A DNA stretch of 64,000 nt from contig OX638348.1 in assembly GCA_951813085.1 (NCBI GenBank), positions 4,535,627 to 4,599,626 on the forward strand. The letters run 5' to 3'. Origin of the DNA: an uncultured Opitutaceae bacterium (lineage in GTDB: Bacteria; Verrucomicrobiota; Verrucomicrobiia; Opitutales; Opitutaceae). The notes under the pieces are model-generated. The model searched no databases and was not told where the DNA came from. It worked only from the letters and a program-made list of their open reading frames with translations. Position 1 is the first letter of the stretch. Every line of letters starts with the position of its first letter. The position numbers and the translations under genes are program-made. Positions 1-64,000 of the stretch are shown here, in pieces.

Positions 1-2
1 AA

Positions 3-581
3 CAGTTGGACATCACCTCGCGCCGTTGGGCTGCCGTCGATGGATTTGTACACTTCTGCAAGTTACACGGCTCCGTCAATTGGACTGAAGAGGAAAAAGG
101 TCTCTTCCCCATCCGAGAATCGCACACACCGCTTGATCCATCCACAGATCGAGTCATGATTTACCCGACCCCGTCAAAACAGACGGCGAGCTTTGGATCA
201 CCATACTCAGATATGTTCCGCGAATTCCAGAGGCAGGTTGTTCAGGATCAGAGCGTCCTGATTATCATGGGGTACAGCTTTGGAGACGAGCACGTCAACA
301 ACATCATTTTTCAAGGACTTACCTTGCCCAGCTTCAGACTTATAGTCTTCATTGACCACGGAACGAACGACATCACGCGTGAGCTCGCGGCACTTCGTGA
401 TCCACGCGTCTGGTTCGTTTGGGGCGACGGCAAGAAAGCTGACCAGAAAGCCCATTACTTCGATGGCATCGTCAATCATCTTATGCCCACCAGTGCAGAT
501 CAAAAGATTGACCAGACCATAGAAGAAGCGTTGCAGACGCTTCTTGTCAAGCAGCAGGGCAGAGCAAATGGCGAGGGATGA
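3..581 (+). CDS. SIR2-family protein, C-terminal part (5' end outside window)
   Basis: The reading frame is open at the left window edge, so the N-terminus, including the expected NAD-binding part, is missing. The visible part has the features of the C-terminal half of SIR2-like (SIR2_2) proteins: KLHGSVNW, and later LIIMGYSFGDEHVNNII, the G-x-S-x-x-D-x-H signature of this fold. Such proteins cleave NAD+ in several anti-phage systems. The stop codon overlaps the start of the HerA-type ATPase, so the two are translationally coupled. SIR2 next to HerA is the arrangement of the known SIR2-HerA (Nezha-like) defence system. The family call is fairly secure; NADase activity is inferred because the catalytic half cannot be seen. 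Confidence 0.75.
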   Translation, partial: QLDITSRRWAAVDGFVHFCKLHGSVNWTEEEKGLFPIRESHTPLDPSTDRVMIYPTPSKQTASFGSPYSDMFREFQRQVVQDQSVLIIMGYSFGDEHVNNIIFQGLTLPSFRLIVFIDHGTNDITRELAALRDPRVWFVWGDGKKADQKAHYFDGIVNHLMPTSADQKIDQTIEEALQTLLVKQQGRANGEG

Positions 582-2625
582 CGCAAGCCGCGCCATAGGA
601 AAGATTGTCAGCGTGTCGGCTGACCGTTTGGTTGTTGAGCTGCATAGGGGCAGCGATAACTTCACTATCGTCGGTTTCGACGACATCCACTATGTCGCAA
701 CACTTGGTTCCTATCTTATGGTTGCTATGCAGGCCGAGTATGTTATTCTTGAGGTTGTAGGCCTCCGCGAAAAAGACAGCACACCCTCGGATGCAAACCA
801 TACCGAAATGGACAAAGCCTCTTCCGCCAAGTTCCTTGACGTGGTTCCCGTAGGTTCTATGCCGATGCAAGGTGGAAGCTTTCGGTTTGGAGTCTCGACA
901 TTCCCATCACTTTACGCGGACGCCCTCTATGCGCGCGACGAAGATCTTGATCGTATCTTCAATGTTGAACAGCCGTCTGAGCTCGAAACAAAAAAAGACG
1001 CTAGTGGTACAGACCAGCAGGGTAGTGTTCCCCATACCATAGAAATTGGCACTTTCGCCGTCTTCAAAGGCTATCCCGTTAAGTCGAGGCTTGATGAATT
1101 GTTTGGTGGTCATGTAGCCGTACTTGGAAACACCGGAAGCGGAAAATCATGCACTGTTGCATCAATCTTCCAGTCCGTATTTATGAAGCCCGAGGCTTTT
1201 GCAGCACTGGGTGCAGCCTTCGTGATCTTCGACGTGAACGGTGAATATCGGCGGGCGCTCGACAATGTGCCTGGCTGGATTAAGTCTTGCTATCTCAAGG
1301 CAAGTGAACCGGATATGCCGGTCCCTGACGTTTCCGAGAAAAGGCAAGGATCGGAGATCAAGGATAGATTTAGGCTCCCCCACTGGTTCATGAGTGTCGA
1401 TGAATGGGCTTTGTTGTTGAGGGCGAGCGAGAAGTCACAGCTTCCAGCACTCCGTACCGCTCTCGGTCTGACCACTTTGTTCCCAGAAGCACCTAGAGGC
1501 GATGTAGCTGAAAATAAACTCAAAAAAATCCGCAATCATGTCTCAGCAAAGATTATTCTTTCGATTTTATATAGCGATGCCAGTTCTCCGAGCAAAGTGG
1601 ATCGCATCCTGGCTCTGTTAAATACATTCTCTACTGATAAAATCTCGAAAGATATAGTATCTCCAGGTCTCTCTATCTATTTCGGTCAGTTTAGGGATGG
1701 CCCAAGGCATGATACGTCTAAAAAGTATGAAGAGCTTTTGGAGCGTCTGAACAGGCACGTACAAGATGAACCTGTTCTTCCGGGCTACGCGAATACACCC
1801 TTTTCGTTCGAGCGGCTGAAAGCCGCGCTCGACCTTGCACTCTTCTACGAGGAAGCGAACGGTAATAAGCAAATTCGAGAATACTGCTCGCAGTTGGTTA
1901 CACGCCTTAAGTCAGTGATAGATAACCCTGATTATGAGTTTCTACGAGCTGATATTGACGCGCTACAAGCCCATGACCGTGAACCGACGCATTATGTGGA
2001 TCGCTTGATCGGGATTGCGGTCGAAGGCGAGTGCTACAAGAAGGAGCGCCAAATCTGCATAGTCGATCTGAACGATGCGTCTGACGAGATTGTCGAACTT
2101 GCATCATCGGTTGTTGCCCGACTGATCTTTGATCGCATGCGCCGAGCTGATCCGCGCAATGCTATGCCGGTTCACCTGATTTTAGAGGAGGCGCACCGCT
2201 ATATTTCCGAGAAGCCAAGCCGGTTTGCAATTGATGCAAGCATCACGTTCCAAAGAATCGCAAAAGAAGGAAGGAAATACGGTGCTTTTCTGATTGTGGC
2301 TTCCCAAAGACCAAGCGAACTTTCAAAGACCGTCCTTTCACAGTGCAACAACTTCATTATTCACCGTATCCAGAACCCTGACGATCTCTCGCAGATCAGA
2401 CAGATGACACCTTTTATCTCAGAGACGGTTCTGAGGCGCTTGCCGTCGTTGCCTAAGCAGCACGCGCTGATCTTTGGTAACTCAGTCAATATCCCAACAA
2501 CGTTCCGCGTGCGTGACGCGGACCCGACACCGCACAGTAACGACACCCAGGTCCGGGATATATGGTATGTTCCTATGGACCCATACGTCTGCTGGAAACC
2601 CCCTAAAGGCTCAAGCGACTTCTAG
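568..2625 (+). CDS. herA: HerA-type (DUF87) ATPase, partner of SIR2
   Basis: 685-residue protein of the HerA/FtsK hexameric translocase class. Walker A GNTGSGKS lies near residues 187-194, and Walker B is the LILEEAHRY stretch near 537-545. A later segment (FLIVASQRPSEL, then SQCNNFIIHRIQNPDD) is typical of sensor and arginine-finger regions in HerA proteins. The N-terminal ~150 residues look like the HerA beta-barrel (HAS) domain. The ATG at 568 overlaps the SIR2 stop by 14 bases; a TTG at 544 in the same frame would give 8 more residues. In SIR2-HerA systems the ATPase ring assembles with the SIR2 effector and controls NAD+ depletion or nuclease activity during infection. Family membership is clear; the defence role is inferred from context. 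Confidence 0.85.
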   Translation: MARDDASRAIGKIVSVSADRLVVELHRGSDNFTIVGFDDIHYVATLGSYLMVAMQAEYVILEVVGLREKDSTPSDANHTEMDKASSAKFLDVVPVGSMPMQGGSFRFGVSTFPSLYADALYARDEDLDRIFNVEQPSELETKKDASGTDQQGSVPHTIEIGTFAVFKGYPVKSRLDELFGGHVAVLGNTGSGKSCTVASIFQSVFMKPEAFAALGAAFVIFDVNGEYRRALDNVPGWIKSCYLKASEPDMPVPDVSEKRQGSEIKDRFRLPHWFMSVDEWALLLRASEKSQLPALRTALGLTTLFPEAPRGDVAENKLKKIRNHVSAKIILSILYSDASSPSKVDRILALLNTFSTDKISKDIVSPGLSIYFGQFRDGPRHDTSKKYEELLERLNRHVQDEPVLPGYANTPFSFERLKAALDLALFYEEANGNKQIREYCSQLVTRLKSVIDNPDYEFLRADIDALQAHDREPTHYVDRLIGIAVEGECYKKERQICIVDLNDASDEIVELASSVVARLIFDRMRRADPRNAMPVHLILEEAHRYISEKPSRFAIDASITFQRIAKEGRKYGAFLIVASQRPSELSKTVLSQCNNFIIHRIQNPDDLSQIRQMTPFISETVLRRLPSLPKQHALIFGNSVNIPTTFRVRDADPTPHSNDTQVRDIWYVPMDPYVCWKPPKGSSDF

Positions 2626-2671
2626 GGATAGTTCACTTAATCTGTGGGAGCAAAAATCTTTTTCAAGCAAT

Positions 2672-4087
2672 ATGCAACTTACAAAAACTGATTTTATACA
2701 GTACCTGCATTGCCCTAAGTCACTTTGGCTATTAAAGCATGACCCAGGGAACTATCCCCAGGGTGAATTCCCTACTTTCCAGAAGAAGCTTGTTCGTGAA
2801 GGCTATGAGGTCGAGCGATATGTTCAGCAGTTCCTTGATAGCGCTGGTGATCGGAATGTCAGTTTTCAGGCGGAGTTTAGGACAGACGACGGCCTATATG
2901 CGCGTGTAGACGCACTGGAAGACATGGGCAATGGGATGACTGCACTCTATGAGATTAAGTCTTCGACCAGCGTTAAAACCGATGCCAAACATAACCACAT
3001 AAAAGACACGTGTTTCCAGAAGATTTGCGCGGAGCGCGCCGGGCGGCATATCGACCGTGTGTGTTTGGTTCATTTAAATGGTGACTATGTTCGAAACGGT
3101 GCAATCGATCCCGGCGCGATGCTGGTCTTCGCTGACATTACCGAGGCGGTCGAAGAGCTGGCGACCGAAACGAGTGCAGAGATCGACGCCGGCTTGGCGT
3201 TTCTGGCGAGCGACCAGGATATGAGCGGGTGCTCCTGTGTTGAGAAAACGCGCGCTAACCATTGTGATGCGTTTGGGGTTTTCAACCCTGAAGTTCCGAC
3301 GCCGTCGATCTATAGTCTGCCGAGGTTGAGGGCAAACAAGATCGGCGATCTTCGTTCGATGAATGTGCTTGGGCTCGACGATGTGCCCGGCGATTTTCCA
3401 TTGTCCACAAATCAACGCATTGTGGTTGACTCTTTTCAGGATGGTGAGCCGAAGGTTAATGAAGTAGCTATCAGGCAATTTCTTTCCGAGCTTAGTTTTC
3501 CGCTGTACTTTTTCGACTATGAAACCTTTTCTTCCGCTGTGCCGCTGCTTGACGGCACCAGCCCGCATAAGCATTTTCCCGTGCAGTACTCACTGCATGT
3601 CTTGGATGACGATGGCACGATCCAGCACAAGGAATATCTGGAGCGTGAGGCCCGTTTGCCTGACCGCTTGCTGGAGAGGATGAAGGAGGATATCGGACCG
3701 GAAGGCAGTCTGATGGCCTGGCACGCTTCTTTCGAGAAAACCCAGAATCGGCAAATGGCTGCGCTATTCCCGGACGCGGCGGATTTCCTGAACGGGCTTA
3801 ATGACGGAATGGTGGATCTGGAAGATCTGTTTAAGACGGCCTATGTAGACGCCAGATTTGATGGTTCCACATCCATCAAGAAGGTGTTGCCGATGGTGTG
3901 CCCCCATCTCGACTACAACGACCTGGATGTTCAGGATGGCGCGTCGGCGATGGAGTCCTGGAAACGGATGCTCGATGCAGCGCCTGAAGAGGCGGATAGC
4001 ATTGCTCAATCGCTGTTGAGTTATTGCGAGCGCGACACGTTTGCCATGGTCGAAATATATCGTTTTTTGATGGAATTAATCAGCTAG
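2672..4087 (+). CDS. DUF2779-type protein: Cas4-like nuclease fused to DEDD exonuclease
   Basis: 471 residues from the ATG at 2672; the frame is open back to 2474, but family similarity begins at MQLTKTDFIQYLHCPKSLW. The N-terminal half is Cas4/RecB-like (PD-(D/E)xK): Cys14, Asp80 (ARVDAL), E94-x-K96 (YEIKSS) and a C-terminal Cys group at 187, 189 and 198, which with Cys14 could hold an Fe-S cluster. The C-terminal half is a DEDD/RNase H-like exonuclease: D282-Y-E284 (FFDYETF), MAWHASFE, and the last acidic site in YCERD455T. This matches the DUF2779 architecture. It lies 46 bp after the HerA-type gene on the same strand, so it may be a third component of the SIR2-HerA locus. It could also be a neighbour in the same defence island. 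The upstream ribosome binding site is weak (GGGAG about 20 bases before the ATG). Confidence 0.8.
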   Translation: MQLTKTDFIQYLHCPKSLWLLKHDPGNYPQGEFPTFQKKLVREGYEVERYVQQFLDSAGDRNVSFQAEFRTDDGLYARVDALEDMGNGMTALYEIKSSTSVKTDAKHNHIKDTCFQKICAERAGRHIDRVCLVHLNGDYVRNGAIDPGAMLVFADITEAVEELATETSAEIDAGLAFLASDQDMSGCSCVEKTRANHCDAFGVFNPEVPTPSIYSLPRLRANKIGDLRSMNVLGLDDVPGDFPLSTNQRIVVDSFQDGEPKVNEVAIRQFLSELSFPLYFFDYETFSSAVPLLDGTSPHKHFPVQYSLHVLDDDGTIQHKEYLEREARLPDRLLERMKEDIGPEGSLMAWHASFEKTQNRQMAALFPDAADFLNGLNDGMVDLEDLFKTAYVDARFDGSTSIKKVLPMVCPHLDYNDLDVQDGASAMESWKRMLDAAPEEADSIAQSLLSYCERDTFAMVEIYRFLMELIS

Positions 4088-4312
4088 CAGGCGTTGGTCA
4101 CCCATATTTTGGCAGTCAACAATTTCAAATAGCCGTGAAATATTTACAAACCCGGCGTGTTCCAGCTAAAAGTAGTGTCTTTGTCTTAACAGTTGGGGAG
4201 GTTACGCTAAAGAGGTTTAGGTTGCTCTCATTTGTATCCCAGATGCATCCCAAGACAAAATCTATGGCGTGGGACGGGAAATAATCCGTTGGGTTTAAAA
4301 AGGGAAGGAGGA

Positions 4313-4399
4313 TGGTACCAGAGGCCGGACTCGAACCGGCACACCATTGCTGGCGGGAGATTTTGAATCTCCTGTGTCTACCAATTTCACCACTCTGGC
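4313..4399 (-). tRNA. tRNA-Leu (anticodon CAA)
   Basis: An 87-nt cloverleaf can be drawn on the minus strand. The acceptor stem pairs GCCAGAG with CTCTGGT, followed by discriminator A and an encoded CCA. The D-region AATTGGTAGACAC is typical of leucine tRNAs. The anticodon stem is AGGAGAT/ATCTCCC around loop TTCAAAA (anticodon CAA), with a long class II variable arm and T-arm GCCGG-TTCGAGT-CCGGC. An identical gene lies at 15968-16054. It looks fully functional. Confidence 0.93.
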
Positions 4400-4440
4400 A
4401 CTGCTTAGATTTTACTATTTTCCTTTTGGGGTACAAAATC

Positions 4441-4488
4441 GCTTGCGGATTTTGAATCCGCCGCGTCTACCAATTCCGCCACCTAGGC
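4441..4488 (-). pseudogene. Truncated tRNA-Leu (5' half only)
   Basis: The minus strand shows a good leucine tRNA 5' half: GCCTAGGTGGCGG, the D-loop GAATTGGTAGACGC, and an anticodon arm GCGGATT-CAA-AATCCGC. The sequence then leaves the tRNA pattern: no T-arm and no strand complementary to the acceptor is present before the intact tRNA-Leu about 40 bases further on. A second copy at 16096-16143 is cut at the same place, so the truncation predates the block duplication. It could be a remnant of an old recombination or integration event within the tRNA cluster. Confidence 0.7.
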
Positions 4489-4613
4489 ATCCTTTGAATG
4501 AGGAGAGAGGTGTATGCCTGTCCGGCCAACCGGAGGCAAGCCAAATTCGGCAATTGAGGCGTCTCGCAATAATTACATTGGGAATTATGTATTTAACTTG
4601 ACAAAACCACTCA

Positions 4614-4832
4614 TTATTTGACTTCTTCTAGCGCGGGTTTCCCACACCTATCTATCCGCAGGACAAATCGCCGTTTCAAATCTTTTGCGCTGGGTATTGG
4701 CCGCCTATGATTGGGGAGAGCTCCAGCGCTTAGTAGCATTTTGACTGCTTCATCTAGGTGCCTTTGTGTATGTCTAGCCATAATTTTTGGTTCAAGAATC
4801 TCCGCCATTTGTCGAAATCGAACCATCCGCAT
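4614..4832 (-). CDS. Small conserved terminal reading frame of the IS1595-type element (copy 1)
   Basis: 72 residues. The last ~45 (from AVKMLLSAGALPNHRRPIPS onwards, then KRRFVLRIDR) match the small frame at 50724-50918 in copy 2 at about 80 percent identity, and both stop about 30 bases from the terminal repeat. Conservation at protein level between elements with different cargo suggests it belongs to the element rather than to the cargo. Its N-terminal residues overlap the end of the Cys-rich gene in another frame, so the true start may lie closer to AVKMLL. I do not recognise the family. A basic peptide beside the inverted repeat might be an accessory DNA-binding protein or the tail of a lost gene. 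Confidence 0.55.
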   Translation of the reverse strand: MRMVRFRQMAEILEPKIMARHTQRHLDEAVKMLLSAGALPNHRRPIPSAKDLKRRFVLRIDRCGKPALEEVK

Positions 4833-5437
4833 CCGATCCGACCATCTTTGTCTTTTTTGCTGTTACCTTGCCATTTGCCATCGCCTTCATAAAAAAACCT
4901 GATGCCAAGCGGTGTTCCCCGTTTGCCGCGTGTAGAGCAGCTTTCGCAAGCACGCCTTTTCAGTGAATTATGGCTAACGCTTCCGTTAGGCCTCTTTAGC
5001 AATTGAAAATTTCCCCTAATGCCGTTACCCGGCAGGTTGCTGCACCGTGCTTGCGCTTGCTTCGTTTCTTCATCCCACCCTAGCATGGGAAGCTTACGGT
5101 CAAGGGCAAGTTGATTTATTGGCCGTTCCGTTCCCTCGATTACATCGCGATGGCCCAACGATCCAGATGCCCGTCTGGCAAAGCTAGGCTGCATGCCTGC
5201 GCCCTGAACAGGTGATACGAACTGACCTGCCCATCTGTCCTGCCGCGTTGTCCTGCCGCAATTTCCACAAAAATGATTCGCACGCTCGATTTCAATTCCA
5301 GGCCGAGAGCCTGTACCGCGTTCCAAACCCCGAATACCTCCACCGCCAGCTATTTGCGCGACATTCAATTCTCCATATCCACATTCTCTGCAATGCCACT
5401 GCTGATCCTTAAGAATTGAAAAAACGCCCTGCATCAT
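4754..5437 (-). CDS. Cys-rich protein, possible restriction or HNH-type endonuclease (IS cargo)
   Basis: 227 residues, located between the transposase and the small terminal frame of IS copy 1. There are two CxxC-type metal sites near the N-terminus (WHCRECGYG, then HFCGNCGRTTRQDRW). Later come conserved-looking stretches: KLPMLGWDEET, SVSHNSLKRRACESC, GKRGTPLGIRFFYEG and GCIGCGWFDF-like residues near the C-terminus. The layout (zinc sites, a histidine in SHN, paired Cys) is reminiscent of HNH-type type II restriction enzymes, and the equivalent position in copy 2 holds an R-M system. No methyltransferase accompanies it. The nuclease call is inference; a non-catalytic zinc protein is possible. 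Confidence 0.5.
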   Translation of the reverse strand: MMQGVFSILKDQQWHCRECGYGELNVAQIAGGGGIRGLERGTGSRPGIEIERANHFCGNCGRTTRQDRWAGQFVSPVQGAGMQPSFARRASGSLGHRDVIEGTERPINQLALDRKLPMLGWDEETKQAQARCSNLPGNGIRGNFQLLKRPNGSVSHNSLKRRACESCSTRGKRGTPLGIRFFYEGDGKWQGNSKKDKDGRIGCGWFDFDKWRRFLNQKLWLDIHKGT

Positions 5438-5466
5438 TCGCTAAGGCACTTATGCTAAGAACCCTA

Positions 5467-6391
5467 TTAAGCCGGCAATGCTTTATAGGCGAGTGCTTTT
5501 CCACCCATCCGACTGAACAAACTGCTTAGTCCTTCCTGCGTATCCCGCCCGCAGCACCCTTCATTCGACCTAAATGAAAACTCGTCTACATAAGCCCGAC
5601 AATGCTTTCTGCTCCAGCTATGATAAATCCCGTTGTAACCGCGCTTTGATACCGCCCAGACGCTTTCCATGCCATTTGCGTGGGCCATGCCGTTTACGAG
5701 CTCCTTTGCGCTGCGATTGACCGTATCGTGCCGATAAGCCCTCCCAAGGCCTACATGCCCCTCATGGCCATCGGCGCATAGCTGGCTTCCAGCGGTAGCA
5801 TTCTCATGGACCGTAGGCTGCAGGGCATGTTGGATCGGTATTGCTTATTGGAACCGCCCTAACGTGACCGCCGCGCGCTTTCATGCCTATGGCTGCTTGC
5901 TTGCCAACCGCCCCCCGTCCTGCCTTGAGCCTCTTGCTCTCATGCTTGTCGGCTTCCTTGCCGCCAAGGCAGGTTTCGCCAATCCCTATGTGGCCGCTCA
6001 ACGCCTGGAGGTCTTCACCGCAAGCCAATCGCGAGCGATGCAACATGCACCATGCCGCCCGTTGCCGTACCCCAATCTCTTTGGATGGTTGCAAAGGAGA
6101 GATACCTTTGCGTGAAGCCATCAGGGCGCAAGAGGCATATATCCACTTGCGGATATCCACCTTGCTACGCTCCATCGGCGTATTGGTGAATGCATTGAAG
6201 CATCCACGGCAATCCCCACACCAATAATCCCCTGCTTTCTTCTGCGCTGTGACCTTCCCATCACAGCCACATTCAACGCATGCTGGCTTATCGCCCCAGC
6301 GTATCCCCTCGAAATACCGGATTGCATCCTCCCCGGCCTTATGCAAGTCCATGATTTCGTACAGGCTTAACGCTGTCGCTTCCTTACCCAT
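5467..6391 (-). pseudogene. IS1595-family (ISXO2-like) transposase, frameshifted
   Basis: Starts at MGKEATALSLYEIMD. It has the family zinc ribbon (ACVECG, then YWCGDCRGCF) followed by RKWIYASCALMASRKGIS and the transposase fold (GRGAVGKQAAIGMKARGGHVR). One extra base near 5833 (GATCCAACATG where copy 2 has GATCAACATG) throws the frame. The remainder (SQLCADGHEGHVGLG, SAKELVNGMAHANGMESVW) continues in another frame to 5467. The first catalytic Asp is also missing: the motif normally reading x-V-D-E-T-Y is GIGETCLGGK here, and equally in copy 2. The element is therefore not expected to be autonomous. Confidence 0.88.
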
Positions 6392-6594
6392 GGCATCTCC
6401 CCCTGCTTCTTTGCAGAATACTGTAATTAGTAAACATATTATCGGGGTTTCCCAAGGTTTTGTCAAATTTTGTACTGAAATGGTTTATCCTGTTGCCAAG
6501 TTAAATACATGATCCCCATTAATTTCTCCTTTGCGAAAAAAGCATTTGAAATCGGGTGGCGGGCTCCCCAAGTTTTCCAGCCTTTCCTTTATGT

Positions 6595-6672
6595 CGGGCC
6601 ATGGCGCAGCCTGGTTAGCGCGCTTGTCTGGGGGACAAGAGGTCCCGAGTTCGAATCTCGGTGGCCCGACCA
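6595..6672 (+). tRNA. tRNA-Pro (anticodon GGG)
   Basis: A 78-nt cloverleaf with acceptor CGGGCCA/TGGCCCG, D-arm GCGCAGCCTGGTTAGCGC, anticodon arm CTTGTCT-GGG-GGACAAG, T-arm CCGAG-TTCGAAT-CTCGG, discriminator A and encoded CCA. This is the intact copy. The copy at 16314 is interrupted at its 3' end by the island, and a displaced 3' end lies at 27459-27484. Confidence 0.95.
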
Positions 6673-6707
6673 TTTTTCGCTCTAGTACCAGAACTCCACC
6701 GAGTCGC

Positions 6708-7133
6708 TTGAAAGCACGTTCACTGATTTCTCTTCGTTTCCTGATTCCTCCGATTGCGTTGCTTGCGACGATCGCCTGGGGATCGAGCTTTGACAAAAGC
6801 TCTCCGCAGGGGCCGGATCTCGATTATTTCGACAAGGTAGCCCATTTTTTTGTATTCGGGTTGCTGTCTACTCTTTGGTATCGCTGGCTTCCGGGCGGGT
6901 TGAGGTCCAGTAAACGATTCGCATGGGCATTTGCGCTAACAATAGTATATGGAATAGTGGATGAATGGATACAGTCGTACAATCCGCTTCGGACTTCCGA
7001 TCCGATGGATATTGTCGCAGATGGCGTCGGAGCGATAGTCGCGATAGTCGTTTATTGCCGATGGCGTTTCTACCGTCGCGTTTTGGAGACGCCAATTTTG
7101 GATTTATTGAGACTGAAAATCGCCCCTGATTGA
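6708..7133 (+). CDS. VanZ-like membrane protein (intact copy)
   Basis: 141 residues from a TTG start (6708), chosen because it is shared with the second copy at 27520. There are about four hydrophobic segments: FLIPPIALLATIAWG, HFFVFGLLSTLWY, FAWAFALTIVYGIVDEW and VADGVGAIVAIVVY. The VanZ signature residues are present (FDKVAHFFVF; YGIVDEWIQSYNPLR followed by D-x-x-D-x-x-A-D). VanZ-family proteins are small polytopic membrane proteins; some affect glycopeptide tolerance, but most have no known function. It follows tRNA-Pro by 35 bases. The copy next to ligA is frameshifted, so this one may supply the function. Confidence 0.8.
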   Translation: MKARSLISLRFLIPPIALLATIAWGSSFDKSSPQGPDLDYFDKVAHFFVFGLLSTLWYRWLPGGLRSSKRFAWAFALTIVYGIVDEWIQSYNPLRTSDPMDIVADGVGAIVAIVVYCRWRFYRRVLETPILDLLRLKIAPD

Positions 7134-7181
7134 ACCATCATCTATCGCTTGCCACTTTCGAGAATGTCGCTTGGATAGGCG

Positions 7182-8059
7182 GGCTTTCTGGATCATCGGA
7201 AGCCGGGACGCGAATTTCGAGGCGAATCAATACGGATCGCACTTCAAGCGGTTCAATCGGGCTTTCGGGAATTTGACGGCGGCGGGGCTTTTTCGCGAGG
7301 CGGGGCGGTTTTCGGCGTGGGTGGACGATTTGCCGTACGCGCAGGACACGAAGCGGAATCAGTACAAGCGAGTCAATGTGGCGTTTTCGTGGGCGCTGCG
7401 AGGGGCGCATCGACCGGCATCCGTTCGCCAGGCTGAAGCCTCCGAGGAGGAAGCGGGCGGACATCGAGTTTCTTTCGCTTGAGGACGGGAGGATCCTGCT
7501 GCGGGCGAACCTGCGATTCCCGGGGCGATGCGCTAAGCTGGCTTTGGAGATGTTCGCGGGGATGCGCGCCAGCGCGGTCTCTCGGCTCGAGTGGCGGGAC
7601 CTCAAGTTCGATCTCCCGGGGATAGAGACTCCGGCCTGGAAGGCGAAGGCGGGGCGGCGGCAGCTGATCGAGGGCTTGCCGACGAATCTCTGGAAGTGGA
7701 TCGAGAGGGCGGGGCCGGAGGATTTCGCTCCGGCGTGCTAGAAGCCGAAGAGCCCGGAGCATCGGAAGGACTGGATCGACCGTCGCAAGACGGCTTGGAT
7801 GCATGAGAAGAGCGCCGCTCTGAAGGTGGCGGGATTGAAGATCGCGGCGGCGGACGAGCGGCCGGAGAAGGGGATCTTCGCGAAGTCGCCTCCGAGGAAT
7901 TGGGCGCGGCACACGTTCGCCTCCAATCATGTGGCGGCGTTCGGGGACTTGGCGTTGACGTCTACTTTGATGAGCCATGCGCAATCGACTGAAGTGCTTC
8001 GGGAGCGCGAGTCGGGGCGAGGTTTAGGAAGTTCCGATAAAATATCGGGTTTGTATTGA
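7182..8059 (+). pseudogene. Tyrosine recombinase (integrase), decayed
   Basis: Integrase pieces lie in three frames: an N-terminal core-binding-like part (SHFKRFNRAFGNLTAAGLFR), then FLSLEDGRILL with AGMRASAVSRLEWRDLKFD (region of the first catalytic Arg), and after a stop near 7741 a part with RHTFASNHVAAFGDLALTSTLMSHA (H-x-x-R-H box). The final Tyr segment is not convincing. The remnant starts exactly where block A ends. It may be the integrase that brought the 7.2-15.9 kb region beside the tRNA-Pro block. Confidence 0.7.
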
Positions 8060-8548
8060 AGTATAAGCCGCAGTATGTCGTAGGTGTTTATACGTAGACA
8101 GAGGATAGGGACTTCAGAAATTAACTGAGATTCGCTACCCTTTCACAATCAACATCTTGCAACCGTAAACGCCTGACTGTCAACGCCGGTTTTCGACGCC
8201 GAAAACCGGAAAACAGGCAAGAAGGTATAGAAAAAAGGGGTAGAAAGCCCCGCAAGGGGGGAGGCGTTTCCATGAGTTGACTCCAGTTGCATTGTATGAC
8301 CTTGCACCCCTAAAACGTCCGGTATAATTGGGGTTATTAAGTATATCATTCCCTAATTTTTGTATATCTTCCGCGTACTACCACAACAGGCGCACACTAT
8401 CCCTGCACCCCATCGCAGTTTTTCCAAGTGGTTGATACAGGATTGTTCGTCACGGAAAACTTCCAACATTTGAACAAGTGAATTGTATCGCATTTGTGAT
8501 GCCGCCTTACTTGATGACCCCGATTACAGCCGATATTGTAGGGGTGTG
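8060..8548. other. Gene-free stretch with hairpin and a diverged inverted repeat
   Basis: No convincing gene. A perfect 10-bp hairpin (CCGGTTTTCG, loop ACGC) lies at 8186-8209. A segment at 8294-8343 and one at 8508-8553 match each other in opposite orientation at roughly 70 percent; the shared words, read on the outer strand, are TACTTRATRACCCC and AGGGGTG. The pair flanks about 165 bases and resembles the ends of a small non-autonomous mobile element. The short minus-strand reading frame over 8149-8349 lies inside this repeat and is not counted as a gene. Confidence 0.4.
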
Positions 8549-9376
8549 TCATAGTCGGCTCCCCAGTTTCTCAAGTTTGTCTCGCAAGTTTTGTTCGAAT
8601 TCTCCGCGCTTGATGGTGTCCGCCGCCAAGAGCTTGTCGCTGGATGCTTCAAGCGACAGGACCTCCCAATGGCCCCGCTTCAAACGACGATCTGCACCCA
8701 TGCGCGGCACAAGCCAAACAATGTCGCCGTCATCAAGGTCCTGAGATGGGTTGCCGGACGGACCACCAATCGCTTCAAAGAACGGATAATCGACAGAAAC
8801 GGCGAGTTTGGTGCCCCATCGTCGCAAGGTCGGCCCCTTAACTTGAAGTTGCGGCATGAGCCTTTTTGCGCTTGAAGACCGCCAGTCAGGACGGCGCGGC
8901 GCAGATGGCGAAGGCGGGTCCCTTTCTTCACTCTCCAACAGCATTCGGAAATCGGCCTCCATGCCTTTGCCAGAGAAATAAACAGCCTGAATCTCCAACC
9001 CGTACCAGTCCGACGCCTGGTTATTCCCGGCTACTACTAGATCGATTCGCCCTGCGGCACGCCCGGTTGACGGTGATCGCATAAATGGTACTTCGGGCGC
9101 GACATACACATCTTGAAAGCCAACAATCTCAGCGAGCCACAGTGGAATCAGATTTCCCTCCTCGAATCGCCGCGGACAGGTGATAACCGGGTCGTTCTCC
9201 CTGGATTGGATCGAACACACGCCGCCTTTCTTGCTGCAAGGCGGGTTTCCCGACTGGAAAGGACAGGGCGGCGGGGCGGTCTGTTTCAATGCGGCTCGGG
9301 CGAAAGCCTGCCTTTGAGGCGGCGCAAGCGTTGTTAATGGATGGCCGAACCACTCAGCGATTCCGTACCGGCTCAT
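8549..9376 (-). CDS. NotI-family type II restriction endonuclease
   Basis: 275 residues. The N-terminus RYGIAEWFGHP, followed by CPF...NPPCSKKGGVCS and CPRRFEEGNLIPLW, is the hallmark of the NotI restriction enzyme family; the cysteines correspond to the iron-binding fold of NotI. GRIDLVVAG followed by GLEIQAVYFSG is the likely PD-(D/E)xK site (D, then E-x-Q as in NotI relatives). NotI itself cuts GCGGCCGC; the site of this enzyme cannot be read from sequence. Its start overlaps the methyltransferase stop by 4 bases (ATGA), a tight R-M operon with the methyltransferase made first. Confidence 0.88.
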   Translation of the reverse strand: MSRYGIAEWFGHPLTTLAPPQRQAFARAALKQTAPPPCPFQSGNPPCSKKGGVCSIQSRENDPVITCPRRFEEGNLIPLWLAEIVGFQDVYVAPEVPFMRSPSTGRAAGRIDLVVAGNNQASDWYGLEIQAVYFSGKGMEADFRMLLESEERDPPSPSAPRRPDWRSSSAKRLMPQLQVKGPTLRRWGTKLAVSVDYPFFEAIGGPSGNPSQDLDDGDIVWLVPRMGADRRLKRGHWEVLSLEASSDKLLAADTIKRGEFEQNLRDKLEKLGSRL

Positions 9377-10254
9377 GCAAACAGCGGGCTGGAAGTAATC
9401 ACCAGTTCCGGCATTTGGTTGTGATGGGTGTTCTTCATGGATAGCAAAACCGCGTCGAAGTCGTGCTTCCTTACCAGATCAATAATTTGGGGAGATGCGT
9501 CATACGTCATTAGGAAGCAAGGACGATACTTGGCAAGCAGCGCGAACAATCTTGCGTGGTCAACTTCCGAATGCGCATAGAGCCGAGACCCGGCGCGCTT
9601 GCCGCCGTCACCGGTATATGGGGGATCTAGAAACACCGCTGCCTGGCGGCCCCAGCCGCGCAATAGAGACGGCAACAGCTTTACCCCGTCGCCTTCGAGG
9701 AAAGTGATGCGATCATTGCAGTTCTGCAAGGCCAACAGACGCTCGGCAAGCGTATCAGGATACCAGCGCGACAGGATGCCGCGCCCATTCTCGCCCTGGC
9801 GGCTAAACGATGCGCCCGGAGCCAAAATCCCGCCCCGCCGGGTACGGTTCAAAACGAGAGTGCGAAAGGCGTGCTCTTCAAGGGATCTAGGCGGTTCGTT
9901 CAACAGCTTGTTCAGGCTTTCCAGGGTTGGCTCGAATTGCCTAACCCGTTCAGCCAGCGTTGTCCCTGATTCAAAAGCGCCCCGCCAAAACGCGGCAACG
10001 TCCCTGTCAATTTCCAGCATCACGGCCTCACCAACAAGGTTTTCCGCAATCGCCGTCAAGGTCGCGATGCCGCCCCCCGCAAACGGCTCGATCAGGAGCC
10101 GCGCGCCCGCATGACGCAACCACTCTCTGATGTGCGGGATCAACCACGTCTTGCCACCGGGATAGCGCAAGGGACTGCGCTGCGGAACGGTCGCGACATT
10201 GACGACCGGGATCCGGGAAACGGGAAAATCGGCTACAGCCGTAGCCGCACTCAT
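9373..10254 (-). CDS. D12-class DNA adenine methyltransferase, partner of NotI-type enzyme
   Basis: 293 residues. S-adenosylmethionine-binding start SPLRYPGGKTWLIPHI (the RYPGGK box of Dam/D12 enzymes), then LIEPFAGGGIATL (motif I), NRTRRGGIL, and catalytic VFLDPPYTGDG (DPPY). C-terminal end: MPELVITSSPLF. It is the upstream gene of the R-M operon and should methylate adenine in the site cut by the NotI-like enzyme. Its ATG overlaps (ATGA) the stop of a 23-codon leader frame that is the captured 5' end of a DUF6941-like gene (see 10251-10322), so it is probably expressed by translational coupling. Confidence 0.88.
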   Translation of the reverse strand: MSAATAVADFPVSRIPVVNVATVPQRSPLRYPGGKTWLIPHIREWLRHAGARLLIEPFAGGGIATLTAIAENLVGEAVMLEIDRDVAAFWRGAFESGTTLAERVRQFEPTLESLNKLLNEPPRSLEEHAFRTLVLNRTRRGGILAPGASFSRQGENGRGILSRWYPDTLAERLLALQNCNDRITFLEGDGVKLLPSLLRGWGRQAAVFLDPPYTGDGGKRAGSRLYAHSEVDHARLFALLAKYRPCFLMTYDASPQIIDLVRKHDFDAVLLSMKNTHHNQMPELVITSSPLFA

Positions 10255-10322
10255 GATCGCGCCTCTACAATTGTACTGTCTGAAAACAGGAAAGCTGCTA
10301 AAATAGGTTCAGATTTGGACAT
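10251..10322 (-). pseudogene. Captured 5' end of a DUF6941-like gene acting as leader of the R-M operon
   Basis: A 23-codon frame beginning MSKSEPILAAFLFSDSTIVE, with stop TGA inside the ATGA that starts the methyltransferase. It matches residues 1-21 of the intact protein at 13460-13879 (MSESEPVLVAFLLSDSAIVE) with conservative changes; similarity ends abruptly where the methyltransferase begins. So the R-M operon was joined to the start of a second copy of that gene and probably uses its ribosome binding site and promoter. Confidence 0.75.
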
Positions 10323-10437
10323 AAGGAACGGGAACAGATGTATCCATCCGCGATTCTATCAGACTAGTCAAGGCTTGGAATAGTCGGGTAGTGTCCTAAT
10401 TTGAATTGATGAAATCCGGAACTATGTCATTTTTGAA

Positions 10438-10500
10438 ATTGGTGGAGGTGTGGGGAATCAAACCCCATGGGCCACGATTGTAGAGTCCGGCCAGCCTCTG
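10438..10500 (-). other. tRNA/tmRNA 3'-end-like fragment
   Basis: Read on the minus strand, the segment ends with GGGG-TTTGATT-CCCC (a T-arm-like hairpin), ACACCTCC, A, CCA. This is the layout of a tRNA or tmRNA 3' end, and ACACCTCC-A-CCA is close to the usual tmRNA terminus. No matching 5' half is nearby and the T-loop departs from TTCGA. It may be a decayed attachment site left by a phage, supported by the P63C remnant next to it. Confidence 0.35.
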
Positions 10501-10521
10501 CCGCCCCCATCAATAAGGAGT

Positions 10522-11265
10522 TTAACGAACCGATTTTCTTTTCTTTATCGGGGTAGACGTTCCGAGTTCGGTTACCTCAATTATTGGATAAGCCTTGTCT
10601 ATGAATTTCTTAAACTGCTCCCAGCTATTTGAGACCCTCATCAAGGCGGTAACGGCCTCAATGTGGGCTCTCAGTTGCGGATGTCCTACATTTCCGGTAA
10701 GCCACTGAAGAAGCTTGTTCTTCCTTCTTCCCTTAGCCACCGGTGGAGATTTAGATTTCAATTCATCGACGATACCAGGGGCAAGTCTTTTGTAGACAAT
10801 ATCCATCGTGTAGGCGCTAATGACCCTTGGCCCCTGCATTGTGGCAGGATCAAATTTCCACTTCTTCAATCGAAATATTTCTTCATAGAAATCAGTCGGA
10901 AATGTCTTTGTCCAAGGTTGCAGCTCTTTGGCAATAAAGCGCTCTAGAATCTCCCCCAAGGCGTTTCGGGCCCGTTCGTATTGGTAGCCCGTAGCCTCGT
11001 CAACCAGTGCCGTGATGCCAACATGCGCCAGGGCTCGCATTATCAGTTTCGCTTTCGCTGCTATCTCGATTTGGGTTTTGCGAAGTTTGCCGTTTTCGTC
11101 GGCGTCTAGCCATACGTCGCATATTTTTGGAATGATCTCGGCCTTGATCCCGATCGCCGACCTCCCGTTTTCAGTCCTGTATTTCACTGTGATATTCTGC
11201 AGGTGACCTAAATGCTTGGTTATGAACGGCTGCAGGTTCTTAAATGCTAGGAATCGCGGGACTTC
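10522..11265 (-). pseudogene. P63C-domain phage protein, 5'-truncated
   Basis: An annotatable frame of 221 residues begins at a GTG (11187), but the same frame stays open upstream with family-like sequence (FLAFKNLQPFITKHL) to about 11265. The body carries the P63C pattern: GIKAEIIPKICDVWLDA, GYQYERARNALGEILERFI, then TKTFPTDFYEEIFRLKKW and a G-H-P-x-L-x-x-H near the C-terminus. Complete family members have some 80 more N-terminal residues, replaced here by an unrelated plus-strand frame. Function is unknown; P63C proteins are common in prophages. Confidence 0.7.
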
Positions 11266-11510
11266 TGCAGGTGAAGCCGAAAAGCAGGACCAAGTATCTG
11301 GATTCGCTGATGATCAAGGAGGTTCTAGAGAAACCGCTATGCGTTTTCGGCGGCCTCAAGCGGGAGAACATGGCGGACGGGCGATGCTACTGCGGTGTTG
11401 CGAAAACGAGATTTCTTGACAAAGGTATTAAAGTTCCTTTCCCGCCTGACAGACTTTTCGTGGTGTTCGTAAACGATAGAGACGAGATATTCGACTGGGA
11501 CATGGTCTAG
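11244..11510 (+). CDS. Hypothetical protein, possibly phage-derived
   Basis: 88 residues from ATG 11244, with a composition like a real protein (KYLDSLMIKEVLEKPLCVFGG, then RLFVVFVNDRDEIFDWDMV). It starts inside the truncated P63C remnant on the other strand, so it was joined there by rearrangement and its first 12 or so codons may not be original. It is followed on the same strand by three further small genes including a holin remnant. No family recognised. Confidence 0.45.
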   Translation: MLGIAGLLQVKPKSRTKYLDSLMIKEVLEKPLCVFGGLKRENMADGRCYCGVAKTRFLDKGIKVPFPPDRLFVVFVNDRDEIFDWDMV

Positions 11511-11569
11511 GAGAGTCCCGCATTTTCTAAGTTCCCGAAGGATTTCGACGATAGATTCACTGAATTGCT

Positions 11570-11815
11570 ATGGCCAAAAACAGAGACTTCCTAGATCATA
11601 TCCTGGAAAGCGTTCCAGAGAAGGGCTCCTTCGAGCCCGGCGCGGTCTACATCGAGGAGGGCGACAAGCTCATCGTGATGATAGAGGACGTTGACTACAA
11701 TGCAGAGCGGATAGACTCGATACTCACCGTCTACAAGGCGGACAAAGGCGGGCGCGGCATCGGGATCAAGGAGCTGGAGACCGAACTGAAAATCCATAAA
11801 GGCAAGGAGACCTGA
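11570..11815 (+). CDS. Hypothetical protein upstream of holin remnant
   Basis: 81 residues, acidic and lysine-rich (MAKNRDFLDHILESVPEKGS; EGDKLIVMIEDVDYN). It ends 3 bases before the holin remnant, so the two form a unit; small genes of this kind sit next to holins in prophages and gene-transfer-agent clusters. No family recognised and no membrane segment. Confidence 0.55.
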   Translation: MAKNRDFLDHILESVPEKGSFEPGAVYIEEGDKLIVMIEDVDYNAERIDSILTVYKADKGGRGIGIKELETELKIHKGKET

Positions 11816-11818
11816 CCG

Positions 11819-12191
11819 ATGGCCATCCCGTCATTTTTAAAACCCATCCTGGGCCCCGCCGTCGAGAAGGTCCTGGATCTCATCCCGAACAAGAACGAGG
11901 GCGCCTTGGAAGCGTCGGCGGCCCAAACCCGGGTCAACGAGCGGGAGGCGGCGCCCGGCCATCGGCTGGATTTGCGGCGCCGCGCTGGGGTGGAACTACA
12001 TCGCCCAGCCAATCCTGATGTGGATCGGATTTCTTTCGGGCCACGATCTTTCCGGCGCTCCGAAACTGGACACGGGGGAGCTCATGACGATCCTGCTCGG
12101 AATGCTGGGGCTGGGCGGCCTGCGGACCTGCGAGAAATTCAAGGGCGTGGCCGGAAGGGACCGCCCGGGAAGGCGGCGGGAGCGCTCCTGA
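11819..12191 (+). pseudogene. 3-TM holin of gene-transfer-agent type, frameshifted
   Basis: Frame 1 gives MAIPSFLKPILGPAVEKVLDLIPNK up to about 11955. A second frame then gives RPAIGWICGAALGWNYIAQP, ILMWIGFLSGHDLSGA, LMTILLGMLGLGGLRTCEKF, ending at TGA 12189-12191. Together this is the layout of GTA_holin_3TM proteins (membrane-permeabilising, for release of particles). The usual W-R-P segment is shortened at the junction, so both a small deletion and a frameshift separate the halves. A further fragment of a related gene lies at 14081-14125. Confidence 0.65.
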
Positions 12192-12242
12192 AGGCGTTTC
12201 GGCCCTTGCAATGGCGGCGATAATACATAGCTTGAAACGGAA

Positions 12243-12518
12243 ATGGAATCGAAAGAGACGCTCGGAAAACCGCACCCCGCGCGGCGCCCGGTAACGATCC
12301 GGATCTACCCGCGCGACGACTATTGCAGCTACGAGGACCCCGTAAACGAAATCTTCATAGAGTCCACCCTGGACGAGGCGGGCTGTCTCAACGACGGCTT
12401 GCTCATGTGGCAGTTCTGGCTTGAGCGCATAGAGGGGATCCGGTGCCCGAAAGGCCCTAAGGGGAAGGAGGCCCCCTTGCGGGGGCGGTTTGTGGAAACA
12501 AGAGGATCGCATGACTGA
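12243..12518 (+). CDS. Hypothetical protein
   Basis: 91 residues from ATG 12243, including RIYPRDDYCSYEDPVNEIFI and NDGLLMWQFWLERIEGI. It is the last frame of the phage-like run 11244-12518 on the same strand. No signal peptide, no recognised domain. Gene status is moderate: codon use and composition look natural, but nothing else supports it. Confidence 0.4.
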   Translation: MESKETLGKPHPARRPVTIRIYPRDDYCSYEDPVNEIFIESTLDEAGCLNDGLLMWQFWLERIEGIRCPKGPKGKEAPLRGRFVETRGSHD

Positions 12519-12686
12519 TCTGCGTATTTAGAAGCTTCTCTACAAAATCCCATTCCTTACGTGTTATGTATTCGGAATCCGAATTTCCTGCTTCTGGAGC
12601 TATTTCTAGAGATGAAGTTGTACTCATTCGTAGGCAATTATCGTCTTTATACGATTTTTCCTCTCGAGAAGACACCCTGAGGGGAG

Positions 12687-12902
12687 TTGGTTTACAAGCC
12701 AGATGAAAAGTTCCCTAACGAAGTCATCGTAAATGATGTAATCGAGTTTCCGGAGGAGAGTGAGTTGCCGAAGTTGTCTGATCTAAAAGGTATGGCCCGA
12801 AATGCAACCAACGGATTGAGCTCCGAGGAATTCACCAGAAAAATTAGGGGAATGATATATTTGACATCCCTTATTCATAAGGAGCTGGAGGAGTTTCCGT
12901 AG
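12687..12902 (+). CDS. Small acidic hypothetical protein
   Basis: 71 residues from a TTG (MVYKPDEKFPNEVIVNDVIE; later RGMIYLTSLIHKELEEFP). A good intrinsic terminator 24 bases after the stop supports it being transcribed. No family recognised. The start is uncertain because no ATG precedes the conserved-looking part. Confidence 0.4.
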   Translation: MVYKPDEKFPNEVIVNDVIEFPEESELPKLSDLKGMARNATNGLSSEEFTRKIRGMIYLTSLIHKELEEFP

Positions 12903-12925
12903 TTCCCTGGAGAGCTAGCTTCTTG

Positions 12926-12957
12926 AATGCCGATCCCGGGAGGGGTCGGCATTTTCT
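12926..12957 (+). terminator. Intrinsic terminator after 12687-12902
   Basis: A 12-bp stem AATGCCGATCCC with GGGGTCGGCATT (one T-G pair), loop GGGA, followed by TTTTC. It ends just before the toxin gene that converges from the other strand. Confidence 0.75.
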
Positions 12958-12963
12958 TGCAGA

Positions 12964-13236
12964 TTATTGATAGATAGAGTGAGTGCCAATATCTAATGAT
13001 ATAACTTTGTTATCTTCGATGTAGAATACCGACCTGAGGTCTGCTTCAATCCAACAACTAAAAACGTTGGTTTTGAATTTTGCGGTCAGCTTTTTGATTT
13101 TGTGCGTTCGAAGGGACGAGTCGAAAGGATCTCTTTTGAAGACATCGAACTTCTCCTTTGCCAAACGCTTTTGAGGAGTGGAAAGCTTATTGAACGACTT
13201 TTTGTAGTGCTTTGTTTTATGAAACGTATAGGACAC
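12964..13236 (-). CDS. RelE/YafQ-like toxin
   Basis: 90 residues: YTFHKTKHYKKSFNKLSTPQ, then RTHKIKKL, VFSCWIEADLRSVFY and VISLDIGTHSIYQ. The order S-L-x-x-H-x-L, then R-x-x-F/Y and D-I-G-T-H near the C-terminus is that of RelE-superfamily mRNA interferases of the YafQ/RelE-like group. The gene starts 6 bases after the stop of a small acidic protein that fits as antitoxin. The ribosome-dependent RNase role is inferred from the family. Confidence 0.72.
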   Translation of the reverse strand: MSYTFHKTKHYKKSFNKLSTPQKRLAKEKFDVFKRDPFDSSLRTHKIKKLTAKFKTNVFSCWIEADLRSVFYIEDNKVISLDIGTHSIYQ

Positions 13237-13242
13237 GAAAGG

Positions 13243-13455
13243 CTAGTCCTCCAGTCCTATGTCAAAATCTTCCAGCTCTCCTCTTTGAGCTTCCTTCCAC
13301 GACGCTAACAAAGACTCGGGAATGTCGTCATCGGTTTCGAGAATAATGGCGTTTCCCACGCTCGCGTGATAACAAGGCACTGTTTTTATGAAATGAGGCC
13401 GCTCGCTTAAAAAAACGCTTTGGGCTTCATTGGGGGTTTCAATGGGAATTGGCAT
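13243..13455 (-). CDS. Probable antitoxin partner
   Basis: 70 residues from ATG 13455 (MPIPIETPNEAQSVF), chosen over an upstream in-frame start that overlaps the preceding gene. Acidic C-terminus (LASWKEAQRGELEDFDIGLE), typical of a toxin-neutralising tail. Directly upstream of the RelE-like toxin with a 6-base gap. No known DNA-binding motif is obvious, so it is called an antitoxin from size, charge and position. Confidence 0.6.
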   Translation of the reverse strand: MPIPIETPNEAQSVFLSERPHFIKTVPCYHASVGNAIILETDDDIPESLLASWKEAQRGELEDFDIGLED

Positions 13456-13459
13456 GGAT

Positions 13460-13879
13460 CTATTTGGTTTTGGGTAACAGATTAATTGTGATCGGCCTCT
13501 TCGTAAACTCGTCTCCATTGAGAAGGAGTTTGATTTCGTACTTTCCTGGTTGATGAAACGTCACTGGAGGTATCGGAAAGGGTATCTCCAAGTATTGATC
13601 TTGATCGAAGTTCGTACCGCCTCTTTCCATTCTCGCTGATGTCGCGCACAATACATGACCAGTTATCGGCTCGGCTATTTGCAATGAAAATGTCATTTCT
13701 GTAGCAGCACCCAAATTCGTTAGCATAATTGTCGCATAAAACGGAGCAACGGTCGCAGGGAATTCTCGCAGATTGAATTGTGAAAAACAACCGATCAAGG
13801 ACAACTTATTAGTGTTCGCCTCCACTATGGCGCTATCAGACAACAGGAAAGCTACTAAAACGGGCTCGGATTCGCTCAT
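13460..13879 (-). CDS. DUF6941-like hypothetical protein
   Basis: 139 residues, start MSESEPVLVAFLLSDSAIVE. A beta-rich sequence with LSLIGCFSQFNLREFPA and a C-terminal FHQPGKYEIKLLLNGDEF resembling an immunoglobulin-like sandwich, as in DUF6941 proteins of unknown function. It ends just upstream of the antitoxin gene. Its first 20 residues are repeated in the leader at 10251-10322, showing that a second copy once existed nearby. Confidence 0.6.
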   Translation of the reverse strand: MSESEPVLVAFLLSDSAIVEANTNKLSLIGCFSQFNLREFPATVAPFYATIMLTNLGAATEMTFSLQIAEPITGHVLCATSARMERGGTNFDQDQYLEIPFPIPPVTFHQPGKYEIKLLLNGDEFTKRPITINLLPKTK

Positions 13880-14257
13880 ACAATTAGTTTCGGCTTATGA
13901 GTCTAGAAGTTTAACACACTAGTCAATAGATCAATTTGCCTATTAATTGGACAGTTGCTCAGGAACCCTGTTCAGAAAACTTTCAATTCTCGCGGGACCA
14001 GTGTAAGTCTAGCGTTTTGCTGCCGCTCCAAACGAGCGACTTTTTGCACCTCGATTCAAACCGCATGGGAGTGATATGGTTTGATGTGGGTCGGCTACCT
14101 GGCCGGGCACGACCTCTCCGGCGCTCTCGCGCAGGGGGCCTTGCATTCGATGTTCTTTCTAGCGCTTAAGAACATCAGCTCGAATCATTTACACAAAAAA
14201 TTTTACAGGCTCTTACCTAAGGAGCACCGACTTGTTGGAACGTTCACTCGTCCTTGT
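13880..14257. other. Gene-free stretch with holin fragment
   Basis: The only recognisable content is a holin fragment at 14081-14125 (plus strand; frame LMWVGYLAGHDLSGA), matching LMWIGFLSGHDLSGA of the holin remnant at 11819-12191. The rest shows no supported gene. Confidence 0.5.
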
Positions 14258-14761
14258 CTACTCCGACGCTTGCGTGATCTTGCTGATTGCGGGAACAAGC
14301 GAATCCAAATCAATCATATCGCTCAATTTCTTAGTTAGCTTGAATGTGACTGATTGTCCTTCTGCCATTCTTACTAATCGTCCCGCATTACCTTCAGCTA
14401 CATCTCCCTTTCGCCATAACGAATAGACTATCTTTTGTGGGCAGAGCCCGACACAGAGCAAATAATTGTAATCGCGATCTAATCTGACGTGGTTGTATTG
14501 AAAAGTTCCATTTGCACCGAGTGACGCGGTCTTTACTTCAAACTTAACTTCGCCGATGTGAAGGTCTGTCTTTGATGTTCGATTTTCCCCGTTTTCTGCC
14601 TCAATGCCAAATTTCTTGAGGTATTGAATGATAAATTTCTCGCCAACTTCTCCTCTATTCGTGTTGCCGAGCAGGCGATACCCTAGAATCGGTGAGCCCT
14701 GCCAAATATCTTCAGGAGCTTGTTCTTTGATGATTTCTACGAGTAATCCAATTGGGTCCAT
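14258..14761 (-). CDS. Putative type II restriction endonuclease (PD-(D/E)xK)
   Basis: 167 residues. Nuclease-like core: EVGEKFIIQYLKKFGIEAE, then SKTDLHIGEVKFEVKTASLG, giving D-x(n)-E-x-K (Asp of KTDL, Glu and Lys of FEVKTA) of the PD-(D/E)xK superfamily, followed by YNHVRLDRDYNYLLCVGLCP, common in restriction enzymes of this class. It diverges from a DNA methyltransferase gene across 86 bases, the usual geometry of a type II R-M pair. The recognition site cannot be predicted. Confidence 0.75.
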   Translation of the reverse strand: MDPIGLLVEIIKEQAPEDIWQGSPILGYRLLGNTNRGEVGEKFIIQYLKKFGIEAENGENRTSKTDLHIGEVKFEVKTASLGANGTFQYNHVRLDRDYNYLLCVGLCPQKIVYSLWRKGDVAEGNAGRLVRMAEGQSVTFKLTKKLSDMIDLDSLVPAISKITQASE

Positions 14762-14847
14762 AGGTGGGACAAAACTAGTTGGTGAAAAATCGTCAAACCT
14801 ACACTTTTCGCTTGAATTGTGTGTAACACAGAATTGAATGCACGATA

Positions 14848-15843
14848 ATGAGCAAAACTACCAATAAAACATACGGAAGAACTCCTGATGATCCTGATGG
14901 TTCTCGAATCTCGATGCACATACGAATGCGTCCTTCGGTAAAAAGTAGGCTCAAGACTCTCGCCGAGGAAACCGGAAGAACTATGATAGAAATTCTAGAA
15001 TCTGGTGTGGCTGTCCAAGAAGACCAGCAGGAATTCAATATGGTATCTCGTGTTAATGGCACCAATGGGGCCGCACCTAGAAGGACCGTAAGGTATGCGC
15101 ATGGAAAAAACCTTAAGGCAAAGAAGACGGCCCGAATAAATGGCGGGTCTCCTACGAATGATCTAGTGCTATCCTGCTACCAAGACTCAAATAATGCAGT
15201 ATTCCCTCACATACTTAAGCTATATGTGCCTGAGGGCTCGAAGATAGCCGATTGCACTTACGGAAAAGGAGTATTCTGGAAGGACGTCGACCAAACAAAA
15301 TACAAATGTTTTTTTTCCGACCTGAAAAGAGAAGGTGTGCCAGAAAATGTGAAAGCTGGGGTGGATTCTCGGAGATTGCCCTACAAAGCGAAATCGCTCG
15401 ACGCTCTAGTATTTGACCCGCCTTACATGCATACTCCTGGAGGGACTGCTCATAACGGACACCAGAACTTCGAACAGTATTACGCGAACAATGCCGAGAT
15501 AGATGAGCAGGTAGCTAAACAGATCTGGAAGGAGACTAATGGATCTCCGCCGAAATATCACGAAGCTGTTCTTGATCTATATTTTCGTTCTGCCCGAGAA
15601 GCCATTCGGGTGCTCAAATCGGAAGGAGTCTATATCGTAAAGTGTCAGGATGAGGTGTGTGCAAATCGTAATCGATTTACTCACGTAGAGATTATGAACG
15701 AATTGGCAGCCTATGGATTTAAGTGCTTGGATATTCTTGTCGTTATGAGGAACAACAAGCCGGGGGTGAGTCGACTTAAGAATTCGCAAGTTCACGCGCG
15801 GAAGAACCATAGTTATTTTTTGGTCTTTAGAAAGGGGAAGTAA
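14848..15843 (+). CDS. DNA methyltransferase with N-terminal ribbon-helix-helix-like domain
   Basis: 331 residues. Residues ~19-52 (RISMHIRMRPSVKSRLKTLA, then TGRTMIEILESGV) look like a ribbon-helix-helix DNA-binding domain. The rest is an amino-methyltransferase: motif I around residues 135-142 (DCTYGKGVFW) and catalytic DPPY at 190-193 (FDPPYMHTPGGTAH). Motif order I then IV is that of N6-adenine or N4-cytosine enzymes. It is transcribed away from the PD-(D/E)xK nuclease gene, so the N-terminal domain may bind the shared promoter and set the methylase/nuclease balance. That role is inferred. Confidence 0.82.
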   Translation: MSKTTNKTYGRTPDDPDGSRISMHIRMRPSVKSRLKTLAEETGRTMIEILESGVAVQEDQQEFNMVSRVNGTNGAAPRRTVRYAHGKNLKAKKTARINGGSPTNDLVLSCYQDSNNAVFPHILKLYVPEGSKIADCTYGKGVFWKDVDQTKYKCFFSDLKREGVPENVKAGVDSRRLPYKAKSLDALVFDPPYMHTPGGTAHNGHQNFEQYYANNAEIDEQVAKQIWKETNGSPPKYHEAVLDLYFRSAREAIRVLKSEGVYIVKCQDEVCANRNRFTHVEIMNELAAYGFKCLDILVVMRNNKPGVSRLKNSQVHARKNHSYFLVFRKGK

Positions 15844-15967
15844 CTTCGGTAACGCGGTTCACTAGTGTCCAACTAAGGATGTGTTTCTATTTTCTAAGGT
15901 TATGGCGTTTGATGCGCCCTGGAAAAAGAGGGCAATCGATCCGTTGGGTTTAAAAAGGGAAGGAGGA

Positions 15968-16054
15968 TGGTACCAGAGGCCGGACTCGAACCGGCACACC
16001 ATTGCTGGCGGGAGATTTTGAATCTCCTGTGTCTACCAATTTCACCACTCTGGC
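15968..16054 (-). tRNA. tRNA-Leu (anticodon CAA), second copy
   Basis: Identical in sequence to the gene at 4313-4399: the same acceptor stem, CAA anticodon, class II variable arm and encoded CCA. Confidence 0.93.
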
Positions 16055-16095
16055 ACTGCTTAGATTTTACTATTTTCCTTTTGGGATACAAAATC

Positions 16096-16143
16096 GCTTG
16101 CGGATTTTGAATCCGCCGCGTCTACCAATTCCGCCACCTGGGC
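16096..16143 (-). pseudogene. Truncated tRNA-Leu, second copy
   Basis: Same cut as 4441-4488. Here the 5' end reads GCCCAGGTGGCGG, closer to a normal leucine tRNA than the GCCTAGG of block A. Confidence 0.7.
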
Positions 16144-16313
16144 ATCCTTTGAATGAGGAGAGAGGTGTATGCCTGTCCGGCCAACCGGAGGCAAGCCAAA
16201 TTCGGCAATTGAGGCGTCTCGCAATAATTAATTTCTCCTTTGCGAAAAAAGCATTTGAAATCGGGTGGCGGGCTCCCCAAGTTTTCCAGCCTTTCCTTTA
16301 TGTCGGGCCATGG

Positions 16314-16376
16314 CGCAGCCTGGTTAGCGCGCTTGTCTGGGGGACAAGAGGTCCCGAGTTCGAATCTCGGTGGCCC
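16314..16376 (+). pseudogene. tRNA-Pro (GGG) interrupted by the island (attL)
   Basis: Identical to 6595-6657 in block A up to TGGCCC, after which TAGGGG replaces GACCA, so the last acceptor pair and CCA are lost. The last 21 bases (16356-16376) recur at 27459-27479, where they are followed by the missing GACCA. Confidence 0.85.
16356..16376. repeat. attL core of the island
   Basis: 21 bases of the tRNA-Pro T-arm and 3' acceptor strand, starting GAGTTCGAATC and ending GGTGGCCC. Identical to 27459-27479. Confidence 0.85.
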
Positions 16377-16482
16377 TAGGGGTGGTAAGTGTTTATGAAC
16401 AAACACTTAGGATTTTTTAAAAGTAGAGTGGGCTTTTATTATCGCCAATTATTGGCAGTAATAGATTGCTTTTTGCAAGTGC

Positions 16483-17911
16483 ATGCACTGTAATGCACTC
16501 ATGCCCACTGCCACTAAAAACGGACTTGTTGCTGCAGAGTTTCCCGCCAAATCGGGGATCATGATTCAAGAGGTTATAAACACCTCGGGTGGTGAGATCT
16601 TTGGCGGTTCGTTTGAAGTGCTGATTCCTGCGAAGGTGAGGGGTAGGGGCAAAGGAGGCAGGATAAGAAAGCGCTTCAAAAAAATGGAAGATGCGAAGCG
16701 ATTCGCGAAAGAGCAATATAAGGGTTTAGGTGCTAGAGGGTCCGCTTTCTTTAGCTTGAACACCCAGTTGCAGGACGAGGTTGCCGCACTTGTTCCAGAG
16801 CTGGAAAAGTCAGGTCAGTCGTTGGACGAGTTGAAAGAGTTCATCAAGAATTTGGAGTCGGAGGATGCCAAATTGTCGGATGTAGCCAAAGGGTTTTCCC
16901 GTTTAAGAGCCGCTGGCCTAGACTTTGACCGGTCAATTAGGTTTTGCGAGACCCACCTGATCCCCGCCGGAGGAGACATTACCTTTTCAAAGGTGGTTGA
17001 AGAGATGATTAATCTCAAGAAGGAGAGGGTATTAAATGGGTCTCTCAGACCAGTTAGTCTTGATACGTTCACTCAACAGACGAGAAGGATGGCCAAGGCC
17101 TTCGGAGAGTTGAAACTAGAGTTTGTTTCAAGAGCCGTCATCATGGATTGGATCAAAGGCTTGGGAGTGTCGGGGCGTTCCAATCAGAATTATCTAGATG
17201 CCTGTATTGAGGTTTTCAACTACGCCATAGATGAGGATTACATTAAATTCTCACCGTTTAGCGGTTTCAAGGGGCAGAAGAGAAAAGCCCTAATAGGATC
17301 TGGCGAGAAAGGTAAAAACATTACGATACTATCCATTGATGAAGTAGAAAGATTGTTAGGCGTTGCACGAGAACTGAACGAAATTGGATTTTTGGGCTAC
17401 CTGATTATAACCTTATTCTGTGGAGTCAGAGCCGAAGAAGCCAAGCGTTTGGACTGGAAGGACGTCCATGACCGCCAGAAAGAGCCGTCTTTGACTATTG
17501 GTCCCGAAATAGCAAAAAAGCGAAGGATACGTCATGTGGATATTCCGCCAAACGCGGTGAACTGGTTGTCATTGATACCGTATAGAAGTGGCAAGGTGGT
17601 GGAGTTTAGAGACAAGAACCATTTTGACCGAATGTTTCGCAAACTCAGGGGTAGGGCTGGTTTCAGGAAAAAGAACGATAAGGGTAATTGGGGTTTCAAC
17701 ATGGAACAATAATGTGATTCGTCATAGTTTTGGAACTTACCACTTCGCTCTTTACGGAGACCCGATAAAGACGGCTGTCCAGATGGGCCATAAATCGGAT
17801 GATCAAGTGCTATTTGACCACTACCGAGCTTTGGCGACTAAAGCTGAGGGGCAGGCATTCTTTTCGATAACGCCACCTGCAAGTCAGACGAAGACCATCA
17901 AAACGAAATGA
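16483..17911 (+). pseudogene. Island tyrosine integrase, single frameshift
   Basis: Frame 1 (to 17712) has a core-binding-like region (LDTFTQQTRRMAKAFGELKL) and catalytic ITLFCGVRAEEAKRLDW with the first Arg. After an extra base near 17700, frame 2 continues STWNNNVIRHSFGTYH (second Arg with His), QMGHKSDDQ and the nucleophile region LFDHYRAL to 17911. All catalytic parts are present if the frame is corrected, so this is either a recent mutation or an assembly indel. It lies next to attL in tRNA-Pro and is the likely source of the island's integration. Confidence 0.85.
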
Positions 17912-18708
17912 TAGAAAGTTACGCTTTTAGAGAAATCGAAAAGAAGTTCGCCAATCTGAAGGAGGCCGCGAGTCCCGGCGGCGATAAGTCTAAATTCACG
18001 GAGGCCCTGCTCGCTCTCGCAGAAAAAACCGTTGAAGAGTTGCACGCCTGTGAACGTACCGAGATCGAAAAACTAGCGGTTAAGAAGTATCGCTGGCCCG
18101 TCATGACCTCGATCTTCTCGAATGGGCCTGAAGAGATTTCTTGTTACGCGGAGGAGATTGGGCTGGGCAGAGAGTTCCCAATAAAAAAAGTTAAGTGCAA
18201 CGACTCCTTGAGGCTTTGGGTCGCTGGTAAAATCGCTCTTATCGTCGAGATACAGTCGAGGCGAAGCTGCTTAGACAATCCCGCTCTATCAGATGAGCAG
18301 GAACATTTGCATGAATGGATTTTGGAGCTTGAACCGCCCGCCCTCAAAGTCGCCAGAGAGTACGCCAGATTATTGAGATTTTGGTTTTTGATCGAATTTC
18401 AGGGGAGTATGACGATGGGAGATTTAGACGAGGGAAATGAGTATTTGAATCCGCTCATTGATGGTAGGGCAAAAAACAGGGCGACTAGCATCGCCAAGAA
18501 GGATTGGGATAAACGAATGGACCGGGCGAAACAAAGCCTGGCGGAAGAACTAAGCCAACTAGGTGGCGACCACATCGCTACTGCCTATGACTTGGAAGAG
18601 AAGATAAAGGAAGAGGGCCAAAAGAAGGCTTCAGTGACTCAGGAAAATCTTGAAAACGCGCTTTTGGAGACTCTTTCCAGGGAGTTAAAGGCCGTTCTGA
18701 GGCATTAG
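17908..18708 (+). CDS. Hypothetical protein coupled to integrase
   Basis: 266 residues, mostly helical and charged, with no recognised domain (MIESYAFREIEKKFANLKEA; LALAEKTVEELHACERTEIE; ending NALLETLSRELKAVLRH). Its ATG overlaps the integrase stop by 4 bases (ATGA), so it is translated with the integrase and may assist recombination or regulate it. No membrane segment or signal peptide. Confidence 0.7.
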   Translation: MIESYAFREIEKKFANLKEAASPGGDKSKFTEALLALAEKTVEELHACERTEIEKLAVKKYRWPVMTSIFSNGPEEISCYAEEIGLGREFPIKKVKCNDSLRLWVAGKIALIVEIQSRRSCLDNPALSDEQEHLHEWILELEPPALKVAREYARLLRFWFLIEFQGSMTMGDLDEGNEYLNPLIDGRAKNRATSIAKKDWDKRMDRAKQSLAEELSQLGGDHIATAYDLEEKIKEEGQKKASVTQENLENALLETLSRELKAVLRH

Positions 18709-18795
18709 CCCAATTGTGCCGAACGCCTAAAATTCGGCTGAAATAGTCGCTCGCGACATCAGTACGAAAGCGGTCGATTATGACATGATGGGCGT

Positions 18796-19014
18796 ATGCA
18801 AGTACGCATAACGAAACCTGTCACCGCAACGTGTATCCGCTCTAACCCGCCGGTCAATATGTCCGTGTTGGAAGCTAGCGAATACCTTAACATCTCTGAG
18901 CGGAAGCTAAGAGATCTAATCGCCTGCGCTGCTTTACGGTACGCGAGAATTGGCAAGAGAATCATCCTGCGGAAGCAAGATCTGGATTCCTTCTTAGAGG
19001 GGATGGTCATTTAA
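18796..19014 (+). CDS. Helix-turn-helix (excisionase-like) DNA-binding protein
   Basis: 72 residues. MSVLEASEYLNISERKLRDL, followed by YARIGKRIILRKQDLDSFL, is the MerR/excisionase-type HTH_17 pattern (E-A-x-x-L-N-I-S-x-R-x-x-R-x-L-I, then R-I-G-x-R-x-x-x). The start could also be the internal ATG at MSVLEA. It ends one base before the next gene. In an island it could act as recombination directionality factor or repressor. Confidence 0.75.
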   Translation: MQVRITKPVTATCIRSNPPVNMSVLEASEYLNISERKLRDLIACAALRYARIGKRIILRKQDLDSFLEGMVI

Positions 19015-19015
19015 T

Positions 19016-20771
19016 ATGATCAGCCAAAACAAGCAGTCTCGTTCTGCTATTCAGGGCGGCAACATCCAACCTAGCAATCCGCAACGGTGGGCGAAAAGAC
19101 GCGAGTCCCGTTTTACCGACGCGATAACCGCGACAAGTGGAACTCTCTCTCGAAAAGTGGGAATCGGACCCTCGAAAAGCGGGACTCCGCCTCTAAAAAG
19201 TGGGATTCGGACCTATTTGAAGTGCGTTTTGGCATCGAAAGTGGGACACACTAGTAGTGGAGGGGTTGAGGGATGTAGACAGTATAATACTCTCACCAAG
19301 GAGAGTACAATAGATGTACTTTACCCAAGTACTCAATGTCCCTGTATAAGCCACACGGGGAAAGCTCTGAAGCCACCAGCCGATGCTGTAAACGCCATGC
19401 TCCTGATTATGCCGATCGAAGCGAGAGAGCTATACCGCCGGCTTACATCGCGAGGCGTGAGGCTTCGCTATAAGAAGTTTTTGGAGATATGTGTTTATCT
19501 CCACCATCAGTGGTTTAAGTCAAAGCAGCAGGATCTCGGAGGTCTTTTTGAAACGTCGGCAGATGAAGCGAAATGCTTTGTCAAAGAGCTGAGTGTGAAC
19601 GGAACGAGAACCGCTCTGCCGGCGTTGCTCGACGACATTGGCATAACCACGAAGAAGCCGGGCTACATAAAAGGAGAGCAAGCGATACGTAGGGCGTTTA
19701 ACGGAAATCCAATTGATTGTTTTGAGCTACTTCCGTGCAAGCTGGAATGGGTTGATAACATTGAGAGGAAGCTAAAGAAGTTATTCGATTCATACCTCGA
19801 GCGTCAGGAGCTTGTTCATATAAAAAATTCCTACAACGCGTTCAGCTTTTTAGATTCCGACCTAGATGAGATAGAAAGCCGCTACACCCGAAGCAAAAAA
19901 TCAAATCAGTGGGGATACCACTACTCTGGATATGCCGAGTCTGTCCGAAGCGGCGAGCCGTGGCAGTCTAGTCCCAATGGTAATCGCGTTTATGCGTACG
20001 TCCGAAACTTCCCCTCAGACTTCAGAATTAGAGGTTTCTTCGACTACAAAGGTAGCATCGAGAGGGTTTGCTTAGTGGACCTTAAATCGTCCCACCCTAC
20101 GATGCTTGTAAAGGTTCTGAGAGACTATCTTAGCAAGCCCCGTAATGGCCCTGAGAGCGTTGAGAATGCCCTTTTAGAACTAGAAGAATACCTCTTCCCT
20201 CGTCCATTCAGGGAAGCTGTACGAGAGCATTCAAGGGCCTGAAAAACGCAAGGATTCTAAGGTTAAATTCCAAAAATGGCTAAATGGTGAGGGATGGCAC
20301 TACCAGGAGGTAAACGACTGGTTTCAGAGACGCTTCCCAGAGCTGTTTTGCATCATCAGAGCATTCAAGAACCATGAATCATTCACCCCCTTGCACAGCC
20401 ATTTTCGAAGAATAGAGGCGGCGGCAATCATGCAAGCAGTCAAGTTCTGTCATGATCGAAGCATACCAGCAGTGCCGATTATTGATGAGATAATGGTGCC
20501 AGAATCTGAGGGCGAGAAAGTCGCTCAGCAGCTGCTATCCTTACTCAACCAGCAGTTCAGCCTGAAGGCTGTAGTCAGTGTCGATTACCATGACTCGAAC
20601 GCCGAGGACTTCGCCCGCGAGAAGGTTTTTCGCTATCAAGAACCATCGGCCCAGGACAAAGTTTTGACACCCTGCCCCGACGGATACTGCCCTGATTGCT
20701 GGGATAATAATTGTGTGTACTTACTGAACTCTCCGTTTCCCTGTAGCCATGTTAGGATCGGCCAATCTTAG
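19016..20771 (+). pseudogene. Polymerase-like replication protein, frameshifted
   Basis: Frame 1 runs to 20242 and frame 2 continues to 20771; the shift is near 20218 (PRPFREA, then YESIQGPEKRKDSKV in the other frame). Two segments look like palm motifs of family A polymerases or phage RNA polymerases: CLVDLKSSHPTML (motif A-like) and, about 110 residues later, RRIEAAAIMQAVKF followed by IPAVPIIDEIMVPES (motif C-like, I-D-E in place of H-D-E). A Cys-rich tail CPDGYCPDCWDNNC follows. It could replicate the excised island. The polymerase assignment rests on these two motifs only. Confidence 0.5.
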
Positions 20772-20907
20772 CTTCTGCGAGAGCAGGGGGCCTCCGAAAA
20801 CCTAAACGCCTTTGCAATTAGATCGCGTCGGGGATGGCAGAAAAAATATCGGGTAATTTAGGTATTGTAAAAAACCGAACCGGAGAGCCACCAGATTCTT
20901 TTCCACT

Positions 20908-22946
20908 TCAACGACTCACTTTATTTCTCAGCCGATCGAGCGAAGCCTCAAAAACCTTTGCCGTTGTCCTGCAGTCATTTTCAGCCCTATGACTGCCCCT
21001 CGTCGAAAACCCTAGGTCGGCTGCGATATGTTTCAATTTCCAAGAATTCCTTTCAGGGAAAGCTCTCCTAGCTATTTTCAAGCTACAGTGAATTTTATTC
21101 GTAAGTTCCATTCCCCTGCTACCTAGCACAGAATCGATAAAAGCTATATCGAACTTAGCGTTGTGTGCCACTATCGGATTATCCCCAATGAAATCCATTA
21201 ATGTACGTAAAACCGTATCCAAACTTCTACCCTCTCTTGCTAGCATTCTCTGCGTGACCCATTTACTCTTGTAGCCTCGTGCGGTATCCGACCTTCGATT
21301 TTAACAAGGCTACTGAAGCCATCGCTGGTTGGACGCCCATCTTCCACCTTTAGAGCAGCGATTTCAACGATCTCGTCATCCGCAGAACTAAGACCAGTCG
21401 TTTCAATATCTATTACTATATAAACATTCCCAATGGACTTTAACGTTTGAGAAGCACTACAGAATCGGTCGCTCTTTTCCATTTCGCGAGCGAACTCGAT
21501 CTCGCTACTTAGCCTTCCCTTTATCCAATCCTCTATCGGAACACTATCTCTTCTGCTTCCTTCCCAAAAATCTCTTGAGACGCAATTATTAATGACGGCA
21601 GGAAACAATTCCAGCGGACCATGATGCTCCTTGGGTGATCCCCATTTAGCACGTATTATAGATCTGTCGGTTTTGTTGAGTAGCGATAGCTTGTCGTAGC
21701 CTATCTTGTCGAAATCTATGGATATATTCTCTAAATCGCTTACCGCTAAAAAGCTATGGAGCCTCGTTTTATAACTACAATCGTCTATCGAGAAGTAGAG
21801 CTGGTCTAATATCTCGTAAAGAAACGCCAAACGATATAGAAAATTTATCGCGCTATCATAATTTTCTGCAGCTTTCTTTTTCGCACGAATGACTTTCCTC
21901 ACAGCGACTGCCAATCCCTTTATGCTTCCGCAATTCGGGTTAGTCCTAGCTGCAAGGGTTTTGAACTCATTGTCGCCAAAATCTTCTTTCGGAATTAGGG
22001 GGTAAAACCACTTGGGAAAACCCTCAAGGTCCATCTCCAATGGAGGATAATCACTTTCCCAACGCTCACTTTTTCTAAGTTTCCGTGCTTCTAATTCTGC
22101 TATGAATTTCCACTTTCCATAAGCCTCGTCCAACCTCCGCCCACCTTCGATAAATTCAGACCGCTTTTCAACTTCGTGATGTATATCTAATTCTTCTGGA
22201 ACATTTTTCTCGTACTGGCCAACAGCATCAAGTTGAGCAAGGGACTTCACAAGCTTGCACACAAACCAACCGTCTTCAGTGAGAAAAAACTGTGGTTTTG
22301 CGGTAACGGCATCCCGCTGGACACAAAGACCATTCGAAGCTTCATCAAAAGCTATAATTTTGCTGTATTTTATCCGAAATCCTTTCGATTCACCATTAAA
22401 ATAGATGTGTCTTGTTGTTACACCCATCATACCGGCGTCTTTTAGAGTGTCGCCCTCGGCATAATCTACCCCTTGAAAAAGCCACACAAGTTTTTCCCCT
22501 TTTTGAAAATTGAAAGGGAGATCACCTTTCACTCTCATTTTCTCAGGTATCTCCCCTTCTTCAACCTGCCTTATCACACTCGCTTTCACGAAGTTCGAGA
22601 ATGATCCATTTGCATCGAGATCCTGTTGGCTTAGTTTGAAATAGTTGATGAAGGTAGAGAGTCTATCGTCCTCAAATTCTACAAGGCTTCCTCTTTTGAA
22701 TACGTCTTTTATTAGGCCATCCCACCCCCGAGCTAGTATTTTCTTTGGGCATCTACTTCTATATAACTTTTCTTGAGCTATAACGTTTATCCTCTGCTCG
22801 ATTTCCTGAAAGTCCTGTCGCGATATCACTTCTTCTCGCAAGATATTTATAATTTCCTTAGCCCCTTCCAATGATCTTGAATGGCACTCTTTGTGTTGTT
22901 TTCTAAACAAACCAGCTGGTTTTCCACAATATACGCAAGTTCCCAC
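20908..22946 (-). pseudogene. Zinc ribbon / PH-like / DEDDh exonuclease fusion, frameshifted
   Basis: The N-terminus CVYCGKPAGLF...HKECH is a single zinc ribbon. Around residues 145-235 a segment (KGEKLVWLFQGVDY, MMGVTTRHIYFNG, IIAFDEASNGLCV) looks like a bacterial PH-like domain. After a long helical region comes an exonuclease of the DnaQ type: YIVIDIETTGLSSADDEIVE (Exo I), then in a new frame after about 21243, NPIVAHNAKFDIAFI (Exo II) and GSHRAENDCRTTAKV (Exo III, H-x(4)-D). One missing base in the AAC-GGG-TCA region explains the shift. The product would be a 3'-5' DNA or RNA exonuclease, possibly for defence. Confidence 0.75.
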
Positions 22947-22966
22947 AGTCCGTTGATATCTCCTAT

Positions 22967-25449
22967 TTAATCCGTAATCTCATACACCTCAACCAGCACC
23001 TCACCAACTCCTTCGTCGGCCGATCTTACCTGAACCGTGTAAACCCCTTCATCGAGCGTTAAGAGAGCGGCAGCACTACTGGTATCGTCGGTCATGAATG
23101 GCAGACCTTGGAAAGTCTCAGTCGGCTCTAGCGGGAATGCTCCAGCCGAACTCATCGCAGCTACTATTTCCGCTACATTGCCGTTGTCAGCCTTCCAATC
23201 ATCGATCGTGCCTACTAAATCCGGCGGATTGCCATCCCATCGGGACTTATAAATACTCATTGTTGGATTTTGCATCGGCGAGGGGACGCCCAAATCCATA
23301 AGTTTCGGACCAACAGCTCGAATAAGCAGCTTCTTCTGCTCACCCAACACTGTGAAACCTGGTGTTACGATTTCCCCTTCGCCTAAATCAACCCGAGCCG
23401 ATACGTTGACAATCGTCCTTGCGGCCTCGGCAGCATTACTCATCTGGGCCATTGTCGCCAGCTCGTAGGTTTCAGGGGACGCGGTCACATCCTGTTGGCC
23501 AAGTGTCCTGGAAGCAGCTTCAGCCGCACTCAAATCAGTCGCCGTGTAGAGACTGTACGACGAAGGGTCAGAGGTGACGTCATCCTGTCCATACCCTCTG
23601 TAAATAGTTGCTACAGCTGATACTTGCGGCAATGTATAGAGATCAAAAGTATTGGGATCGGAGGTAACATCTTCCAGACCAATAGTTCTAGCCGCAGTAA
23701 TTTCGTCGGCGGTGTGAAGACTATACGAGGATGGTTCTGACTGGACGTCGTTGCGGCCATCATCTATCGCGTTGGCGACAAGCAAAGCGTTGTGTGCGTT
23801 GAGTCTGCCACCGCTCACACACAAACCTTCATAGATGTCATCTTTGACGACGGACCCCAGTATAGCCTGCTTTATATCTGCTGCTGTCCAATCCGGCTTT
23901 ATTCGCTTAATCGCTGCTGCTGTAGTGGCTACCATGGGTGCGGCTAATGAGGAGCCATTTCCCCAAGTGTAGCCCCCTCCAAGCTTAGTGGTTTTGATAT
24001 ACCTAGCAGGGGCGAATAAATCGACGCTCGTCTGCCCATAGTTTTGCCTAATTGTTCCATCATAATCGTGGCCGCCACACGCTATTATATTTGGGTTATC
24101 GTAGTTTGAAGGGTAGTGAGGTTCTGCGTCATTGTCTTGTGCCTCATTCCCTGCTGATAACGTTAATAGCACGCCAGCAACTTCAAGTTCTGAAATCAGT
24201 TCGTAATAGGACTGCGAATATGAACTACCACCTCCCGAAAAATTAATAATAGGAACTCCATGATCTTTCAGATAAGACATTGCTCGCATCACATCTGAGG
24301 AGGACCCACTTCCTTCCTCTGGGAATATTTTGCATGGCAAAATGACAGGGTTGAAAGCAGGCCTGCAACACCAGTCGAATTGTTTACGTTAGCCGCTATC
24401 ACTCCAGTAACAATGGTGCCGTGGCCTCTATCATCAACCGGATCGTTGTCATTATTGACGAAGTCCCAGCCGAAAACATCGTCGACGTAGCCGTTGCTAT
24501 CGTTGTCGATCCCATCATCCGCTATTTCATTCGGATTAACCCAAAGCAGACCCTGCAAATCGAGGTGCGTTTTGTCGATCCCTGAGTCTATTACGCCTAT
24601 AACAACTTCTGGAGTATCCGGTAGTACGTCCCAAAACTCTATTGCATCGAGGTCGATATTATCTACTGCACCAGACCACTGCCCCGTGTTTTGCAAATGC
24701 CATTGGTCGCTAAAGTATGTATCGTTTGGTGCATTCATGGGAAAAACGATTCCATCGACTTCAGCCCTGATAATGGCTCCAGATGAAGAGGTAAAAGAGG
24801 CGATGCATTTCTGAAGTGAATCAAGATCAGCTCGTTCCAAAATAACGCTGTACAAGTCGCCTCCCAAATGAGTTCGTACGCTACCCGCAATTGGCTCGAG
24901 ATTTGATTCCAATTCCGGAATCGATAAACCTTCTCTGACTTTCACAATGATTTGGTCTGAGTGGTAAGCGTCATACCTCACCTGCCCAGAAGCGTTCCTT
25001 CTCTCCGCTACTATTACAGGAGTTTCATGGATCTTCGACTGGACTAGTAGTCTCTTTATCTCAGAACCTTCCTCAAATTGCGTCTGAGTATCGAGGATCT
25101 CTCCCTCATCTATTATTTTTTTAATCCGGGACGAGAATCCAAGAGACTCCTCATCATTTTGACTCTGGATTTTATCACCAATAGCTGTGCCATTTTTTGT
25201 AACTGCACTGATTGTAGGGTTATTCGCGTCTAACTCCTCTTCACCTCGTGCAATTTGCTGCTCTGGAACTTTCTCGTCTGGCGAACGCACTACACCATCA
25301 ACAGGCGGGCTACTATCAGTTTCGAAGGTGTTCGGGGAGGCTTCCTCTGGCGCTGTAAAGAAAAAATATGATAGCCCGATAACTGCCAAAAAAATAAATA
25401 TGGCTGAAGTAAACCATGCCGGATTTTTATCATTAACTTTCATGAGCAT
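22967..25449 (-). pseudogene. Secreted subtilase (S8) with repeats and C-terminal domain, frameshifted
   Basis: Part 1 (25449 to about 24345): N-terminal membrane anchor (WFTSAIFIFLAVIGLSYFFF), a propeptide-like region, then the catalytic VIGVIDSGIDKTHLD (Asp) and DRGHGTIVTGVIA (His). Part 2 (24340 to 22967) in another frame: SAGNEAQDNDAEP (oxyanion region) and GSSLAAPMVATT (Ser). Four ~38-residue repeats follow (DDVTSDPSSYSLYTATDLSA type), then the ~150-residue domain common in secreted Opitutia proteins (PGFTVLGEQKKLLIRAVGPK; end VLVEVYEITD). The catalytic triad is complete if the frame near 24342 is corrected. A duplicate of the last ~45 residues sits at 25475-25620. Confidence 0.82.
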
Positions 25450-25474
25450 TAATTTTTAGAGACGTATCTTACGA

Positions 25475-25620
25475 TCATTCCGTTATCTCATAAACCTCAA
25501 CCAGCACCTCGCCCACTCCACCATCGGCCGAGCTAACCTGTACCGTGTAAACCCCTTCATCGAGCGTTAAGAGAGCGGCAGCACTACTGGTATCGTCGGT
25601 CATGAATGGGCGTCCTTGGA
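25475..25620 (-). pseudogene. Duplicated 3' end of a subtilase-type C-terminal domain
   Basis: About 145 bases repeat the last part of the subtilase gene (22972-23120) with nearly 90 percent identity. The encoded FMTDDTSSAAALLTLDEGVY and VLVEVYEITE reach a stop, but no start belongs to them; they are joined to the end of the lipoprotein gene at 25626. A remnant of a second, deleted protein. Confidence 0.75.
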
Positions 25621-25625
25621 AGGTT

Positions 25626-26228
25626 TCATTCGGCAATAGCCGCCAGAAACTCCTCATCAAAGAAAACTTTTTCTATAGTGGGGATTGTCGCTCCTACGAT
25701 AGCCTTACCCTCAGGCTTCCCAGTACCACCCATAACACCGATCCATCGGCTATCTTCGCCGCCATATCGATTTTCAAAAGCCACTTCTCCATTCGGCCCA
25801 TAAACACGCACCTCTATGTTTATCTTCGCTTTCGCCGGAGCCAACAACGCATCGAACGTATAAATTGTTGTATTTAGCAAATCGACTTCAATATACCTCG
25901 CCCCATCAATGGGGTCCTGCTCTTTATTTACGAATCCTAGCCTATAAACTTTATACCCTTTTGCCGCTAGTCGTGTCTTGAAATCTCCTTCGATGTAACC
26001 ACCAAGGTCGGATCCCACAATTATCTTCACGCCTCCAACAGAACCCGCTTCATTGTTCACTCGTTTGTCTTTGACCGGTGCCAAAACAACCACACTGGAC
26101 TCCGGGCCAAGCGCAGAGGCTTCTCCTCCCTGGTGGACCGGAATGATCGCCTGCTGTGAAATGCAGCCTGTTAGTAGGGTCCCAATGCAAATCAAGCATA
26201 CAGAAGCCAAAGCTGGGAATCTGATCAT
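25626..26228 (-). CDS. YajG-like lipoprotein
   Basis: 200 residues. Signal peptide with lipobox LLTGC (Cys at residue ~22). Mature part: SVVVLAPVKDKRVNNEAGSV, then GGYIEGDFKTRLAAKGYKVY and YIEVDLLNTTIYTFDALLAP; this fits the YajG-type outer-membrane lipoprotein layout of unknown function. It lies downstream of another lipoprotein gene on the same strand with a 28-base gap. The final residues (FFDEEFLAAIAE) run directly into the duplicated subtilase remnant, so its own 3' end may have been trimmed. Confidence 0.7.
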   Translation of the reverse strand: MIRFPALASVCLICIGTLLTGCISQQAIIPVHQGGEASALGPESSVVVLAPVKDKRVNNEAGSVGGVKIIVGSDLGGYIEGDFKTRLAAKGYKVYRLGFVNKEQDPIDGARYIEVDLLNTTIYTFDALLAPAKAKINIEVRVYGPNGEVAFENRYGGEDSRWIGVMGGTGKPEGKAIVGATIPTIEKVFFDEEFLAAIAE

Positions 26229-26256
26229 CGAACAGCCTACTTTCCGAATTTCTTAG

Positions 26257-26658
26257 CTATTCGCTTATTGGGACCAACTTTACGGAAACTGGGTTTGGAG
26301 ATAAGTCTCTCATTGAACCGTTGTTTCCATCTACCACAGCTCCTATAGCTCCGCCAAGTAGGACGTTTCCGGCCATACCCATACCCCCCGATGAGACCAT
26401 CTTCGGGTTAACATTCACTTCCAGGGTCTCATATCCCTCCTTCTGGATCTTAACGACCAGTGGGTGCTTTCTGGGAACTTTGAAGGAAGTGGGAGTTTTG
26501 CCGGTCATTCCATTAGATAAAAGAACGGTGGCACCAGCTGGTTCTGATTCAACTACGAGGACATCATTCGTCCCCCTCGTTACGGTTGCACAGCCATGAA
26601 ACAGCCCGACAAGAATCAATAAACCGGAGGAGAGGAGGTAAAAGAAGGGGAAACGCAT
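26257..26658 (-). CDS. PEGA-domain lipoprotein
   Basis: 133 residues. Signal peptide with lipobox GLFHGC. A short PEGA-type segment (VESEPAGATVLLSNGMTGKT, then KVPRKHPLVVKIQKEGYE) follows; PEGA repeats occur in cell-surface proteins. C-terminal part is glycine-rich and hydrophobic (GGMGMAGNVLLGGAIGAVVDG), perhaps membrane inserted. Divergent from an HTH regulator across 100-120 bases. Confidence 0.7.
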   Translation of the reverse strand: MRFPFFYLLSSGLLILVGLFHGCATVTRGTNDVLVVESEPAGATVLLSNGMTGKTPTSFKVPRKHPLVVKIQKEGYETLEVNVNPKMVSSGGMGMAGNVLLGGAIGAVVDGNNGSMRDLSPNPVSVKLVPISE

Positions 26659-26776
26659 GACTTAGTCTTTTTCACCTCCCTACTATTTCAACGCTAAAAT
26701 CCTATTTTTTGGATAAATTTCCTTTTACTTGTAATTACGCGTTAAGATTTCTTCTGTTTTGAAAATCGATTCCTTC

Positions 26777-27178
26777 ATGAGCCTCGCAAACACTCTAAAC
26801 AGAACCCTCAAAGATCTCGCTCTGCGAAATAACAAGTTCGCCGAGGCGTGCGGAGTCCCCAATTCCGCCATGACCAACGCTCTCAGCGGGCGTCCAGTAC
26901 GAGCCAAGACTATGAAGAAGCTTATGAGCTATCCGGACCTTACTTCTGAGCAGGTCAACCGGTTAGCGGTGGCGTGGATTGAGGACAGACGAGACGACTT
27001 AGGCATGAATACGGATGATTTCCACATCGTTCCCTCCAAGGGCGAAACGATCTTCAGGATTACGGGCGATCCCGTGCTGGTCCAGGCACTCAGAGAGATC
27101 GGGCTTGAGGCTATGGAGGACAAAAAGGTCTACAATATGGTCATGGCGATCAGGGATGCTGTGGTGGGCGAGAAGTGA
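26777..27178 (+). CDS. Helix-turn-helix (Cro/CI-like) regulator
   Basis: 133 residues from ATG 26777 (a TTG at 26759 is possible). RTLKDLALRNNKFAEACGVP with NSAMTNALSGRPVRAKTMKK is a Cro/CI-like HTH. The C-terminal part (HIVPSKGETIFRITGDPVLV) is of unknown fold. It is divergent from the lipoprotein pair and the last gene before attR, so it may control the neighbouring island genes. Confidence 0.7.
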   Translation: MSLANTLNRTLKDLALRNNKFAEACGVPNSAMTNALSGRPVRAKTMKKLMSYPDLTSEQVNRLAVAWIEDRRDDLGMNTDDFHIVPSKGETIFRITGDPVLVQALREIGLEAMEDKKVYNMVMAIRDAVVGEK

Positions 27179-27458
27179 GAGGAAAGGTGTTGTCTAGCCG
27201 TTGCTTTTGACAACTTAGCTACGCCGTACCATGTCCTTTTTTCAATCTGCTCGCGTTTGGTTCTATCATTCCACTTCCCCCGGTCTAACTGTCGGGGCAG
27301 GCCCTAGAAAATTATAGCCAAATTGTTTGCCGATTAGTGCAGGGTAATTCAATCTAAATTATCGATAGACAAAAACAGCAGATTCGTAAGTAATTGATAA
27401 ACAGTATAAGAGACTGAATTAGAGAGTTTTACGGTTAGGCAGGAACTCATGTAGATCT

Positions 27459-27484
27459 GAGTTCGAATCTCGGTGGCCCGACCA
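27459..27484 (+). pseudogene. tRNA-Pro 3' end displaced by the island (attR)
   Basis: 21 bases identical to attL followed by GACCA, which completes the acceptor and CCA missing at 16376. No 5' half precedes it. Same 3' end as the intact tRNA-Pro at 6595-6672. Confidence 0.85.
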
Positions 27485-27519
27485 TTTTTAGCTCTAGTAC
27501 CAGAACTCCACCGAGTCGC

Positions 27520-27944
27520 TTGAAAGCGCGTTCACTGATTTCTCTTCGTTTCCTGATTCCTCCGATTGCGTTGCTTGCGACGATCGCCTGGGGATCGAGC
27601 TTTGACAAAAGCTCTCCGCAGGGGCCGGATCTCGATTATTTCGACAAGGTAGCCCATTTTTTGTATTCGGGTTGCTGTCTACTCTTTGGTATCGCTGGCT
27701 TCCGGGCGGGTTGAGGTCGAGTAAACGATTCGCATGGGCATTTGCGCTAACAATAGTATATGGAATAGTGGATGAATGGATACAGTCGTACAATCCGCTT
27801 CGGACTTCCGATCCGATGGATATTGTCGCAGATGGCGTCGGCGCGATAGTCGCGATAGTTGTTTATTGCCGATGGCGTTTCTACCGTCGCGTTTTGGAGA
27901 CGCCAATTTTGGATTTATTGAGACTGAAAATCGCCCCTGATTGA
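27520..27944 (+). pseudogene. VanZ-like gene, second copy, frameshifted
   Basis: About 99 percent identical to the intact copy at 6708-7133. One T is missing from a run (T6 at about 27657-27662 versus T7), which stops the first frame at 27714; the remainder (GIVDEWIQSYNPLR onwards) continues in another frame to 27944. It lies between attR and ligA, the probable original location. Confidence 0.88.
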
Positions 27945-27989
27945 ACCATCATCTATCGCTTGCCACTTTCGAGAATGTCGCTTGGATAG

Positions 27990-30005
<2,016 letters not shown>

Positions 30006-30013
30006 CGATCTCG

Positions 30014-30499
30014 CTAGAGCTGGGTACCTTGCATCTTGTTTTGAAGCTCTACTTGAAAGACTTCGATATCCTCAGGCGAAGGTTGATACCCTTCTTGATC
30101 TGGATCGAGACCAAGGCGACCCATGGGATCCACGTACCATTTCGCGGATACGCCATCTCTGAAAGTAACGCTCCCGCTAAGGGCTGCTCCGGGGCGCTTT
30201 ATTGAGTCGATTTCAACGCTCACTCCGCCGGGGCTATCGTTCGAAGCAGCGGCTTGCTCACCTGAAGAGTCCAAAACGCTTGCGTCCGGATTGGACTGAG
30301 AATCGGCGGCGACTTCGGGAGCGGCAGGCTGTTCGGGCTCCTTTAGATCCAGGTCGAGATCGTCGATCAAGAAGCGCGTTTCCATGAACGTAGCATGGAC
30401 CTCGAATTCGTCGGTAATGAGACGTTGGATGTCCGAGATGGAGGCTCCATCTGCGAGACGCTGGGCGATAGTCTGTTTTTGTTCGTCGCTGAGGTTCAT
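30014..30499 (-). CDS. Hypothetical protein, conserved-looking
   Basis: 161 residues. Helical N-terminus (SDEQKQTIAQRLADGASISD; ITDEFEVHATFMETRFLIDDL), an acidic and proline-rich middle, and a beta-rich C-terminus (GSVTFRDGVSAKWYVDPMGR). No recognised domain. It converges with ligA (8-base gap) and follows dnaA on the same strand. Confidence 0.7.
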   Translation of the reverse strand: MNLSDEQKQTIAQRLADGASISDIQRLITDEFEVHATFMETRFLIDDLDLDLKEPEQPAAPEVAADSQSNPDASVLDSSGEQAAASNDSPGGVSVEIDSIKRPGAALSGSVTFRDGVSAKWYVDPMGRLGLDPDQEGYQPSPEDIEVFQVELQNKMQGTQL

Positions 30500-30556
30500 G
30501 GCTATTTAGGTCCTATAGGACTTGTCGGACCGTGAGGTCCAGCTTATCCGCAATAT

Positions 30557-31942
30557 CTACCGAGAAAGCTGGGCTTTCAAGTAGTCGACGCTGTGGCGAA
30601 CGGTGTTGTCTTGCTCCACCAAGTTCTCTACTTGGCGGCAAGCGTGAATTACGGTGCCGTGATCGCGGCCGCCGAAGGCTTCTCCAATTTCTTGCAATGA
30701 GTGCTTGGTGAGCTCGCGGCTTAGATACATCGCGATTTGCCGGGGAACGGCGATGTGGTTCGGGCGGCGGCGACTCAACATATCGGAGTGGCGCAGCTCG
30801 AAGTACTCGGCGACTTTCTTCTGAATCGCGTCAATAGTCAGCTGCTGCTTTGCGGCTTCCATCAAGACGTCGCTTAGGAGCATTTCGCAAGTCGAAATGT
30901 CGAGCGGGTTGCCGGTCAGCGACGAGTAGCTGCATACCTTAATGAGCGCGCCCTCGAGCCGACGGATATTTTTGACGATATGCTCGGCGATAAAGTTGAT
31001 GATTTCATCGTGTACCTTGAAATTGTGCTGCTCAGCCTTCTTGCGAAGGATGGCGACTCGAGTTTCGAAATCGGGCGCTTGAATGTCCGTGACGAGTCCC
31101 CACTGAAATCTGGATACGAGCCGGCTCTCTAGTTTCGCGATCTCGTTGGCGGGCCGATCGCTGGAAAGGAATATCTGCTTCTGTTGCTCGAAGAGCTCGT
31201 TGAACGTGTGGAAGAATTCTTCTTGAATGCGTTCCTTGCCGCTCAAGAACTGCACATCGTCGATGAGCAGTACGTCTACTTTGCGGTACCGTTTCCGAAA
31301 TCGGGCTAGCGTGTTGTCTTGAATCGCGGAGATAAACTCGTTCGTGAACTTCTCCGATGAAAGGTAGGCGACGCGCGCGTCCAGCTTGTTCAGCAAGATG
31401 TGATGGCCCACCGCATGCATGAGATGCGTCTTCCCTAGTCCCGTTTCGCCATAAACGAAAAGGGGATTATAGGCTCCTGCGGGCGCATGGGCGACTGCGA
31501 TTGCCGCGGCATGCGCGAGCTGGCTATTGGAGCCAATCACGAAGTTCTCGAACGTATTGCGTCGATTGAGGCTGACGTCGCTAGGAGAGCGTTTTTTCGC
31601 GGTTGAAATAGGTCGGCGCGTGCTCTCTTGATCTTCCGAGGAATCCGCGATGCGGTTGCTCTCCGAGACATCTTCGCTTTCTTCGCTGGGATTGTTCTCG
31701 AGGGTAACGGTGACAGGGAATCCGAGGAATCGCTGAAAGGCTTTTGTCAATAGATCCAGATAATTGTCATTGATCCAGATGGCTGAAAACTCATTGGGCA
31801 CCCGCAGCACCACATCCCGTTCTTCGGCCTTTAGGCATTCGACGGACGCAAACCAACTCTCGAAGATATCGCGCGGAAGCAATTCTGATAGTTCGGCTCT
31901 TACTTTTTCCCAAATTTGGGTGGGCTCGGTGACCTGTGGCAT
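30557..31942 (-). CDS. dnaA: Chromosomal replication initiator DnaA
   Basis: 461 residues. N-terminal domain I, a variable linker, AAA+ core with Walker A YGETGLGKTHLMHAVG and Walker B VLLIDDVQFLSGK, and C-terminal DNA-binding domain IV with the signature GGRDHGTVIHACRQV. It initiates replication by binding DnaA boxes and melting the origin. A 490-base gene-free region precedes it and holds DnaA-box-like 9-mers, suggesting autoregulation or a nearby origin. Confidence 0.98.
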   Translation of the reverse strand: MPQVTEPTQIWEKVRAELSELLPRDIFESWFASVECLKAEERDVVLRVPNEFSAIWINDNYLDLLTKAFQRFLGFPVTVTLENNPSEESEDVSESNRIADSSEDQESTRRPISTAKKRSPSDVSLNRRNTFENFVIGSNSQLAHAAAIAVAHAPAGAYNPLFVYGETGLGKTHLMHAVGHHILLNKLDARVAYLSSEKFTNEFISAIQDNTLARFRKRYRKVDVLLIDDVQFLSGKERIQEEFFHTFNELFEQQKQIFLSSDRPANEIAKLESRLVSRFQWGLVTDIQAPDFETRVAILRKKAEQHNFKVHDEIINFIAEHIVKNIRRLEGALIKVCSYSSLTGNPLDISTCEMLLSDVLMEAAKQQLTIDAIQKKVAEYFELRHSDMLSRRRPNHIAVPRQIAMYLSRELTKHSLQEIGEAFGGRDHGTVIHACRQVENLVEQDNTVRHSVDYLKAQLSR

Positions 31943-32435
31943 TGAAATAGTTAGAAACTTTGGCGGTTATTCACATCGATTAGTGGGACGCTGCGCGAGC
32001 GTTGTTTCTAACTTGGTATCCGAGGAGAAGGGCCACTACAAAAAGGGAATAACGCGCTTGAATGGAGCTTTTGAAGCAAAGCGTGTTCAAGTCGTTGTGT
32101 CTAAAGAGTTTAACGGGGAAGTTGTAGTGGATTATTCGATTTAGGAAGACAAAGTGAAAACAGAAAGTGCGCGATGCGTAGTAAAATGAAATCTTGTAAC
32201 AGTAACGTAAAGAGAAAGGCATATCTCAAGCCCTAGTTTTGGACAAGTTATTAACATTTTCTTGTGCATAAGTTTTTTCTCAAAACGCTTGCCATGCGCG
32301 GCATAAATTCCCTCGTCCAGAAACTACTAGAAATAAGCTCTTTAAGGTAGAGCGACGTTTCAAACGATTGGAAATTGGAGTGTTTGGAGGGCGAAATTCG
32401 ACTCTGGATCGATGTCGAAAGGCAGAAAATTTTCC
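31943..32435. promoter_or_regulatory. Gene-free region upstream of dnaA with DnaA-box-like sites
   Basis: Two 9-mers match TTATNCACA: 31967-31975 (TTATTCACA, plus strand) and 32263-32271 (TGTGCATAA, minus-strand TTATGCACA). A close variant GTTATTAACA lies at 32247-32256. The stretch around 32230-32330 is AT-rich. This fits a dnaA control region or part of the replication origin. The short reading frames here show no support. Confidence 0.5.
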
Positions 32436-33398
32436 TTATTTTTTTTCTGCCATCTTTGCGATCAGCCGATCATTGAAATCTTTGGCGGGATCATGGCCAA
32501 GTCGCTTTAGGGCTTGCACCATTGAGGCGACCTCGACGATGCGAGCGATGTCGCGCCCTGGCCGAACGAAAATTTCGATGTGGGGAACGTCGATTCCAAG
32601 GATCGTAAAGAAGTCCTGGTCAAGCCCGGTTCGATCCTCATCGATATCGGGCGTTAGCTCTAATAGGGATACGACAAGATCGATACGTTTCTCGGGCCTA
32701 ATGCTGCGTACCCCGAACATCTCGCCCACATTGATGATGCCGATTCCCCGGCATTCCATGTATCCTTGATTGAGCTCCATGCTTGAGGCGATTAGTTCGC
32801 GCTCATCCAATAAGCGAATACGCGTAAGGTCATCCGCTACGATACTATGACCGCGTTCTATCAGCGCGAGCGCGCATTCGCTTTTACCGATTCCGCTGGA
32901 GCCGCGTATCAGCGTTCCCATACCTTTGATGTCCATCATGGTCCCGTGCTCAGAGGTTGAGGGAGCGAAGGCGGCGTCTAGCGATAGCGTGGCCGCATTG
33001 AGGAAATTCATGGTGATCATTGACGTACGCAGAATGGGCAGTCCACGCGTCTCCGCTATTTCCTTCATCACCGGGAGGGGTAGGTAGTTTCGAGCGATCA
33101 CCAAGCAAGGAATAGAGTGGTCGATCAATTCGGATAGTCGTTGTCGTTGCGTATCCTTATCCAGGCTACGCAAATAGGTCATTTCCGAAGCTCCAAGTAC
33201 TTGTAACCGCTTGTTAGCAAAGTATTTAAAAAATCCTGTCAGCGCAAGCGAGGGACGATTGACACTCCCTTCGCGGATGACGCGACGCAATCCACGCTCT
33301 CCGGCCACGAGCTCCAGTTTCAGGTGGCCCGAGTAGGTTTTCAGAAAGTCTCTAACAGATAAGCTATCGATTTTCTTAATTGGATTGCTGGGGTTCAT
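32436..33398 (-). CDS. hprK: HPr kinase/phosphorylase
   Basis: 320 residues. N-terminal domain (KKIDSLSVRDFLKTYSGHLK...), then the kinase domain with Walker A GSSGIGKSECALALIERGH, IVADDLTRIRLL and the HprK signature YMECRGIGIINVGEMFGV. It phosphorylates and dephosphorylates HPr on serine. In Verrucomicrobiota and Proteobacteria it usually sits near lptB and PTS genes; here it is directly downstream of lptB (30-base gap), with no rpoN or hpf gene in between. Confidence 0.95.
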   Translation of the reverse strand: MNPSNPIKKIDSLSVRDFLKTYSGHLKLELVAGERGLRRVIREGSVNRPSLALTGFFKYFANKRLQVLGASEMTYLRSLDKDTQRQRLSELIDHSIPCLVIARNYLPLPVMKEIAETRGLPILRTSMITMNFLNAATLSLDAAFAPSTSEHGTMMDIKGMGTLIRGSSGIGKSECALALIERGHSIVADDLTRIRLLDERELIASSMELNQGYMECRGIGIINVGEMFGVRSIRPEKRIDLVVSLLELTPDIDEDRTGLDQDFFTILGIDVPHIEIFVRPGRDIARIVEVASMVQALKRLGHDPAKDFNDRLIAKMAEKK

Positions 33399-33428
33399 TG
33401 CGTTGATGGGGAAAGGTTTCGAACGGGC

Positions 33429-34208
33429 TTACATATTGAAATTCTCGCCCAGGTACAGCTTACGGCTTTTGGGATCGTTGATGAGAAAGTCGCGATCCCC
33501 GCTAGCGAGTACCTTGCCTTCGTGAATTAGGTAGGCTCGATCGACGATGGCCAAGGTGTCGCGGACGTTGTGATCGGTAATCAGGATCCCGATACCTCTT
33601 TCCTTCAGGGCGAGAACTATCTTTTGAACTTCCGCCACATTGATCGGATCGACTCCGGCGAAGGGTTCGTCCATAAGCACGAACTCGGGCTGGGTCACGA
33701 GGCATCGAGCGATCTCTAGGCGCCGGCGTTCGCCCCCGCTAAGGGTATAGGCTTTCTGCTTTGCGAGCGAAAGGAGGCCCAGATCAGTGAGCTGGCTTTC
33801 AATGACTCCTTTTCGTTGCCTGCGATTGAGAGGAAGGGTCTCCGCAACTGCCTGCACATTCTGCCAAACTGTTAGCTTTTTGAATACGCTTGGCTCCTGT
33901 GGCAAATATCCGATTCCGAGACGGGCTCGCCGGTGCACCTTCAAATGCGTAATGGTCTTGCGGTTGAGAAGCACGAAGCCTCGAGTCGCTTCCACCAGTC
34001 CAGCGATCATGTAGAAGGTCGTGGTTTTCCCAGCGCCATTGGGTCCGAGGAGACCGACGACTTCTCCCGTTGATATATCCAAGCTGGCCCCGTTCACTAC
34101 AGTCTTAGTCCCATAGGTTTTAACTAACCCGCGGGCCTCGATCATGTTGGGTGGATCCTTTTGTGAATCCTCCGTGGGCGCGACCTCTTCTTCTACCGTT
34201 TCGCTCAT
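33429..34208 (-). CDS. lptB: LPS export ABC transporter ATPase LptB
   Basis: 259 residues. Walker A LLGPNGAGKTTTFYMIAGLV, signature YTLSGGERRRLEIARCL, Walker B FVLMDEPFAGVDPINVAEVQ, and the switch His in ILITDHNVRDTL; this is the LptB subgroup. It powers lipopolysaccharide transport from the inner membrane with LptFG. There is a ~30-residue N-terminal extension. The start overlaps lptA by 4 bases. Confidence 0.97.
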   Translation of the reverse strand: MSETVEEEVAPTEDSQKDPPNMIEARGLVKTYGTKTVVNGASLDISTGEVVGLLGPNGAGKTTTFYMIAGLVEATRGFVLLNRKTITHLKVHRRARLGIGYLPQEPSVFKKLTVWQNVQAVAETLPLNRRQRKGVIESQLTDLGLLSLAKQKAYTLSGGERRRLEIARCLVTQPEFVLMDEPFAGVDPINVAEVQKIVLALKERGIGILITDHNVRDTLAIVDRAYLIHEGKVLASGDRDFLINDPKSRKLYLGENFNM

Positions 34209-34885
34209 GGGTTGTCATCGCCCCTGCGACGGTTGTTTCGGTTGTTAGGCTGCTCGGATTCCGTATCGTCTTCCTCGTCGTCGGGCGCCGCTTCTTCTTC
34301 AGGAGGGACGATTGAATCCTCGTTTTCCTCGAATCCGAAATCTTCGATCGGTGGACCAGTAAAGCGAATCTTATTGTCTGGGCTACCGATCCACTCCACG
34401 AGGCCATTGCCTCTATGGATCCGGAGTTGAGCGCCCGTTCCATCCATAGTAATTGAATTCTGATACACGATTGGGTCCTCGTCCAAGAGGATGAAGTCCT
34501 CGTTAGGGAATACTTCGGCCCGACCGGCGGTGGCGGTCCGTTCTTCCTGCACGATCTTTACGGCGCCGGTCGCAATGATTTGCCTAATAGAGCTGACGTC
34601 TCCGATCGTGTCGTTGCCATCCTTGTCTTTTACATCCGTGAAGACTTCGATCTTATTGCAGGTGATCACGAGGTTGGTAGCAGTGAGTTTAACGCTTCCC
34701 ACGCCAACGAGGTATCCTTTGTCCTCAGTGATTTCCGCTTTGAGGCTTTCAGCCTCGATCTCGGTTTGCACAAGCGGCTTGTCGGATGGACGTACCGTTC
34801 CTTCGGGTCGAGTCGGTTCGGTTTGAGCGCCCGATTGCAAAGCTAGAGCGGCGCAGGCCCAAAGAGTAGTTAAAAGCCGTTTCAT
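34205..34885 (-). CDS. lptA: LptA/OstA-like periplasmic LPS transport protein
   Basis: 226 residues. Signal peptide (RLLTTLWACAALALQSGAQ), then an OstA-type beta-jellyroll (ESLKAEITEDKGYLVGVGSV, LTATNLVITCNKIEVF, ATAGRAEVFPNEDFILLDED). The acidic/low-complexity tail (PPEEEAAPDDEEDDTESEQP) is unusual for LptA. It would form the periplasmic bridge for LPS. Located between lptC-like and lptB genes with 4-base overlaps on both sides. Confidence 0.8.
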   Translation of the reverse strand: MKRLLTTLWACAALALQSGAQTEPTRPEGTVRPSDKPLVQTEIEAESLKAEITEDKGYLVGVGSVKLTATNLVITCNKIEVFTDVKDKDGNDTIGDVSSIRQIIATGAVKIVQEERTATAGRAEVFPNEDFILLDEDPIVYQNSITMDGTGAQLRIHRGNGLVEWIGSPDNKIRFTGPPIEDFGFEENEDSIVPPEEEAAPDDEEDDTESEQPNNRNNRRRGDDNP

Positions 34886-35337
34886 TTGATTACGTTGCCG
34901 ATTGAGTCCTTGATCACGATTTTGACGTTTCTATTGATTACAATCTGATTGATGCGTTCCTGCCAAATCCAATCCTCGCCCGTGAGGACGAAGGAATCGT
35001 TCTGGAGCTTTATCGCCCCGGGACCCGACGCGGTGCTCTTTCGCGACTTGTCGAACCGGAACAGCGCTTCCGGGCTTTCCATAGTTCCAATCACGGCGTC
35101 GCGCTCATCTCCCGTGTATTGATTAAGTTCCATTCCTACGATCCGAATTTCCGACGCGTTGACGTAGATGCCTTGCTCACCCCGCAGGTAGCCCGTTCGG
35201 TAGCCCTGGTCATTGAAGAGGGGCAGCTTGAAATTCGTGATCGGCTCGCTAATGGGCGATTGCCCTAGCGCCCAGGCCCCAAATAGGAGCAATGCGCTAA
35301 CTAATCCTCGTCGGGCGTTTCTATTAAAGAGTGTCAT
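34882..35337 (-). CDS. lptC: LptC-like LPS assembly protein
   Basis: 151 residues. An N-terminal hydrophobic anchor (GLVSALLLFGAWALGQ), then a beta-rich LptC/OstA-like domain (YRTGYLRGEQGIYVNASEIR; SFVLTGEDWIWQERINQIVI). Position just after kdsC and before lptA is the usual place of lptC. Sequence similarity to classical LptC is weak by eye, so the name rests partly on context. Confidence 0.7.
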   Translation of the reverse strand: MTLFNRNARRGLVSALLLFGAWALGQSPISEPITNFKLPLFNDQGYRTGYLRGEQGIYVNASEIRIVGMELNQYTGDERDAVIGTMESPEALFRFDKSRKSTASGPGAIKLQNDSFVLTGEDWIWQERINQIVINRNVKIVIKDSIGNVIK

Positions 35338-35343
35338 GATAGC

Positions 35344-35847
35344 TTATTGAGAACGCGCGGCTAGGATATAGTTGCAAACTTCTCGAACGGCTCCGTTTCC
35401 GCCCGTTCGACCTGTCACGTAGTTCGCTGCGGATAGAGGGGCGTCTTGCGCTTCGGGTACGGCGATTCCTATCCCTGCCAATTCGATAGCCCCCGTGTCG
35501 ATGATATCGTCTCCGATATAGGCGACTTGCTCGGGAGCCAGGCCGATTTCTTTCATCAGGGAAGCCAAAGCGGCAGCCTTGTCCTTGCGTCCCTGGATTA
35601 CGTATTCAATTTTTAATTCCTCTGCTCTCCGGCTCGTAGCGCCGGAACTGCGGCCCGAGATCCATGCGACCTTGACCCCGCTTTCCTTGAGCATCACCAG
35701 ACCCAGCCCATCTATTATAGAGAAGCGCTTGGTCTCGGAGCCATCGGAGGACACGTAGAGGCTTCCATCGGTCAGAACGCCGTCCACGTCCATCGCGAGG
35801 AGTTCGATTGCGCTCCAATCTAAGGAGTCTGTGTTTTGCGCGCCCAT
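35344..35847 (-). CDS. kdsC: 3-deoxy-D-manno-octulosonate 8-phosphate phosphatase (KdsC)
   Basis: 167 residues. HAD-superfamily C0 type: LLAMDVDGVLTDGSLYVSSDG (nucleophile Asp), then KVAWISGRSSGATSRRAEEL, and VAYIGDDIIDTGAIELAGIG (motif III). It removes phosphate from KDO-8-P in LPS core synthesis, matching the lpt genes that follow on the same strand. Confidence 0.92.
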   Translation of the reverse strand: MGAQNTDSLDWSAIELLAMDVDGVLTDGSLYVSSDGSETKRFSIIDGLGLVMLKESGVKVAWISGRSSGATSRRAEELKIEYVIQGRKDKAAALASLMKEIGLAPEQVAYIGDDIIDTGAIELAGIGIAVPEAQDAPLSAANYVTGRTGGNGAVREVCNYILAARSQ

Positions 35848-35851
35848 CCGA

Positions 35852-37909
35852 TCAATCCGCTTCTATCCAATCGATCATCGCATTCAAGATGATGTTCTTG
35901 TCTGGTCGAAAGGAGGCTTCGAGTTCAGGAGCAAATGGAACGGGCATGTCTTTCGACGCAATACGCAGCGGGGGCGCTTCCAAATCAAAAAATTGCTCTT
36001 CCGTGATCCGGGCGATCAATTCGGCTCCGAATCCCACATTGCGCCGGCTTTCGTGAACGACTACGAGCCGTCCCGTTCGAGCGACAGATGCGCGAATGGC
36101 GTCCAAGTTGAGCGGCGCGAGCGCTCGTAGATCGAACAGGTCGCAGGAGAGCTCGTATTCTTCGCTCAAGTAATCGAGCGCCTCGTTGGTCCATAACGTC
36201 ATCTCGCCGTACGTTACTGCGGTGGCGTAGTCGCCGCTTCGTCGCAGGGCGGGTTTCCATACCTCACCGAAGCTGGGATTGTATTTTACGGGCGCTTTCA
36301 GGAGGCGATAGAGTTTCTTGTGCTCGAATATGAGTACCGGATTGTCGTCTTCATAGGCGGCCAGCATGGCGTCGTACGCATCCTGCGGCGTACTTGGATA
36401 GATCAATTTCGTCCCTGGTATATGAAGATAGAGCGCTTCTAGATCTTGGGAGTGAAAGGAGCCAAAGGTCAGTCCGCCACCGCACGGGAATCGCATGACC
36501 ATCGGTACTGAGGCGCCGGATCGGAAATGGTAGGTACCTGCATTGAGAGTGATTTGCGTGGTGGCATCTACGGCGAAGTCCGCGAATTGGAATTCAACAA
36601 TCGGCCTGTGTCCGGTGATCGCGAGTCCGGTAGCATATCCCACAGTGGCAGATTCGCAAATGGGCGTATTGAGAACGCGGCTACGGCCAAAGTCCTTATG
36701 CAGATTCCCGGTGACTTTGAAAGGCCCGCCATAGTCGGCGATATCCTGGCCCATTACGATCGATTCGGGCGATTCCGTAAGGATCTTGCGATGGGCTCGA
36801 TTCAAGGCTTGGGCAAAAGTGAGCTCAGAGGCCTCTTCGTTCTCTTCTGAAGTCCAATCGATGCTCTGGCGGGAACGCGTGTAGACATCCTCGATCAAGC
36901 CGATTGGCCCGCTTGGCGGTAGCTTGATCGCAGCTGACAGCGTGGTATCGACGAATTCCTTTAGATAGGCATCCTCTTTGTCCAACTCTTCTTCGAATCC
37001 TTTTTCCACCAATCGCGTTCGGAAATTGGGCAGGCAATCATCCTGTATCCACTTCTCGACCAGATTAGGATCGATGTAGTCGCACGTATCGTAACCTGCA
37101 TGTCCTCGTAGCCGCAAGGAATGGGTCTCGATCAACATAGGTCTTCCCGAAGAGCGGGTCTCTTGCACAGCATCCCAGAAGATTGATAGGTTGGATTCTA
37201 GGTCTTTTGCGTCGAGGGCGATTCCTTTCATTCCGTATCCGGCGGCGCGATCTACGAGATTGCCGGCGTACTGCTCATGCAGGGGGGTCGAGTAGGCGTA
37301 CTTGTTGTTCTCGATTACGAAAATAACTGGGATGTCTAGCACGCTCGCTAGGTTTAGGCTCTCATGGATTTCTCCAGTGCTGGAGCCACCATCGCCAAAG
37401 AAGGTAACTCCAATGGCGTCGAAGCCTTTGCGGCGTTGGGAGTCCGTACCTCCCATGACGTTCGAGCACATCTTTCCGAGATGGCTGATCATAGGGAAAC
37501 TGCGATTTTTTGGATCCCCATGATGAGCATTCCCTTCGCGGCCTTTGGTGGGGCTCCCGGAATTTCCCAAGTATTGGCAGATATGGTCTCCGAGATGATC
37601 GCTCCAAATGAGGTGTCCGGGAAGTCCTCGATGCGTCCAAGATACGCAGTCGATTTCCTTGTCGAGCATCAGGGCTAGCGGCGCCACGATTCCTTCGTTC
37701 CCATCGGAGCAGGTGACGGTGCCCTTCATTTTCCCCTGTCGAAACAGTTCGAGGATGCGGACATCCACGAAGCGGCTATACGCCATCCATCGGTAAGTGA
37801 GCAGGAGGTCTTGATCGCTGGGCGCGCTTGAGGCGGGCCGCAGGTCGCGCTCGAGCAATGGCTCGGGCGTTTGTGGATAGATCGCTGATTTCTGTACGGT
37901 GGAGGTCAT
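35852..37909 (-). CDS. 2-oxo acid dehydrogenase E1, alpha and beta subunits fused
   Basis: 685 residues. The alpha half has the thiamine diphosphate motif (FFGDGGSSTGEIHESLN to IENNKYAYSTP, i.e. GDG...NN) and RGHAGYDTCDYIDPN. The beta half begins near residue 360 (TFAQALNRAHRKILTESPES; MGQDIADYGGPFKVTGNL; TPICESATVGYATGLAITGH). This fused form is typical of branched-chain or pyruvate-like E1 of Bacteroidota and Verrucomicrobiota. Substrate (2-oxoisovalerate or pyruvate) cannot be decided. E2/E3 are not in the window. Confidence 0.92.
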   Translation of the reverse strand: MTSTVQKSAIYPQTPEPLLERDLRPASSAPSDQDLLLTYRWMAYSRFVDVRILELFRQGKMKGTVTCSDGNEGIVAPLALMLDKEIDCVSWTHRGLPGHLIWSDHLGDHICQYLGNSGSPTKGREGNAHHGDPKNRSFPMISHLGKMCSNVMGGTDSQRRKGFDAIGVTFFGDGGSSTGEIHESLNLASVLDIPVIFVIENNKYAYSTPLHEQYAGNLVDRAAGYGMKGIALDAKDLESNLSIFWDAVQETRSSGRPMLIETHSLRLRGHAGYDTCDYIDPNLVEKWIQDDCLPNFRTRLVEKGFEEELDKEDAYLKEFVDTTLSAAIKLPPSGPIGLIEDVYTRSRQSIDWTSEENEEASELTFAQALNRAHRKILTESPESIVMGQDIADYGGPFKVTGNLHKDFGRSRVLNTPICESATVGYATGLAITGHRPIVEFQFADFAVDATTQITLNAGTYHFRSGASVPMVMRFPCGGGLTFGSFHSQDLEALYLHIPGTKLIYPSTPQDAYDAMLAAYEDDNPVLIFEHKKLYRLLKAPVKYNPSFGEVWKPALRRSGDYATAVTYGEMTLWTNEALDYLSEEYELSCDLFDLRALAPLNLDAIRASVARTGRLVVVHESRRNVGFGAELIARITEEQFFDLEAPPLRIASKDMPVPFAPELEASFRPDKNIILNAMIDWIEAD

Positions 37910-37924
37910 GCGAAAAAGGGAACG

Positions 37925-38356
37925 TTAGGCATCGCTCGCCAGAATATCAATGCGCGATGCGTCTGCGGGCAGAGCGTTCTTGAACGCTTCGTAGCTGGGA
38001 GGGAATTCGATCGCGCCGCTGGGTGACCAATTCCATGATTTTCCTAGTACCGCGATCTTGGCTGGCTTGCCCGTGGAAGCGACGTTCATCTCGGATTCGA
38101 CTTTAGTTATGACCTGGGCTGCCATCCCAGATGGGGGCGTTAGCTGAAAGAGGCAATATACCGATTCGTGGGTTTCCCAAGCTTCCATTGGAGTCGCGGT
38201 CCATCCTGCAGACGGAGAGTCCATCGATAGGACGATTCGTTCCGCAGATTGGGGAGATTGGGCATCTGTGCCGGATTGGGTGCACCCTGCTTGAATCGTC
38301 GCCAACGAGATCGCTAGCAGTAGAGCGCGAGGATAAGCTGCTAGGCGAAGCGTCAT
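37925..38356 (-). CDS. Hypothetical lipoprotein
   Basis: 143 residues from ATG 38356 (MTLRLAAYPRALLLAISLAT, lipobox IQAGC); an upstream in-frame start adds 12 residues without a good signal peptide. The mature part (WTATPMEAWETHESVYCLFQ; KIAVLGKSWNWSPSGAIEFP) has no recognised domain. It lies between rpiB and the E1 dehydrogenase on the same strand. Confidence 0.65.
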   Translation of the reverse strand: MTLRLAAYPRALLLAISLATIQAGCTQSGTDAQSPQSAERIVLSMDSPSAGWTATPMEAWETHESVYCLFQLTPPSGMAAQVITKVESEMNVASTGKPAKIAVLGKSWNWSPSGAIEFPPSYEAFKNALPADASRIDILASDA

Positions 38357-38404
38357 CGATGTCTCAATTGGAATACCCGTCTGAAAAGCCAAATAAAGGA
38401 CCTC

Positions 38405-38854
38405 TTAAGGATAGCGCTTCGCATCGATTTTCTCGATCCGAGGGATGTGTCGTCCGCCTTCGAATTCGGTTGAAAGCCAGGTATCGACGATATCCAGAGC
38501 GTCTTCTTGAGTAACGGTTCGCTCGCCCAGAGAGAGGACATTCCCGTCATTGTGGGATCGGTTCCAAATCGCCAGTTGCGTATTCCAGCAAACGCCGCAT
38601 CGGATACCCGGAATGCGATTGGCAGTGATCGCTTCCCCATTTCCTGAGCCGCCGAGCACGATGCCTCGATCGTATTCCCCCGCCGCAACCGCTTCCGCTA
38701 CCGGGCGAATGAAATCGGGATAGTCGCAGGATGAGGAGGAATCCGTTCCGTAGTCCTTAACGGTGTATCCACGACCCGTTAGATGATCAATGATAGCCTG
38801 CTTGTAGGCGAAGCCCGCGTGATCGGATCCGATTGCTACGGAGAGTTTGCTCAT
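38405..38854 (-). CDS. rpiB: Ribose-5-phosphate isomerase B
   Basis: 149 residues. IGSDHAGFAYKQAIIDHL at the N-terminus, CDYPDFIRPVAEAVAAGEYD, GIVLGGSGNGEAITANRIPG, and CWNTQLAIWNRSHNDGNVLS with the RpiB active-site region. Interconverts ribose 5-phosphate and ribulose 5-phosphate. Confidence 0.93.
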   Translation of the reverse strand: MSKLSVAIGSDHAGFAYKQAIIDHLTGRGYTVKDYGTDSSSSCDYPDFIRPVAEAVAAGEYDRGIVLGGSGNGEAITANRIPGIRCGVCWNTQLAIWNRSHNDGNVLSLGERTVTQEDALDIVDTWLSTEFEGGRHIPRIEKIDAKRYP

Positions 38855-38963
38855 CTGCCTAGTCTAGGCTCGCCCCTGATCGGGATCAACGCCTTTTTTG
38901 GGATGCAGTCGCCTGCGAACCTTCGGCGCTCCCACTCCGAAAGGAGTTCCCTGAAAGCCCGCT

Positions 38964-39782
38964 CTACGGGCCATTAATGATTCGAGAAGGCGTTATCTTG
39001 ATGGATGGCTTACCTTCCGGCATCCGATAGGTTGTATCGCCGATCCGTACGGACAAGGCTTTAGCGTTGTTGAAGGATATTCGCACGCTTCCCGTGGCAT
39101 ACAGCTCTTGCTCCTGCCCCTGAGGCAATACGGCGAAAAAGACGGATTGCTGATCTCCGTCGGCCTCTTTCACTTCCACTCGAACGTCTTCGTTCGCGAT
39201 GAGCGTAAAGGGCGTTGCATTAGCTGCCGGAACGGCAGCGGTCGGCGTTTCGACTAGCGGGGAATCTGGCGTAGGATCCTCAGAACCAAAAAACGAAAGC
39301 AATCCCCAGGTAATCAATATGATGAGTAGCAGGGCCAGGCCTGCTGCGATGCCAATCTTGATTGCGACATCCTTTTCCAAATTCAGTCGCTCCCAAATTG
39401 GGATAGAACCCGAATCGCTAGCGCTTTGCTCAAGCTCGGCGTCATCGATGACCCCTACGCTTTGTGGTTCGTCGGCGATAATAGGTTGCTGCTGCATTTC
39501 AAGCCGACCTAGGAACTCGCGCGCGTCGCGCCGAGACGACTTGCCCTCGCCAATAAGATGGGCGTTGTAGTCGGTGATCACCTTGTCGGAGTTCACCTTG
39601 AGATAGTTGGCATACGATCTGAGAAATCCTCGAGCATAGATGTCGGGGAGATTAATCTTGAAGGTGTTGGACTCGAAATTGTTGAGGTACTCCCCACGGA
39701 TTTTCGTCGCTTCCGATGCTTCTCTAACCGTGATGCCTCTGCGCTTCCGGGCTTCTTCTAGACGTTCGCCAATGCTCTGCAT
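38964..39782 (-). CDS. RodZ-like protein (HTH, membrane segment, DUF4115)
   Basis: 272 residues. N-terminal HTH: QSIGERLEEARKRRGITVRE and FLRSYANYLKVNSDKVITDY; one membrane segment (IGIAAGLALLLIILITWGLL) near residue ~155; C-terminal periplasmic DUF4115-like domain (VEVKEADGDQQSVFFAVLPQ; IKITPSRIINGP). This is the RodZ layout (cell-shape protein linked to MreB). Upstream 275 bases have no gene but contain AGGAGTGA/GTGAGGAG repeats. Confidence 0.8.
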   Translation of the reverse strand: MQSIGERLEEARKRRGITVREASEATKIRGEYLNNFESNTFKINLPDIYARGFLRSYANYLKVNSDKVITDYNAHLIGEGKSSRRDAREFLGRLEMQQQPIIADEPQSVGVIDDAELEQSASDSGSIPIWERLNLEKDVAIKIGIAAGLALLLIILITWGLLSFFGSEDPTPDSPLVETPTAAVPAANATPFTLIANEDVRVEVKEADGDQQSVFFAVLPQGQEQELYATGSVRISFNNAKALSVRIGDTTYRMPEGKPSIKITPSRIINGP

Positions 39783-39869
39783 GAAAATAGTAGTTATGGG
39801 GGATTATTGAATATAACAAGCGATTAGGCGGCAGGTTTCAATGAAACTCTCATGGGGGACTCTTTTTTG

Positions 39870-39935
39870 GCAAGTGTTTCAAATTTAGGAGTGAGGAGTG
39901 AATAGTGAGGAGTGAGTGGGAAATGAGGGATGGGG
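39870..39935. repeat. Short tandem-like GAGGAGTGA repeats
   Basis: GAGGAGTGA or close variants occur about four times between 39889 and 39925 in the gene-free stretch 39783-40058. Nothing else was seen in that stretch. Confidence 0.5.
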
Positions 39936-40058
39936 TTAACCGTCCGCTGCGATCAAGGTCGTTGAGGAGGGAGTTGGGGTTTGTAATAGATTATTGGGTA
40001 CGGTAATTTTTAAGGCTGACGGAATAGCCGGTCCTTCGTGGAGAGGCTCGGGACAATT

Positions 40059-40913
40059 TTACCGGGAGAGAAACCCGAGGCTGACGAGGAAGTTGTCCAT
40101 CTTCTCGACGCAATCTGCGTAGTACGCTTTCCCGTTGGGACTTTTTCGGCCGGGATTGAAGAAGCCGTGGGCTCCGTCTTCGTAAAGGTGAAGATCGCAG
40201 CGTCCGCCGGCCTTCTCTATGGCTGCCTTGAAGGCGACTCCGGTGCCGACTGGTATGAGGTTGTCGTTGTCTCCTAGGAGAAAGAGAGTGGGCGGGGGAG
40301 CGGATATATTGTGCATGGGAGAGAAGGCTTCCCAGAACTCTTCGATCCGTTCGTAGCCGTAGCCGTTGACGCTATTGTCGATGACAGGATTAAAGAGGAG
40401 GAGGGCGTTCGCCCGCGTAGAAATTTCCTGGTTGTCGCGTGTATCATTGAAGCCGTCGCAAAACGTGGTGGCTGCGGCAAGATGTCCGCCCGCGGATCCA
40501 CCGCCTACGGCGAGCCGATGGGGATCGATCCCTAAATTTTCGGCGTTTTCCTTTACGTATCGAATGGCGCTCTTGGCATCTACAAGACAGACGTTGGGCG
40601 GCACGTTGTGAGAGGTGCGGGTCCGGTATTGGGCGCAGATGGCGACCATTCCGCGACTTGCCAGATGCTGCGCTTGCGGTTCGAAATGGCTGATGTCGCC
40701 TCCGTTCCAGCCACCGCCGAAGAAGAATACGGCGCAGGGCAGGGCTGTATTGTCGGCTTGGCCGCTTGGACCGTAGCGCTTGAGAACGAGGCTCTCAGTC
40801 GGAGTGATCGCTTTGTAGGCGATGATCTCTGTGTCAATCACCTCATGGCCGTCGGCGAAGAGGTTGATTGGAAAGGCTAGAGCCAGACTGAAAAAGAAGT
40901 TAAATTTCATCAT
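40059..40913 (-). CDS. Secreted alpha/beta hydrolase (BD-FAE/esterase type)
   Basis: 284 residues with a signal peptide (MMKFNFFFSLALAFPINLFA). Oxyanion-type AVFFFGGGWNGGD, nucleophile GGGSAGGHLAAA (Ser), acid region LLGDNDNLIPV and catalytic His in YEDGAHGFFNP. It resembles acetyl-xylan or feruloyl esterase-like (BD-FAE) hydrolases. The substrate is unknown. Confidence 0.85.
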   Translation of the reverse strand: MMKFNFFFSLALAFPINLFADGHEVIDTEIIAYKAITPTESLVLKRYGPSGQADNTALPCAVFFFGGGWNGGDISHFEPQAQHLASRGMVAICAQYRTRTSHNVPPNVCLVDAKSAIRYVKENAENLGIDPHRLAVGGGSAGGHLAAATTFCDGFNDTRDNQEISTRANALLLFNPVIDNSVNGYGYERIEEFWEAFSPMHNISAPPPTLFLLGDNDNLIPVGTGVAFKAAIEKAGGRCDLHLYEDGAHGFFNPGRKSPNGKAYYADCVEKMDNFLVSLGFLSR

Positions 40914-40957
40914 TTTGTGAATACCTTTAGTTTGTCAGTGTGTTGAAGTTGCATAGT

Positions 40958-42124
40958 TCAATGCGCGTGCTGCTCGTAGTGCTGGCGAAGCAGGTCTTTC
41001 CCGTAGTCGTTGCCATTGGGGGTGCGAATGACGGAATGTATATGTTGCCGATTGGGGGAGCGATCCGGAAAGTACCGACGCATGGCGATGGGGCCTTGAT
41101 GGTCGAATTCTATGAGAATCACCGGACTGTGTATGCGGTAGTAGAAGACTGCGTCCTCCTCGGTGCCACCGATCCAGGCGAAGCGGGTTGCATCGATATG
41201 CGCTTCCACTTCGCTCATTTTCACCTTGGCGTGGCCGTTGTCCATGTTTCCGACGTAGAGGCCAATGAGTTCGAGCAGGTCCGATCGCTGGCTTGGGTTC
41301 AGTTCGGATGCCTTAATGCCGGCGTAGTCCAGGACAAGGTTGTCCTTGAAGGCTTCGGCGAGGTTACTGTTGCGGGATTTTTCGGACTGGATGATGGCTT
41401 TCGACTGCTGGGAGGGATCGAAAGACTGAATAAGGGCGAGGGCTTTGTCCTGCTCATCTTGCATGATTGCGGTGCCCTTGTACTTGCCGATTTCCGCGAT
41501 CACGGGTTCGGAACCGACGAATACGGGCGACATGACTACCTGGTCGCCGAGCACGAAGTAGTTGATGATCAGGTGGTGCCCGTCGATCTGCCAACCCCAG
41601 GGCTCGGTGGCGGACGGCTCGCCCATGATGGTGATCCAGTAGAGCCACTCGTTGTATTGGTCAAAGTCGTCGTTGTTGAGCTCCCCTAGGGTCCGATTGA
41701 GCTTCATGATGTCTTTGGAGAGCTTGAGCCCTTTGGCGCTGAGGGAGGCTTTCATCAGCCCGAACGCGGTCCCTCGCTGGGACGCGTCCATCTCCTCGAA
41801 ACTGACTCCTTGGCGAATGTAGCCATGCTGATTCATCCATTTTCGCCATTCTGGATCGTCTACGGGAAAAGTCGTCTTAGCCCGTTGTTCAGGCGAGAGG
41901 GCGTCAAGCAAAGCCCTCGCCGCCTTGCGGACGGGCTCCGTGGAGACGCCCGTTGATTTTATGTGGTAGAGGTCTTCCTGGATCTCGCCGTTTGCAGTAA
42001 TCCCCTTGAAGGGTTCCGATATTCCTCGGTTTCTAAAATTTCGGGAACGCTGCCCATATAGGCTTATGAGCGTTAGCGCGACGAGACCGAGAAGGGCGAA
42101 AAGAGCGGTGCGTTTCAAAGTCAT
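40958..42124 (-). CDS. DUF3500 domain protein, membrane anchored
   Basis: 388 residues. N-terminal membrane segment ([17 protein letters not shown]). The body matches the DUF3500 pattern: [20 protein letters not shown], then [20 protein letters not shown] and [11 protein letters not shown]. Function unknown; often found with hydrolases in Planctomycetota and Verrucomicrobiota. It lies upstream of the hydrolase on the same strand. Confidence 0.8.
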
Positions 42125-42281
42125 GTGATGGGTGGTAAATCGTTAGGGCTGCTGATAGGATGCTGATATAGGGGTAGGGATCCGATTGGGCAAGCGAGGA
42201 TTCGAGCTCAAGGTTCGAGATGCCTGCCGTTCCTGGAGGGACAACCTCTTGACTCATGAAAAAAACAGGCGGCGTCTCTTC

Positions 42282-44705
42282 CTAGATGGAATCGAGGTCA
42301 ACTAGGATTTCGCGAGGGCTGGAGCCGTTTTCTGGGCCGACAATCCCTCTTTCTTCGAGTACTTCCATCAACCGAGCCGCTCGATTGTATCCAATCCTCA
42401 AGCGCCGTTGCAGCATCGAGGTCGAGGCTCGTTTGGTGGAACGAAGCACGTCCAAGGCCTGCGGCAGCATCTCGTCGCCTTCGTCTTCGTTCCCTCCGAG
42501 GGAGAGTTCTTCTGGGGCTTCGATTTGCTTCTGAACCTCTTCCGCGAATTTGGGGGGTCCATTCGATTTGAGATTATTGACGATGTCCGCGATTTCCTCG
42601 TCGGAAACGAATGCTCCTTGGGAACGAATTATTTTCGAGCTTCCCGGAGGTGAAAAAAGCATGTCGCCACGGCCGATCAGCTGCTCCGCTCCCGGTCCGT
42701 CAAGGATCGTCCGGCTGTCGATCTTAGACGAGACTTGAAAGGAGATGCGGCAAGGCAGATTGGCCTTTATGACTCCAGTGATGACGTTCACGGAGGGTCG
42801 CTGCGTTGCTATGACCAAGTGGATGCCGGCAGCGCGAGCGAGCTGGGCTAGGCGAGCGATTCCGGTCTCTACGTCGGCGGGCGCTACCATCATCAAGTCG
42901 GCCAATTCGTCTACGATGCAGACGATGTAGGGGAGCTTGTCCGGAATCTCGTCGAGCACGCCTTCGTCGCGTGGAACGGAAATCTCCGTTTGAGCCTCCT
43001 CGTTCTTTTCCGCTTCCGTCTTTTCCCGCTCGGGTTTGGTGCGCCCGTTGAATCCAGCGATATTGCGCACCCCAACCTTGGCGAAGGTCTCGTAGCGATG
43101 CTCCATTTCATTGAGCAGCCACTTGAGCGCTCCGGGCACTTTCTTCGGGTCCGTAACCACGGGGATCAGCATGTGGGGAAGGGAATTGAATACCTTCATC
43201 TCCACGATCTTGGGGTCTACCATGATGAATCTCAAATTGTCCGGGCTTGAATGGAAAAGAAGGGATGTAATGATCGCGTTGATACATACGGTCTTTCCCG
43301 CTCCAGTGGCGCCGGCGATCAATACGTGGGGCATTTTTGTGAGGTCGGAAATGATAGGTTTTCCGCTTACATCCTTGCCCAGCGCGATCGGTATCTCCGC
43401 TTTGGAATTAGCCCAGTCCTCGGATTCCAGGATTTCGCGAATTCCGACGGGAGTCGGATTCTGATTGGGCACTTCGATGCCAACGCATCCTTTACCGGGA
43501 ACGGGAGCGAGGATACGGACGGACTGGGCTCGCATGCCCAAGGCGATGTTCTTATAGAGATTCGAGATTTTTTCCACGCGAACGCCCGGAGCGGGGTAGA
43601 CTTCGTATCGCGTTATGACCGGTCCGATGTGTATTTCGCCCATGGTGACATCGACGCCAAATTCCTTGAGCGTATTCTGAAGACGCTCAGCATTGCCGGT
43701 ATGCTCATCCTGCGAATTTGAGTGGTGAGGGATGGCTTGAGGAGCGAGCACATCGAGCTTCGGAAATATGTAGTCCCCGTGCGTTTCTGGCAGCTTGACT
43801 CGCGCCTTCTTCGTTTCTTCGGGATTGACGATTTTCAGGACATCTTTCAGCGCGGGCTTCTCCTTCGCATCAGATTCGTCAGCCGACGCGGAACTAGATG
43901 CGTTAGGCTCTGGATCGATTTCTGGCTTCAGCTTGGATCTACGTCCTTTGGCGGCGGCTTTCCCTTCGGCCACCATTTCCTTCGCGGCTTCTTTCTCTTC
44001 CTGGGCGATGCGTTTCGCTTCGAGACGCTGGGCGCGGAGCTCGGCCTTCTCTTCGTCGCGGGCGAGCTTGGCGAGACGTTTCGCCTCCTTCTTTTCTTCG
44101 CGCGCGGACTTCCAGCGTTCCAGCCATCCCTGGAAACCGGACTCGACGTCGTTCAGGGATTGATTTAGCCCGGGCGCGATGATCAGGAAAATGCTGGCGA
44201 CAAAGACGGCACCCAGTATCAAAGTGGTGCCGATATCGCCGATAACGGCTCTCAGAAACCGTGAGTAGAGGATCTCGCCCAAGGAACCGCCCGGTCCGGT
44301 CGCGTAGATTTCAGAATTGAGGAAGCCTAAATTTTGAATGGAGAGCAGACCTGAGGCGCTTACCACGCAAAAGACCATTGCGATCAGGATGCTCCATTCG
44401 CCCCGGCGCACCTTGCGCAGGTAGAGCCAAGCGCGGCATGCGAAGAGCACGGGAATGAGCCAAGCGGCGCCTCCGAGAAGGATAAAGCTGTAGATGGCGG
44501 AGTAGGCGCCCAGAAGGCCGATCGCGTTCGGTTCCGCGGCGAAGGTTTGATTGTCCGGATTCTGGTTGGGTTGGTAGTCGACGAACGAGATTATAAATAG
44601 CGCGGCGAACAGCGCGCACACCCCTGCCCATAGCCATCGGCTCCTTAGGCTGGGAGCCTTGATATCGGACTGTTTTTTAGTATTGGAACTACGCTTCCTA
44701 GGCAT
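42282..44705 (-). CDS. ftsK: DNA translocase FtsK/SpoIIIE
   Basis: 807 residues. About four N-terminal membrane segments, a charged alanine/lysine/glutamate-rich linker (REEKKEAKRLAKLARDEEKA), motor domain with Walker A ATGAGKTVCINAIITS and Walker B VCIVDELADLMMVAPADVET, and a C-terminal gamma domain (KRASTSMLQRRLRIGYNRAA). It pumps chromosomal DNA during division. Divergent from manA across 94 bases. Confidence 0.96.
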   Translation of the reverse strand: MPRKRSSNTKKQSDIKAPSLRSRWLWAGVCALFAALFIISFVDYQPNQNPDNQTFAAEPNAIGLLGAYSAIYSFILLGGAAWLIPVLFACRAWLYLRKVRRGEWSILIAMVFCVVSASGLLSIQNLGFLNSEIYATGPGGSLGEILYSRFLRAVIGDIGTTLILGAVFVASIFLIIAPGLNQSLNDVESGFQGWLERWKSAREEKKEAKRLAKLARDEEKAELRAQRLEAKRIAQEEKEAAKEMVAEGKAAAKGRRSKLKPEIDPEPNASSSASADESDAKEKPALKDVLKIVNPEETKKARVKLPETHGDYIFPKLDVLAPQAIPHHSNSQDEHTGNAERLQNTLKEFGVDVTMGEIHIGPVITRYEVYPAPGVRVEKISNLYKNIALGMRAQSVRILAPVPGKGCVGIEVPNQNPTPVGIREILESEDWANSKAEIPIALGKDVSGKPIISDLTKMPHVLIAGATGAGKTVCINAIITSLLFHSSPDNLRFIMVDPKIVEMKVFNSLPHMLIPVVTDPKKVPGALKWLLNEMEHRYETFAKVGVRNIAGFNGRTKPEREKTEAEKNEEAQTEISVPRDEGVLDEIPDKLPYIVCIVDELADLMMVAPADVETGIARLAQLARAAGIHLVIATQRPSVNVITGVIKANLPCRISFQVSSKIDSRTILDGPGAEQLIGRGDMLFSPPGSSKIIRSQGAFVSDEEIADIVNNLKSNGPPKFAEEVQKQIEAPEELSLGGNEDEGDEMLPQALDVLRSTKRASTSMLQRRLRIGYNRAARLMEVLEERGIVGPENGSSPREILVDLDSI

Positions 44706-44799
44706 ATGAGTGGTTGAAATTCTGTTCAGGCTTTTGACTGGAGCCGATTTTCAGATTAGAAGATGAGAAGACTAGTTTCCTGGAAACTGCAAGGACTCG

Positions 44800-45744
44800 A
44801 TGAGCAAACCGATTTACTTTAAACCTATTTATCAAGAACGCGTTTGGGGCGGCCGAAATCTCGACAGGGCCCTAGATAGACGACTCCCCGACGACAAGGT
44901 GATCGGCGAGAGCTGGGACGTTGTTGACCGCGATGAGGCGATGTCGCTAATAGAGGGAGGAGAGCATGACGGAAGGTCCTTGCGAGAAATTATCGTGGAG
45001 AATCCGACAGCGATTATGGGTGAAGGTTACGATCCAGAGCGTCCTTTTCCGATTCTTGTCAAATGGTTGGATTGCTCCGATCGATTGAGCCTGCAAGTAC
45101 ACCCGCCTGCCTCCATCGCTCCCGAGCTTGGGGGCGAGCCCAAAACGGAGAATTGGTATATAGCCGATTGCGCGGGGAATGCGTCGCTTATCGTGGGGCT
45201 CCGCAACGGGGCTACGAGGGAGGAATTCGAGGAGCGTCTCGAGTCAGGAACTTTGGAAGCGTGCGTCCATCGCTTCCCTGTGACTCCGGGCGAGTCGATA
45301 CTGGTGGAGAGCGGCCGCATCCATGCCATCGATGCAGGGAACCTGATCCTGGAGATTCAGCAGAATTCAGACACGACCTATCGCGCCTATGATTGGGGGA
45401 GGGTTGGCTTGGACGGCAGTCCGAGGCAGCTCCATGTAGATCAGTCGCTTAAGTGCATTGACTGGAATGATTTCGAGCCTTCCGCTATCAAACCCGAGGA
45501 TGGCGCGAGCGTACTCGCCGATTGCCCTGAATTTCGTTTGCTGAAGTACGACCTGAAAGCGGGGGATGACGCGATTTCGCTGGATGCGGGGGCCGCGCGT
45601 CTTGTTAGCGTGGTAAATGGATGCGTTAGGCTGGGAGAAGCAGATGTCCCTAAGGGAGCTACTGTATTGCTACCCGCTTGCGATGGATTTGATGCGACCG
45701 CGTTGGAGGATGCTACTCTATTAGTAACGGATCGATTTACCTGA
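44800..45744 (+). CDS. manA: Mannose-6-phosphate isomerase, class I
   Basis: 314 residues. FKPIYQERVWGGRNLDRALD, zinc ligands in SLQVHPP (Gln and His), a Glu in the EPKTENWY stretch and His in SGRIHAID, and the conserved Arg in LEIQQNSDTTYRAYDWGR. It interconverts mannose 6-phosphate and fructose 6-phosphate. The cupin C-terminal domain is short but present. Confidence 0.92.
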   Translation: MSKPIYFKPIYQERVWGGRNLDRALDRRLPDDKVIGESWDVVDRDEAMSLIEGGEHDGRSLREIIVENPTAIMGEGYDPERPFPILVKWLDCSDRLSLQVHPPASIAPELGGEPKTENWYIADCAGNASLIVGLRNGATREEFEERLESGTLEACVHRFPVTPGESILVESGRIHAIDAGNLILEIQQNSDTTYRAYDWGRVGLDGSPRQLHVDQSLKCIDWNDFEPSAIKPEDGASVLADCPEFRLLKYDLKAGDDAISLDAGAARLVSVVNGCVRLGEADVPKGATVLLPACDGFDATALEDATLLVTDRFT

Positions 45745-45780
45745 CCGATACGCGGGCCGATAGTCCGCCCACACATTCTG

Positions 45781-46434
45781 GTGAGTTCCATAGTAAAAGA
45801 AGATCGAACAGATCGTGAACGCATTCGCGATTCGGAATTGAATGCCCGGAGGGGAGGCATTTTACGCTCGGCCGTATTCTTGGGGCTGTTCGTTTCCGCG
45901 TTGTGCATCTTGCTTTGGATGCTCGCCGCCCCGCAGCTGATTCGAATGAAGCTCGAGGGCGATACCCAGTTTTCATGGGAGGCGAAGCGCCTGTCGTGCA
46001 ATCCTTTCGGTTTCGATATGCGTATCGAGGATGCGGTGCTGGGAAACTCGACGGACTTTGGAGAGGGGCGCCCTATGATGCGTATCCGGTCGTTCGAAAC
46101 CAGCGGGTCCTTCAAGTCGTTGATTTCGGGTCCGGCTGAATTGGATGTGGTTTCATTGGATATTAGCCGCTTATCGCTTATTATCGACGAGCGCGGGGCT
46201 TTAAACCTGGAGCGATTCGTAGAGGACCTCCTGGGCGAGTCTCGGGGTCTTCGCGAGGGATTGAAGATTAGCGATTGCCGATTGAAGGTAGATACCGTGG
46301 AAATCATCGACTACTCAAGTCCGAGGCCCTCTCACAAGGCATTGAAGCTCGGAGTTGACGTGGAGGGGTTTTCGGCGGAAAGCGCGATCGGCCTATTCGA
46401 CCCATTGTTCGAGATCATGACGCGGTCGGACTAA
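45781..46434 (+). CDS. AsmA/DUF748-like membrane protein, short
   Basis: 217 residues from a GTG. One membrane segment (LRSAVFLGLFVSALCILLWM), then FSWEAKRLSCNPFGFDMRIE and a repeat-like beta pattern (LDVVSLDISRLSLIIDERGA) as in AsmA/DUF748 proteins, which link inner and outer membrane. It is only 217 residues where relatives are much longer, so it is either a small family member or truncated. The IS element lies only 59 bases after its stop codon. Confidence 0.6.
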   Translation: MSSIVKEDRTDRERIRDSELNARRGGILRSAVFLGLFVSALCILLWMLAAPQLIRMKLEGDTQFSWEAKRLSCNPFGFDMRIEDAVLGNSTDFGEGRPMMRIRSFETSGSFKSLISGPAELDVVSLDISRLSLIIDERGALNLERFVEDLLGESRGLREGLKISDCRLKVDTVEIIDYSSPRPSHKALKLGVDVEGFSAESAIGLFDPLFEIMTRSD

Positions 46435-46559
46435 TCTACCCGAGGGATTCGCATCCAGATTGTCCCGCAGCGGGCTGATATCTAATTTTTATGGGAATTA
46501 TGTATTTAACTTGACAACAGGACAACCCATTTCAGTACAAAACTTGACAATATCTTAAA

Positions 46560-46999
46560 ATAGTCCGATAATATCCAAGCTTTGAAGAGCATAAGGAAAA
46601 GACTTCCTTCGGTCTTCTCCAAGCCTTTACGCACGTTAACAAGCAAGCTTCCGGAATTACGCAACTGGAAGCCATGTCACAGTTCCGGGAACTGCGCCCA
46701 GTTGCTGTAGCGGCTTAAGCATATTAAAGGTCCAACCGGTTGGACCGGTCCTGATAAAGGTCCAACCGTTCCTGAAGGTGTTAAAGGTAATAAGGCAATG
46801 GTACTGCGGTACTGTGGCCAGGCTATGGTAGGCTGTCAGGTACGCCATGCTATGGTTCTGTGTACAAAGTATTTACAAAATAAAAGCTTGTGTTTTACAA
46901 CAAGATAAGCTAAACAAGCTAACGTTTGCATTTTTAAACCACATTTATAAAATTAGATATTATATACTGTTTAACAAAAAAATATGATGGGTACAGGTT
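46560..46999. other. Palindrome-rich segment between IS left end and transposase
   Basis: Copies 1 and 2 are alike for the first ~90 bases inside the end, then copy 2 has some 400 extra bases. They include an 18-bp perfect palindrome at 46730-46747 (GGTCCAACCGGTTGGACC) with a partial repeat near 46759, CAGTTCCGGGAACTG at about 46680, and repeated GGTACTG words. The last ~120 bases are very AT-rich and could hold the transposase promoter. No gene. Confidence 0.6.
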
Positions 47000-47939
47000 A
47001 TGGGGAGAAAAAGTAAGGCAAAAGTGTTAAACCTCTATGAAATCATGGACTTATATAAGCCCGAGGAGGATGCAATACGGTATTTTGAGGGGGTACGCTG
47101 GGGTGATAAACCAGCATGTGTTGAATGTGGCTGTGATGGGAAGGTCACAGCGCAGAAGAAAGCAGGGGATTATTGGTGTGGGGATTGCCGTGGATGCTTC
47201 AATGCATTCACCAATACGCCGATGGAGCGTAGCAAGGTGGATATCCGCAAGTGGATATATGCCTCTTGCGCCCTGATGGCTTCACGCAAAGGTATCTCTC
47301 CTTTGCAACCATCCAAAGAGATTGGGGTACGGCAACGGGCGGCATGGTGCATGTTGCATCGCTCGCGATTGGCTTGCGGTGAAGACCTCCAGGCGTTGAG
47401 CGGCCACATAGGGATTGGCGAAACCTGCCTTGGCGGCAAGGAAGCCGACAAGCATGAGAGCAAGAGGCTCAAGGCAGGACGGGGGGCGGTTGGCAAGCAA
47501 GCAGCCATAGGCATGAAAGCGCGCGGCGGTCACGTTAGGGCGGTTCCAATAAGCAATACCGATCAACATGCCCTACAGCCTACGATCCATGAGAATGTTA
47601 CCGCTGGAAGCCAGTGGAAGCCAGCTATGCACCGATGGCCATAAGGGGTATGTAGGCCTTGGGAGGGCTTATCGGCATGATACGGTTAATCATAGTGCAA
47701 AGGAGTTTGTCAACGGTATGGCCCACGCAAATGGCATGGAAAGCGTCTGGGCTGTATTAAAGTGCGGTTATAACGGGATTTATCATAGCTGGAGCAGAAA
47801 GCATTGTTGGGCTTATGTAGATGAGTTTTCATTTCGGTTGAATGAAGGGTATTGTCAGCGAGATACGCAGGAAAGACTAAACAGTTTGTTTAGTCAGATG
47901 GGTGGAAAAACACTCACCTATAGAGAATTGACGGGTTAA
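47000..47939 (+). pseudogene. IS1595-family transposase, copy 2, frameshifted
   Basis: Zinc ribbon Cys 40, 43, 60, 63 (ACVECG, YWCGDC), then the ISXO2-type domain. A 10-bp tandem duplication (TGGAAGCCAG, 47605-47624) breaks the frame, which then continues SQLCTDGHKGYVGLG, NGMAHANGMESVWAV to 47939. Gly140 sits where the first catalytic Asp of the DDE triad is expected (GIGETCLGGK), the same change as in copy 1. The break differs from copy 1 (one extra C), so the two copies were inactivated independently. Confidence 0.9.
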
Positions 47940-47960
47940 ATATCAAGGTAAAACAAGATC

Positions 47961-49786
47961 ATGAGCAGGTTAAACGAAAGGGATACTGAAAATATTGTAA
48001 GGCAACATTTTTACAAAGATAAATTGTTTGCCAAAATTACCATTGAAGAACAATCCTCAAACAACCCAAAAATAACAAAACTCTTAAAAGACGCCTCAAA
48101 AACAAGTAGCGGTATAGGCAAACCTGAATTTCTTATTTCAATAGATGATGAAGAAGATTTACTTATCGTTATAGAGTGTAAGGCAGATATATTAAATCAC
48201 GAAAGTGAAAATAGAAACCAATTTGCTGGTTATGCAGTTGATGGCGTTTTACGTTATTCTTCTTATTTATCTAAAGGATACAATGTTTTATCGTTAGCGG
48301 TTAGCGGTGTTGAGAAAGACAATATTAAAATTTCTTACTTTATTCAAAAGAAAGGTCAGGATATTACGGAGCAGATTTTTGGAAACAAATTAATCAGTAT
48401 TGATGATATTCTTTCTGGATTAAAACAAGATGATGCCAAAAGAAATGAAAAATATGAAGAATTATTAGATTACTCTAAAATTCTAAATGAGCAATTACAC
48501 AAATTAAAAATAAAAGAAGATAAAAGAAGTTTGCTTGTAAGTGGTATTTTAATAGCACTCAAAAATAAAGATTTTTACAGGAGTTACTCGGGGTTATCAA
48601 GTAACAAGATGTTAGTAGAAGCACTTGTCAGCACCATTAAAGAACAACTCAAAGATGAAGATTTACAAGGTAATAAAGTTGAGAGACTAATGGAAAACTA
48701 CAGTTTCATCAAAAGTCACCCAAGCCTAATACATAAAAACAAGGATAAAAAAACAAAAAGTCTAAAAGATTTGGTTGATGAAATTGATAATAATATTAAT
48801 GGTTATTCAAGAACATATAAATACTATGATGTTTTGGGACAGTTTTATATCGAGTTTTTAAGATATTCTAATGCCGATAAGGGATTAGGTATTGTCTTAA
48901 CGCCACCCCATATAACAGAGTTTTTTGCTGATATTGTAGATATACAGTATGCTGATGTTGTATTTGATAATTGCACAGGTACAGGCGGATTCTTAGTATC
49001 GGCAATGAAAAAGATGATTGAGAAATGTGGTGGCGATTTATCGCAAGAAAACAATATAAAGCATCATCGGCTATATGGAATCGAATACCAACCTGAAATA
49101 TACCCACTCGCTGTATCAAATATGTTCTTACACGGAGATGGCAAGAGCAATATTGTTGGCGGTAGTTGTTTTGATAACGACACCATTAAAAAAATTAAAG
49201 AAAAAAAGCCAACAGTTGGTTTTTTAAACCCCCCCTATAAATCAGAAAAAACGATATAGAAGAATTTGAATTTGTATTAAACAATTTAGATTGCTTAGAG
49301 AAGCACGGCAGGTGTGTGGCTATTATTCCTATGAGTTGTGCCTTAGCGCAAAAGGGGCAAAGGTTAAGATTAAAAGAAAAACTGCTATCTAAACACACTT
49401 TAAAAGCGGTGTTTTCTATGCCTAATGAATTGTTTAAAAATTCTAAGGTAGGAGTTGTAACTTGCATAATGGTATTTGAAGCTCACATACCACACCCAGC
49501 AAACAAAAAAACTTTCTTTGGGTATTTTAAAGATGACGGTTTCTATAACAAAAAAACAAAAAATAGGTTTGATTATGATAATCAATGGCAAGGCATAAAA
49601 GAGAAGTGGATGAATCTATATACTAATAATACTGTTAAAGCTGGTTTTAGCGAAGTTTATAAAGTGTCAGCAGACGATGAATGGTGTGCAGAAGCGTATA
49701 TGGAAACTGATTATTCAACACTAAGTAAAGATGACTTTACAGAGACACTAAAGAAGTATGTCGCCTTTGATATATTAAATGGATGA
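47961..49786 (+). pseudogene. BcgI-like restriction-methylation polypeptide, frameshifted
   Basis: The first frame (432 residues to 49259) has an N-terminal PD-(D/E)xK-like nuclease (PEFLISIDDEEDLLIVIECK; E72-x-K74), a helical linker, and an adenine methyltransferase with motif I DNCTGTGGFL (336-345) and NPPY (423-426). After a missing A in the run at 49245-49250 the second frame continues IEEFEFVLNNLDCLEKHGRC and VVTCIMVFEAHIPHP to 49786. Joined, this is a single-chain nuclease plus N6-adenine methylase of the type IIB/IIG kind, with its partner specificity gene next. The frameshift in an A-run could be phase variation, decay or an assembly error. Confidence 0.85.
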
Positions 49787-50666
49787 TATTATGAAAACTG
49801 TACCTCTATGTAAAATTTTTGATATTAAGTACGGTGTTAATTTGGAGTTATCTAATATTGAACAAAACAAGAACGGCATTCCTTTCGTGTCAAGAACAGG
49901 AAATAATAATGGTGTAAGCGCAAACGTTTCTTTAATTGAGGGCGTTGAACCAAATCCAGGAAATACCATTTCTGTAGCAGGTGGCGGGTCTGTTATGTCT
50001 AGTTTCTTACAAAAGAAACCTTATTATAGTGGTCGGGATTTATATTACTTGAAACCTAAAACAAAACTTACCGATAATGAGATGCTTTATTATTGCATGT
50101 GCTTAAGAGCAAATAAATATAGATATTCATACGGTAGACAAGCAAACAAAACCCTAGACACCTTATTAGTTCCATCATGGGATAACATTCCTGATTGGGT
50201 GAATATAGCAGAGGTTAAAAATCCAATTAAAAATGAAGTATTTGAATTAAAAACAAAACAATGGCAATACTTTAAATTAGTAAAATTGTTTGAAATAACG
50301 GGTAGCCAAACAATCTCCATTTGGGAATTAGAAGAATATGGTGTTGGCAAGTATCCTTATATCACAACACAAGCAACCAATAATGGAGTTGGCGGTTTTT
50401 ATGATTTTTATACAGAGGAAGGGGGGTGTTTAACTGTTGACAGTGCTGTGATAGGTTATTGCTCATACCAAAAAGATAATTTTTCAGCAAGTGATCATGT
50501 GGAAAAACTTATACCAAAATTCAGAATGAATAAATACACCGCACTGTTTTTAACCACAATAGTCAATTTGGAACAGTATAGATACAATTATGGCAGAAAG
50601 TGTAGTCAAACTAGAATGAAAGAAATTAACATAAAATTACCAGCAAATAATGGCAATCCAGATTGA
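49779..50666 (+). CDS. Specificity subunit of the BcgI-like R-M system
   Basis: 295 residues. Two target-recognition-domain halves: residues ~1-140 (VPLCKIFDIKYGVNLELSNI; NKNGIPFVSRTGNNNGVS; YSYGRQANKTLDTLLVPSWD) and ~155-295 (WQYFKLVKLFEITGSQTISI; YPYITTQATNNGVGGFYD; YNYGRKCSQTRMKEINIKLP). The repeated order is that of HsdS-like proteins. It overlaps the end of the R-M gene by 8 bases, so it is coupled. It sets the recognition sequence, which cannot be predicted. Confidence 0.9.
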   Translation: MDDIMKTVPLCKIFDIKYGVNLELSNIEQNKNGIPFVSRTGNNNGVSANVSLIEGVEPNPGNTISVAGGGSVMSSFLQKKPYYSGRDLYYLKPKTKLTDNEMLYYCMCLRANKYRYSYGRQANKTLDTLLVPSWDNIPDWVNIAEVKNPIKNEVFELKTKQWQYFKLVKLFEITGSQTISIWELEEYGVGKYPYITTQATNNGVGGFYDFYTEEGGCLTVDSAVIGYCSYQKDNFSASDHVEKLIPKFRMNKYTALFLTTIVNLEQYRYNYGRKCSQTRMKEINIKLPANNGNPD

Positions 50667-50723
50667 CAATTTATGGAAGACTATATTAAGTCATTACCTT
50701 ATTCAAAATCATTATGATAATAA

Positions 50724-50918
50724 TTGAACACTTTTTACACGTGTAAAATAAATAATAGAATAAAACAAAAAGATATAAATAAAGCAGCTAAAATGTTACT
50801 AAACGCTGGCCATCTTCCAAATCATAAGCGGCCAATACCCAGTGCAAAAGACTTGAAAAGGCGATTTGTCCTGCGGCTAGACAGACGGGGTAAACCCATA
50901 CTAAGAGAAGTCAAATAA
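50724..50918 (+). CDS. Small conserved terminal reading frame of the IS1595-type element (copy 2)
   Basis: 64 residues. DINKAAKMLLNAGHLPNHKR followed by KRRFVLRLDRRGKPILREVK matches the frame at 4614-4832 closely, and the sequence after the stop (TTAGTGGTTTTGTCAAG) is also shared. The first ~18 residues (MNTFYTCKINNRIKQK) are not shared. Unknown function. Confidence 0.55.
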   Translation: MNTFYTCKINNRIKQKDINKAAKMLLNAGHLPNHKRPIPSAKDLKRRFVLRLDRRGKPILREVK

Positions 50919-51084
50919 TTAGTGGTTTTGTCAAGTTAAATACATAATTCCCTAATTTATAGATAGTAAAAGGTGGCGCGAAGGAACAAATGGAGCTGGA
51001 CCTTCTCGAAAAACTTTTTTATTCTAGATGGTTCAATCCGAAAGAACAGTAATTCAGAGGCAAAACGAATTTAGAAGCTAAGTA

Positions 51085-51720
51085 ATGAACAAGGCGGAGG
51101 AAAAGCAGGATATAGAAGAGGAACTGGAGGACGCTGCAGAGGAAGCAGGGGATCTCTCAGGTGAGAGCGAAGAGGGTGTCGCGAAGGAGGCCGAAGCATC
51201 GGAAGAGGCTGAGGCGACCGAAGGGGACGCCGCGCCTGAAAAGGAGCTTACGATTGAGGAGCAACTCGAAGAAGCGAAGCGTCTGGCGGACGAGAATTTC
51301 AAGAATTACCTGCGAGCAGTGGCTGACTTGGACACCTACAAGCGGCGCGTTATTCGCGAGAAGGACGATCTCAGGCAGTATGCTGTAGCCGGATTGATCG
51401 AATCGATCCTGCCGATATACGACAATATGGGTCTCGGACTGCTTTCTGCAGAACAGGATTCGGACCCGAAAGTAGTCGTTGAAGGTATTCGAATGGTGCT
51501 GACGCAGTTCAAGGCGGTGCTGGGAGAGAATGGAATCGAGGAGATTGAGCCTGCGACAGGTGATTCCTTCGATCATAATCGACATGAAGCCGTTCAGACG
51601 CAGCCGAGCGACGAGGTCGAGGCCGGAGCGATTTTGCAACTGGTCCGCAAGGGCTTTTCACTTAATGGACGATTGATTCGGCCGGCGACGGTGATCGTTT
51701 CTGGCGAGCCTTCGGAGTAG
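51085..51720 (+). CDS. grpE: Nucleotide exchange factor GrpE
   Basis: 211 residues. Acidic low-complexity N-terminus, coiled coil (ELTIEEQLEEAKRLADENFK; YLRAVADLDTYKRRVIREKD), then the beta-wing domain (GDSFDHNRHEAVQTQPSDEV; VRKGFSLNGRLIRPATVIVS). It is a DnaK cochaperone; dnaK is not in the window. 46 bases before dnaJ on the same strand. Confidence 0.95.
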   Translation: MNKAEEKQDIEEELEDAAEEAGDLSGESEEGVAKEAEASEEAEATEGDAAPEKELTIEEQLEEAKRLADENFKNYLRAVADLDTYKRRVIREKDDLRQYAVAGLIESILPIYDNMGLGLLSAEQDSDPKVVVEGIRMVLTQFKAVLGENGIEEIEPATGDSFDHNRHEAVQTQPSDEVEAGAILQLVRKGFSLNGRLIRPATVIVSGEPSE

Positions 51721-51766
51721 CATTAGGCGCGATTCCATTTAACGACGGAGGGTAAGGAACTAGATC

Positions 51767-52918
51767 GTGAAGGAGGATTATTACGAATTGCTCGGGGTCA
51801 GTCGGCAGGCCACCGACGACGAGCTGAAGAAGGCCTATCGCAAGATGGCCGTAAAATTTCATCCCGACAAGAATCCGGGGAACAAGGAAGCGGAGGAAAA
51901 GTTCAAGAAGGTTTCCGAGGCGTATGAAGTTCTTAAGGACGAGCAGAAGCGAGCCGCTTATGATCGCTACGGGCATGCGGCCTTCAGTGGTGGGGCCGGC
52001 GGAGGCGGGTCTGCAGGAGGTCCCTTCCATGATCCCTTCGATATCTTTAGCGAGGTGTTCGGTGGCGCTGGAGGAGGCGGCAGTATTTTCGAAGAGTTCT
52101 TTGGCGGTGGGAGCAGCCGTGGCGGCTCGGGTCGAAGCGGAGCTCAACGGGGCTCCGATCTACGCTACGATTTGGAGATCGATTTGGAAGAGGCTGCAAA
52201 GGGTATCGAGAAGGAGATTTCGTTTCGAAAGCCCGTTCAGTGTGGCCATTGCAATGGCAAAGGAGCCGAGCCCGGATCGGGAGTCGTTGTTTGCCCGACG
52301 TGTGGGGGCCATGGGCAGGTAACTGCGTCAAAAGGATTTTTCTCGGTTCGGCAAACGTGTTCGACGTGCCGTGGCACGGGTCAGAAGATTGAAAAGTCCT
52401 GTACGGCTTGCGGGGGAGAAGGCCGGGTCAACGAAACCACGAAAATCAAGGTGAAGGTGCCTCCTGGAGTGGATACGGGTTCAAAGCTTCGTTCCGCTAA
52501 CAATGGCGAAGCCGGTATTGGTGGAGGCCCTACAGGCGATTTGTACATCGTCATTCATGTTGCGGACCACGAAATTTTCGAGCGTCAGGACGAGAACCTG
52601 TTTTGCCAAATTCCAATCAAATTCACATTAGCGTCCTTGGGGGGTACGATCGAAGTGCCTACTTTGTCTGGCCGGGCCAGCCTTAAGATTCCCGCGGGAA
52701 CGCAGTCAGGCACGACTTTTAGATTGAAAGGCAAAGGAGTGCCGAGCCTGAGAGGTGGATACTTTGGCGATCAAATGGTTCGAGTAGAAATCGAAGTGCC
52801 AACGTCGCTTTCGAGCGATCAGCGCCAGAAGCTAGAAGAATTCGCTCTAGCCTGCGGCGATGCAGACGAACCGGTGGGAAAGACGTTTTTCGGCAAAGCG
52901 AAGAAGTTTTTCGACTAG
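51767..52918 (+). CDS. dnaJ: Chaperone DnaJ
   Basis: 383 residues from GTG 51767 ([20 protein letters not shown]). J domain with HPDK, Gly-rich region, four zinc CxxCxGxG repeats ([32 protein letters not shown]) and the C-terminal substrate domain. Stimulates DnaK ATPase. Forms a unit with grpE. Confidence 0.97.
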
Positions 52919-53017
52919 CGCTGGATCTCGTATCATTGCTGAGGGTTCATTTATAGCTTCGCATTTTTGAATTAGGTGGTAGGCTTCTAGCCCGTTCACT
53001 TCTACCCTCCTCGTTCT

Positions 53018-54688
53018 ATGGGCTCAATGATCAACACCTCGCGTTTGGTGCGTTGGATGCCGCTTCTTGCCTGTCTGGCGATATCGGTTTCGAGCGCGTA
53101 TGCTTCAGAAGTCGTTTGGTCGACTGAAATCGAGGACTCGCCCGAGTGGGTGAGGATCGCGGCTGATGGCTCCGCTCTCGCTGGCGGCAAGTCGAGCCTG
53201 TCGAACTACGATTTCGAAAGCGGAAAACTACGATGGCAGCGCGCAGACATTGGAGAGCCCTTTACCTACGACCTGTACGATCTACCCGGTGAATCGCTCG
53301 CATTGATCGAGATTCGTCCTTCGCGGCGATCGCGTTCGAAATCCAAGACGCGCGTATTCGAAGCGATCGATCTGAGAACTGGGTCTACCGCTTGGAAGAT
53401 CGATTCGTTGCTTGGCGATGTTATAGGCTTTCTTTCGATAGAGGAAAAGGGGCTTGCCTTGGCCTTCGAGCAGGTTGATGCGAAGAAAAGGGAAGATCGA
53501 GGGATCTTCATCACGGCCTTCGACTCGGAGACTGGATCAAAACGTTGGTCATTGAAATTTGGCGACTACCGAGCGAAATTGGGATCATCACGTGAAAAAG
53601 GTTCGAGGCGCTTGTTGAACTATGCCAAGCCCATTGTGAAGAATTCTATGCTGTATCTTCCTTATCATGGATTGCACGCAATCGATTTGGAAGCTGGCGA
53701 AATCCGATGGGAACGCAATTTTAGCGTAACTGACTTGAAATATAGATTTGGATACGCATCGCCCGTGATTTCTGGGAATCGAATTTACGCAGCTGGAAAA
53801 GGCTCGATTGCGGCGCTCGATATTGAGAGTGGCGAGGAAATTTGGACTGCCAAGCTCCGCAGCTCCTCTATCGTAAAGGAGATTCTACCGGCCGATGAAT
53901 TTGGAGTGACGATCGCCCGTACCGGGGGACTGTTTTCTGATGGTTCTAAGCTGGATTCCGAATCTCCGATAAGCGTCGTGGGAATTGATAATGATTCAGG
54001 CAAGTCGCTTTGGCGTTATACGGACGGGAAAGGAAGCCTGAGCGAGCTTCAATTGGATGGCGATTCGGGCGCCTTGGTATTCGCTGATAGCGAGGCGGTC
54101 GTTAGCTTGAATATCGAGGACGGAGAAGTTCAATATGAGTCTCCGCTCGTATACTGGAGACTGTATGGTTTATTCGATGAAAAGCAGAGTGGATTCTCCA
54201 TAGGCGGCGGGTTTTCGGAGTCGGTGGGCGGGGCCGCGCCGACCGGTGGTTCTGGCGGGCTCGGGACGGGTTCTCGGAAGCTCGACCTGGGCGCTGATCC
54301 GATAGCGGCAGAGCGATGGCGGGACGAAATTATCATTCGTGGGCCACACTATATCGTATCTTTCGCCCCATCGGTTCGAGTTCCTCAATGGGCGGCTATT
54401 TTTAGCGATACGAAACGAATGGATAGAGATTTGCGGACTACGGGCAATATGCCGGTGTTCAGCGGAAAGGATCGGGCCTATTTCATGACGAAGCTCTATA
54501 CCGGAAAAGGAAGCCGGCAACGCCAGACATTGGTCCTGCTAGGAGTCAGTAAAAAGACGGGAAAGATAATGGCTCGTCACGATTTTTCTAGTACAGATGC
54601 ATCATTCTTAATTGACCATAGCCGAGATCGCATACTCTTGATTGAAGATTCTCGGAGATCAACTACCCTGCGTTCGATTGAACTATGA
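53018..54688 (+). CDS. PQQ-like beta-propeller repeat protein, secreted
   Basis: 556 residues, signal peptide (LVRWMPLLACLAISVSSAYA). Repeats with G-x-x-x-W cores: GKLRWQRADIG, GSTAWKIDS, GSKRWSLKF, GEIRWERNF, GEEIWTAKL, GKSLWRYTD. This fits the PQQ-like propeller (DUF/BamB-like), though no PQQ-binding residues can be assigned. It overlaps the methyltransferase start by 4 bases. Confidence 0.8.
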   Translation: MGSMINTSRLVRWMPLLACLAISVSSAYASEVVWSTEIEDSPEWVRIAADGSALAGGKSSLSNYDFESGKLRWQRADIGEPFTYDLYDLPGESLALIEIRPSRRSRSKSKTRVFEAIDLRTGSTAWKIDSLLGDVIGFLSIEEKGLALAFEQVDAKKREDRGIFITAFDSETGSKRWSLKFGDYRAKLGSSREKGSRRLLNYAKPIVKNSMLYLPYHGLHAIDLEAGEIRWERNFSVTDLKYRFGYASPVISGNRIYAAGKGSIAALDIESGEEIWTAKLRSSSIVKEILPADEFGVTIARTGGLFSDGSKLDSESPISVVGIDNDSGKSLWRYTDGKGSLSELQLDGDSGALVFADSEAVVSLNIEDGEVQYESPLVYWRLYGLFDEKQSGFSIGGGFSESVGGAAPTGGSGGLGTGSRKLDLGADPIAAERWRDEIIIRGPHYIVSFAPSVRVPQWAAIFSDTKRMDRDLRTTGNMPVFSGKDRAYFMTKLYTGKGSRQRQTLVLLGVSKKTGKIMARHDFSSTDASFLIDHSRDRILLIEDSRRSTTLRSIEL

Positions 54689-55512
54689 GCGCTCTCGGAG
54701 CGTCAAAATCAGACAGGCTCTGGCGCTCCCTCTGGAAGAGCGAATGGGTGAAGCGTTCCTTTTATGACTTGTTGGCGGTCGTAATCAGAAATCGCGCAGA
54801 TCGCATGCTCAATTGCGGAATGGCGCTTCGAGACACAGAAGGATTTCCAATCGATCTTGTGCCCGTCGAAGAATCTCCACTGGGTTATCAGCTATACTGG
54901 GAGATCTGCAAGGCGAGCGTATCAGGTATTGATTCTGTTCTGGAGATTGGCTGCGGAGCGGGTGATGGATTGGCTTTCCTCGAACGATGGCTCGGTTTGT
55001 CGAGGGCAGAAGGGATTGACTATTCCAAACGTCTCATTCGCATAGCCAGACGGCGCAATTTCGGACCTAGTATTCGCTACACCTCAGGCAATGCGTATTC
55101 GCTACCCTATGACAGATCGGAGTTTGGACTCGTTGTTAGCGTGGAGGTTTCCCATGCATTGGAAGACAAAGATCGTTTCTTGAGCGAAGTCTCTCGTGTT
55201 ATGAAACCGGATGGACGATTCGTCTGGTCAGATTTTTTCTATTGTCGAGAGACAGCGGTTCACTCCATCAGCAACTGCGAAAAGGCGATTGAGGAAAGCG
55301 ATCTAGAGATAGAATCGGTGCACAATAATACTGACTCTGTTTTGGCGTCCCTCAATTCGAGTACCTTAGACCGCGAAGCGTTTGTGGATTCGAATGTGTG
55401 GAAACCATTTCGACAAATCGCCCGTGATTTCGCTGTCACTAAAGATAGCTCCCTCTTCAAGTGCTTGGATAGCGGACGCGGAAAGCACCTTTGCTACGTC
55501 CTTAAAAATTGA
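54685..55512 (+). CDS. Class I SAM-dependent methyltransferase
   Basis: 275 residues. Motif I VLEIGCGAGDGLAFLERWLG with GIDYSKRLIRIARRRN, then VVSVEVSHALEDKDRFLSEV and FVWSDFFYCRET. This order is that of small-molecule or lipid methyltransferases, with similarity by eye to the group that methylates polyketide-derived or phenolic lipids. The substrate is unknown. Translationally coupled to the propeller gene. Confidence 0.8.
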   Translation: MSALGASKSDRLWRSLWKSEWVKRSFYDLLAVVIRNRADRMLNCGMALRDTEGFPIDLVPVEESPLGYQLYWEICKASVSGIDSVLEIGCGAGDGLAFLERWLGLSRAEGIDYSKRLIRIARRRNFGPSIRYTSGNAYSLPYDRSEFGLVVSVEVSHALEDKDRFLSEVSRVMKPDGRFVWSDFFYCRETAVHSISNCEKAIEESDLEIESVHNNTDSVLASLNSSTLDREAFVDSNVWKPFRQIARDFAVTKDSSLFKCLDSGRGKHLCYVLKN

Positions 55513-55524
55513 GCGCTTCGCTCA

Positions 55525-56850
55525 CTAGAGGGCTCCCAGCAATTCATTCTCGAAAATTTCGAATAGCGATTCGGCCTTGTCTCTCGGTAGCGCTCTCGAA
55601 TCGTAGTGAAGCGTAATGGTGAGCTTGCCCGCGTATACATGCGTTTGAATCGTTGCTTGAGAATGTGGGCGAAAAGGGGCGATGGTTGTGAATCGTTCGA
55701 ATATGGATCCTCCGATCGAGAGCGTTCTGTCGGGATTTCTCAGAGGACTGTGCGCATAGAGTTGGCCGATATTGGTGAATACGATGCTTGTTCTACATTT
55801 GCTTCGATGGCAAAATTTTCGAATACCACCTGCGAGTCGTTTTTGTATCCACAATACAATCAAAAAAATGAGCCCTAGATTCCCTTTCTTGATCAATTGC
55901 ATATCTTCTTTCGCTCTGCGGATCAAGCGCGCTTTTTTCCGGAGACCCTTTGCCTGGCGGTCAATGGAGACGATGCTAATTACATTGCAGGCGGAAAGAG
56001 ATTTGTCTGACTTGGCTCGAAGGTTGAGCGGTACGCTTATTCGGATCCAATCTGATGGGCACCCAGCCTGCAATTTATCTCTCCATTTTCCTATAGCTGC
56101 GTGCAAGTAGGCGAGCATGAGATCGTTGACGCTTGCTTTGCGTTCGCGGGCGAAGCCTTTCAGCGCCTTATAGGTATTCGTATCGAACTGCTTTGATATA
56201 TATTGAGGAGGTCCAACGAGGGGTTCAAAGGATTTGGGTTCTTGAACGGACTCAATGAGCTCCGATACGTCGCGCCTAAAGAGCGTGGTCGCGATCAGGA
56301 GACCCGCGAATTGAGCGGGGATGAGCGCGATCTTATTCGCGAAGGAAAGTCCGTATTGATTTCTCCGTTCGAGCCGATCGTTGTCTAGGAGGGGCAACGG
56401 GTGGTTACTCCCGGTGACGAGGCGATCATACTCCAAGAATATCTCGTGGAGGAAACTGAACGAACCGGAACCGTCTGAAATGGCGTGATGGTGATGTATG
56501 AATAACCGCCATTTGCCCACCTGGTGGACTATGTGGAAGGTTAGGGGTGGGTCTTTCTCAGGATCGATAAAGTGAAAAGGCGCTGTAAAGGAGCCGTCTG
56601 AGGGTTCGTGCCAATAGATTGGAATCGAGCGTTCAGGATCGAGATCCCATTGGAGCCTGTTGAATCGGCCTTTTGATAGGCGCGCGGTGAGCATGGGGTG
56701 TCGCTTGGAGATGTTTTGTATAGCGTCCTCCAAGCGCGGTTTGTCGACGTTGCCTTTGAATTCTGCCTGCAGCCAGGTGCTGCAAGGGAAAGCTTGGCTG
56801 CTCTCATAGAACAGGTATTCCTCAAATAGGGTTAGCGGAAGCCTACGCAC
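55525..56850 (-). CDS. Condensation-domain-like acyltransferase
   Basis: 441 residues. Catalytic FIHHHHAISDGSGSFSFLHE (H-H-x-x-x-D-G) near residue ~118-126, and later SVPLNLRAKSDKSLSACNVI and IVFTNIGQL typical of the C-domain/PapA5/wax ester synthase fold. It would transfer acyl groups to alcohol or amine acceptors. It converges with the methyltransferase and diverges from the P450, suggesting a small lipid or secondary-metabolite locus (inference). Confidence 0.78.
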   Translation of the reverse strand: MRRLPLTLFEEYLFYESSQAFPCSTWLQAEFKGNVDKPRLEDAIQNISKRHPMLTARLSKGRFNRLQWDLDPERSIPIYWHEPSDGSFTAPFHFIDPEKDPPLTFHIVHQVGKWRLFIHHHHAISDGSGSFSFLHEIFLEYDRLVTGSNHPLPLLDNDRLERRNQYGLSFANKIALIPAQFAGLLIATTLFRRDVSELIESVQEPKSFEPLVGPPQYISKQFDTNTYKALKGFARERKASVNDLMLAYLHAAIGKWRDKLQAGCPSDWIRISVPLNLRAKSDKSLSACNVISIVSIDRQAKGLRKKARLIRRAKEDMQLIKKGNLGLIFLIVLWIQKRLAGGIRKFCHRSKCRTSIVFTNIGQLYAHSPLRNPDRTLSIGGSIFERFTTIAPFRPHSQATIQTHVYAGKLTITLHYDSRALPRDKAESLFEIFENELLGAL

Positions 56851-56962
56851 AGACGATGTATGGTACAGGACAATTCGGGTCTCGAATTAAATATTCAAAT
56901 TAGGCTGGTGTTTATGGGGGTCAAGTTTATCGTAAGTAGGAGCACGCATTCGACTGCATTCC

Positions 56963-58300
56963 ATGTTCCAATTTGCGCATGACATTTTTGATACGGTCAA
57001 ATATCTGAATTTGGCGAGGACCAATATCGTAGCGGCTTGGCCGCATTCCTATTATCGAAAGGAGCTCATTCATCAGAAGATTCTCCACAAGAATTTGTTC
57101 GTCCTAAATCGCCCTGAGGATGTTCAGCGGGTGATGGTGACGAATTCAGGAAATTACAAGAAGAGCTTAGCGAATCGACAAGCTCTCAAGCCCTTGCTTG
57201 GCGATGGCGTATTCGTGAGCGAAGGAAAGCTCTGGGAACGCCAGCGCAAGCTGATGTCGCCGGCGACCCATAAGAGCCGGCTCAAGGGATTTGCATCGAC
57301 CATGGTTGATTCAGGCATGGAGATGGTGAATCGGTGGCAGGATTCTAGCCTTGGAGAGGCGGTGGATCTAACTGAGGAAATGACGCTTCTTACCTCCGAT
57401 ATTATTACTCGGACGATGTTTGGCGTGGTTCTCGGGGAAAGGAATCATAGCTTGTATCAGGCATTCTAGGACTATCTCGCATCGCATGGAAGAATTCACA
57501 TAAGCGAATTGATCGGATTGCCGACATGGTTGCCTAGGCCGGGGCAATTGAGAGGAAGGAATGCGGTGAGACAATTCGACGGCGTGATTTTGAGCGTAAT
57601 CAAGGAGCGTGCCGAATTTGAAGGAAGTCATGATGATCTCCTAGAGATGCTTTTGGAATTCCAGGATGAAAAGGGCGAGCCAATGACTGATGAGCTGCTG
57701 AGGAATGAGGTTGCTTCGATTTACCTGGCCGGTCACGAGACCACTGCCATCACTTTGACTTGGGCGTTTTACCTTTTGGGTAAACATCCGGATATCAAGG
57801 AAAGGCTCTGGGAAGAGCTGGAAAGGACCCTCGCAGGAAGAGCTCCTAGTTTCGAGGATGTACCGCAGTTGGTATTTACGAGAGCGCTCGTAGATGAGAC
57901 TCTGCGTATGTATCCTCCTGTCCATGTGTTCTCGCGCCAGGCTCTTGGTGAAGACGAGCTATCCGGAACTCATGTGCCTAAAGGCTCTTTCATGACGATA
58001 TCCTCGTGGCTGCTGCATCGTCATAAAAAGCTGTGGGATGAACCTGAACGATTCGATCCAGATCGATTTATGCCCGAGCGCTCCAGTCAAGTGAGGCCGT
58101 TCTCGTACATTCCTTTCGGAGCGGGACCGCGAATCTGTATGGGAAAGCATTTTGGAATTATGGAAGCAGTGTTGCTTCTAGCCTTGTTCGCCCAACGATT
58201 CGACTTGGAATTGAAGCCCGGGCATCAAGTCGTTCCGCTCGGTCGCATGACGCTTCGGCCGCGCGAAGGAATGCCAATGATCATTAGGTCCCGAAATTAG
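56963..58300 (+). pseudogene. Cytochrome P450, interrupted by in-frame TAG
   Basis: One continuous frame with a single amber codon at 57467-57469 (YQAF-stop-DYLASHGRI). Before: MFQFAHDIFDTVKYLNLART, WERQRKLMSPATHKSR. After: I-helix YLAGHETTAITLTW, E-x-x-R VDETLRMYPP, heme ligand FGAGPRICMGKHFG. Without the stop it would be about 445 residues, full length for bacterial CYP102/CYP3-like P450s. Other genes here end in TAG, so it is not a reassigned codon. A recent nonsense mutation or a sequencing error. Confidence 0.9.
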
Positions 58301-58301
58301 T

Positions 58302-59171
58302 ATGCTTGAAGTTAGAGCTCAGCTGCGCCCGACAGAATTTTCCGACGTCGAATCGCTGATATTCGAATCGGAGGGGATGGAGTCATGGAATTTGTATGAG
58401 AATTTCGATGACAAGGGATATTGGCTGCAAGGCGTATTTGAAAGCGAGTCCGATGCCATTTCAGGGAAGCAACGCTTCGAATCATTGATTTCTATCGAAA
58501 GCTCGCTGGTCATCAGCGAGCTAGAGGACAAGGACTGGAAAGAAAGCTACAAAGAGCATTTTAAGCCTTGGTCTATCGGGAATCTTCATTGGGCGCCCAT
58601 TTGGCTCAAGGAGGAGTATTCGATAGGCGAAGACGAGGAAGCGGTCTGGTTGGATCCGGGAATGGCGTTTGGAACCGGCAATCACGGGACGACCCGCTTG
58701 TGCGTGGAAGCGTTGATGGAATTCAACGCGAGTGGAAACGATGTCGATGAAGCGCGTCTTGTGGATGCGGGCTGTGGTTCCGGTATATTGGCGATTTCGG
58801 CGGCGAAGCTTGGGTTTAGGCATATCGAAGGATTTGACGTGGATGGCGATGCCGTGCGGATTGCGGAAGAGAATGCGACATTGAACGAAATTTCGAATAT
58901 TCGGTTTTCAACCTGCGGCTTGGTCGAAGGATTGGGGAAGGGTAGCATCGATTGCTTGCTCGCGAACATTCTCGCGAATGTCCTGGTTTCTAATTTCCGA
59001 TTATTGATTGATTCGGTCGCCCCGGGAGGGTGGCTGATACTAAGTGGAATTCTAAGGGAAGAGGTGGACGACGTCGCTTCCCATTTTAGGTCGGAAGGCG
59101 ATTGGGAAAGCGAGCGGATCAATCAGCTGGATGAATGGGCCAGCATTCGGCTCGTGAAGCGCCTTCGCTAG
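58302..59171 (+). CDS. prmA: Ribosomal protein L11 methyltransferase
   Basis: 289 residues. N-terminal substrate domain (SWNLYENFDDKGYWLQGVFE), then WLDPGMAFGTGNHGTTRLCV (the PrmA loop), LVDAGCGSGILAISAAKLGF (SAM site) and CLLANILANVLVSNFRLL. Trimethylates ribosomal protein L11. Starts one base after the P450 stop. Confidence 0.93.
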   Translation: MLEVRAQLRPTEFSDVESLIFESEGMESWNLYENFDDKGYWLQGVFESESDAISGKQRFESLISIESSLVISELEDKDWKESYKEHFKPWSIGNLHWAPIWLKEEYSIGEDEEAVWLDPGMAFGTGNHGTTRLCVEALMEFNASGNDVDEARLVDAGCGSGILAISAAKLGFRHIEGFDVDGDAVRIAEENATLNEISNIRFSTCGLVEGLGKGSIDCLLANILANVLVSNFRLLIDSVAPGGWLILSGILREEVDDVASHFRSEGDWESERINQLDEWASIRLVKRLR

Positions 59172-59192
59172 AGGGAAGTAGGATCGTTTGCC

Positions 59193-59849
59193 CTAGCGCT
59201 TGGTGAAGCTTGCCACGGCCTGCGAAGTGTCAGGATCGCAAAGCGCGTCGGAAACTGCCACGACCTGCGCGCCGCCCGATTCCCGAACCTTATCGACGTT
59301 GTTCCGTTTAATGCCGCCGATGCAGAAAAAGGGGATCTCCGGTTCTTGGGAGGCGACCCATTTGACTAGAGAGAGCCCAACGGGTTCGTAGCTGGGCTTT
59401 GTTTGAGTCGCAAAAATCGGTCCAACTGCAAAGTAGTTGAGAGTGCCTTTAGGTAGATCCATGGCGGACTTGGACTGCGCGATCGAATGCGTAGATAGAC
59501 CGAGCGCTCGGCTGGGGCCCAGTTTTTGGCGCGCTTTGATCGGGGGGATGTCGTCTTGCCCGACATGGAGTCCGATGTCATCGAACTGAAGGCAAAGCTC
59601 CAGGTCATCGTTGATGATAAGAAGAGGACGATTGCTTACCGAAGACTCTGCGCGGTGACGGATTACGGTTGAAAGCAGCTCGTACCTCTCGGTGGCGGAT
59701 TCCTTTTTTGCGCGGACTTGAATTACGCCAGCGCCACCATTGGCTAATCCATCGTATTTTTCTATCCAATCTTGAGGGGAAACATATCCGCTGTCGAGAA
59801 TTCCGTAGAATCGAGCGCTCTCGAGCGCATTCTGAATGTCGTCGGTCAT
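59193..59849 (-). CDS. thiE: Thiamine-phosphate synthase
   Basis: 218 residues from ATG 59849 (MTDDIQNALESARFYGILDS). Conserved parts: GGAGVIQVRAKKESATERYE, PLLIINDDLELCLQFDDIGL, HVGQDDIPPIKARQKLG, NYFAVGPIFATQTKPS and FFCIGGIKRNNV. Joins HMP-diphosphate and thiazole phosphate. No TPP riboswitch was seen upstream. Confidence 0.9.
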   Translation of the reverse strand: MTDDIQNALESARFYGILDSGYVSPQDWIEKYDGLANGGAGVIQVRAKKESATERYELLSTVIRHRAESSVSNRPLLIINDDLELCLQFDDIGLHVGQDDIPPIKARQKLGPSRALGLSTHSIAQSKSAMDLPKGTLNYFAVGPIFATQTKPSYEPVGLSLVKWVASQEPEIPFFCIGGIKRNNVDKVRESGGAQVVAVSDALCDPDTSQAVASFTKR

Positions 59850-59987
59850 ATTGGCGGCTTGCGTTCGCAATACTGATCGGAAGTGAATTGGGAAATAGCA
59901 AACTAGAAATTCTGGATACAACCCGGGAACTGGAGAATGGTATGGACATGACCGGGAGTACCTGTCGATTTGGTCGAACTGTCTTGC

Positions 59988-61556
59988 ATGAAATTGATTT
60001 GGCCGGTGAACGATTCCAAAATATGGGTAGAAGCGGTTCCGCGACTGCTGCTGGTCGTTTTTCTCGCGCTGTTCGGCTGGGAGATACAGCGTAACGCCCT
60101 TTCGTTCGCGGGCGGGGCTGATTCTAGCGGTTACCTATACAACGCGCGATTGCTGATTGAAGGAGACTTGTACGGTGACGTTCGGGAGATTGGGGAACTG
60201 CCATTCGATACGTTTCACCCAACTGTCTATCAACCGCTCGGTTTTCACATCGAGCCCAAGCACGAGCGTCTGCGTCCTTCCTATCCCTTTGGACTGCCGC
60301 TCTTGCTTGCCTTCTTGGATTTATTCGTGGGGACGGACCTATCGGTTATTATAGGGATAACGCTCATTGCGGTAGCGACACCGTTGGGGGTCTATTTACT
60401 CAGTCGAGAACTTGGGTTGTCTGCGTGGTGGGCCTTGTGTTCCGCAATTCTCCTGAGCGTTAATCCCGTCTATGTCTTTATGGCATTGAGCCCAATGTCA
60501 GATGCGTTGTCGACGTGCCTGGGAGTGTATTGCGTCTACTTTTCATTGAAGGTTGGGTTGGAAGGAAAAAGGGCAAGCGCCTACGCTATCCTGGTCGGAT
60601 TCATTTTCGCATGGCTAGTGATTACTCGATTGTCGAATGCGCTATTCGCCTTGCCGATACTGGTGGCCCTTGTTCGTAGGGAGGCGCCGGTTAGACGATA
60701 TATTCTGATTATTCTGGGTGGCCTGCCTGGGCTCGTATTCTTCACTACAATAAACACTACGCTGTATGGGGGCCCTTTCAAATCTGGATATGTCGGACAC
60801 TTCGAATTATTCCAGCTCGAGTATTTCTGGAAAACAGCTCGTCATTTCGCCTATTGGATATGGACGACTATGGGATCGGTGATAGTGGTACCTTTTATTT
60901 TATCAATATTTTGGATACGAAAAAATACGGAACTAATCTTAATGCTTTGGCTGTGGACGCTTTCGATTTTCGTGTTGTATGCGTTTTATTACCACTCGAG
61001 CGAAACCTGGTGGTATCTTCGTTTTATTCTACCTGGGTTTCCTGCGGTAGTGATTTGTGGGATGGTTACGCTCCAGTACGGTAGCGAGTACCTTTGCCAA
61101 AAAGTCAATTGGCGACATTTAGGCATAGTGATTGCTGGAGCTACTATGATATTCGGCGCGAATTGGGGGTGGAATTGGACGGAACGGCTCGTGCATCGAG
61201 GCCCGAGAAGCGATGAAATCTATTTTCAATTCAAGAACTGGGCCGACAGGAACGCGGCGCCTGAGGCCTTCATGGTTTGCATGCAGTTGAGCGGATGCGC
61301 CTATTATTATCTGCCGAATCCAATTGTCCGATACGATTTCCTAAAGCCAGAGGATTGGGAGAAGCTGGTGCGGGAGGCCCATCGGCAAGACCTGGAGATA
61401 TTTGCGCCCCTATTTATGTTCGAGTGGAAGGAGCAGGAGGTACATCGCAAACGAATTCCAGGCGTTTGGGAGTTGGAAGAGTCTTTTAGGGACAGCCACC
61501 TGTATCGTTTAGATACGGGAGCCACGCTTGCATTGATAAACGGTCCCAATGGGTGA
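59988..61556 (+). CDS. GT-C type membrane glycosyltransferase-like protein
   Basis: 522 residues with about ten hydrophobic segments (LLLVVFLALFGWEI; VIIGITLIAVATPLGVYLL; GIVIAGATMIFGANWGW). The early ADSSGYLYNARLLIEGDLYG and later PMSDALSTCLG stretches match the layout of GT-C/ArnT-like dolichyl-type transferases, with an acidic pair after the first segment. Lipid-linked sugar donor and acceptor are unknown. A start at 59970 is also possible. Confidence 0.7.
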   Translation: MKLIWPVNDSKIWVEAVPRLLLVVFLALFGWEIQRNALSFAGGADSSGYLYNARLLIEGDLYGDVREIGELPFDTFHPTVYQPLGFHIEPKHERLRPSYPFGLPLLLAFLDLFVGTDLSVIIGITLIAVATPLGVYLLSRELGLSAWWALCSAILLSVNPVYVFMALSPMSDALSTCLGVYCVYFSLKVGLEGKRASAYAILVGFIFAWLVITRLSNALFALPILVALVRREAPVRRYILIILGGLPGLVFFTTINTTLYGGPFKSGYVGHFELFQLEYFWKTARHFAYWIWTTMGSVIVVPFILSIFWIRKNTELILMLWLWTLSIFVLYAFYYHSSETWWYLRFILPGFPAVVICGMVTLQYGSEYLCQKVNWRHLGIVIAGATMIFGANWGWNWTERLVHRGPRSDEIYFQFKNWADRNAAPEAFMVCMQLSGCAYYYLPNPIVRYDFLKPEDWEKLVREAHRQDLEIFAPLFMFEWKEQEVHRKRIPGVWELEESFRDSHLYRLDTGATLALINGPNG

Positions 61557-61560
61557 GGGC

Positions 61561-62091
61561 TTAGTCGCTCTGCTTCTTATCCTCGGATGTCGGTTCTAAG
61601 GCGCTCCTTGGCTGGATGACCGTTTCGCCTTCTGGCAGAGCTTTCTCTTCCGGGATCTCGTCGACGTCATTCTTCCCGAAGCTCGTGACCATGATCTCTA
61701 TAGTTCCGATCTGGTCGAAACTGAGTGATTTTTGAAGAAGCTCGGAAATTCGTGTTTGGAGACGTTCGCTGGTTTCCTTAAGGTTTTCGGGAGAAGATAA
61801 GCGCAGGGATACGGCTGTGTTCAGCTTGTCGCCGACGATTTTCACTACGGCTCGCGCGGCTTCTACATAGTCGTCCTTGAGGCAGGCTTGTCGAATCAAG
61901 TCCTGAAGCGCTTTGCGCGAGACCAGTACTGAACCCGTCGCGCTTGAGAATGCTGTCAGACGGGCAGGCGGCTTCTTCAGCATCCTGCTAAGCCCGATGA
62001 TCACGAGTACGAATACGACGAATATGCCGATTAGGGCATACGCCGGCAGCGTTTCAATGAATTCGTTCGCCTCTTTGAAAACGTCCGGCAT
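61561..62091 (-). CDS. Hypothetical membrane-anchored protein (Asp23 neighbour)
   Basis: 176 residues. One N-terminal membrane segment (AYALIGIFVVFVLVIIGLSR), then a soluble domain (SVLVSRKALQDLIRQACLKD; TRISELLQKSLSFDQIGTIE) resembling alkaline-shock/Gls24-like or AmaP-type proteins. It lies 23 bases downstream of the Asp23 gene on the same strand and may anchor it. Confidence 0.65.
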   Translation of the reverse strand: MPDVFKEANEFIETLPAYALIGIFVVFVLVIIGLSRMLKKPPARLTAFSSATGSVLVSRKALQDLIRQACLKDDYVEAARAVVKIVGDKLNTAVSLRLSSPENLKETSERLQTRISELLQKSLSFDQIGTIEIMVTSFGKNDVDEIPEEKALPEGETVIQPRSALEPTSEDKKQSD

Positions 62092-62114
62092 GCGTTCCGA
62101 TTCAAACCAAGCCG

Positions 62115-62531
62115 CTACGCGTCTTCAGTCTCCTGCGTTAAAGATTCATCGTCAGCCATTTTGACGCCCTCGATGATTACGTCTACATTCGCCACCGGTT
62201 TTCCTGTCATGTTCGTCACTTGCTTAGCGACGATCATCTGTAGCGTCTCAGCCGTTTTGGCGAGCTCTACGCCGTACTCCATGAGTACACGGATTTCGAT
62301 CTGATAGTTCCCAGCTTCATCTTCGGAGACGCGAACGCCCTTGTCGGATTCCTTGCTAGAGATCTGAGCGATAAAGTTCTCGACGAAATTGCCTCCAACA
62401 GCGAGCACTCCCGCAACATTGATTGCCGCCATCTTTACGATCGTGGAGACGACGGTGTGATTCACCTTTATCTGGCCCATTGACGCTTCGTTGTCATCGC
62501 CTGATTCGATTGTGCTTTCTTGAGGTTCCAT
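62115..62531 (-). CDS. Asp23/Gls24-family envelope protein
   Basis: 138 residues. GQIKVNHTVVSTIVKMAAIN, VAGVLAVGGNFVENFIAQIS, QIEIRVLMEYGVELAKTAET and VTNMTGKPVANVDVIIEGVK are the Asp23 pattern (alkaline shock/envelope stress). Next to a membrane-anchored partner. Confidence 0.88.
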   Translation of the reverse strand: MEPQESTIESGDDNEASMGQIKVNHTVVSTIVKMAAINVAGVLAVGGNFVENFIAQISSKESDKGVRVSEDEAGNYQIEIRVLMEYGVELAKTAETLQMIVAKQVTNMTGKPVANVDVIIEGVKMADDESLTQETEDA

Positions 62532-62692
62532 TTTGGTCCTTGGTTTAAATTGGATGGGTTGCGATCGCGCCTTTACTAGATTCTCGCGGCACTATCAGCA
62601 ATTACTAAGAATCGTCTGAAATAGGAAATGTTTCAAGCGAAGAGGTGAATAATTGAAAAAACTGCTTCTTATTGGGGGTGCGGAGCTCTGCC

Positions 62693-64000
62693 TCAGTCGA
62701 ATTTTGGTTTTCGCTCCAAGAAATCTTCCATAAAGGCGGTTGTCGCTTCACCCGCTTGGAATTTCGGATCGCTGATAATTGCTTTTTGAAGCGGTATGGT
62801 CGTCTTGACTCCTCGAACGATGTATTCGCTCAAGGCGCGATACATGCGCTCCATAGCGACCTCACGAGTCCGGCCGTAGGTAATTAGCTTGCCGATCATG
62901 CTATCGTAGTAGGGAGGGATGATATATCCTCCGTATGCATGAGAATCGACGCGAACGCCGTGCCCGCCTGGCGCGTAGTAAAGATCGATGCACCCTGGGC
63001 TAGGGATGAAGTTGCGAGCGGGATCCTCCGCATTGATGCGACACTCAATAGCGTGATAGTTGAATTTCACCTCATCCTGGGTGAATGAGAGCGGCTCGCC
63101 CTGGGCTATTAGGATTTGCTGCTTGATCAGGTCGATTCCAGTTACTTCCTCGGTTACGGGATGCTCGACCTGTATTCGGGTATTCATTTCCAGGAAGTAG
63201 AAATCTCCCTCCGAATCGACGAGAAACTCGATGGTCCCCGCGCCTTCATAGTCGGCGGCCTTGGTGGCTGCGATAGCCGCTTCGCCCATGCGCTTGCGCA
63301 AGTCCTCGTTAACGAACGGAGATGGGGCTTCTTCGATGAGCTTTTGGTGACGACGCTGGATGGAGCAGTCGCGTTCGCCAAGGTGAACCACGTTGCCCTG
63401 CTGGTCGGCGAGGACCTGAAATTCGATGTGGCGTGGATTTTCAATGTACTTCTCGATGAGTACTTCGCCATTGCCGAATGCCTTCTCGGCTTCGCTGCGG
63501 GCCATGATAAACTCCTTGCGGAGAGAAATGTCGTTGCGAGCGATGCGCAGACCTTTGCCGCCACCACCAGCGACTGCCTTGATCATGACCGGGTAGCCCA
63601 CCTCGCTGGCGATGCGAACCGCTTCGTCTTCGCTGTCGACAGTGCCGTCGCTGCCACCGCAAATAGGCACGCCTACCTTTTGAACGGTCTCTTTTGCTAC
63701 GGCCTTGTCGCCCATCTTGCGAATCGCTTGGGCGGAAGGGCCGATGAACTTTATGTTGCATGATTCGCACTGCTCGGCGAAATCCGCGTTCTCCGCCAGG
63801 AATCCGTAGCCTGGGTGGATAGCGTCTACATCTGCGATTTCGGCGGCGCTGATGATTCGATCGGCTTTGAGGTAGCTCTCGAAGCTCTGGGGCCCTCCGA
63901 TACATATCGCTTCGTCCGCGAGCTGAACATGAAGAGATTCCACGTCAGCCTCTGAATAGACGGCAAGCGTTTTAATTCCTAGCTCTCGGCAGGCGCGAAC
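62693..64000 (-). CDS. accC: Acetyl-CoA carboxylase biotin carboxylase subunit (N-terminus outside window)
   Basis: The frame is open at the right window edge ([19 protein letters not shown] precedes [17 protein letters not shown]), so the first ~20 residues are missing. ATP-grasp signatures: [56 protein letters not shown] and [19 protein letters not shown]. It carboxylates biotin on AccB; accB would be expected upstream beyond the window. Confidence 0.95.

Follow-up and report, generated by a model that had tools for sequence, protein, structure and literature searches.

The window, by which we mean the whole 64,000-nucleotide stretch of DNA that was analysed, contains two insertion elements of the IS1595 type that share their ends and carry different cargo. 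Their features are listed below, where L025 denotes an intact relative elsewhere in the same genome:

4572..4579: octamer flanking copy 1, ATTACATT, matching the octamer at 6518-6525 in 6 of 8 positions
4580..6517, minus strand: copy 1, a short IS1595-type element of 1938 bp, present in the genome in seven near-identical copies
4580..4604: copy 1 terminal inverted repeat, cargo end
4614..4832, minus strand: copy 1 small terminal open reading frame (ORF), conserved core of about 52 aa at 4614-4769
4754..5437, minus strand: copy 1 orphan type II restriction enzyme, probably inactive (LDHK in L025 is LDRK here), with no methyltransferase
5467..6391, minus strand: copy 1 broken IS1595 transposase, with a frameshift and IDETY changed to IGETC
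6493..6517: copy 1 terminal inverted repeat, transposase end
6518..6525: octamer flanking copy 1, ATTAATTT, the same as in the empty paralogous site
15939..16376: tRNA-Leu/tRNA-Pro paralogous stretch without the element, an empty target site with its junction at about 16227-16234
46493..50952, plus strand: copy 2, an IS1595-type element of 4460 bp with a BcgI-like restriction-modification (R-M) cargo
46493..46517: copy 2 left terminal inverted repeat
47000..47939, plus strand: copy 2 broken IS1595 transposase, with a 10-bp duplication, a frameshift and IGETC
47961..49786, plus strand: copy 2 BcgI-like type IIG nuclease-methyltransferase subunit, with a frameshift in an A run near 49250
49779..50666, plus strand: copy 2 specificity subunit
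50724..50918, plus strand: copy 2 small terminal ORF, conserved core at 50763-50918
50928..50952: copy 2 right terminal inverted repeat

BLASTN within the window finds that the two copies have in common 918 bp of the transposase gene (93% identity), 177 bp of the right end (85%), 87 bp of left subterminal DNA (83%) and an exact 26 bp of the terminal repeat, with E-values for the four matches of 7e-08 to 0.0. Together with the cargo profiles, these matches bear out the preliminary description, which had recognized two IS1595-type elements alike in their ends but not in their cargo. Its span for copy 2 is retained, as is its left edge for copy 1; the right edge of copy 1 lies at 6517, one base beyond the 6516 given there. 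Inverted repeats of about 25 bp are present, as required by the IS1595 family, of which Siguier 2009 is reportedly the founding paper. The octamers flanking copy 1 agree in most positions and its empty site is visible in the paralogous tRNA stretch; those flanking copy 2 agree in only 5 of 8 positions, and the 8-bp target repeat is not clear there.

The cargo of copy 1, previously described as a Cys-rich putative nuclease, is indeed a nuclease, and more exactly the type II restriction enzyme of L025 without its methyltransferase (PADLOC PDLC03537, 7.6e-53). Judged by its sequence, it is one half of a type II pair from which the methyltransferase has apparently been lost. In copy 2, the reported BcgI-like pair is upheld by PADLOC matches to a type IIG methyltransferase-nuclease (PDLC03608, 5.5e-96) and a specificity subunit (PDLC03594, 1e-40), and by N6_Mtase and Methylase_S domains, so that the subunit pair of a BcgI-like type IIB system is present. 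Systems of this kind cleave on both sides of their recognition site. The name BcgI follows the preliminary description, and the frameshift in the type IIG gene could be a sequencing error. Searches of the restriction enzyme and the transposase against solved structures gave 0 matches each at E-values up to 1. The terminal ORF of about 52 aa sits in the right end of about 187 bp and is found again as a protein in seven elements. A chance origin of this ORF was considered and rejected: a single-pass search matched it at 9.1e-12 to L075, an element with a transposase of 68% identity.

Both window transposases have lost the first catalytic Asp, which is Gly in each; L025 keeps the Asp, and it is invariant in 10 of 10 aligned relatives. 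The pieces of the copy 2 transposase match both IS1595 domains (zinc-ribbon and DDE_Tnp_IS1595), and the window copies are dead members of the family and not outsiders. That they are working elements is ruled out by the breaks in both transposases; the earlier reader did not see that both copies are dead. In the middle of the transposase the two genes are also identical over an uninterrupted 445 bp, while identity outside this tract is 59-96% per 50 columns, a pattern that points to gene conversion between the copies. The longest identical runs with L025, by comparison, are only 45 and 26 bp. A host-wide mutation bias as the source of the copy 1 substitutions was also rejected: two other repeats in the window have 2 and 5 transitions against 8 and 13 transversions, respectively, at few sites, and both MutL and MutS are found in the genome.

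Nine elements in the genome have these ends: the seven short copies, copy 1 included, which are at least 99.48% identical; copy 2; and L025. The last is intact and contains a transposase, a methyltransferase, a type II restriction enzyme and the small terminal ORF between ends flanked by a perfect 8-bp target repeat (8/8). Its transposase matches PF12762 (6.2e-42) and PF12760 (3e-9), the DDE and zinc-ribbon domains of IS1595 members. Its methyltransferase (PF01555, 6.5e-26) adjoins the restriction enzyme (PDLC03537, 6e-68), which makes it, unlike copy 1, a type II R-M system, and the passenger genes lie inside the repeats, as in a transporter IS (tIS). In all, this genome contains seven R-M sets behind IS1595-type transposases.

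Close relatives with the same ends carry other cargo. The transposases of L073 and L074 are 92-93% identical to that of L025. L073 contains a type III system (Mod PF01555, 3.9e-23, in two frames; Res PF04851, 3.6e-16), the methyltransferase of which has no BLASTP match at 1e-3 to that of L025. L074 contains the BcgI-like system of copy 2, at 89.9% identity over 3065 bp in a separate assembly; BcgI-like cargo is recorded for L033/L074. L078, with a transposase that is an 88% relative, has no cargo. The target repeats agree in 8/8 positions in L074 and in 7/8 in L073 and L078. Most relatives, these three among them, are from metagenome-assembled genomes, in which chimeras and single-base indels occur, and the cargo genes of L073 and L074 are themselves in broken frames. 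The slot extends from the transposase stop codon to the right end, and the cargo stays inside the repeats in L025, L074, copy 2 and L073. Collecting elements with the same ends and listing their cargo, the check suggested in the preliminary description, returns cargo that differs and, in these elements, does not run past the repeats. Its idea of one slot with exchangeable nuclease cargo and a conserved terminal frame holds, the slot being filled by a type II system (L025), a BcgI-like system (L074 and copy 2), a type III system (L073) or nothing (L078). The different systems behind nearly the same backbone suggest transposons that may spread exchangeable restriction systems; its further proposal, that this is a way to spread them, is deduced from sequence comparison and not from observed movement.

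When the wider family is surveyed together with the L025 clade, a methyltransferase is found in 22 of the 71 distinct elements, in 16 of them together with a nuclease; a further 20 have other ORFs, 120 aa or longer, and 28 have none or only short ORFs. By source, methyltransferases are found in 3/37 elements from viral_contigs versus 19/34 of the others, and the exact end sequence has 0 matches in viral_contigs. R and M genes lie within repeats and target repeats in L064, L067, L069, L075, L120, L134, L138, L141, L294 and L308, as they do in L225, L077 and L086; the nuclease matches are weak in L067 and L069. R-M cargo recurs in IS1595 lineages beyond the L025 clade, and other lineages have different cargo or none. 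R-M as an obligatory cargo is rejected by the empty L078 and by the 28 elements with none or short ORFs. In eight annotated plasmid regions (of 154 plasmid records with a match), the product names reveal no R-M immediately behind the transposase; in one of the eight, the Entomospira plasmid copy, a methyltransferase gene lies on the opposite side, about 4 kb upstream.

On the transposase tree, elements with R-M cargo fall into clusters. With elements labeled for R+M, IIG, M only or one fragment, 5 changes are needed versus a shuffled mean of 18.2, and 0 of 500 shuffles are as low. The label is carried by 5/5 rows of the L025 clade (5/6 with L078, which is absent from the tree) and by 9/9 of a second clade. 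The type of R-M system varies while carriage clusters. Within 3 kb downstream of the transposase a methyltransferase is found at 37/149 loci, versus 1/95 upstream, counted with queries taken from the same loci; when same-locus queries are excluded, 39 of all 185 loci have a methyltransferase downstream and 2 have one upstream, with copies not collapsed. In 21 such elements, 40 of 41 cargo ORFs are colinear with the transposase, and in 5 of the 21 the cargo starts 4 bp before the transposase stop on the same strand.

These elements could be ordinary tIS with random passengers, among which R-M is often seen since R-M systems are common mobile genes. Other cargo does exist (PIN/VapC-type genes on two plasmids, a DUF1541 protein in another IS1595 relative and further unnamed genes), and of the 71 elements 20 have other cargo and 28 none or short ORFs. 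However, carriage is clustered, with sets of 5/5 and 9/9 on the tree, and R and M genes mostly occur together, in the direction of the transposase and sometimes overlapping its stop, which makes random loading unlikely. That the R-M genes only sit beside transposases in defence islands, outside the element, we find hardly credible: although automated detection of ends with target repeats came up empty at 105/185 transposase loci, the enclosure of R-M genes by ends and 8-bp target repeats already contradicts it, as does the downstream bias of the methyltransferases. A repeated transposase might also have been linked to unrelated R-M genes during metagenome assembly, given the origin of L073, L074, L078 and others and the broken frames of several cargo genes. 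Such an artefact is very improbable, however, because the copy 2 cargo occurs again in a different assembly, the seven short copies agree so closely and the target repeats of L025 and L074 are intact.

We consider it probable that certain IS1595 lineages are specialized in exchangeable R-M cargo, with carriage inherited and the system replaced. Such an element consists of a left repeat, the transposase, the cargo slot, the backbone ORF of about 52 aa and the right repeat, the slot in the L025 lineage usually containing an R-M system transcribed in the direction of the transposase. The whole unit would be moved by the IS1595 transposase, making the 8-bp target repeat. Carriage of some R-M system would be passed down certain transposon lineages. 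One system would give way to another, most likely when elements present in the same cell undergo homologous recombination via their shared transposase and right-end sequences; no completed cargo exchange was seen inside one genome. The R-M pair probably kills cells from which the element has been lost, so maintaining the element in the genome, and may also defend the host. Copy 1 would be an L025-like element decayed through methyltransferase loss and substitutions, and the seven short copies may have moved in trans (for instance, by the intact transposase of L025) or before the decay.

Like the IS1595 family and its tIS, these elements combine a zinc-ribbon and DDE transposase, inverted repeats of about 25 bp, an 8-bp target repeat and passengers beside the transposase (PMC5704250, PMC11891212, PMC8101967). 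The tIS passengers described in the available portions of these papers are transcription regulators (ISNha5, of the IS1595 family), methyltransferases (an IS1380-family example) and resistance genes; unlike in those tIS, several R-M types here fill one slot and carriage tracks the transposase lineage. MTnSag1 and tISCpe8 are similar in their IS1595-type transposase, 25-bp repeats and passenger genes but differ in conjugative mobilization and, in tISCpe8, lincomycin resistance, and the portions of PMC5704250 available to us describe no R-M or exchangeable slot. The accessible text of PMC3031569, which cites Rochepeau 1997 and Khan 2010 on IS-linked mobile R-M, reports that such movement was shown in the laboratory, argues that R-M systems are selfish and lists transposons among R-M carriers. 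Its mobile complexes are R-M genes with IS copies on either side, or cointegrates mediated by IS, whereas here one element, equipped with its own transposase and ends, contains the R-M system. Clusters of hsdMSR upstream of an IS1595 are mentioned in the part of PMC10214660 that we could consult. A single IS1595 element with R-M cargo is not described in the available parts of PMC12707154, PMC3031569, PMC5704250, PMC9296519, PMC7371123, PMC11891212, PMC8101967, PMC10214660 and PMC3339403; an earlier mention in Siguier 2009 or ISfinder is possible.

More tentatively, and with somewhat less than even confidence, R-M may be a standing part of the life of these transposons and not cargo taken up by chance: selection acting on the element would keep some R-M in the slot, lineages would trade systems through the transposase and right-end gene, one genome would collect many, and the protein of about 52 aa may couple cargo to transposition. 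That R-M systems travel is already known; a dedicated, exchangeable R-M slot in a simple transposon lineage would give them a direct vehicle. If true, the record of swaps could be ordered on the transposase tree, the elements would offer a testable model for whether R-M addiction benefits the carrier element, and new restriction enzymes could be found by reading IS1595 slots.

The two IS1595-type elements of the window, located by their end sequences, are as follows.

4580-6517, minus strand: copy 1
46493-50952: copy 2

BLASTN between the two window regions shows that they share the transposase (918 bp, 93% identity), the right end (177 bp, 85%), the left end (87 bp, 83%) and an exact 26-bp terminal repeat, in agreement with the preliminary description. 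That description had also assigned them different cargo, and correctly so: its Cys-rich putative nuclease in copy 1 is a type II restriction enzyme (PADLOC PDLC03537, 7.6e-53), and the cargo of copy 2 is a BcgI-like nuclease-methyltransferase plus a specificity subunit. Copy 1 is flanked by tRNA-Leu and tRNA-Pro genes, and a second tRNA-Leu/tRNA-Pro stretch (15939-16376) lacks the element and represents an empty site. The octamers flanking copy 1 still match at 6 of 8 bases, and the empty paralogous site would fit an 8-bp duplication; those of copy 2 match at 5 of 8, so that its target repeat is not clear. Repeats in the window regions 4284-7198, 15939-16376 and 27459-28009 comprise the tRNA-Leu/tRNA-Pro stretch, present twice, and a 552-bp stretch extending past tRNA-Pro, repeated at 98%; this is possibly a tRNA-targeted island.

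Allowing 2 mismatches, the genome has 18 matches to the end sequence, nine per strand (control pattern, 0). Paired, they delimit nine elements: copy 1 and its short counterparts, seven in all and mutually at least 99.48% alike; copy 2; and an intact relative, L025. The latter has an intact transposase (307 aa), an N6_N4 methyltransferase (338 aa; PF01555, 6.5e-26), a restriction enzyme (241 aa; PDLC03537, 6e-68), the small terminal reading frame and a perfect target repeat, ATTTGAAA. The short copies are accordingly derived from an L025-like element by loss of the methyltransferase.

The preliminary description had proposed a cassette slot in which cargo is exchanged behind shared ends, and the comparison with related genomes upholds this. 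Scanning genome_contigs with the L025 transposase gave 17 loci, three of which have both ends of the L025 type: L073 (transposase 93% identical to L025) carries type III genes, with Mod in two frames and a Res of 844 aa; L074 (92% over 250 aa) carries the system of copy 2 (89.9% over 3065 bp), its genes in broken frames; and L078 (88%) is without cargo. Agreement between the flanking octamers is 7/8, 8/8 and 7/8, respectively. Two other loci, L084 and L079, have one end of this type, and no matching right end was found. Homology between elements ends at the transposase stop codon and returns in the last ~187 bp, and the methyltransferases of L025 and L073 have no mutual match at 1e-3. It is very likely that there are IS1595 lineages with exchangeable restriction-modification (R-M) cargo in this slot, if slightly less so in view of the weak nuclease matches of two elements (L067 and L069) and of L078 as an empty clade member; that R-M cargo came to lie behind the transposase through an assembly artefact is highly improbable. 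Passenger genes in IS1595 elements and IS-linked movement of R-M systems are known, and in the literature searched, which does not include the founding paper of the family, no single IS1595 element with an exchangeable R-M cargo was found.

The small terminal frame that had been described as common to both copies is indeed shared. When every frame of 30 aa or more behind the transposase was searched in 73 elements, it recurred at the right end of seven (L025, copy 1, copy 2, L073, L074, L078 and L075), whereas L077, which branches outermost in the clade, gave no match. In L075 it scores 9.1e-12 in a profile-free, single-pass search, although the transposase is only 68% identical and the right end has no BLASTN match; the frame is thus conserved at the protein level. 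The variable sites by codon position (18, 12 and 24) alone favour coding only mildly; as a guess, the product is a regulator or a transposition accessory.

In both window copies the transposase is split over two frames, by one extra base in copy 1 and a 10-bp duplication in copy 2, and both have Gly in place of an Asp shared by all 10 aligned relatives, which, from the invariant D, D and E columns, would be the first of the DDE set. Both elements are dead. In the restriction enzyme of copy 1, the LDHK of the L025 enzyme, whose His we take to be that of an HNH site, has become LDRK. The nuclease-methyltransferase of copy 2 has one frameshift, within a run of A; homopolymer indels can be sequencing errors, and this cargo may therefore be intact in life. 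The copy 1 transposase (5467-6391), an example of those of the short copies, differs at 92 of the 774 sites on which L025, L073 and L074 agree: 81 are A>G or T>C, 6 are G/C>A/T transitions and 5 are transversions. The transposases of L025, L073, L074 and L078 have mixed spectra. The A>G changes in copy 1 favour an NAC context (40/90 versus 42/346 elsewhere), and the spectrum resembles the mark of mismatch-repair loss. MutL and MutS are nevertheless present in this genome, and the short copies were perhaps mutated in another host.

Copies 1 and 2 are identical over 445 bp in mid-transposase (with L025, the identical runs are only 45 and 26 bp) and otherwise 59-96% alike per 50 columns, which points to a conversion tract. 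On the two sides of any one of the seven short copies, the flanking octamers never agree within one mismatch; four cross pairs, left of one copy with right of another, do match, a number reached by 16 of 5000 random sets. Cross-matching octamers with none on their own sides suggest that crossing-over took place between short copies, which does not explain the same-side matches (L026 right with L028 right, L031 right with L032 right). The cross matches include L028 left with L030 right and L029 left with L031 right; the flank matches among L026-L032 suggest that the copies recombined with one another and so rearranged the chromosome, or misassembly at repeats. Recombination via the shared transposase and right end would carry cargo from one backbone to another; a completed exchange of cargo was not observed in any single genome.

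Including L025 and copy 2, the genome has seven R-M sets behind IS1595-type transposases. Of the others, L064 has type III genes; L067 combines a C5 methyltransferase and an HNH-like protein; L069 has an HSDR_N-like gene together with N6 methyltransferase and specificity genes; L065, a locus whose left end is not resolved, has a specificity gene and a methyltransferase 35% identical to that of L069; and one type II pair is present in two copies (L066 and L070; inverted repeats 25/25 and 24/25, no target repeat). In addition, a PLD-Snf2-like helicase (L068:1622-4885, 1087 aa; PDLC01075, 6.5e-48) lies behind a partial IS1595 transposase.

A wider census took transposase loci from this genome and from genome_contigs, from the ten genomes to which the genome_contigs loci belong, and from 387 genomes of this phylum and 185 genomes of a single class; viral_contigs contributed its 80 best loci out of 228. 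Only part of the transposase hits was extended, and some places are in the sample twice. Ends with target repeats were obtained for 80 of the 185 loci that reach 600 bp (counting L074 and L077, with ends entered by hand) and not for the other 105, among which are the window copies. The 80 loci are 70 distinct elements, or 71 with L025, added by hand (its left end begins with T). Cargo, identified with PADLOC and Pfam (L310 by similarity to other methyltransferases only), comprises R and M in 13, type IIG-like in 3, M only in 6 (including L128, moved from R and M as one protein matched both query sets), an HSDR_N-like fragment in 1, other ORFs of at least 120 aa in 20, and none or short in 28. 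Types II, IIB/IIG, III and type I-like are all represented. Two of the 13 have weak nuclease matches: L067 (HNH, 3.4e-4), which has a T run as target repeat, and L069 (HSDR_N_2, 1.1e-5), whose ends agree at 14/22. A methyltransferase is carried by 22 of the 71 elements (viral_contigs, 3/37; others, 19/34); if only the 42 elements with an ORF of 120 aa or more are considered, the proportion is 22/42.

In 33/73 elements (for example, L261, L273 and L262 of viral_contigs) the transposase is followed by a short motif resembling LDxIxDxVLAYRPKPK; the methyltransferase frame of L262 includes this motif, and the start of the L225 methyltransferase resembles it. Plasmids NZ_CP061092.1 and NZ_JX627580.1 are annotated with an IS1595 transposase, an unknown gene and a PIN/VapC-type gene, a layout also found in L147 (PIN gene judged by eye only); these are perhaps another lineage with addiction cargo. 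One MAG, G062, has 65 IS1595 transposase matches, and its five resolved copies have behind the transposase only a 100-113-aa ORF, whose similarity to HSDR_N_2 falls slightly short of the curated cut-off; it looks as though the remnant of an R-M system has spread.

The methyltransferases lie almost exclusively downstream of the transposase: within 3 kb at 37 of 149 loci with enough sequence, against 1 of 95 upstream, with queries taken from the same loci and copies not collapsed. For the 78 loci with both flanks the counts are 14 and 1 (4 and 1 among the 61 from viral_contigs, 10 and 0 among the other 17). Without same-locus or near-identical queries, they are 39 and 2 among all 185 loci, partial flanks included. 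The 21 methyltransferase-bearing elements have 41 ORFs of 90 aa or more, all but one of which run in the transposase direction, and in six elements (L069, L075, L120, L128, L225 and L262) the first cargo ORF overlaps the transposase stop by 4 bp, five of these on the transposase strand.

A tree of 68 transposases from the 71 elements (L064, L078 and L308, with no ORF of at least 200 aa, left out) was built by a quick method with SH-aLRT support, and has very long branches for L309 and L148. The R-M label (R and M 11, IIG-like 3, M only 6, fragment 1) changes 5 times on this tree, against a shuffled mean of 18.2 and with 0 of 500 shuffles as low, near-copies aiding the clustering. All members carry the label in three sets: L025, L073, L074, L075 and L077 (5/5, support 98; 5/6 with the empty L078); L067, L069, L086, L120, L128, L134, L138, L141 and L310 (9/9, support 99); and L293 with L294 (2/2, support 99). 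A set of 37 rows, mostly viral_contigs elements, has 3. From this clustering, R-M carriage belongs to certain lineages rather than to the family as a whole, and within those lineages the system itself varies.
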